The notes beneath the pieces are model-generated. The model was given only the letters and a program-made list of their open reading frames with translations. It did no database searches and was not told where the DNA came from. The translations under genes and the position numbers were made by a program. A DNA stretch of 33,008 nucleotides from Armatimonadota bacterium (GTDB lineage Bacteria > Armatimonadota > Armatimonadia > Armatimonadales > Armatimonadaceae), in the NCBI GenBank assembly GCA_014380815.1, contig JACMJB010000169.1, positions 1 to 33,008 on the forward strand, given 5' to 3'. Positions 1 to 33,008 of this stretch are shown here, in pieces; within the stretch, counting starts at the first letter, position 1, and each line of letters begins with the position of its first letter.

Positions 1-87
1 CGCGTAAGCGAAAAAGATCCAGAACAGTGCAAGCAGTGCGCTGATGCCGCGCCACGCCGCTCCTGATTGTTGAGGCCATCGCTGCAT
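1..87 (-). CDS. N-terminal fragment of a membrane or exported protein, cut by the window edge
   Basis: A minus-strand frame opens with ATG at 87 and stays open for 29 codons to the edge. The translation starts MQRWPQQSGAAWRG and continues into a hydrophobic stretch (ISALLALFWIFFAYA) that looks like a signal anchor or first membrane helix, preceded by positively charged residues. No Shine-Dalgarno site or -10 box is evident before the ATG, and an overlapping ATG in another frame exists, so the call rests only on the hydrophobic N-terminus and its divergent placement relative to the gene at 363. Function cannot be assigned. Confidence 0.38.
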   Translation of the reverse strand, partial: MQRWPQQSGAAWRGISALLALFWIFFAYA

Positions 88-142
88 CTGAAAGTCGCCC
101 GCTGCCACTTACGTGAGCCCGCCGTGCCTGATACGCCCACTA

Positions 143-173
143 CACAGGATTGTGTATTTTTTCACAGGACTGT
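143..173. repeat. Two 11-bp direct repeats, 20-bp period
   Basis: CACAGGATTGT at 143-153 and CACAGGACTGT at 163-173 differ at one position and are separated by a T-rich run, so they lie on the same face of the helix, two turns apart. They sit in the 275-bp gap between the edge fragment and the PEP-CTERM gene, which otherwise shows nothing recognisable. They could be a paired operator, but the copies are short and chance is possible. Confidence 0.35.
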
Positions 174-362
174 CTCAGTATCTCGCCGTGCCGCGCGGAA
201 GTCAAGGGTGTTTCAACAAAAACTGCCATTTGCCGTGTGCGAAGAGCCGTTCGGGGCGTTCGGTGGATAGTTTACCCGCTTGCAGAACCACGGATCCTCG
301 TGGCAAAATACACTTGTCTTTGCGCTATTTTGCGCACTCCTGGCCAAGAAGGAATATCCCTC

Positions 363-1019
363 ATGTACCCATTCCGGTTTGCCACGCCCACCGCCGTTGC
401 CGTGATCGCTCTTGCAGTCACCGCGGCTCCCGCCCACGCCCAGTTCAGTTTTACCTGGGACAACGGCGGTATCTTTAGCTTCCCCGCCTCCACGATCCAG
501 CCGCCCGATCCACCCACTGGGCGAGATGAAGATGCCCAGCCCTACTTCCTCACAGGGACCGTCACCAACACCAGCGGTCAGACCCTCTTTGGCAGTGACC
601 TTTCCTCCCGCTTTGCCTATACTGCTGGCAATAGCCCTCTGCTTTTCCAAAACGGCGCATTCTTCGCCGGTCCGTACACGACGAGGGAATTCCAGGATTT
701 TGCGTTCCTCGACCCCGCCGGTATCGCGCCGGGGGCGTCCTTTACTGGCAATATTCTCCGCGTCGTCGTGGATGCCTCCACGGTCAACGGTATCTACGAC
801 CAGGACTCCACCCAGACGCCGGGGGTCGGGCCGCGAGTCACGCTCGATTACCGAAATGCCGCCGGTACCCTCACCGGTAACTTTTCGTCCCCCAATGTCA
901 CCATCATCATCGGCGGAAACGTCACGCCTGGACCCGGCACCGCCGCGCCGGAACCCGGCACTCTCGCGCTTGCCCTTCTGGGTATCGCCGGTGGGGTAGC
1001 GCGGCGGCGGCGGCGGTAG
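363..1019 (+). CDS. PEP-CTERM sorting domain-containing exported protein
   Basis: About 218 residues. The start at 363 is chosen over the longer upstream frame because it is preceded by an AGAAGGAA ribosome site and gives a clean signal peptide (MYPFRFATPTAVAVIALAVT, then an A-H-A cleavage site before QFSFTW). The C-terminus carries the tripartite PEP-CTERM signal: a P-E-P motif in APEPGTLALALLG, a short hydrophobic helix, and a terminal arginine cluster. In known systems this tail is recognised by exosortase (XrtA/EpsH type) and the protein is cleaved and displayed at the surface, often with an exopolysaccharide locus. The central region is beta-rich, with Gly, Thr and Asn, and no cysteine or catalytic motif was recognised. 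It converges with the SnoaL-like gene across a large palindrome. No exosortase gene is in the window. Confidence 0.88.
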   Translation: MYPFRFATPTAVAVIALAVTAAPAHAQFSFTWDNGGIFSFPASTIQPPDPPTGRDEDAQPYFLTGTVTNTSGQTLFGSDLSSRFAYTAGNSPLLFQNGAFFAGPYTTREFQDFAFLDPAGIAPGASFTGNILRVVVDASTVNGIYDQDSTQTPGVGPRVTLDYRNAAGTLTGNFSSPNVTIIIGGNVTPGPGTAAPEPGTLALALLGIAGGVARRRRR

Positions 1020-1031
1020 CCTCCCAGGCCA

Positions 1032-1089
1032 CTGAAGCCTTCTTCGCCCGCGGCGGCTAATTAGCCGCCGCGGGCGAAGAAGGCTTCAG
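1032..1089. terminator. 58-bp perfect palindrome between convergent genes, probable bidirectional terminator
   Basis: Two 29-base arms are exactly complementary with no spacer; the centre lies between 1060 and 1061 (GGCTAATTAGCC). It fills the gap between the PEP-CTERM gene (stop 1019) and the oppositely directed SnoaL-like gene (stop 1112), so its transcript would fold into a very stable hairpin on either strand. There is no T-run after either arm, so it is not a textbook intrinsic terminator. Transcription termination or 3'-end protection for both genes is the likeliest role. Confidence 0.75.
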
Positions 1090-1111
1090 GTCCATTATCT
1101 CCGGCAGCAGG

Positions 1112-1627
1112 CTACGCGGCGCGGCGGTAGTCCGAAGACTCGAACTGGTAGCGGGGGTTCTCGAACGGGACAGGGGCGGCGGCGACGCCCAGCTTCTGAA
1201 AGAAGGCCAGACGGTCCCATTGGTCCCAGGTCTCCGCAATCTTCCCACGTCCGACCCGGAAGACACTTGTGCCGGTGATCACAAACGGACGCCCCGTGCC
1301 GGGCGCACCCAGGAAGGGACCCAGATGGGAGCCGGTCGCCTGCCAGCGCGCCGCGACCCGGTCTTTACCGGAAAACAGGTCTTCCAGTGTGAAGCGCAGA
1401 TCGGGGAACGCTTCTCGAAACGAGGTGATCATAAAAGCGACACCGCCTCGGCCCCGACCTTGATCGGGCAGCAGCGGATGGTGGTTGTGGTACTCCGGCA
1501 GGAACAGCTCGTCAATATCAGCCTGGAGCCTGGCAAAGTCGCCGGCATCTTCGGCATTCCAGACATCCTCGAAAAACTGGTGCACCGGCATAGTGATGTC
1601 GAACGGCGTCACGCTGAGAGTCAACAT
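1112..1627 (-). CDS. SnoaL-like polyketide cyclase / ester cyclase family protein
   Basis: 171 residues, the usual size for a single-domain NTF2-like fold. The sequence follows the ester cyclase pattern: an N-terminal helix (VHQFFEDVWNAEDAGDF), a mid-domain histidine pair (YHNHHPLLPDQ), FREAFPDLRFTLEDLF, then VAARWQATGSHLGPFLG and a C-terminal strand pair ending in KIAETWDQWDRLAFFQKLG. Family members act on small polyketide or ester substrates, but most genomic copies are of unknown substrate and none can be inferred here. The ATG at 1627 is preceded by AAAGGGGAGG nine bases upstream, which decides the start over Met13. A 21-codon frame lies just upstream on the same strand. Confidence 0.85.
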   Translation of the reverse strand: MLTLSVTPFDITMPVHQFFEDVWNAEDAGDFARLQADIDELFLPEYHNHHPLLPDQGRGRGGVAFMITSFREAFPDLRFTLEDLFSGKDRVAARWQATGSHLGPFLGAPGTGRPFVITGTSVFRVGRGKIAETWDQWDRLAFFQKLGVAAAPVPFENPRYQFESSDYRRAA

Positions 1628-1646
1628 TTCGGTAAGCCTCCCCTTT

Positions 1647-1712
1647 CTACTCGTTTACAGTAGGTGATCTACGAGCAGTGGCAGAAAACTCATCGGAGTT
1701 TTGAGCCGCCAT
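1647..1712 (-). CDS. Possible 21-residue leader ORF upstream of the SnoaL-like gene
   Basis: A short minus-strand frame, MAAQNSDEFSATARRSPTVN plus Glu, starts with ATG at 1712 after an AAGGTG ribosome-like site and stops with TAG directly before the AAAGGGGAGG of the SnoaL-like gene. A TATACT hexamer lies upstream at 1728-1733, placing the frame at the 5' end of the predicted transcript. It could be a translated leader, an undescribed small protein, or chance. Nothing in the peptide (no run of regulatory codons) indicates attenuation. Confidence 0.28.
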   Translation of the reverse strand: MAAQNSDEFSATARRSPTVNE

Positions 1713-1727
1713 TTTCACCTTGTGAAT

Positions 1728-1733
1728 AGTATA
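1728..1733 (-). promoter_or_regulatory. Candidate -10 box for the SnoaL-like gene
   Basis: TATACT on the minus strand, about 100 bases upstream of the SnoaL-like start and 15 bases before the small leader frame. The -35 position 17 bases upstream reads TCTAAA, a weak match. The location in an otherwise AT-richer gap between two same-strand genes supports it. Confidence 0.4.
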
Positions 1734-1785
1734 GAGGAGAGGCCTGGTTGTTTAGAAGCCTAAAAACTGCTCAATTTCTGCTCAC

Positions 1786-1807
1786 TTTCATCCGAGGCGG
1801 AATGAAA
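1786..1807. other. Small inverted repeat just after the STAND ATPase gene
   Basis: TTTCAT at 1786-1791 pairs with ATGAAA at 1802-1807, with an inner CCG/CGG pair and one bulged base. It lies six bases beyond the stop of the ATPase gene. A T-run occurs only about 20 bases further on, so termination here is possible but not canonical. Confidence 0.3.
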
Positions 1808-1813
1808 GAAAAC

Positions 1814-4057
1814 CTACTTGTTTGCCGCGCCGATCTCCTGCTGCCAGAGGGCGTCGGTAAGGAGCACGATCCCTTCCGCAAGATGGCGGCGGTAGGTGCT
1901 GAACGGAAGGTCCAGAATCTCGGCGGCGCGCTCCTGAGTCGGGGCGGGGCGAAGGTAGGTATGGTACAGGGCTTTGTAGGCCCGGTCGTGCCGTCCGGCA
2001 CCCTCCAGGCCCTGCGCGGTTTTCAGCAGCAGGCGGCAAAGGGCGTTGGCCCGCTCTCGGACCGGCGCGGCCAGTGAGGCCCCCACCTGCTCCGCGACCA
2101 CGCGCGAGCGCAGCAGCGGGTTCTGGGTCAGAGATTCCGGGCGGGTCATGCCGCGCAGCGCCTCCCGAACCGCGGCGGCAAAGTCGCTGTCGCTGAGCAC
2201 CACCAGCGAGTCGGCGGCGGCACGGCGAACGGGAGGGGTAGGCGGCGCGCTGTTGCCGGATGCGGCGGCGGCGGCGGCAATCGCGGCTTTCTGCCCCGCG
2301 ATCTCCTTTTCCGCGAGCGCGGCGAGCCAGGCGGTGGGAGGCTGTGTCCGCCAGTCGTGCCCGAAGACAGCATTCTGTTTGCTCCCGATCACATAGTCGG
2401 CATCCGGCACGCGGACCATCTCGGCATACGTGAAGGCGGGCAGCCAATGATCCGGGTCCAGCACGGGGAAGAAAGAGTATGCCAGTCCCGGCGTGGTCAG
2501 ATAGTGCCGGATCGTGTTCACAATGATCAGGCTCTGGATCGCGGAAACCGAGTGATACGTCTCCTTTGCCATCCAGAAACGGAACGTGGTTGCGGCCTCG
2601 CCGCTTCGCAGCGGCACGTTGTTCTCCAGGAAGCGCAGGGCGGCATCGGTCGCGGGGTCGGCGGCGCGGCCCGCCTCTCCCGCTTTATGCACGGCGACCT
2701 GCATCATGAAGCCCATTGCCTCCGACCCGCCGCCACCCGGCAGCGGCTGTCGGAAGACCAGCGTCATCTGCGCTTCGGGCCGGTCCCACCAGTAGCGGAA
2801 GATCCCGGCAGATTCCGTTCCCTCGAACTGCTCGACCCAGGCTGCGAGCGTTTCGCGATCTTCGGGCCGGGCCGGAGCCGGATATACACTCGCCGTGTCC
2901 TGCCAGGTGAACGCCTGGCGGACAACGCCGTTGTCGCGGTGCAGAAAAATATAGTCCCAGAGGATGCGCTGCTGCTCGCCGCCCGTGGTCTGGGCGAGCC
3001 GCTCCTGATAGTAGGCGCGGGCGCGGCGGTGCAGGTCGGCGTAACGGTCTGGGCTGCGCCACCTCAGGTCGGCCATCAGCGTATCGCGGGCGACCCCATG
3101 CGGCGAGATTCCGGGCTGATCCGGCTCGATGAAGGAGAGGCCGCGCAGCCAGTCAAACAAATCCCGAACATCGGGAGCATCGAGAAGGCGTGCCAGGACC
3201 GGCTCGGTCGTGACCCGCAGCAGAGCGCACACCTCCAGAGCCGCGCGGTGCAGCGGGGTCGGGGTCTTATCCACGAACCGCTCCAGCAGCGCCTGAACGA
3301 TGTCCGGCGACGGCCCCATCTCACCCATCGGCCCGGCGGGCAGGACGCCGCCGCTGGCAGCTGTCGCGCGCTGTGCCAGCAGGTCACTCATCAGAGAGAG
3401 GGCCAGGGGATAACCATGAGTGAACTCCAGGATCGCTTCCTGGTGTTCGGCAGGGATCGCGCGGTCATCGAGCAGCAGACGGCTCTCCTGCGGGCTGAGG
3501 TTGCGCAGCGAGAGCGACCGCAGGTACGGCTGCCAGGCCTCGTCGCCGCGCCAGGCGGTGGACAGCGGGTTTCGCCCCGCCACGACCACGAGCGTTTCGC
3601 CGGAAAGCTGCGGCAGGAAGGCATCGCGCAGCCACCCTTCCAGGCTCTCCAGCGCCTCGAACGTATCGAGAAGAATGACCTGACGCCCCTCCGCACCGGC
3701 GAGCGCGGCGATCACGTTGGTGCCGGTCTCGAGACCGAGTGATCCCCCGAGCGCCTTCAGAAACCGGTCCGGCGATGACTCGACATCCCGCCCGTTGACC
3801 AGGTGGCACGGCACCCCAGCGGATCGGCAAAGATCCGCGTAGGCGCGCAGGAGCGTGGATTTCCCCACGCCCCCCGGCCCGAAGACGGAGAGGACACTAA
3901 ACGGCATCGCCTCCGGGGCACTTTGCAGCGCCTCTTGAAACAGCGCAAGCTCCGCGCTCCGTCCTACCATGCGGCGGCGGCGGGCCTCACTGAGCTTATC
4001 CGAAATACTCCGCGGCGGTGTCGGTGACTGCGTATGGGGGGAAGGCGGTGTGGACAT
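1814..4057 (-). CDS. STAND-type ATPase with C-terminal helix-turn-helix, possible central acetyltransferase-like region
   Basis: About 747 residues. An N-terminal NTPase domain begins with MVGRSAEL, typical of AAA_16/STAND regulators, followed by Walker A GPGGVGKST (residues 60-68), Walker B VILLDTFEAL (about 127-136) and a downstream helical lid and winged-helix-like region (to about 330). The middle (about 420-580) contains YSFFPVLDPDHWLPAF and FGHDWR, which by eye resembles a GNAT-type acyltransferase fold; this is inference only. After an Ala-rich linker the C-terminus (about 640-745) ends in ERAAEILDLPFSTYRRHL, a helix-turn-helix resembling sigma region 4 or LuxR-type DNA-binding tails. 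It is likely a signal-responsive switch or transcription regulator. The start at 4057 is preferred because GTGAGGAG lies upstream; a GTG at 4075 would fall inside that site. A TATAG/CATACT -10 region lies just before it. Confidence 0.78.
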   Translation of the reverse strand: MSTPPSPHTQSPTPPRSISDKLSEARRRRMVGRSAELALFQEALQSAPEAMPFSVLSVFGPGGVGKSTLLRAYADLCRSAGVPCHLVNGRDVESSPDRFLKALGGSLGLETGTNVIAALAGAEGRQVILLDTFEALESLEGWLRDAFLPQLSGETLVVVAGRNPLSTAWRGDEAWQPYLRSLSLRNLSPQESRLLLDDRAIPAEHQEAILEFTHGYPLALSLMSDLLAQRATAASGGVLPAGPMGEMGPSPDIVQALLERFVDKTPTPLHRAALEVCALLRVTTEPVLARLLDAPDVRDLFDWLRGLSFIEPDQPGISPHGVARDTLMADLRWRSPDRYADLHRRARAYYQERLAQTTGGEQQRILWDYIFLHRDNGVVRQAFTWQDTASVYPAPARPEDRETLAAWVEQFEGTESAGIFRYWWDRPEAQMTLVFRQPLPGGGGSEAMGFMMQVAVHKAGEAGRAADPATDAALRFLENNVPLRSGEAATTFRFWMAKETYHSVSAIQSLIIVNTIRHYLTTPGLAYSFFPVLDPDHWLPAFTYAEMVRVPDADYVIGSKQNAVFGHDWRTQPPTAWLAALAEKEIAGQKAAIAAAAAASGNSAPPTPPVRRAAADSLVVLSDSDFAAAVREALRGMTRPESLTQNPLLRSRVVAEQVGASLAAPVRERANALCRLLLKTAQGLEGAGRHDRAYKALYHTYLRPAPTQERAAEILDLPFSTYRRHLAEGIVLLTDALWQQEIGAANK

Positions 4058-4177
4058 GTGGCAGGCGCTCCTCACCTATAGTATGCCTTATTTGCACTGG
4101 CTGTTCCTGCCCGAAGTATGCTTTTGGCGTTCCCAGTGCCCTTATTGCCCCAACCCATCAGTTCGAGCCACCCGGGT

Positions 4178-4200
4178 TTAGATCAAAGGATTAGATCAAA
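4178..4200. repeat. 10-bp direct repeat at the end of the protease gene
   Basis: TTAGATCAAA occurs at 4178-4187 and 4191-4200, a 13-bp period. The second copy overlaps the stop codon of the upstream gene. It may be a regulator site for the ATPase gene that follows or a simple local duplication. Confidence 0.35.
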
Positions 4201-6886
4201 GCACGATCGCCCCCAGAATATCGCGTGCCTGGGTATCGGTTCGGCTTTCCTCGATGACCCGCATCACCAGCGCCTTAGCCTCGGCGGGGTCTCCCCAGAT
4301 CCCCCAGAAGATCGCGCGCGTGTTGTTGTACTGGGCACGCTGGCTCCGGGACACAAAGTTGCCCATTGCCTTTTCCGCTCTCTCCAGGCACTCATCGGCG
4401 GTCGTCGCGCGGCGAAAGGTATCCGTATCGCTGTATTTCAGCAGCAGAGCCGCGTAGGTCAGATTCGTGATGAAGCTGCTAGGGCAGAGTGCCTGAGCAG
4501 CCTTCGCGCTCGCCTCGGCCTCCTCGAAGCGGTTCAGCTGGTCGAGACTACGAGCCAGCATCAGGTGATCCAGTGCTGTCGCTTTGACAGCGAGCCGTTC
4601 CTGCAGAAGGGCTGCAATATCCTGGTAACGCCGCTTCTCAGTCAGAAGTTCGACGAGCGTATGGACCGCAGAGGACTGCGTGGGATCCATCAATGCGGCC
4701 TTGCGAAGCGTCTTTTCCGCCAGATCAGGATTTCGCATCAGAAGGTATTGGACTTGACCAAGCTGCTCCGTGGCCTTCGCGGCGATTCCCTTGTCTCGGT
4801 GCGAGCCAAGCGATACGAGACGGGTGATCCGGACCTGGGCGGCGCTGCGGGCATCACCGGGCAGGGATTTCCAAAACCGACTTTCACGGCTGTCAATTCC
4901 CGATCGTCCCTGAAAGAGCGGCAGTTCCACCGCAGCTGTCGCCGCTTTCGTCTGAGCGAGGGGATCATTGGGCGTGAGGTCCGCGGCGGCTTCCATGTCA
5001 GTGAGATACTCTTTTGTGTAGAGGACCGGATTCACGGTATCCAGCTTATTCTCAAGCCCCCTCAGCGTCGCCTTGATGCCGAGGTTCGAATCTACCAGGA
5101 ATCTTGCACGCTCCTCGAAGGGTTTGGGAGATGCCCCCGCCACCATCACGGCCTGATCGAAATAGCCACGCGCTTCCTTTGCCAAGTCCTGCGCCTGCTG
5201 CATCTGCGTGATCGTTGGGGGTGTTTTTCTCAGCCGCGCCAGCAGGTCACGCAGCTCACTTTCGTCGCTTCCAGAGACAGTGACGGTGCTGGTCCGGCCC
5301 GTCAGGGCAGCGACGGACCGGGCATGGGTGGCCCAGCCCAGCGCCAGCCAGCCATCGGGGCTGGCGGGAGCAGACTGCGTCGCACGGCGCGCCTCCAGGG
5401 ATGCCTCGTCCACCTGCTCCATTGCGATCAGAACACGAGCCAGTTTCGCGGCAAAATCCGCGCTATTGGGCGCGGATTTTATCTGTGCTCGGTAAAAGAC
5501 GGCTGCTTTCTCGTAGGCAGCTTTCGCTTTCTCCGGCTGCTTGTCCGTCAGGAATAGATCGCCGATGGCGATCTGCCGCACGGCATTCGTCGCATCGTCT
5601 TTGAGCCGCTTCTCAAGGGCGGCGATCTGCAGCGGCAAGTCGCTTTCCCCGCCGTTCTCGGAATCCGGTTTGGCGATTCCCGCGAGCACTGGCGAAAACT
5701 CCGCCATTGGAATTTCTACGGCCTGCCGCAGCCGCTCCTTGTCCACCCGCTCCGCAGTCACTTCGGGGCTGCCGAGCCGCGGCGCAATGGGCGGAAGGAT
5801 CGGTTTCAGATACAGTTTCTGGGCAGCAAAATCGAACAGCACATTGCAGCAGGAAAGAATGTCCGCGCCGAGGAGAGGAGACTGCCCACTCTCTCTTCCA
5901 GGAAATTCCACCTTGAAATCAGACAGGGCGAGCGTACCGACGGTAGCCTTGGACACCTTTGCGTAGCCACCAAAGACGGTCCCCTCCTGCATGGTCGTCG
6001 CGGAGGTCTGCTCTACGCTCTCCAGATTGAGGGCGAGGGCAGCCTTTCGAGAGATGCTGGTGTTGGGCGCTCCGGTATCTACCCAAAGACTGTCCGAATA
6101 TTTTTTCCCATTCTGCTCCAGGTCCAGTCTGACGGCATACTCATGCTGGGCGAAGTCTATGAATCCCCCCCCTGATCCGAACTCATCAAAGCCGCCGTGA
6201 ATACTGCGCTGCGTACGATACGCCACGTCAACGGCAATCGTTTTTTTGTCCTTCATCATCGGCGAGGAGGGTGCATCCGCCATCCCCAGCCCGGCGACAG
6301 CATCGGGGGGCAGATTACCGGGATAGATAAACGCCATGGTCTTCCTCGGGTAATCGAAGAAGAGGGCGAAGCGAGACAGCAGCGGTCCTCCGATCAATCC
6401 CTCGCATTCCTGCTCGCCAAAACCGAAGAACTCCTCGTCATGCAGGAGCAGAAACTGTACTTTGTTGAGAACCATCGGGCCGATTCTCATCTGTGGCACC
6501 TCCACGAACTCCAGCGGGTTGCCATCCCGATCCCGGCCCATTGCCGAATCAAAGCTCGAGGAACTGGTCTTCACTTTGGGCTTGAGACCCAGCTTTTTCG
6601 CCATCCGTTCCGTCATGAAGCACTGGTACGCGCCGGTGTCAATCATGAAGGTCGCGGTGACAGTGTCGCTCATGCCGATGTTCACCAGCGGTGCGCCGTG
6701 CCCTTTCAGGGGAATGAAGGGAACAATCGCAGTCTGTCGCTGAAGGGGAGGCTTGACCTTTCCGGCAGCTTTCTCAGATCCAGGAGGGGATGCCGGGGCA
6801 GGAAGCGAAGTGGCTGCGGCACGGGATACGGAAGCGAAGCCGGCGAGCAGCAGCGCGCCAGGAAGCAGAGTGCGGATAAAAAACAC
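4196..6886 (-). CDS. Exported protein with two retropepsin-like aspartic protease lobes and a TPR C-terminus
   Basis: About 896 residues. The GTG at 6886 is chosen because AAAAGGAG lies seven bases upstream and it exposes a signal peptide at the very N-terminus (FFIRTLLPGALLLAGFASVS, then R-A). Two lobes each carry the aspartic protease signature: FMIDTGAYQCF (Asp83) followed by GLIGGPLLSRF, and LWVDTGAPNTSIS (Asp270) followed by LLGADILSC. Each DTG is followed at the expected distance by a hydrophobic-Gly flap-closing motif, as in retropepsin/Asp_protease_2 families. From about residue 400 to the end are helical repeats (NAVRQIAIGDLFLTDKQPEKAKAAYEKA type), consistent with TPRs for protein binding. 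One polypeptide with two DTG lobes could form an active site without dimerising. It probably acts in the periplasm; the substrate is unknown. Confidence 0.82.
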   Translation of the reverse strand: MFFIRTLLPGALLLAGFASVSRAAATSLPAPASPPGSEKAAGKVKPPLQRQTAIVPFIPLKGHGAPLVNIGMSDTVTATFMIDTGAYQCFMTERMAKKLGLKPKVKTSSSSFDSAMGRDRDGNPLEFVEVPQMRIGPMVLNKVQFLLLHDEEFFGFGEQECEGLIGGPLLSRFALFFDYPRKTMAFIYPGNLPPDAVAGLGMADAPSSPMMKDKKTIAVDVAYRTQRSIHGGFDEFGSGGGFIDFAQHEYAVRLDLEQNGKKYSDSLWVDTGAPNTSISRKAALALNLESVEQTSATTMQEGTVFGGYAKVSKATVGTLALSDFKVEFPGRESGQSPLLGADILSCCNVLFDFAAQKLYLKPILPPIAPRLGSPEVTAERVDKERLRQAVEIPMAEFSPVLAGIAKPDSENGGESDLPLQIAALEKRLKDDATNAVRQIAIGDLFLTDKQPEKAKAAYEKAAVFYRAQIKSAPNSADFAAKLARVLIAMEQVDEASLEARRATQSAPASPDGWLALGWATHARSVAALTGRTSTVTVSGSDESELRDLLARLRKTPPTITQMQQAQDLAKEARGYFDQAVMVAGASPKPFEERARFLVDSNLGIKATLRGLENKLDTVNPVLYTKEYLTDMEAAADLTPNDPLAQTKAATAAVELPLFQGRSGIDSRESRFWKSLPGDARSAAQVRITRLVSLGSHRDKGIAAKATEQLGQVQYLLMRNPDLAEKTLRKAALMDPTQSSAVHTLVELLTEKRRYQDIAALLQERLAVKATALDHLMLARSLDQLNRFEEAEASAKAAQALCPSSFITNLTYAALLLKYSDTDTFRRATTADECLERAEKAMGNFVSRSQRAQYNNTRAIFWGIWGDPAEAKALVMRVIEESRTDTQARDILGAIVL

Positions 6887-7017
6887 GCGGGACTCCTTTT
6901 CAATCAGACCAGGCAGACCGTTTATCGGCCTATCAACGGCGGGCGGCGCGGCAGCGATGGCAGCCAGCCATAGATTCAACCGAATGAAACCCGATTCCTT
7001 CTGGGTACTACATCGGT

Positions 7018-7368
7018 ATGAACGAACCGAAAATACAGGCCGACGATCCCCCGGACCGCCGCGCGATGCCTACTCCGGATGGTCATTACGTCGTGATTGA
7101 CGGACGCCGCTGGCGCGCGACCAATCCGAATCTTCCCGAACACGAGCGTCAGCGGCTGGTCCACGAGCTGATGGATGCCCGCCGCGCGGTCAGGGCAGCA
7201 CGGAGAGCAAAGGACGAGGCGGCGGAAGAAGCGGCGCGGGCGCGGGTCAACACCGCCAAGGTGGGTCTGGGTGAGCGCGGGCCGAAATGGTGGGAGAAGG
7301 CCCCCGCCGAGGCCCCCCCTCGTGACGGCGCGTTCGATCCCGATCACCGGGCAGGCAGTATCCCGTAA
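7018..7368 (+). CDS. Small conserved protein of unknown function, charged and helical
   Basis: 116 residues. The core PTPDGHYVVIDGRRWRATNP, LPEHERQRLVHELMDARRAV and a C-terminal VNTAKVGLGERGPKWWE form a pattern I recognise from short proteins found across many bacteria, sometimes automatically named 'biopolymer transporter Tol'; I see nothing that supports a transport role. It is soluble, rich in Arg and Ala, and probably mostly helical in the middle. Neither the ATG at 7018 nor the in-frame ATG at 7066 (which gives MPTPDGHY, the commoner family start) has a clear ribosome site. It ends 25 bp inside the convergent methyltransferase gene. Confidence 0.68.
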   Translation: MNEPKIQADDPPDRRAMPTPDGHYVVIDGRRWRATNPNLPEHERQRLVHELMDARRAVRAARRAKDEAAEEAARARVNTAKVGLGERGPKWWEKAPAEAPPRDGAFDPDHRAGSIP

Positions 7369-8162
7369 ACTACCTTCCCCCCGCGCGAATCAATCCGCTC
7401 GGTGATACCGTAAGCTTCCAGTGCATCGGCCCATTTTTCGGTCTTGACGATCACGCGGCGGCGGGCGACACGCTGGGCCTCGGTGACGGCTTCGGGCAGA
7501 AGGCGAGCCAGGCTACCAAAGATGCGAAGCGGTGCGATGGAGCGAGACTGTTCCAGCATTTGGTCGAAGAACGGGTCGAAGCAGACCACATCGTAGCGAC
7601 CACTGGGACAGGCACGCAGGAACTCCAGATGATGGCCAAGATGCATCACCTGAACACGGCGCATGGCGGCGTTCAGGATCACCTGGTCCGTGGCGACGGT
7701 CTTCAGACCTTCCCGCACCACGATCCCAAGCTCCGGGACCGCCTCGATGCCGTGGACCTCACCGCTGTCGCCGACGACATGCGCGCAAAGGATCGCTTCA
7801 GATGCGTAGCCCAGGGTGGCATCCAGCACGGAATCGCCGGGGCTGAGCTGCGCGGCCTCGGTCAGCAGGTCCCGCCCACCGCGCAGGACGTTGCCGAGGC
7901 GCAGATACGCCATATTGGGGTGATAAAACAGCTCCTCGCCAGTGCGCTGGGTCAGCAGCAGGCGGTCGGCCTGGACCACCAGGGCACGAAGGGCGAGCGG
8001 ATGGGCTTCAAAGAGCCGGGGGAGTCCCTGTTCGCTTCGAGGAACAAACGCGGCGCCAAGCTCCTCCGCGATAGACTGCGCGTGCGCCTGCAGCACGGGC
8101 GCGCGCTTGAGCGCCGTGGTAACAAAAAGATCGGCGCGTGACAGGGAAGTGACAGGAAACAC
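7344..8162 (-). CDS. Class I SAM-dependent methyltransferase, RsmJ/YpiP-like
   Basis: About 272 residues. The N-terminus (FVTTALKRAPVLQAHAQSIA, then EELGAAFVPR) matches the lead-in of YpiP-like proteins. SAM-binding motif I is SVLDATLGYASEA (residues 111-123), the acidic end of strand 2 is VHGIE, and motif IV is CFDPFF, the counterpart of the DPMF/DPMY motif of RsmJ. RsmJ methylates G1516 of 16S rRNA in E. coli, but the YpiP branch has no proven substrate, so rRNA or another nucleic acid is an inference. The start is the GTG at 8162: no ribosome site precedes it, but a TATACT -10 box sits seven bases upstream, fitting a leaderless mRNA. The gene is divergent from the inositol phosphatase gene with only 43 bp between them. 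Confidence 0.78.
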   Translation of the reverse strand: MFPVTSLSRADLFVTTALKRAPVLQAHAQSIAEELGAAFVPRSEQGLPRLFEAHPLALRALVVQADRLLLTQRTGEELFYHPNMAYLRLGNVLRGGRDLLTEAAQLSPGDSVLDATLGYASEAILCAHVVGDSGEVHGIEAVPELGIVVREGLKTVATDQVILNAAMRRVQVMHLGHHLEFLRACPSGRYDVVCFDPFFDQMLEQSRSIAPLRIFGSLARLLPEAVTEAQRVARRRVIVKTEKWADALEAYGITERIDSRGGKVVYGILPAR

Positions 8163-8177
8163 AATCGTTAGTATATC
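8149..8177. promoter_or_regulatory. Overlapping divergent promoters of the methyltransferase and inositol phosphatase genes
   Basis: On the minus strand TATACT (8170-8175) lies seven bases before the methyltransferase GTG; a TTGTCC at 8195-8200 is a possible -35 with a long 19-base spacer. On the plus strand GTGACA (8149-8154), a 17-base spacer and TATATC (8172-8177) form a promoter for the phosphatase gene. The two -10 boxes share AGTATATC and overlap by four bases, so one polymerase binding would exclude the other. The plus -35 lies inside the methyltransferase coding region. Confidence 0.55.
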
Positions 8178-8205
8178 GGCGCAACGACTCGAAAGGACAA
8201 ACCGC

Positions 8206-9015
8206 GTGGCGGAACAAGACCAACTGGAGCTGACGGCGATACTCGCCTGGACGAAAGAACTCGCGGCAGAGGCGGCGGACCGTGCGATGCACCTCCGTGA
8301 GAAGGAGATGCACGTCCGCGCGAAGCCCGACGGCTCGCTGGTCACGGACATTGACCAGGCGATCGAACGGTTCCTGCGCGACGCGATCACGGCCCGGTTC
8401 CCCGACCACGATATTCTGGGAGAAGAGTTCGGACGCGAAGCCGACCACTGCGAGGGCGCGCCGCTCTGGGCGATTGACCCGATTGACGGGACCACAAATC
8501 TGGCGCATGGCCTGCCGCACTGGGGAACAAGCATCGGCCTGGTGGCGGACGGTCATCCGGCGGTGGGCGTGGTCGTCTTTCCGGAGCTTCGCGAGACCTT
8601 TGCCGGGGCACGCGGGCGGGGGGCAACGCGAAACGACGCACCGCTTGCGCCGCTGCCGACCGGCGGCACTTTGACCCAGGAGGACGCTTATGGCATCTGC
8701 ACCACGAGCATCCACCGGGTCTCGTTCGACCGATTTCCCGCCCGCCTGCGCCTCAGTGGGTCGGCGGCGCTGGATGTCTGCTGGACCGCCGCCGGGCGGC
8801 TCGCCGGTTCGCAAAGTGTCGGCGTTTCGCTCTACGATATTGCCGCCGCGCTCTGTTTCGCGCGCGAAGTTGGGGCGGAATCACGCTGGCTCCGCTCCGG
8901 CACTCTGTTTTCCGCCGATACCCTCGCCGCCCATGGCCCCGTAGAGGGCGACGTTTTGCTCACCGCCCCCCCCGCGACGGCGGCTTACCTCCGGGAGGCA
9001 CTGGCGCTGCGCTAA
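8206..9015 (+). CDS. Inositol monophosphatase family protein (possible histidinol-phosphatase)
   Basis: 269 residues, normal for the family. The Mg-dependent phosphatase motifs are present in order: DILGEEFG (Glu73-74), AIDPIDGTTNLAHGLP (Asp91, Asp94, Thr96), LSGSAALDVCWTAAGRL, and SLYDIAAALCFAREVGA, which holds the metal ligand Asp211 but has Tyr where most members have Trp. These enzymes hydrolyse phosphate monoesters such as inositol-1-phosphate, histidinol phosphate or 3',5'-bisphosphates. The sequence alone does not settle the substrate, and no histidine or inositol gene adjoins it. The GTG start follows GAAAGGA at 8191-8197. The 3' end faces an oppositely oriented gene across a short hairpin. 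Confidence 0.85.
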   Translation: MAEQDQLELTAILAWTKELAAEAADRAMHLREKEMHVRAKPDGSLVTDIDQAIERFLRDAITARFPDHDILGEEFGREADHCEGAPLWAIDPIDGTTNLAHGLPHWGTSIGLVADGHPAVGVVVFPELRETFAGARGRGATRNDAPLAPLPTGGTLTQEDAYGICTTSIHRVSFDRFPARLRLSGSAALDVCWTAAGRLAGSQSVGVSLYDIAAALCFAREVGAESRWLRSGTLFSADTLAAHGPVEGDVLLTAPPATAAYLREALALR

Positions 9016-9032
9016 CCGTCTGCTTTAGACGG
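9016..9032. terminator. Short hairpin between convergent genes
   Basis: CCGTCT at 9016-9021 and AGACGG at 9027-9032 form a 6-bp stem with a GCTTT loop, immediately after the phosphatase stop codon and just before the stop of the opposing gene at 9037. There is no T-run, so termination strength is doubtful. Confidence 0.42.
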
Positions 9033-9036
9033 CCCA

Positions 9037-10458
9037 TCAAGGCAAGTCAATGACCAGTCCTGTCTCCGTGAAATGCAGCTTTTCGGGTGCGGCCCCGAAA
9101 AGCTGGGTCAAGGTAGCACGCGCCACGCCGCGTGCGCTGCGCTGGCCCTCCACGTCCTTTTGCTCGACAGCAGCATTATAGGTCAGGGCCGCCATGGAGG
9201 GCATCAGCAGATACATTTCATAGGCTTCCTGCTTTTCGCGGTCGCTGAGCTTTCGAAAGCCGGGATCGCCCGCCAGCGCAACGGCGAACTGCCGCCGCAG
9301 GGACTCCATATGCGTTTTCGTCAGTTGGGACGGCAGATCATTCATGGATTTGCCCTCGGGCGTTTTCAGCAAGTCGTAGGCGGTGGCAGCGGCAAAGCTC
9401 ATGGCGCGCGCCACATTGTTGACCGGCAGATTGCTGGTGTTGCGCTCCATATCCGAGCGAGTGCCGCTGATCAAACGAAGATAGAGGTCTTCGGCCTTCT
9501 CGCGCTGCTTGGCGTCCGTGATCGTGGCAGCAAAGCGAGCGGGCATCAGGCTTTCGGAAACGGGTTGGAAACTGGTCAGGCGCACTGCCTGCTCGAAGGC
9601 AGGAGGAGTCGCGCCGGTCGGCGAAGCAGGGACTGCCGCCTTGGCGACCGGTTTGGCGGATCTGACCGCGACGACCGAAACAGCCCCGGCAGCCGGTACT
9701 TGATTCGTCCCGAGGCTCGCCATCTGTGTGCCGAAACCGTTGGCCTTGGAACTCCACCACTTATCGAGAAAGGCTTTGCTATTGTCACGACCAAGGGCGA
9801 TCTGTGCCGTATCGCGCGTTTTCGAGCCATGACGACGCAGATACAGGGCATATGTCGCGCTGAGCAGCAGTTCCTCGTGGAACTCCTGCTTGGAAACGAC
9901 GGAGCGACCCTGGAAAACGGGGTCCTTCATCCATGCCTTGCGCGTCCCCGTCGCCAGGTAACGAAATCCGGCGTCTCCGATGCGCTTCTCCGAGTACGCT
10001 TCGTAAGAGATCGCGAAAGCCAGCGCCATCATATCGGCCATATCGGTCCGTTTTGCGCCGCGCTGCCGTACCTCACTCTCCCAGATCGCCCGCTGCGCCA
10101 CCCACTCGTCGTAGGCTTTTCGGCGCTTTTCGGCGTCTCCGTTCCCCCAGATCCTCAGCCACTTGTCCAGGGGGAACGGGCGTGGCGTAAAGCGCATCGT
10201 CGCCTGACCACGGCGGATGATCGCCTTTCCCCGCAGCGTCTGAGGGTCCGGGCGCTGGTAGCGTCTCGCCGCGGAGCGGTACATCGCCCCGCGCAGCATC
10301 GCCATGTTGCTCATGCCTTGGATCATGGTGCTCAAGGTCGCGGACATCATGTTGTTGTGCTGAGAACCCAGTGCCCCCGTGTACTGCGCCCTCGCCGGGA
10401 CCGCGCCCAGCGCCAGCAGCCCTGCCAAACACACCCCCATCCAGCCGCTTCGATTCAT
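9037..10458 (-). CDS. Exported protein of unknown function with an internally duplicated helical domain
   Basis: 473 residues from the ATG at 10458, which has GGGAGG upstream and begins a clear signal peptide (MNRSGWMGVCLAGLLALGAV, then P-A-R-A before QYTG). Two similar helical regions are visible. The first has TDMADMMALAFAISYEAYSE and ELLLSATYALYLRR. The second has VNNVARAMSFAAATAYDLLK, LRRQFAVALAGDPGFRKLSD and YLLMPSMAALTYNAA. They are joined by an Ala/Pro/Val linker (about 290-345). The second half resembles what I remember of DUF6683, but this is weak. No catalytic motif is evident. It is probably periplasmic. The 196-bp gap upstream, towards kdsA, holds a TTGACA and a CATAAT whose spacing (11 bases) is too short to be a matched promoter. 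Confidence 0.68.
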   Translation of the reverse strand: MNRSGWMGVCLAGLLALGAVPARAQYTGALGSQHNNMMSATLSTMIQGMSNMAMLRGAMYRSAARRYQRPDPQTLRGKAIIRRGQATMRFTPRPFPLDKWLRIWGNGDAEKRRKAYDEWVAQRAIWESEVRQRGAKRTDMADMMALAFAISYEAYSEKRIGDAGFRYLATGTRKAWMKDPVFQGRSVVSKQEFHEELLLSATYALYLRRHGSKTRDTAQIALGRDNSKAFLDKWWSSKANGFGTQMASLGTNQVPAAGAVSVVAVRSAKPVAKAAVPASPTGATPPAFEQAVRLTSFQPVSESLMPARFAATITDAKQREKAEDLYLRLISGTRSDMERNTSNLPVNNVARAMSFAAATAYDLLKTPEGKSMNDLPSQLTKTHMESLRRQFAVALAGDPGFRKLSDREKQEAYEMYLLMPSMAALTYNAAVEQKDVEGQRSARGVARATLTQLFGAAPEKLHFTETGLVIDLP

Positions 10459-10654
10459 TTTCGCTGCCCTCCCTGAAGATCGTGCCGAACCCATTATGTC
10501 CGGTGAGTCTGTCAAAAACCTTTCAGAATAATCTCGAGCGAGCGGCAGCATAGGCAGATCGGTGAGAACCGGGTCAGCGCTCCGCGCGGGCTGAAACAGG
10601 AAGGCCTCCGCCTCCAGAGCGACCAGGTACAAGGACAATGCGTCCGTTTCTGCC

Positions 10655-11482
10655 TTACCCTTGCGCGGCAGCCTCGATCGCTTTGAGGGTCTTCAGCAGC
10701 GCGGGCAGGTCCGCGAGGGCGAGCATGGTGGCGGAGTCGCTCAGGGCGCGGGCAGGTTCCGGGTGGGTTTCCAGAAAGAGGGCATCCACGCCCACCGCCA
10801 CAGCGGCGCGGCTAAGGGCGGGGATGAACTCGCGCTGCCCGCCCGAACTTGTGCCCTGCCCGCCCGGCTGCTGCACGGCATGGGTGCCGTCGAAAACCAC
10901 CGGGGCATTTGTCGCCGATGCCATCTGGGGCAGGCTACGAAAATCCACGACCAGCGTGTTGTAGCCAAAAGAAACACCGCGTTCGGTGACAAACACGCGC
11001 TCATTGCCGGTCCCGCGCACCTTCTCGACGGCATTCTTCATGTCCCACGGGGCCAGGAACTGCCCTTTTTTGATGTTGACCGCCGCCCCGGTTTCACCCG
11101 CTGCCAGCAGCAGATCGGTCTGACGGGAAAGAAATGCGGGGATCTGAAGAACGTCCGCGACCTCCGCGACCGGGGCGCACTGCGCGGCTTCGTGGACATC
11201 CGTCAGGACCGGAACCCCGAACTCACGCTTGATGGTCGCCAGTACCTCCAGCCCTGCCGCCATGCCCTCGCCGCGAAAGGAGGCCCCGGAAGTCCGGTTG
11301 GCCTTATCGAAGCTAGCCTTGAAAATGTACGGAATCCCCATCTCGTCGCAGACCGACTTCACGGCTGCCGCCACCGTGCGGCACAGGTCCAGGTTCTCGA
11401 TCACACACGGCCCGGCAATCAGAGCGAACGGTCTGCCGCCGCCGATGGCGACATTCGGGGCGATCTCAACGATGTTTGTCAT
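10655..11482 (-). CDS. kdsA: 2-dehydro-3-deoxyphosphooctonate aldolase (Kdo-8-phosphate synthase)
   Basis: 275 residues, the standard length. It condenses phosphoenolpyruvate with arabinose-5-phosphate to give Kdo-8-phosphate in the cytoplasm, the first committed step to Kdo. Diagnostic segments are LIAGPCVIEN, IPYIFKASFDKANRTS, VNIKKGQFLAPWDMKNAV, VVFDGTHAVQQPGGQGTSSG and FLETHPEPARALSDSATML. The Cys in IAGPCVIE corresponds to the metal-ligand Cys of the Aquifex-type enzyme, where the metal-independent E. coli enzyme has Asn, so this is probably a metal-dependent KdsA. The start at 11482 forms an ATGA overlap with the GNAT gene, which overrides a longer upstream frame. It is last in the kdsB-GNAT-kdsA operon. 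Confidence 0.96.
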   Translation of the reverse strand: MTNIVEIAPNVAIGGGRPFALIAGPCVIENLDLCRTVAAAVKSVCDEMGIPYIFKASFDKANRTSGASFRGEGMAAGLEVLATIKREFGVPVLTDVHEAAQCAPVAEVADVLQIPAFLSRQTDLLLAAGETGAAVNIKKGQFLAPWDMKNAVEKVRGTGNERVFVTERGVSFGYNTLVVDFRSLPQMASATNAPVVFDGTHAVQQPGGQGTSSGGQREFIPALSRAAVAVGVDALFLETHPEPARALSDSATMLALADLPALLKTLKAIEAAAQG

Positions 11483-11934
11483 GGGTTTTCTTTCTGGTAG
11501 ATGTCGGGAAAGTGACGTTCCATATAGCGGTCGGCGGCTTCGATGCGGCGAAAGCCGATCTTTTCGTAAAGCGAATGGGCATCGGCGGTCAGCAACATCC
11601 AGCGGCGCAGTCCCTGCAGATCGGGGTGGGCAGCGATCACCTCCACCAGCCACTTGCCCAGACCCCGCCCCCGATGCTTCGGAGCGAGGTAGACATCGCA
11701 CAGATAGGCGAATGTCGCCCGGTCGGTAACGACGCGGGCGAGGCCGACCTGCCCCAGTGTCGCATGGTAGATCCCAAAGACAAGCGAATGGTCCAGAGCG
11801 CGCACCATCACCGCGCGCGGGACGCCTTTTGCCCAGTAGGTCCCGCCGATGAACGCGGTGACCCGGTCATCGTCCACGCGCGCCCGGTCATCGCTGATCT
11901 CATATTCGTCGCCCCGACTCCATTCGTGACTCAT
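11479..11934 (-). CDS. GNAT family N-acetyltransferase
   Basis: 151 residues, a single GNAT domain. The acetyl-CoA pyrophosphate-binding motif A is VYLAPKHRGRGLGKWLVEVI (R-G-R-G-L-G), followed by LRRWMLLTADAHSLYEKIGF, the typical motif B with its Tyr-Glu-Lys-x-Gly-Phe. Family enzymes transfer an acetyl group from acetyl-CoA to an amine; the acceptor is unknown. Four-base ATGA overlaps on both sides tie it translationally to kdsB and kdsA, which suggests but does not prove a part in Kdo or lipid A-core modification. The N-terminus (DEYEISDDRARVDDDRVTAF) resembles the group of small stand-alone acetyltransferases often placed near unrelated genes. Confidence 0.88.
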   Translation of the reverse strand: MSHEWSRGDEYEISDDRARVDDDRVTAFIGGTYWAKGVPRAVMVRALDHSLVFGIYHATLGQVGLARVVTDRATFAYLCDVYLAPKHRGRGLGKWLVEVIAAHPDLQGLRRWMLLTADAHSLYEKIGFRRIEAADRYMERHFPDIYQKENP

Positions 11935-12692
11935 CGCTCTCCACCACCTTCAAGCAAGGCGCGCACCCGCAGGAGATCGTCCAGGGTGTCTACCGACTCG
12001 GGCGCGCGGGCCGCCTCGACCATGCGGATACGATAGCCATGCTCCAGTACCCGAAGCTGCTCCAGTGATTCAGCCTGCTCCAGGGGTGTGGGGGCAAGGC
12101 GCGTGAGAAGCGGCAGAAAGTCCCGGCGGTAGGCATACAGCCCGACATGCTGGCGGGGCGCGTACGGGGCGTTTTCACTCCGGCGGTGGGGGAGCGGGGA
12201 GCGGGAAAAGTACAGCGCGAAGCCGTGGACATCGCAGACGACCTTGACGACATTCGGGTCGGATTCGCGTCCGGGGGGAAGCGGGCACTGGACCGACGCC
12301 ATCACCAGCGACCCATCCGCGAGCAGGGGGGCGGCGACCGCTTCGATGGTGCCCGGGTCGAGCAGCGGTTCGTCGCCCTGCACATTGACGATCACGGTTA
12401 TCGCATCCGGCAGATGGGCGGCGGCCTCGGCGACCCGGTCCGTGCCTGTCAGATGGTCCGGCGACGTTCGCACGGCCTTTCCACCGAACGCCTCGACCGC
12501 TTCGAGAATGGCATCATCGGGGGTTGCCACAATCACGACGGCAAACCCGGCGGCGCGGCGGGCGCGCTCGTAAACGTGCTGGATCATTGGCCTGCCCGCC
12601 AGGAGCGCGAGCGGCTTATTCGGCAGGCGAGTGGCGGCAAGCCGGGCGGGAATAATCGCGGCGGCGACAGCGGTGTTGGTTTGTTCACGCAT
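11931..12692 (-). CDS. kdsB: 3-deoxy-manno-octulosonate cytidylyltransferase (CMP-Kdo synthetase)
   Basis: 253 residues, the normal size. It activates Kdo with CTP to give CMP-Kdo, the donor for Kdo transferases at the inner membrane. The nucleotide-binding start IIPARLAATRLPNKPLALL, TGTDRVAEA, VNVQGDEPLLDPGTI, the QHVGLYAYRRDFLPLL segment and LEQAESLEQLRVLEHGY are all family hallmarks. The start at 12692 is the only reasonable ATG; it has no ribosome site, but a promoter-like sequence ends seven bases upstream, so the message may be leaderless. It heads the operon with the GNAT gene and kdsA. kdsC, kdsD and waaA are not in the window. Confidence 0.95.
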   Translation of the reverse strand: MREQTNTAVAAAIIPARLAATRLPNKPLALLAGRPMIQHVYERARRAAGFAVVIVATPDDAILEAVEAFGGKAVRTSPDHLTGTDRVAEAAAHLPDAITVIVNVQGDEPLLDPGTIEAVAAPLLADGSLVMASVQCPLPPGRESDPNVVKVVCDVHGFALYFSRSPLPHRRSENAPYAPRQHVGLYAYRRDFLPLLTRLAPTPLEQAESLEQLRVLEHGYRIRMVEAARAPESVDTLDDLLRVRALLEGGGER

Positions 12693-12699
12693 ATGTCTT

Positions 12700-12728
12700 A
12701 TTTTGCGCGGAAGGCAGTCAGCCTGCAA
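12700..12728 (-). promoter_or_regulatory. Predicted leaderless promoter of the kdsB operon
   Basis: On the minus strand TTGCAG (12723-12728), a 17-base spacer and CAAAAT (12700-12705) lie upstream of kdsB. Seven bases separate the -10 from the ATG at 12692, so transcription would begin at or next to the start codon. Each hexamer matches the consensus only partly (3/6 and 4/6). Confidence 0.45.
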
Positions 12729-12845
12729 GTGGCTGTCGCCTTGGCTTGGGTGTTAGAGATTGAAGGCGGCCCGAAAGATCAGGCGTGCGCGGGCTGCCAG
12801 CATCCGCGCTCCGCTGTGCGAGATGCGTGGCCGTTCGGCCCGCAG

Positions 12846-13566
12846 CTATCTGCCTTCCCAGTGGCCCCGCATCCAGCGCTTACGGCTGCCCTTGAGATGT
12901 ACCAGAACCACATCGGCCTTCAGGTCAAACAGATTTCGGGCGCGCTCCGGCGTGTAATTGAACTGCAACCTGCTGCGGTGGTGAATCACGGGAGAACACA
13001 TTACCAAGTATAGCAGCCAGTGCAAGCGGATCGCCCCACCACAGGTCCTGGTGAAACCGCTCGTCGAACACGGTCAGCACGGTATCGAAAAAGCGGATCG
13101 CCGCGTCATGATGGTCGGTTTTGACTGGCGGGACGCCCGCGTTGATCGGCATCTCCGGGTGAGGCCGATTGGGCAGCGCCACGTCAAACGACTCTGCGAA
13201 GGCTGGCTCCAGCAAGCCATTGATCAGGACATCCGAATCCAAGAAGAGGATATGGGCAGCCGCGTTTCCGCTGTGGTGTCCTGCTTCCTGCAGGAAATCT
13301 CGCTCGGCTTGAAGGCGGCTCCAGAGAGGGTCGTTCGAGCGGGCTGGGCGGCGGCAAATCTCGATGGGTGCGGGCAGATCAAGCGGCGTCATTTCGTCGG
13401 AAAGGCAGACGCACCGGCAGTCCGGGTGGAAATGACGCGCGGACCGAAATAGCAGCGCAATCCAATGGGAGGCATCGTCCCGCACCCGGAATGAGCGCGC
13501 GTCGCGGCTTAGAGTCGTTCGCAGATCCTCGGGGAGTGCCATGTGAAACGTGGCAAATGTAATCAT
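12846..13566 (-). CDS. DXD-type glycosyltransferase-like protein with an apparent frameshift near the C-terminus
   Basis: The main frame runs from ATG 13566 to a stop at 12925 (about 213 residues) and contains ILFLDSDVLING (Asp110-x-Asp112), the metal-nucleotide motif of GT-A glycosyltransferases, followed by VALPNRPHPEMPINAG and FHQDLWWGDPLALAAILGNV. Around 12960-13000 the protein becomes implausible (VAVQLHAGARPKSV), while the +1 frame continues without a stop to TAG at 12846 and reads RLQFNYTPERARNLFDLKAD and VVLVHLKGSRKRWMRGHW. That ending, with an Asn-Tyr-Thr-Pro and a His-Leu-Lys-Gly, fits glycosyltransferase C-termini far better. The cause is either a one-base insertion in the strain or assembly, or a decaying gene. 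The coordinates given span both frames. A TATAAT box lies nine bases before the ATG. Confidence 0.62.
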
Positions 13567-13575
13567 TAAATGGCA

Positions 13576-13581
13576 ATTATA
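13576..13581 (-). promoter_or_regulatory. -10 box of the DXD glycosyltransferase gene, near-leaderless
   Basis: A perfect TATAAT on the minus strand lies nine bases before the ATG at 13566. No Shine-Dalgarno sequence fits between them, and no clear -35 is seen. A start site 6-8 bases downstream would leave a leader of at most about three bases. Confidence 0.5.
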
Positions 13582-13629
13582 TACTTGTGGCACAACATCC
13601 AGGATACGGGGTACGCCGGTGGAACCGCC

Positions 13630-14871
13630 CTACACCGATGTCTGAGAGCGGGACACTCTCCCTTCCAGCCCTGATCTGGCAGAATCGAGAAGCGATAGGG
13701 ACGCCTCAAACACCTCCTCGACCGTGAGTAGGCGCATGCATTTATAGGCTGCATCGGTTTCAGCAAAGGCGCAGACATCCCGGTCGCAGGGGGCACAGTC
13801 CACCGAATGCGCCATCGGCAGGCCATGACCGACGATCGGTGCCCGTCCCTCGATAGGGGTCGAGCCAAACAGCGCGACATAGGGGGTATCCACCGCCCCT
13901 GCGACGTGCATCGGGCCGGTATCGCCGCTCACCAGCAGGTCCGCCTCCTCTATCAGAGAGAATACCTGCCGGAAATTAAAGACGCCCACCGCAAGGATCG
14001 GTGGGACACGCATCCGCGCGGCGATCTTCTGTAGATCAGCCTCCTCTTTTCCAGCCCCCATCAGAACAATCCGGCAGCCCACCTCCCCCAGCCGATCTCC
14101 CAGTTCCGCGTAACGCTCGCCGGGCCAGTGACGTGTCTTCCATCCCGCCAGTGGTGCGAGGACTACGAGCCGCTCCGCGCGACGTGGTCCGGCCTCGACC
14201 CCCTCCTGCTGCAAAAAATCCTGTACCCGTTTCCGGTCCGCCGCCGTGTAACCCACGACCGCTTTTCGGCTGACCCCCTCCTCCAGTCCCAGGGCGCGCA
14301 GCGGCAGCAGGTATTGATCCGTCCGGTGAACGGGAAGGTCCTCGAACGTGAAGGCGTGGGTGTAAAATCTTCGGAGCGAGCTGGTTTTGGTGCTCCGATG
14401 AAACGCGCGAAAGGTGTCAAACACTCCGATGCGCGTGGAGGCCCCCACGTTTTGCACCAGCAGCGACCAGTCCTCCGGATGGAACGAGATAAAGGTGTCG
14501 AAGCGGCGCTCCCGCAGTTCCCGGCGAAACTTCAGCGCTTTGGTCAGCCACAGGGGATACATCGCCCGGCGCATCATTCGTTTCCAATAAAGGCCCTCCC
14601 AGGAAAGAATGGAGTCAACGAACGGGTTCGCGTCTATCGTATCGTGCAGGGACGACTCGACCATCCAGGTCAGGTGCGCCTCAGGGTAGGCGGCGCGCAG
14701 CGCCGCCAGCAGCGGCGTCCCCATGACAATATCCCCGTTCGCGATGACCCGCATAATCAAGATGCGGTGTGACGCCTTTTCCCGCGAGACAGGGCACCGC
14801 CGCATCGCCGCATTGCAGGGAGTGAGGGGAGCGAGGAACTCAGGATAACTGCCAATGTCGAAATAAGCCAT
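13630..14871 (-). CDS. Glycosyltransferase family 9 protein (heptosyltransferase-like), tandem paralogue
   Basis: 413 residues from the ATG at 14871, one base after the previous gene's stop and after an AGGA site. It is a GT-B enzyme of the ADP-heptose:LPS heptosyltransferase family. It shows ILIMRVIANGDIVMGTPLL, whose Gly-Asp holds the proposed catalytic Asp, APLAGWKTRHWPGERY in the donor site, and VSGDTGPMHVAGAVDTPYVALFG. The C-terminal cysteine cluster VDCAPCDRDVCAF with a later YKCMRLLTVEEV is typical of the WaaF-type branch. An N-terminal extension, YPEFLAPLTPCN, is shared with the neighbour upstream, pointing to a tandem duplication. It closes the glycan operon. The donor is presumably ADP-heptose; the acceptor is unknown. 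Confidence 0.9.
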   Translation of the reverse strand: MAYFDIGSYPEFLAPLTPCNAAMRRCPVSREKASHRILIMRVIANGDIVMGTPLLAALRAAYPEAHLTWMVESSLHDTIDANPFVDSILSWEGLYWKRMMRRAMYPLWLTKALKFRRELRERRFDTFISFHPEDWSLLVQNVGASTRIGVFDTFRAFHRSTKTSSLRRFYTHAFTFEDLPVHRTDQYLLPLRALGLEEGVSRKAVVGYTAADRKRVQDFLQQEGVEAGPRRAERLVVLAPLAGWKTRHWPGERYAELGDRLGEVGCRIVLMGAGKEEADLQKIAARMRVPPILAVGVFNFRQVFSLIEEADLLVSGDTGPMHVAGAVDTPYVALFGSTPIEGRAPIVGHGLPMAHSVDCAPCDRDVCAFAETDAAYKCMRLLTVEEVFEASLSLLDSARSGLEGRVSRSQTSV

Positions 14872-14872
14872 C

Positions 14873-16108
14873 TTATAGTCCTGCAGGGTCCCGCGAAGTC
14901 TCTCTGGCGACAGACGATGACATTGCGGCATCACCAGGGTGAAGTTGCTGAAGCACCGCTGCCAGCACCGCCTCCTGCGTGAGGCCCCGCAGACACTGCT
15001 GATAGGCGTTCCCGGTCAGGGGACACACGCGGCGATGGCAGGGGGAGCACTCCACGGGATGCAGCATCGCCAGGCCCCCACCACCCCGGGGCGCGAAGCG
15101 CGCGGGAGGGGTCGGCCCGAAGAGCGCCACATAAGGCACTCCCACGGCGGCGGCGACATGCATCGGTCCGGTATCGCCGCTCACAGTGATCGCGGCACGG
15201 GCGATTAGCGCCGCAAGCCCTCGAAAACCGAAGGTGCCCGCCGCGAGCACGGGGTGGGTGTGCATCTGGTCCGCGACCTCCCGCACCACGCTGCGATCTT
15301 TTTCACCCCCACCCGCCACGAGAACGATCCGGTGGCCCAGCGCCTTCGTGATTCCGTCAGCGACGGCGGCGTATCGCTCCGTGGGCCAGTGCCGCGACGG
15401 CCAGCCAGCGACCGGCGCGATCACCACGAAGGGCGAATCGTTCAACTCCCGCTCGATAAACTGCCGAGCGATCTGCTCGTCCTCCTCGGTGTAGCCAAGC
15501 GTCATTCGCTTATCCGAAGGGACGGGCAGTCCCAGCTCCTCTAGGGGCAGCAGGTACTGATCTACCCGGTGCTCCGGATGCTCCTCGTAGGAGAATGCGC
15601 GGGTGTACCGGCGGGACCACCGGCTGGTTCTTTTCTGCCCATGGTATTCCCGAAACGTATCAAAGACACCGATTCGAACGGAAGATCCGATATCACGCGC
15701 CAGGAAGGACCAGTCCTCCGGCTGCAGCGAAATGAGCAGATCGTACGACTTCTCGCGTAGCAGATACCGCATTCGCCGCCAGCGAAGAAACCACAGCGGA
15801 TACAGCCCCGCGCGCGTCATTCGCTTCCAGTAGGCCGTGTCCCAGAGCAGCAGTTCGTCCAGATGCGGATTGGTGTCCAGCACCTCCGAATTCCGGTACT
15901 CGACCATCCAGGTGATATGAGCATCCGGCCAGGCGTGGCGCAGCGCGGTCAGCAGCGGCGTCCCCATCAGAATATCGCCGTTGGCCCCCGTGCGGACAAT
16001 CAGAATGCGACGCGATGCCGCCTGCATCGAAGGCGCGGTGGATCGCTGAACGGGAACATTGCAGGGGGTAAGGGGCGCTAAGAATTCAGGAAAACGCAGC
16101 TTCGGCAT
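14873..16108 (-). CDS. Glycosyltransferase family 9 protein (heptosyltransferase-like), tandem paralogue
   Basis: 411 residues. Motifs are ILIVRTGANGDILMGTPLL, LISLQPEDWSFLARDIGSS, IAPVAGWPSRHWPTERYAAV, VSGDTGPMHVAAAVGVPYVA and the cysteine cluster VECSPCHRRVCPL with QQCLRGLTQEAV. It is colinear with the gene that follows it, including the N-terminal FPEFLAPLTPCN and the ISLQPEDWS/ISFHPEDWS region, so the pair arose by duplication and has diverged. Like its partner it has Arg-His-Trp in place of the Lys-Trp donor motif of WaaC. The family acts on the cytoplasmic face of the inner membrane. An AAGG site lies ten bases upstream of the start. Confidence 0.91.
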   Translation of the reverse strand: MPKLRFPEFLAPLTPCNVPVQRSTAPSMQAASRRILIVRTGANGDILMGTPLLTALRHAWPDAHITWMVEYRNSEVLDTNPHLDELLLWDTAYWKRMTRAGLYPLWFLRWRRMRYLLREKSYDLLISLQPEDWSFLARDIGSSVRIGVFDTFREYHGQKRTSRWSRRYTRAFSYEEHPEHRVDQYLLPLEELGLPVPSDKRMTLGYTEEDEQIARQFIERELNDSPFVVIAPVAGWPSRHWPTERYAAVADGITKALGHRIVLVAGGGEKDRSVVREVADQMHTHPVLAAGTFGFRGLAALIARAAITVSGDTGPMHVAAAVGVPYVALFGPTPPARFAPRGGGGLAMLHPVECSPCHRRVCPLTGNAYQQCLRGLTQEAVLAAVLQQLHPGDAAMSSSVARETSRDPAGL

Positions 16109-16129
16109 AACGGTTTTGCCTTGTGGCTC

Positions 16130-17371
16130 CTACCTTGCAGCGGGAGCCGGATGTGGCTGAAGACCCGGTGGTTGCGAAAGCTGCGGCAGTTGCGAGAGGG
16201 GCGGAGCTTCGCGCTGAACCATCTCGCCCATAAAAACATCCGCGCCCTTCATTCGAGGCAGCAGAGCGTCCGCGAAAGTGTAGCACGGGATATTATACAG
16301 TCGTCGCAGGTAAAACAGGGCCGCCGATGTCCCCGCCACGCATCCTGCCAGTTCGAGCCGTTCCGCGACCAGTTCGACGGGAAAGGGATGCGGCAACGAC
16401 AGCTGCTGAACTCGCTCCTCCGCGCCCTGGTGCCGCGCCTTCATCCTTGCCTTGAGTTCGGTGAAGAAAGGCAGTCTGATCCGAGGGTGTTCTTTCCATA
16501 AAATCTGGTACCCCTTCGATAGGAGCGTGTCGAACACCTGCAGATAAATGTCCATCTCCTCCTCGCGGGTCATGATGCCATTGCGCGACAAGGCCTGTCC
16601 GAGGACTAGCAGTCGGTTCGGCGCCGACTCCGACTCCGCTGCACCGAATCCAGCAGCATCGTCCGGCAGGATTCGTGCGACTCTCTCCAATACTTCCCGC
16701 AGGTGGCGATATGCCACGAACTGTCGGGGAACCCGCGCCAGTGTTTCCGGCGCGGGCAGTTCGGGAGCCAGCTGCAGGTAAGCCCCGGTTACACGGGCCA
16801 GATGCTGAATATCAAGTTTCCGGCGGCTGCGCCGAAACCGCCACACAGGCCAGCGTGCATCCATTCGGCTTTGAAAACCGACAAAAAAGGGCCGTAGCAG
16901 GCGGGGGCGCCGCGAGTTGTCCAGAGCCATAGCGATGGGAACCGGGATGTAGGAGGTCAAACCGTCCTCGAACAGCACGACCCGCGCCCTCTGGTAGGTT
17001 TCGAACACTATTTTTTCCGCGGGGCGCGTCAGAAAGCAGACCCAGACCTCCTCCACCTGGTCTGCCGGTACCCCGACCCGCTCCTCCAGCGCTGCGCGCA
17101 GCGCATCGAATCGCTGCTGACTGAATTTTCGCTCGTTGGTAAGCAGATCGTAGGCACTGACAATGCGCTTCCACGGCCAGGCGACTTCGGCCATCTGATG
17201 CAGGATCTGCTTGAACTCGTCGGGAACACCACCCGTCTCATAAACCACCAGGTAGTCCTCGTAGATCGGTGCGGCATCGCCCGCCATTGCCGCCTGGTCC
17301 TTCGCCTCCTGAAGCGCGGCGGTCAGTGTCAGTAGCTGCCACGTCCCGACAGTGTAGAAGACCCGGATCAC
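16130..17371 (-). CDS. Polysialyltransferase-like (POLYST family) glycosyltransferase
   Basis: 413 residues. The sequence fits the alpha-2,8-polysialyltransferase family (GT-B fold, sialyltransferase type). It has an N-terminal [17 protein letters not shown], an acidic loop [17 protein letters not shown] (Glu135-Asp136-Gly137), the [19 protein letters not shown] strand, the [14 protein letters not shown] motif with the conserved His295-Pro, and [15 protein letters not shown] with Ser349 near the CMP phosphate site. Characterised relatives use CMP-sialic acid. No sialic acid genes are here, but kdsA/kdsB make CMP-Kdo, so a CMP-Kdo donor is a reasonable alternative. The C-terminus is a Pro/Gln-rich low-complexity tail. 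It starts in an ATGA overlap with the hldC stop and sits between heptosyltransferase genes. Confidence 0.78.
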
Positions 17372-17850
17372 GCTGCGGGTCCTTCCCCGCTCCCGCCTTC
17401 CATCAAACCGATCAGACGAGTCGTTGAGCGGCCCGGCACCAGAGGCAGAATCACAACCTCGCCGCCGAGCGACCGGACCAGCGGCGTTTCCGGCAGTGCA
17501 TCAGGCGTTTGGTAATCGCCGCCCTTGGCATGGATACTGGGTCGCACCACCTCGATCAGCGCGTGCGGTGTGTCCTCATCGAAAACGCAGGTCCCCTCCA
17601 CGCAGCGCAGGGCAGCGATCACTTCCGCCCGCTCCTCTTGCGCGTTGAGGGGGCGTGTCGGCCCCTTCAGCCGCCGCACGGAGGCATCGCTGTTGATCCC
17701 AACGAGCAGTGCATCGCCCAGCGCGCGCGCCTGCTCCAGGTACCGAACATGACCGACATGCAGGATGTCGAACACGCCGTTCGTGAAAACGACGCGCTTG
17801 CCGTCCGCTCGCAGACGCTCGGCAAGCGCCGCTAGCTCATCGCGGGTCAT
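17368..17850 (-). CDS. hldC: D-glycero-beta-D-manno-heptose 1-phosphate adenylyltransferase
   Basis: 160 residues, the size of a stand-alone adenylyltransferase domain, the C-terminal half of E. coli HldE (also named RfaE2). It converts heptose-1-phosphate and ATP to ADP-heptose, the donor for the neighbouring family-9 enzymes. The cytidylyltransferase-fold HxGH motif is in [20 protein letters not shown], with [36 protein letters not shown] and the C-terminal [14 protein letters not shown]. The separate kinase (HldA) and phosphatase (GmhB) are not in the window. ATGA overlaps join it to the GT9 gene before it and the POLYST-like gene after it. Confidence 0.93.
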
Positions 17851-18947
17851 AGCCCCCCTCCGCCTGTCGCTGAGGCTTCCTCGCCACGCCCAGAAAGCAG
17901 GGCGGGCCTCGCCTTGGAGGGGAAGAGGGAAGAGGACGAAAACAGCCGCTGCTTCACGGCGGCAAGCACCCAGGTGACGGGCATCTCGGTCATGCAGGCG
18001 ATGTCTCCACGAGCACAGGTACGGCTCTGGCAGGCGATACAGGGCAGGGCACGGTTGATGACCACCAGATCGCGCGGGCTGAGCGGGCCGGTGCGGTCGG
18101 GGTCGGCGGCACCGGAGAGGCAGACCAGGGGCGCTCTCACCGCCGAGGCGATGTGGAGCGGGCCGGTATCGGCGGTCACGACGCAGTGGGCACGGGCGAG
18201 CAGTGCGCCCAGCTCCTTGATCGAGACACGACCGGCGAAATTGGCGACCCGCCCCGGCTCGCGCAGCGCCCGAAGAATCGCCTGAACCAGCGCGAGGTCG
18301 GTGGGGCCTCCGGAGATCGCGACCCGAACATCGGGAAGATCCACAGCGAGGCGGTTCAGCAGTTCGGTGAACTTTTCCGCCGGCCAGCGATTGACGTCAC
18401 GAGTCGCGGCGGGATTCACGACCAGCAGGGTGTCGGCTGGGGCGATGCCGAATTCACCCCCAAGCAAGGCCGCGACCCGCGCCGTAGCAGCGGCGGGCAC
18501 GGCAAAATCCATCTGCCGATCCGGAACCGCCGGGATCCCGAGCGGGCGCAGTTCTTTGCTGAAATCATCCACGGCGTGCCGGACACGCCCCGTCTCTGGC
18601 TGCTTGCGGCGGTCTTTCTTGAACGTGAGGACACGCGGCGCACCGGATGCGACCGCCATGGCGATGGTCTTGGCGCTGGGATGAAAGTTGACGAACAGAT
18701 CGTAACGCCTGTTTCGGAGGGTCAGCAGAAAGGGGAAGAAGCGGGCCAGCCGCGCATCCGGCCCTGCTTTATCGAACTCGATCACCTCGCGCAGATAGGG
18801 GATTCCGGTCAGCGCGTCCTTCATGCCCTTGCCGACCACGAAATCAATTTCGTCCGTCTCGAAGTGCTGGGCGAGGGCACGTACCGCCGGGGTCGCGAGC
18901 AGGATATCCCCCATCCCGCCCAGCCGCACGACACAGAGGCGTTTCAT
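17847..18947 (-). CDS. Glycosyltransferase family 9 protein (heptosyltransferase-like)
   Basis: 366 residues from the ATG at 18947, which forms an ATGA overlap with the gene before it; a much longer open frame exists upstream but it is antisense-like noise. Motifs are [79 protein letters not shown] and a C-terminal cysteine set [19 protein letters not shown]. The donor-site position has Asn-Arg-Trp rather than Lys-x-Trp. It is expected to add heptose to an LPS core or similar acceptor. The last 25 residues are Ser/Gly-rich and probably disordered. Confidence 0.91.
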
Positions 18948-20074
18948 CGGTTCGCCCCCAGCGCAAACGTGGAGGGAATGGCGGAGTCTGCGGCGGCAGT
19001 GGGGTCTGAGGGGGACACGGGATTTGGCGGAGAGGAGCTGAGAAGAAGGGTACGGGCGGCGGAAAGGACCGGCGCGACCTCCAGCTTTTTCAGACAGCCA
19101 TCGGGCGCGGCGATCACGAGATTGCGCGGACTGGCTTCGCCCCACTTCTCCGCAAGAGTCGGGCCGAACAGGGAAACGGTCGGGGTTCCCAGTGCGGCGG
19201 CGATATGGCTGACCCCGGTATCGTTGCCGATAAACAGCGACAGATGGGCCAGAATCCCCATTGTCTCGCGCATCGAAGTCTCGCCGGTGAGATCCACGAC
19301 CGGGAACCGCTCTCCCATCGCCTCGCGCAGGACACGGGAGGCGTCGCGCTCGGTGGTCCCGCTTCCCAGGAGCACGATGCTGGCCCCTTCGCCCGCTAGC
19401 GCCCGCGCGACCTCGGCGAACCGGGAAGGGTCCCACTGCTTGGCACGATACGATGCGCCGGGCTGGATTCCGACCAGCACCGGGCCAAGCGCTTCCCGCT
19501 CCCGCAGGATCGCCGCGCCGCGCCGACGCTCGGTTTCGGTGATACAGAGCAGTGGCATCGGATCCGCAAGTGATCCCGCGAGCGTGTCGGACAGCGGCCC
19601 CGGCGCGGTGACCGCGCGCAAAATATCCAGGCAGCACTCGCTTTCGCGCTTTTCGAGATCATACGGAACGCGGTGGGTGAGCAGGCAGCCGCGCCCCTCG
19701 GTGTCGAAACCCGCCCGAACCCGCGCGCGGCAGAGAAGGGCGATCAGGGCCGCGCGAACGGAACGATCCGCTACCAGGCACAGATCGGGACTCCCGCCGA
19801 TCCTGCCTCGGAGCGCGCAGATCAGCCGCCAGGAAGCTGCCGCCCCTTTCTGGGTTCGCTTCGGGTCGTAGGCCTCGATATTGTCCACAAACGGAAACTC
19901 CAGCAGTGTCTGGGCCGCCGCACCGCCGGTCAGCAGCGTGATTGCCGCCTGAGGGAAAGCGTGGCGGACCCCCCGCAGCAGCGGCGTGGCCACGATCGTA
20001 TCGCCCATGAAGTTGTGCTTGGTGATTACCAGGACGGTACGAACAGTGCGGGACTCCGGGGGCGAAAGCGGCAT
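18944..20074 (-). CDS. Glycosyltransferase family 9 protein (heptosyltransferase-like)
   Basis: 376 residues. It has VLVITKHNFMGDTIVATPLL with the conserved Gly-Asp, LCLVADRSVRAALIALLCRA, VGIQPGASYRAKQWDPSRFA with the Lys-x-Trp donor motif, and FIGNDTGVSHIAAALGTPTV. Unlike most of its neighbours it lacks the C-terminal Cys cluster, and ends in a Pro/Ser/Ala-rich tail that overlaps the next gene by four bases. Its own start shares one base with the stop of the preceding gene (TGATG). Its sequence is distinct enough from the others that a different acceptor is likely. Confidence 0.9.
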   Translation of the reverse strand: MPLSPPESRTVRTVLVITKHNFMGDTIVATPLLRGVRHAFPQAAITLLTGGAAAQTLLEFPFVDNIEAYDPKRTQKGAAASWRLICALRGRIGGSPDLCLVADRSVRAALIALLCRARVRAGFDTEGRGCLLTHRVPYDLEKRESECCLDILRAVTAPGPLSDTLAGSLADPMPLLCITETERRRGAAILREREALGPVLVGIQPGASYRAKQWDPSRFAEVARALAGEGASIVLLGSGTTERDASRVLREAMGERFPVVDLTGETSMRETMGILAHLSLFIGNDTGVSHIAAALGTPTVSLFGPTLAEKWGEASPRNLVIAAPDGCLKKLEVAPVLSAARTLLLSSSPPNPVSPSDPTAAADSAIPSTFALGANR

Positions 20075-21282
20075 CAGCGGCTTCCCCCCTCGGAGATGCG
20101 TCGCGGGGAACCACCGGAGACCGCGACAGCGGGCGTGCGCGGCGCGGACGCAGCGATCATCGGCAAAGCGGTTCGCCGGAGCGGCAGTGCCAGAAGGTCG
20201 CAGGCGGACTCAAAAACCCGCTCCGGTGTGAAAGACTTCAGGCAGTCGAATCTGCCGCCGCAAGTCGGGTTCTTGCGGCAGGGCGCGCAGGCGAGAGCGT
20301 CGTAGAGAACCACGGCGGGCGCGCACGGACTGCGCGCTGCGGCGCTGCCGCCCTGCCAGGGGCCGGTTTCGGCAGGGTCGGTCGAGCCGAACAGCGCGAC
20401 CACGGGTGTCGCCATAGCGGTCGCGATATGAAGCGGGCCGCTGTCGCCGGAGATCACCAGGCCCAGACGGTCCACCAGAGCCGCGAGCTGCTTCTCCGAA
20501 GTCTTGCCCACCAGCGACGACAGCGGCGTGTTCGGAGCCAGGGCCATGACGCGCTGAGCGGCCTCGACCTCCTCCGGCCCGCCGAGCAGAACGCAGGAGA
20601 CGCTTTGCGTAGACCACAGCTTCTCCGCCAGACGCGCCCAGTACTCTTCCGGCCAGCGTTTCTGGGGACGAGTCGCGCCGATCACCAGTCCGACAACTGG
20701 CGGCATCAGTTCGTGGTGCCGGAACACATGGTCCGCGAAAGCACGGTCCTCTGTCGAGATCGCGATGGAGAGAGGGGGCGGTGCGGACTTACCTGAGTCC
20801 GTGGCCTCCGGCACGGCATCGGCGAGGCGCAGATATGCCTCCACGACATGTTCGCCCGCACGGCGCTCCGCCACGCGGTGGGTCAAAAACGGGGTGCAGC
20901 CATCCTGCGCGAAGCCGACTCGGATCGGCACACCGAGCAGCCAGGCCAGTGCGGCATTAGACGCGATGCTTTGGAACAAAACGGCGGCATCATAGCGGCC
21001 CGTGCGGATCGTACGCGCGAAGGCGCTGGCGCGGGCGGACCCGCTGCGCCGGGGACGGACCAGGACGCGGTCAATGTTCGGGTTGCCTGCCAGGATCGCG
21101 GCAGCCCGCTCCCCGGCAAGCACCTCGATCGAAGCGTCGGGGTAACGCGCCCGCAGAGAAGCAAGCGCCGGGGTCGTGAACAAGGCGTCGCCTAGATAGT
21201 TCAAGTTCACCGCCAGAATCCGCCGGATGGGCTGGTGATCCCGATCTCCTGTCTGATTTTCTGTTTCTTGCGTTCGGTGCAT
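20074..21282 (-). CDS. Glycosyltransferase family 9 protein (heptosyltransferase-like), first gene of the operon
   Basis: 402 residues. Motifs are ILAVNLNYLGDALFTTPALA, VLFQSIASNAALAWLLGVPI, VGLVIGATRPQKRWPEEYWA with Lys-Arg-Trp, VISGDSGPLHIATAMATPVV and VALFGSTDPAETGPW. The cysteine cluster is LACAPCRKNPTCGGRFDCLK. The N-terminus (HRTQETENQTGDRDHQP) is a short polar extension. The start has an AAGG site seven bases upstream. It is the first gene of the run ending at 13630; the 118-bp gap before it holds a tandem 9-bp repeat but no convincing -35/-10 pair. Confidence 0.91.
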   Translation of the reverse strand: MHRTQETENQTGDRDHQPIRRILAVNLNYLGDALFTTPALASLRARYPDASIEVLAGERAAAILAGNPNIDRVLVRPRRSGSARASAFARTIRTGRYDAAVLFQSIASNAALAWLLGVPIRVGFAQDGCTPFLTHRVAERRAGEHVVEAYLRLADAVPEATDSGKSAPPPLSIAISTEDRAFADHVFRHHELMPPVVGLVIGATRPQKRWPEEYWARLAEKLWSTQSVSCVLLGGPEEVEAAQRVMALAPNTPLSSLVGKTSEKQLAALVDRLGLVISGDSGPLHIATAMATPVVALFGSTDPAETGPWQGGSAAARSPCAPAVVLYDALACAPCRKNPTCGGRFDCLKSFTPERVFESACDLLALPLRRTALPMIAASAPRTPAVAVSGGSPRRISEGGSR

Positions 21283-21359
21283 CCCGGTGCCTTAGGCGCT
21301 CGCCTGTCGCGGTTACCGAAGTGACCGCACGATTGCAGTTTACGTGTCGCCGCTGTTCT

Positions 21360-21377
21360 TTAGTACAATTAGTACAA
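21360..21377. repeat. Tandem 9-bp repeat upstream of the GT9 operon
   Basis: TTAGTACAA occurs twice without a gap at 21360-21368 and 21369-21377; on the minus strand it reads TTGTACTAA twice. It lies 78-95 bases before the first gene of the heptosyltransferase operon, in an AT-rich pocket of a GC-rich sequence, so a promoter or regulator site is possible. Confidence 0.5.
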
Positions 21378-21400
21378 TGCCACCGTCAAATGGTTTCGCG

Positions 21401-22453
21401 CTACAGCAGTTTTTTAGCGGCCTCCGCCGCGGCTTCGGCGGGAATTCGTGCCAGCGAATCCCCCAGCGTCGGGCGGCGCGGACGCCGCGCCTCCGGCGGT
21501 GCGTCCCCTTCTGCATAATCCAGAACAATAGACCGGCCCGCACCCCACTGCGGACCGGTCCGAACGGGGTCGGTCACGCCATACAATCCGACCACGGGCG
21601 TTCCCACCGCGACCGCGAGATGGGTCGGGCCACTGTCGCCGCCGATCACCACGTCACACTGCGCCAGCACCGAGGCTAACACCTTCAGTGGCGTTCGTCC
21701 CACCAGGTCTGCCGCAACCACGCCGCCTGCCATCTCGGTGATCCGCGCCGCCGTTTCCCGCTCGCCCGCCCCGCCCAGCAGTACCAGGCGCACACCCTGC
21801 CCGCGCAAAATGCCCACCAGCATCGCCCAGCGCTCTGGAGGCCAGGCCTTCTCCGGCGTGGACGCCCCCACGATACCGCCGACTATCGGCCCACTGCCGG
21901 TGGCCTCTCCCAGCAGCGCCCGCGCTGCCTCGCGCTGCCCATCGGCAAGGTACTGCTGCGGGCGCGGCGCGGGACGCGCGATCCCCAGCACATCGCAGAA
22001 GCCCATTAGCTTTTCCACCATATGGGCCCTCGCCTTCGCCGGCACGACCGGGTGCGTCAGAAAGAGCGCACTCCCTTCGCGGTTTAAATCCAGTCCGATA
22101 CGGAGGGGGGCGTGAGAAAGCCAGGTAACGACCCCTGATTTGAGCAGTCCCTGGGCATCCAGAGCAGCATCAAAGGGCTTTCCACCCTGTCTCAGCGTTC
22201 GCCCAAAGACGATCAGATCACCCAGACTGTGTCCTCTGAGTGTGGTCACCGTGGAAAGATTCGGGTTTCCGCAGAGCAGGTCGGCGAATCTGTCGCGCAC
22301 CGCCCACACGATCTCCACGGAAGGGCCAAGTCCGGCTCGCAGGGCGTCCGCCAGCGGCAGTGCGTGAACCACGTCTCCCAGCGAGCTTAGCTTGACTAGG
22401 AGGACCCGGTGGAGTCTGGAGGAATCAGGGGAGGCGGGGGGGCGAATCAGCAT
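21401..22453 (-). CDS. Glycosyltransferase family 9 protein, WaaC (heptosyltransferase I)-like
   Basis: 350 residues from the ATG at 22453. It is the closest in the window to WaaC: VLLVKLSSLGDVVHALPLAD (compare the SSMGDVLHTLP motif, with catalytic Asp), FDAALDAQGLLKSGVVTWLS, IVGASTPEKAWPPERWAMLV with the donor-site Lys, and VIGGDSGPTHLAVAVGTPVV. WaaC adds the first heptose to Kdo of the inner core using ADP-heptose. It has no C-terminal Cys cluster, as in WaaC. A longer frame upstream is rejected because a TGT-TATAAT extended -10 lies six bases before this ATG. It is separated from the operon downstream by 118 bp, so it may be transcribed separately or read through. Confidence 0.9.
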   Translation of the reverse strand: MLIRPPASPDSSRLHRVLLVKLSSLGDVVHALPLADALRAGLGPSVEIVWAVRDRFADLLCGNPNLSTVTTLRGHSLGDLIVFGRTLRQGGKPFDAALDAQGLLKSGVVTWLSHAPLRIGLDLNREGSALFLTHPVVPAKARAHMVEKLMGFCDVLGIARPAPRPQQYLADGQREAARALLGEATGSGPIVGGIVGASTPEKAWPPERWAMLVGILRGQGVRLVLLGGAGERETAARITEMAGGVVAADLVGRTPLKVLASVLAQCDVVIGGDSGPTHLAVAVGTPVVGLYGVTDPVRTGPQWGAGRSIVLDYAEGDAPPEARRPRRPTLGDSLARIPAEAAAEAAKKLL

Positions 22454-22459
22454 CGCGTA

Positions 22460-22475
22460 ATTATAACACCGATCG
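22460..22475 (-). promoter_or_regulatory. Extended -10 promoter element of the WaaC-like gene, leaderless
   Basis: The minus strand reads CGATCGGTGTTATAAT, ending six bases before the ATG. TGT-TATAAT is a consensus extended -10, which explains the absence of a -35. There is no Shine-Dalgarno sequence, so the mRNA should start at the AUG. Fourteen of the 16 bases recur before the XRE regulator gene. Confidence 0.62.
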
Positions 22476-22505
22476 CAAGGATCGCCCCCATCAGTTGGCC
22501 TTTCG

Positions 22506-23015
22506 TCAGCCCACCGTGATCTCCACGAGCAGGGCAGCGGTCTCTGGCGGCGGGCAGGGACGGCGGCGACAGGGACGGTAACGGATCTCGCCCGCGATGC
22601 GATACGTTCCCGGCAGAGCAGCAGCGGCAACGGTGAAGGGAACCTCGACGATGACCTGGTTGGGCAGCACGGTCCGCGGTTTACGCGGCGAGCGTGGAAA
22701 GCGCGGCGCCTCCGGACGGATCGCTTTTGGGAGCGAGTCGAAGACAACCGTGACCGGAACTTTTGTATCGGGGCAGGAGGTGAGATGACCCCTCGGCGCG
22801 CTCAGGGAGTAGCCGGGCCGCAGAAGAAGCATCACGAAAAGAGTGTCTCGGCTGCCTGGCTTCAGCGGCCTTGGCGGAGCGGCGACCTGCACGATGACCA
22901 GGCGTTCCGAATCCCGGTTTGTTACCAGGATGACGGACCCCGCGATCAGCGCAAGGCCGATACCGGTGCCCGCCGCCATCCCGAGCCAGGGAGAGTCTTT
23001 GCGGCGGCTCCTCAA
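22506..23015 (-). CDS. Membrane-anchored DsbD-alpha-like (thiol:disulfide interchange N-terminal type) protein
   Basis: 169 residues. A single hydrophobic segment near the N-terminus (MAAGTGIGLALIAGSVILV) would anchor it with the rest outside the cytoplasm. The domain follows the immunoglobulin-like DsbD N-terminal pattern: LRPGYSLSAPRGHLTSCPDT, a Pro-rich middle, PGTYRIAGEIRYRPC and CPPPETAALLVEITV. The Cys149-x4-Cys154 pair before Pro-Pro matches the redox cysteines of DsbD-alpha (C-x4/5-C-x-P-P), so it may pass electrons in the periplasm. The TTG start overlaps the racemase stop; Met13 is an alternative. The Arg-rich CRRRPC is unusual. Confidence 0.66.
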   Translation of the reverse strand: MRSRRKDSPWLGMAAGTGIGLALIAGSVILVTNRDSERLVIVQVAAPPRPLKPGSRDTLFVMLLLRPGYSLSAPRGHLTSCPDTKVPVTVVFDSLPKAIRPEAPRFPRSPRKPRTVLPNQVIVEVPFTVAAAALPGTYRIAGEIRYRPCRRRPCPPPETAALLVEITVG

Positions 23016-23746
23016 CGGTGAACGGTCTCAGCGGGGGCGGACGCAAGGGCAAACTCAACGATCGCGGAGGCATGGAGGGCGGTGGTGTCAAAGCGCCGGA
23101 GCGGAAAAGAACCGGTGTCTTCGCCGATGAGGAGCATCAGCTCGGTACAGCCCAGCACGACTCCCTCGGCTTTCTTCTCCTGCCGCAGGCGCAAGGCGAT
23201 CTCCTTCAAGCACTGGCGCGACTCCGCGCGCACGATGCCCCGGCAAAGCTCCTCGAAGATGATGTTGTGGATCGCGTCGCGCTCCCCATCACTGGGAATC
23301 AGGACGCTCAGTGCATAGCGATCTCGCAGATAATCCGCAAGGAATGGCTGCTCCATGGTGTAGCGCGTCCCCAGCAGCGCGACACGCTCGATCCCCGCGG
23401 CGCGAACGGCGGCTCCAACCGCATCGCCAATATGAAGCAGCGGGATGCCGCTTGGTGCGGCCTCCGCGACCTCGGCAGCGACTTTGTGCATGGTATTCGT
23501 GCAGATCGCCAAACACCCGGCCCCACCGTCGCAAAGCTGTCGGCCCGCACGGGCCAGTGTCTGCGCCGCCTCGTTCCAGGCCCCATCCTGCTGCAGCCGA
23601 ACGATCTCCGCGAAATCGAAGCTATGAAGCAGGATCGGCGCGGAGCAAAGCCCTCCCCTGCGCTCCCGAACCTGTTCATTGATCATTTTGTAATAAACGG
23701 CGGTGGATTCCCACGACAGCCCTCCGATCAGCCCGATTGTCTTCAC
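23012..23746 (-). CDS. Aspartate/glutamate racemase family protein
   Basis: 244 residues. It begins MKTIGLIGGLSWESTAVYYK, the hallmark start of the aspartate racemase branch. The two cofactor-independent catalytic cysteines are in AICTNTMHK (Cys82) and VLGCTELMLL (Cys200), with LLHIGDAVG and VALLGTRYTMEQPFL between. It interconverts L- and D-forms of an amino acid, most often Asp or Glu; broad-spectrum relatives (YgeA, RacX) act on others. D-amino acids could feed the peptidoglycan or act as signals. An ATGA overlap with the XRE-cupin gene makes it the regulator's immediate partner. Confidence 0.91.
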   Translation of the reverse strand: MKTIGLIGGLSWESTAVYYKMINEQVRERRGGLCSAPILLHSFDFAEIVRLQQDGAWNEAAQTLARAGRQLCDGGAGCLAICTNTMHKVAAEVAEAAPSGIPLLHIGDAVGAAVRAAGIERVALLGTRYTMEQPFLADYLRDRYALSVLIPSDGERDAIHNIIFEELCRGIVRAESRQCLKEIALRLRQEKKAEGVVLGCTELMLLIGEDTGSFPLRRFDTTALHASAIVEFALASAPAETVHR

Positions 23747-24480
23747 GTCTTGTTTCCATTCTCGGTTTCCCGGCGGCGCTCGCTGTGCGTATCCTCACGG
23801 GTATCAATCCAGAGCGAGAGTAGCCTGACTGGCAGCCGATCAGCGTCCTCGGAGTCCCCAGCGTCCCCGGCGGGTCCGTAGGAGTGGCGCTCGGCGCACC
23901 AGAACGCGGCGGCATCCCCCTCATGGAGTGGGTAGACACGACCCGCGACTGTCAGCGCTGCCGTGCCCCGCAGGCAAAAAACGATCTCTTCGCCGGGATG
24001 TGTCACCGACTCACTCTCCGCGAACAGCTCCAGCACGGCGGCGTTCAGGCGTCCGCCCGGCAGTCGGCAGTTCAGGACCGAAAGCAGCACAGTTTCATCG
24101 GCGGCGAACGAGGATCTTCCCCCAGCACCGGCGGGGGCTTGTCGGACCTCCTGGTCACGAGAATGAAGGACGACCGGGGAATCCTCCGGTTCAGGACGGG
24201 TGAGCTGCGCGACATGGATCCCCAGCGCCTCACAAACGTGGGTGAGCGTTGCGTAGGAGGGCGTCAGCCCCTTTTCCAGCCGCAGAATCGTGTTTTTGTT
24301 GACCCCGGATCGCTCGGCCAGGTCGCGCACCGAGAGATCCTGCTTCAAGCGGTATCGCTGGATTCTCGCCCCCAGCGTTTTCGGGGAGGGGGTCATCACG
24401 AAGTCAGGCTTTTCGCTTGGCGGCGGGGCTGCGCTCGCGACGGTGGCACGAGGAATCGTTGCGTTTTCCGTCTTGGTCAT
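23743..24480 (-). CDS. XRE-family regulator with C-terminal cupin domain
   Basis: 245 residues. A helix-turn-helix of the XRE type (about residues 36-92) contains LGARIQRYRLKQDLSVRDLA, ERSGVNKNTILRLEKGLTPS and LTHVCEALGI. The C-terminal half is a cupin (about 140-220), with SVTHPGEEIVFCLRGTAALT, VYPLHEGDAAAFWCAERHSY and a final VRLLSLWID. Such regulators bind a small ligand in the cupin and often control adjacent amino acid or polyamine metabolism. Its co-transcription with an amino acid racemase suggests a D- or L-amino acid ligand; this is inference. The start codon lies ten bases after a TATACT and has no ribosome site. An inverted repeat upstream is a candidate operator. Confidence 0.9.
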   Translation of the reverse strand: MTKTENATIPRATVASAAPPPSEKPDFVMTPSPKTLGARIQRYRLKQDLSVRDLAERSGVNKNTILRLEKGLTPSYATLTHVCEALGIHVAQLTRPEPEDSPVVLHSRDQEVRQAPAGAGGRSSFAADETVLLSVLNCRLPGGRLNAAVLELFAESESVTHPGEEIVFCLRGTAALTVAGRVYPLHEGDAAAFWCAERHSYGPAGDAGDSEDADRLPVRLLSLWIDTREDTHSERRRETENGNKT

Positions 24481-24490
24481 ATTCGCTGAC

Positions 24491-24506
24491 AGTATAACAC
24501 CAATCG
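24491..24506 (-). promoter_or_regulatory. Extended -10 promoter element of the XRE-racemase operon
   Basis: The minus strand reads CGATTGGTGTTATACT, ten bases before the ATG at 24480. TGT-TATACT is an extended -10. It matches the element before the WaaC-like gene in 14 of 16 positions. Confidence 0.58.
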
Positions 24507-24524
24507 AGGTCTTTTGTTAGACCT
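24507..24524. promoter_or_regulatory. Inverted repeat, candidate operator in the divergent XRE/caspase-like intergenic region
   Basis: AGGTCT (24507-24512) and AGACCT (24519-24524) are perfect 6-bp inverted arms around TTTGTT. They cover the expected -35 zone of the XRE promoter, whose -10 is at 24491-24496. Autorepression by the XRE protein is the simplest reading. The other half of the gap (24525-24600) holds a GTGTCACAC half-palindrome and AT-rich sequence, but no clear promoter for the caspase-like gene. Confidence 0.45.
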
Positions 24525-24600
24525 GTCTTATCTTGTGTCACACTATATCTTTTCACGTTTTTTCGGGCACGCTTCCCGCTGAAATCGCGTAGCTCGTACT

Positions 24601-26145
24601 ATGAAAAAATCTCTGATTAAAGCGCCGCTCCATTTTTCATCTTCCAGTCCGCGGGCGAAACGTATCCACGAAACGCGGGCCGCCCGTTTGGCGGTGCTTT
24701 CTGCGGCATTTTTGATGGGGGTACACCCCGCTGACGCTGCCCCCGCCGAGACGGTTCTGACCGTGGGCGGCGGGCCGGACCTGGCGCATAATCAGGTAGC
24801 GATTGAGAGCAATGTTGCGTACCTGAGTCGGCTTTTGCCCGCCGGGACGCCCAATACCATCCTGTTTGCGGATGGCCGGACGGATACCAGCACCGTGCAG
24901 TATAGCGATGCGGGAGCGGCTCTGTCGGACGAGGAGCAGGCATTTCGTCTCGCCTTTCGCCAGAACACGGATACTTCCGTTCTCCGGTACCGGGCACCAA
25001 AGATCAAGTCGGTGGCTGGTCCCGCGCGGCGCGCTTCGATCCACGCCCAATTTGACACCCTTTCCACCTCGAAAGCGGCGGGGTCCCTGTTGCTGTACTT
25101 TACCGGACACGGCTCGCCGTCCCGCAGCGATCCCAATAACAATACCTATGATCTCTGGGGCGAGCGCGGCCTGACGGTGCAGGAGCTAAGCGCGGAGATC
25201 GCTCGACTCCCGGAAGGACGCCCGGTGACTCTCGTTATGGTCCAGTGCTTTTCCGGAGCCTTCGGCAATCTGCTTTTCGAGGGAGGCAAGCCGGGGGCGA
25301 ATCTGGTCAAGCGCCCGATCTGCGGCTTTTTCGCGACTACCAATGACCGCGTCGCTGCGGGCTGTACACCGGAGGTCAACGAAGCCGATTACAAAGACTT
25401 CACTTCTTATTTCTTCGCCGCGCTGACGGGTCGTGACCGTCTGGGACGCGCTGTTCCTCCACCGGACTACAACAAGGATGGCAGAGTCGGCATGGATGAG
25501 GCGTTTGCATACGCCCTGGTGGCGGAGCCGTCCGTAGATGTGCCGGTGGCAACCAGCGATCTGCTGCTTCGCCAACAGATCACACTGAGCGACGATATTC
25601 TGGCGGGCACATCCGCTGCGCGTGTCCGTGCCCTTGCCTCTCCCTCCCAGAAAGCGGCCTTTGACGGCATCTCCCGTGCTCTAGGTGATGAATCTGAGGA
25701 CCGGCTCAAACACGCGCTCGATCTGGTCCGCTCCCAGATGCAACCCACCCGCCGGACGCGCACCGGGGGCGATATCTCACCGGGAATGGCCGATGCGGCG
25801 AAGGCGCTCCAGGAGACGCGGCGAAAGCTGGAGCAGCAGTTTCCCGGTCTTCGGGAGAACCGGAAGACCGCGCCGTTCGAAGAGGCGCGCGTGCGCGCGC
25901 TTGCCTTTCTGAAATCCCGCCCCGAAACAGTCCAAAGCCTCCTTGCCGCCGGTGCGACACTCGATCAGCGACAGGAGGAGCGCTACAGCCGCGAATTAAA
26001 AGGCGTGCGCTCCCTGCGGCTGCTGCGGGTCGCGAAATCGGTCCTGCTGGAGGCGCAGCTCCGCGCCGGTGGCAACGCGGAGAAGATCGCGCAGTTTGAA
26101 CAGCTCAAGCAGCTCGAGGCGGACAACCCCCTCAGAACCTCGTGA
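24601..26145 (+). CDS. Exported caspase-like (peptidase C13/C14-type) protein with one EF-hand
   Basis: 514 residues. A basic N-terminus and hydrophobic ARLAVLSAAFLMGVHPADAA suggest a secretion signal. The caspase/legumain fold is marked by LLLYFTGHGSPSR (catalytic His170) and TLVMVQCFSGAFGNLLF (catalytic Cys216), at the usual spacing of about 45 residues. DYNKDGRVGMDE (289-300) is a canonical EF-hand loop (Asp, Asn, Asp, Gly, Glu at positions 1, 3, 5, 6, 12), which would bind Ca2+. The last 150 residues are charged, probably coiled helices (EDRLKHALDLVRSQM, QETRRKLEQQF, FEQLKQLEADN). It is probably a cysteine endopeptidase in the cell envelope; specificity is unknown. No good ribosome site precedes the ATG. 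It is divergent from the XRE operon. Confidence 0.83.
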   Translation: MKKSLIKAPLHFSSSSPRAKRIHETRAARLAVLSAAFLMGVHPADAAPAETVLTVGGGPDLAHNQVAIESNVAYLSRLLPAGTPNTILFADGRTDTSTVQYSDAGAALSDEEQAFRLAFRQNTDTSVLRYRAPKIKSVAGPARRASIHAQFDTLSTSKAAGSLLLYFTGHGSPSRSDPNNNTYDLWGERGLTVQELSAEIARLPEGRPVTLVMVQCFSGAFGNLLFEGGKPGANLVKRPICGFFATTNDRVAAGCTPEVNEADYKDFTSYFFAALTGRDRLGRAVPPPDYNKDGRVGMDEAFAYALVAEPSVDVPVATSDLLLRQQITLSDDILAGTSAARVRALASPSQKAAFDGISRALGDESEDRLKHALDLVRSQMQPTRRTRTGGDISPGMADAAKALQETRRKLEQQFPGLRENRKTAPFEEARVRALAFLKSRPETVQSLLAAGATLDQRQEERYSRELKGVRSLRLLRVAKSVLLEAQLRAGGNAEKIAQFEQLKQLEADNPLRTS

Positions 26146-26227
26146 GAGGACGTATCAGTGACCGCTCTTTGTCCGATCTGGCGTCCAATCCAGTCTGGGG
26201 CCGGAACTTCTTTCTTCCAATGAGCGA

Positions 26228-26233
26228 TATAAT
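26228..26233 (+). promoter_or_regulatory. -10 box upstream of the small membrane protein gene
   Basis: TATAAT preceded by GAGCGA and followed by AGAAGTG. The -35 position reads AACTTC or GAACTT, both weak. The predicted transcript would start near 26240 and carry about 50 bases of leader including a hairpin. Confidence 0.5.
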
Positions 26234-26252
26234 AGAAGTGTGGGTGCGATGT

Positions 26253-26270
26253 TTTGGGGGAGACCCCAAA
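26253..26270 (+). promoter_or_regulatory. 5'-leader hairpin with GNRA-type loop abutting the ribosome site
   Basis: TTTGGGG (26253-26259) and CCCCAAA (26264-26270) form a perfect 7-bp stem closed by GAGA, a GNRA tetraloop. The AAAGGAG ribosome site begins inside the 3' arm (26268-26274). The site is also unusually far (14 bases) from the ATG at 26289. It could stabilise the mRNA or set translation level; no known riboswitch class is recognised. Confidence 0.5.
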
Positions 26271-26288
26271 GGAGACAGCGATTAACCA

Positions 26289-26723
26289 ATGATTCCACTA
26301 ATTTCAAAAACCGTTCTGCGGCGGGTCGGGGGACAGGTCGCGGCCCAGGCGGTCGGTGAGCAGCGCAAGCCAGGCAATCTGCTTGACTTCAAACTGGGCG
26401 TCTCGCTGCTGCGGGACCGGCGTGTTCCCGCCGCCACAAAGCTTCTCGCACTGAGCATCGGCGTTGGCCTGACATTCGCTCTGGAGGCGTTCGAGATGCC
26501 ACTGGAGGCGTTTGTCGCGCTGGTTCTACCAGGAGTCGGTCTTGCCGCCAACTTTGCCATGGACGGCATCGAGGCAATTCTCTGCCCGCTGATCTTTGCC
26601 GCGCTCGCGGTGCCGCACCTTGCTCCCCAGACGGTCGCTGCGGAAGCCCGCGCGGTCCGGCGCGGCCTTCCCAACCCGCAGCCTTCACCCCTGCAGGCGT
26701 CTGGTCCTTCCCGCCGCCGCTGA
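26289..26723 (+). CDS. Small predicted membrane protein of unknown function (YkvA/DUF1232-like segment)
   Basis: 144 residues. After an amphipathic N-terminus, LLRDRRVPAATKLLALSIGV resembles the RDxRxPxxxKLLL lead-in of DUF1232/YkvA-type proteins, but the following Pro-Asp-Leu-Ile-Pro-Asp signature of that family is replaced by EMPLEAFVALVLPGVGLAAN. Two hydrophobic spans (about 50-68 and 72-108) would cross the membrane. The C-terminal 35 residues are Pro/Arg-rich and polar. No enzyme motif is present. It has its own promoter, a structured leader and a strong terminator, so it is a single-gene unit. Confidence 0.72.
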   Translation: MIPLISKTVLRRVGGQVAAQAVGEQRKPGNLLDFKLGVSLLRDRRVPAATKLLALSIGVGLTFALEAFEMPLEAFVALVLPGVGLAANFAMDGIEAILCPLIFAALAVPHLAPQTVAAEARAVRRGLPNPQPSPLQASGPSRRR

Positions 26724-26745
26724 CATCGTGTCGGTGAAGGTTAAG

Positions 26746-26782
26746 AAACGCCCCGTGTCCTAAGGGACACGGGGCGTTTTTT
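26746..26782 (+). terminator. Strong intrinsic terminator
   Basis: CGCCCCGTGTCC (26749-26760), a TAAG loop and GGACACGGGGCG (26765-26776) make a 12-bp perfect stem, extended by AAA/TTT pairing and followed by six T residues (26777-26782). It ends the small membrane protein transcript. It is the only textbook rho-independent terminator noticed in the window. Confidence 0.93.
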
Positions 26783-26906
26783 GTTTCTGACCGGGGCGCG
26801 GCTGCAGGGGGGCATTAATAACGAAACACGCCGCTTTTCCGATAAGTAAGGGAAGACGTTCGTTTTTCTGGGTACAGATGGGCTATCTACAGAATCGAGG
26901 CAGGCG

Positions 26907-28172
26907 ATGTTTCGTACGAGACGATCCGTTCTCTTTGCCGCTGCCGTGGCCGTCGCACTAGCGGGTACGGCAGTCTACCTCCGTGGATCTGCTCCCCCGA
27001 GTGGTGTCGGCGGATCGCGGCTGGCTGCGGCAGTGAAGAGGGGGATTCCATCACCACCTCGAACGGAGCACGCCGCCTCCGGCGAGATCAACCCTCGTTT
27101 TGCGCCCTCTTACGCACTCGGCGGTGCGACCTTCACCGGTTTTGTAAGCGATTCTTACGCGCAGTGTGCGCCTCGAACTCGCCCCGCGGGCGCGGCAGAG
27201 TTCTACCGCTGGCTGGACGCCGCCTATGCCGGAGCACGCCGCAGCGCCGGCGTGCCTCCAGAAGTCACGGAAAAGGGTCCACTCGGGGCGGCGCTGGATT
27301 CCGAGCGGGTGCGGCTCGCCGCAGTTCAGGACCCGCTGGCGCGGGCAAGGCGGGAGCGGCAGGTCGCGGCTTGGGCGCACCGAATGGTGAAGAAGGCTAT
27401 CCCACGCTTCAGCCTGGAGCGGGGTTTCGAATTCTATAACATGGCCCATGGGGGCCAGCGGCAGTGCTACTCTCAGTCCGTCCTGATTGCGGGGATGCTG
27501 CAGCGCGCCGGGATCCCTGCCGGGGTCGTGATGGTCTGGAAGAGCCTGGACGGGGTGTTAAGCAACAACGGACATGCGGTCGTGGTTGCCCGGCTTGCCA
27601 GCGGCAGACACCTGCTGGTGGATGCCTCGGATGCCGCCCCATTCCCCCGTCAGCAGGGGCTTTTCGTTCGGCGAAACGGGCAGTATCAGTATGTCACGCC
27701 GCTGTTCGCGGCGGGCGATTCTGAGATCGTCGGCTACCGGCTCAAGTCCAATCGGAATCGCATCACGGTCGGGGAGGTGTGTACACTGGACCTGCCCTTC
27801 CTGCGCTCTCAGTTTTATTACTATCGTGGCGAGCGTGCTCCCGGCGGAGCGTTCGACTCGAAGAAGACCATGGCAGGGCTTTCCGAATCGGCGCGGCGGC
27901 TCCGAACCGCCACTCAGCTTTGCCCGGAGAACCCGCTGGCTGTCTACATGCTGGGCCGCGTCTATCAACGCCAGGGGCGCCGACAAGCTGCCCGCGAGCG
28001 GTTTACAGATGCCTACGGACAGTACCGGGCCTTCGGCTACGTCCCCAGCGGGACAAAAGATGCCTTTGCCCTGGTGACGCCCCGCCCCAGAAAGTCCGTT
28101 TTCCTGGCGACCTCCCGCCCTACGAATGCCGGAAGGTCAGATAGTGAATGGGCGGCTTCGCACCGGAGGTGA
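26907..28172 (+). CDS. Membrane-anchored transglutaminase-like protein
   Basis: 421 residues. RTRRSVLFAAAVAVALAGTA is a signal anchor. A Cys-His-Asp triad in the transglutaminase/papain-like order is visible: GGQRQCYSQSVLIAGMLQRA (Cys187), NNGHAVVVARLASGRHLLVD (His223) and the VDASD that ends this segment (Asp239). The helix after the Cys (LIAGMLQRAGIPAGVVMVW) and the strand-bound His are typical of transglut_core domains. The C-terminal third has one TPR-like helix pair (AVYMLGRVYQRQGRRQAARE). Relatives act as proteases or amidases in the envelope, or lack activity. GAGG lies six bases before the ATG. The last 53 bases overlap the convergent DUF5335 gene, and the C-terminal tail (SVFLATSRPTNAGRSDSEWA) looks non-conserved. 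Confidence 0.75.
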   Translation: MFRTRRSVLFAAAVAVALAGTAVYLRGSAPPSGVGGSRLAAAVKRGIPSPPRTEHAASGEINPRFAPSYALGGATFTGFVSDSYAQCAPRTRPAGAAEFYRWLDAAYAGARRSAGVPPEVTEKGPLGAALDSERVRLAAVQDPLARARRERQVAAWAHRMVKKAIPRFSLERGFEFYNMAHGGQRQCYSQSVLIAGMLQRAGIPAGVVMVWKSLDGVLSNNGHAVVVARLASGRHLLVDASDAAPFPRQQGLFVRRNGQYQYVTPLFAAGDSEIVGYRLKSNRNRITVGEVCTLDLPFLRSQFYYYRGERAPGGAFDSKKTMAGLSESARRLRTATQLCPENPLAVYMLGRVYQRQGRRQAARERFTDAYGQYRAFGYVPSGTKDAFALVTPRPRKSVFLATSRPTNAGRSDSEWAASHRR

Positions 28173-28491
28173 CTTCCAGAACCTCGTCGGGGTTTACCTC
28201 GCTGCTCAGGACACCCGCCCCTGGTTTGTGAAAGACCGCTTTGGGCGCCGGAATCGCGTGCGTCTTTCCGTGACCGCCGCCCGTCGCCCCAAGAACCAGT
28301 TCGATGATGCCTGCGCCATCCGCGCCGTCCGCATCGTAGCCGATGGAGACAAACGGCAGATCTCGCGTCTCGATGACCGGGCTGCTCATCGGGTCTACGT
28401 CTTCGATAGTCACCAGCGCTCCCCGGTGCCGCTCCGAGAAGTCGGAAAGGTATTTTTCCCAGTCGGACTGGGGGATCTCATGTGTCGCCAT
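28120..28491 (-). CDS. DUF5335 family protein
   Basis: 123 residues, the usual size. The start THEIPQSDWEKYLSDFSERH, the LVTIEDVD strand, RDLPFVSIGYDADG and a C-terminal VLEVTSGAKPPIHYLTFR follow the DUF5335 pattern, a small soluble domain of unknown role, frequent in soil and extremophile bacteria. No catalytic residue is evident. An AAGGAA site is 12 bases before the ATG, a little far. It overlaps the end of the transglutaminase-like gene on the opposite strand. The 95 bp between it and clpP contain nothing recognisable. Confidence 0.78.
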   Translation of the reverse strand: MATHEIPQSDWEKYLSDFSERHRGALVTIEDVDPMSSPVIETRDLPFVSIGYDADGADGAGIIELVLGATGGGHGKTHAIPAPKAVFHKPGAGVLSSEVNPDEVLEVTSGAKPPIHYLTFRHS

Positions 28492-28586
28492 CGGGTTTTG
28501 ATGTTCCTTCCGTCCGGTGAACGAAGGATCGCTCCGCAGACTGGGTTATTGAAGCAATCATACCCGGATAAGCCACAAAAGCCGTC

Positions 28587-29210
28587 TCACCAGCGGCTGG
28601 ACACGCCGACCGGGGAGGCAGGTGAACTCGGAGAGTGGTCCACGATGTTGTCTATCAGACCATACGCAGTCGCCTCTTCCGCCGACATAAAGAAGTCCCG
28701 CTGAATGTCGGTCTTGATCCGCTCCTCGGATTGACCAGTGCGCTCGGACAGGATCTGGGCGAGGACGCGATTATGATAGAGCGCTTCGCGGGCCTGGATT
28801 TCGATGTCCATCGCGGTCCCTTGAAACCCGCCGCTGACCTGGTGGATCATCATCCGCGCGTGTTTGAGGGCGGACCGCTTACCTGGCGCGCCCCCGGCCA
28901 GCAGCACGGCGGCGATCGAGGATGCGCTGCCCATGCAGATGGTTGCGACATCCGGCTTGATGGTCTGCATGGTGTCATACATGGCGAGTCCCGACGACAC
29001 CACGCCGCCCGGCGAGTTGATATACAGTTCAATATCGCGGTCCGGATCCTGCTTTTCCAAAAACAGCAGCTGCGCGATGACGACGTTCGCCAGGTGGTCG
29101 TCCACCTGTTCACCCAGAACGATGATGCGGTCTTTGAGAAGCCGCGAGTAGATATCGTAGCCACGCTCACCGCGCGCATCTTGCTCCACCACATAGGGAA
29201 TAACTGGCAT
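28587..29210 (-). CDS. clpP: ATP-dependent Clp protease proteolytic subunit
   Basis: 207 residues, the same length as E. coli ClpP. It assembles into a double-heptamer serine protease in the cytoplasm, fed by ClpX or ClpA/C. The conserved [20 protein letters not shown], the oxyanion segment [20 protein letters not shown], and the triad Ser98 ([14 protein letters not shown]), His123 (ARMMIHQ) and Asp172 ([13 protein letters not shown]) are present. GSASSIAA replaces the commoner GQAASMGA around the nucleophile, a mild deviation. AAGGAG lies eight bases before the ATG. The gene is not next to clpX or tig, so it may be one of several clpP paralogues. Confidence 0.95.
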
Positions 29211-29278
29211 TTTTACTTCTCCTTACGGGACGCGACGGGTGTCGTCCCGGCGTTCCCTCTCACTCTGCAAACCGAGTT

Positions 29279-29812
29279 TTACGCTCTCACAAACGCCGCG
29301 CCGCGGGGGCGACGTTCGCTTCGTCTCTTCTGCCCTCGATCAAGAACAAGGAAGAGGGCAAGCCGCGCCAGCGCCCCACCAAAGGAGACAGTGGCGGCTG
29401 CGCGGAGCGGGGCATGCTCGATGACCAGTCGGGTCGCCGCCCCGTCCTGCTCCGGGATCAGCGTCCAGGTAACCCGGGTCGTCAGGGCTTTTTGCTCGCC
29501 GGATTCTGGCGATATAACGCGCCACCAGAGCGAGAGTCGCCGCTCACCATCGGCCTCAGCTACCTCATAAGCGATTCGCACGGTGGGCGTGGCCCGAAGC
29601 GTGACCGACTCCCCCGTGGTATCCAGCGGTCTGGGAGCGTCCCCACGGGAAGAAGGAGCAATGGAGAGCAGCCACTTCTCGATGGCCTCGGGCTGGGTCA
29701 GCGCGCGCCATACGCGGCGCGGCGAATGCGGCAGAGTCCGCTCCAGTCGGACCGTTTCGGGCGGGACCGCAATCTCATCCAAGGGGGTATCTAAAGGGGT
29801 GGTGTTCTTCAT
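29279..29812 (-). CDS. SRPBCC / AHSA1 family protein
   Basis: 177 residues. A START-like (Bet v 1-fold) protein of the Aha1-homology type: VRLERTLPHSPRRVWRALTQ, PEAIEKWLLS, the strand VRIAYEVAEADGERRLSLWW, and VTWTLIPEQDGAATRLVIEH followed by a long C-terminal helix ALARLALFLVLDRGQKRR. The cavity binds small hydrophobic ligands in related proteins, but the ligand is unknown here. It overlaps the ArsR gene by ATGA, the common ArsR-AHSA1 arrangement, and is presumably controlled by it. Confidence 0.87.
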   Translation of the reverse strand: MKNTTPLDTPLDEIAVPPETVRLERTLPHSPRRVWRALTQPEAIEKWLLSIAPSSRGDAPRPLDTTGESVTLRATPTVRIAYEVAEADGERRLSLWWRVISPESGEQKALTTRVTWTLIPEQDGAATRLVIEHAPLRAAATVSFGGALARLALFLVLDRGQKRRSERRPRGAAFVRA

Positions 29813-30156
29813 TTATCTTCCTCCTCACGCTTCGCCTCTTCCTCTAAGTAGCTGGACAGAGCATCCAGCTTTTCGGTCCAGAACCGCTCATAGGTCCGTG
29901 CCCAGTCGGAGACTTCGCGAAGCGGGTGCGCCTCCAAACGGTACCATCGCTCGCGTCCCGCCTGCCGCACCGAAACCAGACCCGCCGCGCGCAGCACCTT
30001 CAGGTGCTGCGAAACCGCCGAAAGCGTCATCGCCAGCGGAGCGGCGATCTGTGTGGGAGTCCGCTCATCGGCACCGCAAAGGTGCCGAAGAATCGCCCGC
30101 CGGGTAGGATCGGCGATCGCCTGAAATACGCTGGGTTCCGCGGCTGTTGGACTCAC
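29809..30156 (-). CDS. ArsR-family transcriptional regulator
   Basis: 115 residues, a winged helix-turn-helix. IADPTRRAILRHLCGADERT and PTQIAAPLAMTLSAVSQHLK, followed by VLRAAGLVSVRQAGRERWYR, are diagnostic. No metal-binding Cys-x-Cys is present, so it is of the metal-independent, ligand- or redox-responsive kind that accompanies AHSA1 proteins. The GTG start at 30156 lies six bases after a perfect TATAAT and has no Shine-Dalgarno sequence. It is probably an autorepressor of this two-gene operon through the palindrome in the promoter spacer. Confidence 0.92.
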   Translation of the reverse strand: MSPTAAEPSVFQAIADPTRRAILRHLCGADERTPTQIAAPLAMTLSAVSQHLKVLRAAGLVSVRQAGRERWYRLEAHPLREVSDWARTYERFWTEKLDALSSYLEEEAKREEEDK

Positions 30157-30162
30157 GCTTCG

Positions 30163-30192
30163 ATTATACTTTAGTAATTACTTAAATGTCAA
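30163..30192 (-). promoter_or_regulatory. Consensus leaderless promoter with spacer palindrome, ArsR-AHSA1 operon
   Basis: On the minus strand TTGACA (30187-30192), an 18-base spacer and TATAAT (30163-30168) are both perfect sigma-70 hexamers. Six bases later comes the GTG, so the transcript should begin at the start codon. The spacer contains AGTAATTACT, a perfect 10-bp palindrome with further partial symmetry, centred between the hexamers where an ArsR dimer would block polymerase. Confidence 0.85.
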
Positions 30193-30383
30193 GGCTTCAG
30201 GAATTGGCGACAGGGTTCCGTGGAAAAAATTGGAGAAAACGATTGGGGGAGCAGAGCGGTACGACATCGGGAGAAGCGACCACCCCTGAAAAACTGACCC
30301 GCAAACCAGGGTGCCCGAATCGGTCTCGCTGACGCGGCGGCAGATTCGGTAGCTTCATCTGCTCTTGTGACGTAACCTGATAC

Positions 30384-31715
30384 TTACGACCTGTCGGGCC
30401 GTTCCGCTGACACGGCGTTTCCCGGCTTGGTGATATTGTCCTCAATCCCAGCCAGCATCTGTTTCAGCAGATCAATATCCGCAATCAGATCCCGGTTCTG
30501 AGACGGAGTGTCAGGGTCCTTGACCGTATCCGTGAACAACAAATAGTGATTTAAGCTGCCAAAAGAGCAGAGCCGATTGAAGCAGTCGTCGGTCCCATTT
30601 CGCTGCTCCGTGGCGCGAAGCTCAAGCAGGTTTGTTCCCGGTGCGCAGAAAATGCAGTTTGCGAGAGCGGCGCCATGGGGGCCAGCAATCCACTCAGCGG
30701 AATGGAACAACCGCGCCTGCTCAGCGACGGTGTAGGTGTCCGCATCAATCCTCTCGAAGCCGTGTTCCTGGAGCGCTTCAAATACCGCATCTTCGTTCGC
30801 GACCCGCCTCATTCCAGCCTTGCGGCGGGACAGATACAACCGCCTTCGACTCAGTTCAGACTTTCGATCTGCCTCATCCAGGAAATGATCCTGTAAATAA
30901 GCCGTGATCCAGGGGCCATGCGTGTTGCGTACCGCGAACTTATCGTTGAGGTCATTGAAGGGCACCGTAGGGACAACCAGTTCCTCAATCTCCAGATGAC
31001 GAGCTTCGGCAGGGTCCACGATGCGGTCCAGCGGAACCCCGAACCTTTCCAGAATCTCGCGCTCGAAAGGGCGTTTCGGGGTGCCAAAAAGATAATGATC
31101 GAAAGATCGAATATCTATGCCAGCCCTTTCCAGGGTGCGGAACTTTGGCGCGACTTCGATCAGAGTGTGGTAGAAGTTATCCCAGCCGGGCAGCAGATCC
31201 AGCACGCGGCCTTTGAGAAGGCGGGGCGCGGGTAATCTGAGGTCTTTGAAGGCATAATGGCTGAGGCCCCTTCCCAACCACTTGGAGGTTTCTCCGACAA
31301 GCGTGTCATCGCAAGTGATTATCGCGAGATGCTCCGCATAAACGCGAGCGGGACGTAGCGTTGCCACATAGTCATAGGCTGGAACACAATACGGCTCGTT
31401 TCGGTACCAGGAGGGGAAACTTCCCAGAACCATTCTCGAAGCTTTTATCTCGACCTCGCCACGAAAAAGCTCCTGATACTCCTGCAGTGGCCCGTTAGTC
31501 TTCTTTGCGCTGTCGTTGGCGCGGCGGACTGCTTCTGCCATCGTGATGACGCATCGGTGCGGCGATCCCCAAGTCTGAGAGCGCGGCAACGCGGCTCCGA
31601 TAGCCTGATGCAAACCTACTCGGAGTGGGCGGATCGCCGTGCCGATACCCGGCTTCAATCTCAGCCTTACCCAGGCCTTTGCCTTTGTTTTAAAAGAGAA
31701 CTGGTTCTGAATCAT
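30384..31715 (-). CDS. Glycosyltransferase family 61 protein (DUF563)
   Basis: 443 residues. The C-terminal half has the GT61/DUF563 signature: RRRLYLSRRKAGMRRVANED, AVFEALQEHGFERIDADTYT, the EWIAGPHGAALANCIFCAPG motif with Gly-Pro-His-Gly-Ala, and TNLLELRATEQRNGTDDCFN. Upstream, LLPGWDNFYHTLIEVAPKFR matches the family's conserved Asn-Phe-Tyr-His region. In bacteria these enzymes are annotated as capsular polysaccharide transferases, with xylosyl or GlcNAc transfer in eukaryotes; the sugar here is unknown. The start has no clear ribosome site and lies five bases after the preceding gene, so it is probably translated by coupling. The 184 bases beyond its stop, towards the ArsR promoter, hold nothing recognisable. 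Confidence 0.87.
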   Translation of the reverse strand: MIQNQFSFKTKAKAWVRLRLKPGIGTAIRPLRVGLHQAIGAALPRSQTWGSPHRCVITMAEAVRRANDSAKKTNGPLQEYQELFRGEVEIKASRMVLGSFPSWYRNEPYCVPAYDYVATLRPARVYAEHLAIITCDDTLVGETSKWLGRGLSHYAFKDLRLPAPRLLKGRVLDLLPGWDNFYHTLIEVAPKFRTLERAGIDIRSFDHYLFGTPKRPFEREILERFGVPLDRIVDPAEARHLEIEELVVPTVPFNDLNDKFAVRNTHGPWITAYLQDHFLDEADRKSELSRRRLYLSRRKAGMRRVANEDAVFEALQEHGFERIDADTYTVAEQARLFHSAEWIAGPHGAALANCIFCAPGTNLLELRATEQRNGTDDCFNRLCSFGSLNHYLLFTDTVKDPDTPSQNRDLIADIDLLKQMLAGIEDNITKPGNAVSAERPDRS

Positions 31716-31720
31716 TGTGG

Positions 31721-32854
31721 TTATTGGGAGTTGACTCTGAGTCTCACGGGGCTTTCGTGCGAGCTGGGACTGTCAAGCCAAGCCGCGCAGGCCCGAAACG
31801 CGGCCTCTGGTGATGCGACACTATCGCGGTCTTCCCCGCCGAGTAACAGGCAGGTTTCTGGGTATCCCCATAAAGACTGCTCTTTTTCTTTATCCTGACC
31901 ACGACCAAGCAGAACGACCGTATGTTTCGTGAACGCCGCAGCGACATGCATGAGCATACTGGGGTTACAGACCACGAGGTCCGCGAGGGAAATCGCCGCG
32001 AACGTTTCTCGTAGCGACACCTTTCCGGTGCGGTCGAATACCATAGGAAAAGCAGCGGCAATCTGGGCACCGCGATCCTTGTCACCGGGGCCGCCTACGA
32101 GAAGAAGGCGGGCATCATACTGGCTTTGCAGGCGTCGTGCTAGGCTGGCAAAGTCCGCCTCTGGCCAACACCGTTCTGGCTTTCCCGCTCCTGGCCCCAG
32201 AACGATGCGTGGTCCGTTGCCAGCGATTTCGGCCCAAAGGCGCTCTGCATCCAAGCGCTCTCCATCCGACAGGAAAAGCTGAGGACGTGGCGCAGGTAGA
32301 TCAGTTGCGCCTAAATGGGCGGCGATTTCCAGATTCGCCTGGCTAACATGAATCGCGGTGTTATACGTGACACACCATTGTGAGGCCGTTTCCCCTCCCC
32401 GAAAGCCCCGCACCCCAATTCGGTACGGAATGCCGGATCGAATCAGGAAAAGCATTCCGAGGGTGCTGCCAAAAATATCAATTCCGATATCGAACTTACC
32501 TTCAGCAATATGCTTTGACTGAGGTGAAGTCGCAATGTATTTCAGCGCCTGAGGGGCGTTGAGCCGTGGAACGGAGTGATTATACCAGGGAGCATTCAGC
32601 ACGAGAACCTCCGATAGGTAAGGATTATTATCCAGTATCGCCCGGCTCCAGGCTCCGACCCCTACCACAATCCTCGTATCTGGGAAGCGGTGGCGTAAGG
32701 CTTCAAATAAGGGTGTTGTGACCAAAAGGTCACCAATGTCGTTATTGCGAAGGATGAAAATTGATTTGGGATGAAGAGGAATATTCTTGAGAGTCGGAGC
32801 TGCTTTGCCGCAGACCCAGACCGCCGCCTCCAACGACCGTTGTTTCCAGTTCAC
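31721..32854 (-). CDS. Glycosyltransferase family 9 protein with an altered donor-site motif
   Basis: 377 residues. The fold is supported by SIFILRNNDIGDLLVTTPLF, VLGPGAGKPERCWPEADFAS and ARLLLVGGPGDKDRGAQIAA. Where other family members in this window have (G/A)-D-(T/S)-G-(P/V/L)-x-H, this one reads VCNPSMLMHVAAAFTKHTVV: the His remains but the Asp and Gly are gone. The cysteine cluster is also absent. It may use another donor, have low activity, or be non-catalytic. The GTG start lies in a GTGA overlap with an upstream gene that runs off the window. It precedes the GT61 gene by five bases, so the two form an operon. Confidence 0.86.
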   Translation of the reverse strand: MNWKQRSLEAAVWVCGKAAPTLKNIPLHPKSIFILRNNDIGDLLVTTPLFEALRHRFPDTRIVVGVGAWSRAILDNNPYLSEVLVLNAPWYNHSVPRLNAPQALKYIATSPQSKHIAEGKFDIGIDIFGSTLGMLFLIRSGIPYRIGVRGFRGGETASQWCVTYNTAIHVSQANLEIAAHLGATDLPAPRPQLFLSDGERLDAERLWAEIAGNGPRIVLGPGAGKPERCWPEADFASLARRLQSQYDARLLLVGGPGDKDRGAQIAAAFPMVFDRTGKVSLRETFAAISLADLVVCNPSMLMHVAAAFTKHTVVLLGRGQDKEKEQSLWGYPETCLLLGGEDRDSVASPEAAFRACAAWLDSPSSHESPVRLRVNSQ

Positions 32855-33008
32855 ACGCCCTGCCCCTGGAGTCGGCTGCCGCTGCTGCCGCCCGCGTATT
32901 TCGCGCGGTATTTAGACTCCCACCGTCTAACGTTCCGCGCAACAAAGGTTACCTCGGCAAGCATCGAGCCGAGCGCCCGCAGGCTTTCCCGACCGAGCTT
33001 CTTCGTCA
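32851..33008 (-). CDS. C-terminal fragment of a gene entering from the right edge
   Basis: One minus-strand frame is open from the edge to TGA at 32851 and encodes about 52 residues, including LGRESLRALGSMLAEVTFVA and RRWESKYRAKYAGGSSG before a short polar tail. Its stop overlaps the GTG of the GT9 gene by four bases, the coupling seen throughout this locus, so it is probably the preceding gene of the same glycan operon. Too little is present to name the family. Confidence 0.5.
   Translation of the reverse strand, partial: TKKLGRESLRALGSMLAEVTFVARNVRRWESKYRAKYAGGSSGSRLQGQGV

Follow-up and report, generated by a model that had tools for sequence, protein, structure and literature searches.

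Does a -10-like hexamer placed directly before a start codon, in a gene with no Shine-Dalgarno (SD) site, mark a leaderless transcript, and how common would such transcripts be? The question arises from a window of 33,008 nt (the whole stretch of DNA analyzed here), in which the original prediction named six genes of this kind coexisting with genes led by strong SD sites. Gene starts are predictions throughout.

Start-Adjacent Hexamers in the Window

Five of the six genes, all on the minus strand, have a hexamer at the predicted position and no SD-like site upstream of the start (none in five of five). TATACT at 8170..8175 is 7 nt ahead of the GTG at 8162 of a methyltransferase gene (7344-8162; Pfam match SAM_MT), and TATAAT at 13576..13581 is 9 nt ahead of the ATG at 13566 of a gene for a DXD protein (12925-13566). 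A second TATAAT (22460..22465; posterior 0.99) lies 6 nt ahead of the ATG at 22453 of a heptosyltransferase-like, WaaC-like gene (21401-22453; GT9). The two regulator genes follow the same arrangement: TATACT at 24491..24496 is 10 nt ahead of the ATG at 24480 of an XRE/cupin regulator (23743-24480; HTH_3 and cupin; posterior 0.83) and TATAAT at 30163..30168 is 6 nt ahead of the GTG at 30156 of an ArsR regulator (29809-30156; HTH_20/HTH_5; posterior 0.99). The ArsR promoter also has a -35 element, TTGACA, at 30187..30192 (minus strand), separated from the -10 by an 18-nt spacer.

The prediction did not hold for the sixth gene, kdsB (11931-12692, minus strand; cytidylyltransferase match). Its best hexamer is the weak candidate CAAAAT at 12700..12705, 7 nt ahead of the ATG at 12692, with a likelihood ratio of 5.5 (vs. 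30 for the XRE gene and 133 for the DXD gene) and a class posterior of 0.55, and kdsB was excluded from the confirmed set. The six starts that were said to have strong SD sites do have AGGA/GGAG-type sites in all six cases. On the plus strand, these are at 350..355 before the ATG at 363 and at 8194..8199 before the GTG at 8206. On the minus strand, they are at 1637..1642 before the ATG at 1627, 6892..6897 before the GTG at 6886 (posterior 0.92), 10468..10473 before the ATG at 10458, and 29218..29223 before the ATG at 29210 (posterior 0.94).

AT-rich intergenic DNA may yield -10-like hexamers near starts by chance. Under a rule that accepts TA...T with at least four of six matches to TATAAT at 5-10 nt before the start, the hit rate is 4.7% for intergenic positions and 0.9% for internal ATG/GTG codons, and kdsB is compatible with this background. 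The five qualifying starts, among the ∼18-20 first-gene starts in the window, correspond to P ∼0.001.

Several other features of the window were observed. The TATACT of the methyltransferase gene overlaps a plus-strand TAGTAT (8169-8175) located 31 nt before the SD-led GTG at 8206, and the 43-bp divergent gap may use one bidirectional -10 for both of its genes, of which one would be leaderless and the other leadered. A palindrome, AGTAATTACT, is inside the -35/-10 spacer of the ArsR promoter (30157-30192); the ortholog in genome G005 has CTTTAG-6-CTAAAG at the equivalent place, and the palindrome is likely an autoregulatory operator. Between two convergent genes, a long near-perfect inverted repeat (GAAGCCTTCTTCGCCCGCGGCGGCTAATTAGCCGCCGCGGGCGAAGAAGGCTTC; 1030-1091) without a T run is possibly a bidirectional terminator. 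At least seven GT9 heptosyltransferase-like genes (13630-22453 and 31721-32854) are close to kdsB, which suggests a large LPS-core type cluster. The DXD gene was passed over by the gene finder, and its product has no Pfam match and no homolog in 11 further family genomes; the gene was possibly acquired horizontally.

Enrichment at a Fixed Spacing across the Genome

Counting -10 hexamers near starts genome-wide, as proposed with the original prediction, revealed enrichment at promoter spacing. Gene calling covered 512 kb of the bacterium's own genome and picked starts on coding score alone, so upstream signals were unable to bias the choice of start, and patterns were also counted in the whole genome. 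In the 512 kb, TANNNT occurs at -14..-11 in 24 cases relative to 10.3 expected (P = 2e-4). The same pipeline yielded 26 versus 8.6 expected in G004, a genome of the same family, 13 versus 3.0 in plasmid 2 of Deinococcus deserti, where a peak is also present, and 4 versus 11.5 with no peak in Escherichia coli K-12. The peak is 12-13 nt before the start codon in the own genome and G004, corresponding to a spacer of 6-7 nt. Across the whole own genome, TATAMTN{5,8}ATG has 74 occurrences, compared with 40 and 30 at the control spacings N{12,15} and N{1,4}, respectively (P = 6e-6), and when pooled across the family the spacing-specific excess of TATAMT has a P of 4e-124. That the excess is specific to one spacing relative to both controls argues strongly against chance, as do conservation in orthologs and the controls of the mixture model described below, and we regard a chance origin as next to negligible.

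Leaderless transcription is very probably the best explanation of the start-adjacent -10 hexamers. In promoters with sigma-70 geometry, a -10 element that ends 6-7 nt before the start codon puts +1 on the first base of that codon (A or G), and an mRNA with +1 at that position has no 5' leader. The hexamers would be -10 elements of the housekeeping sigma factor, and transcription is predicted to start at, or within ∼4 nt of, the start codon. Ribosomes would then recognize a 5'-terminal AUG or GUG, beside ordinary SD-led genes, with translation presumably following the 70S/leaderless route that other bacteria are known to use.

We fit a mixture model in which a gene belongs to a -10 class, belongs to an SD class, or shows neither signal. 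Ten permuted AT motifs served as a control in the own genome and the best of these was 38 log-likelihood units below the real motif, while moving the real motif 8, 13, or 18 nt further away was 44-46 units worse. These controls bear on the possibility that the mRNA has a leader and the hexamer is a noncanonical, AT-rich site of ribosome binding, of the kind described in Bacteroidetes. Such sites, which are AT-rich and not of the SD type, are known in other bacteria (PMC9581028), and an element near the start codon and the large weight of genes in neither class (0.52 in the own genome; the SD class has a weight of 0.32-0.34) would be compatible with them. But a diffuse site does not account for the poor fit of permuted motifs and shifted spacings, nor for a motif that is specifically TA...T with a 6-7 nt spacer and, in the case of ArsR, a matching conserved -35. 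Relative to the ribosome-binding sites of the FCB group (PMC9581028), the likeness is in an AT-rich element near the start, and the difference is that the element here is a spaced -10 box with a conserved T at position 6, found in 36 of 36 listed genes. We therefore consider a ribosome-binding site improbable and favor start-adjacent promoters. A -35 element was not required for class membership. The -35 signal is weak on the whole: scores for -35 elements exceed those of shuffled sequences in the own genome (P = 0.03) and do not differ significantly in G004 (P = 0.32) and G014; the -35 of the ArsR gene is clear.

Conservation in Orthologs

Hexamers are conserved next to start codons in orthologs. 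Among 11 relatives of the WaaC-like protein (41-59% identity), nine, from five other genera, have a -10 (TATAAT, TATACT, TACAAT, or TAAAAT) at 6-10 nt before ATG/GTG, and the other two have no usable in-frame start. The start codon shifts along the protein alignment and the hexamer shifts with it. Orthologs of the methyltransferase gene have TATAAT at 6 nt (G005), TATAAT at 7 nt (G002), or TATACT at 7 nt (G006). For the ArsR gene, the promoter is kept from the -35 to the start in the G005 ortholog (54% identity), with TTGACA-18-TATAGT-6-ATG corresponding to TTGACA-18-TATAAT-6-GTG in the window.

The XRE gene is informative with respect to the accuracy of start codons. If starts were miscalled, the hexamers would belong to ordinary promoters and translation would begin downstream, behind a leader. 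Relatives of the XRE protein begin ∼30 residues after the ATG called in the window, as expected of a miscalled start, but in G004 and G009 the -10 has moved along with the later start (TACACT at 10 and 8 nt, respectively), and the alternative M29 in the window's gene has neither an SD site nor a -10. The other starts match conserved N-termini, and the same pipeline found no such class in E. coli. Miscalling is accordingly a poor candidate, to which we assign little probability, and start-adjacent promoters remain the preferred reading.

Relatives of kdsB are split, with a -10 in three (G004, G007, and G009) and an SD site in five (G003, G005, G008, G010, and G011), indicating that the mode of initiation switches between orthologs. 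Mode switching between orthologs has been described in other bacteria (Zheng et al.; PMC3160421).

Size and Composition of the Class

In the own genome, the -10 class of the mixture model takes in 13.5% of all genes and, among first genes, 16.7%; the corresponding fractions are 29% and 33% (0.332) in G004, 9% and 12% (0.122) in G014, and 8% and 15.5% in the D. deserti plasmid; because the model also helps pick starts that fit the motif, these fractions are estimates. For E. coli, the weight of the -10 class is 0.000 in the same pipeline. In this bacterium and its relatives, the mRNA appears to begin directly at the start codon for about one gene in seven. In G004 the -10 class is underrepresented at operon-internal starts (P = 7e-4); this depletion was not seen in the own genome (P = 0.78). 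In G020, a more distant genome of the same phylum, the class is small, and shifted spacings fit almost as well. At the level of sequence, the view that leaderless transcripts are common and coexist with an SD class is well supported by the spacing enrichment, conservation in orthologs, and clean controls.

The suggestion that the first class is home to regulators and envelope genes was not borne out. The 101 proteins of the leaderless class and the 137 of the SD class both span a broad range of Pfam families, with no convincing bias toward either function, and N-terminal hydrophobicity does not differ between the classes. Glycosyltransferases are slightly more common in the leaderless class, which also includes SecY. 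TTG starts two of 101 genes in the leaderless class, against ten of 138 (P = 0.08), a depletion that is suggestive only.

Distribution across the Phylum

Families were compared in a sample of 150 genomes of the phylum using the spacing-specific excess of TATAMT. Families f1 (ratio of 2.50), f14 (2.47), f16 (2.03), and f2 (1.95) show a strong excess, f3 and f24 a weaker one, and f5 (0.99), f18 (1.02), f20 (1.00), and f28 (1.07) none; the measure is limited to TATAMT and ATG and thus understates genomes with looser hexamers. In genome G049 of the same phylum, a dispersed repeat, TATACTCGTTACGGATG, is present in many copies and inflates the pattern count. In a tree of kdsB, the window's family groups next to a named Armatimonadetes record with moderate support (91/89), and the name of the lineage is accordingly tentative; other members of the phylum are scattered in the tree, which makes kdsB an imperfect marker. 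We consider it somewhat probable that, within one phylum (probably Armatimonadota), several families use leaderless initiation as a major mode, for up to approximately one-third of first genes, and other families lack it, with the kdsB ortholog seen switching between modes.

Relation to Known Systems and Implications

Leaderless genes beside a -10 box are reported for ∼30-40% of genes in Deinococcus-Thermus and ∼20% in Actinobacteria (PMC3160421 and PMC12340547). A survey with GeneMarkS-2 predicted leaderless genes in 21.6% of bacterial species (Lomsadze et al. 2018, as cited in PMC9581028). As in Deinococcus-Thermus (PMC3160421), TANNNT/TATAAT occurs here 6-7 nt before the start codon, beside SD-led genes, and the share is similar or lower (∼13-29% of all genes estimated here vs. 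the ∼30-40% reported there). The differences are in lineage, in a hexamer middle that is more TATAAT/TACAAT-like, and in a strongly patchy occurrence within the phylum. Actinobacteria such as Mycobacterium tuberculosis likewise have a large leaderless fraction beside SD-led genes (PMC3898074 and PMC4633059), and they too differ in lineage. Relative to both groups, the class described here is a prediction from sequence. A literature search of incomplete coverage returned no report on leaderless genes in Armatimonadetes, Armatimonadota, or Fimbriimonas; PMC12340547 scanned the whole domain. It is well supported at the level of sequence that a mechanism already known would here extend to a lineage for which no report was found, with a patchy distribution within the phylum.

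If 5' ends confirm these predictions, another deep lineage would join Deinococcota and Actinobacteria in the large-scale use of leaderless mRNAs, and gene starts in genomes of the lineage would need reannotation with a promoter-aware start model. If the proposed distribution is true, the phylum offers a natural series for studying gain and loss of leaderless initiation. With confirmed 5' ends, its on/off pattern among families would permit a test of what keeps leaderless initiation in genomes.
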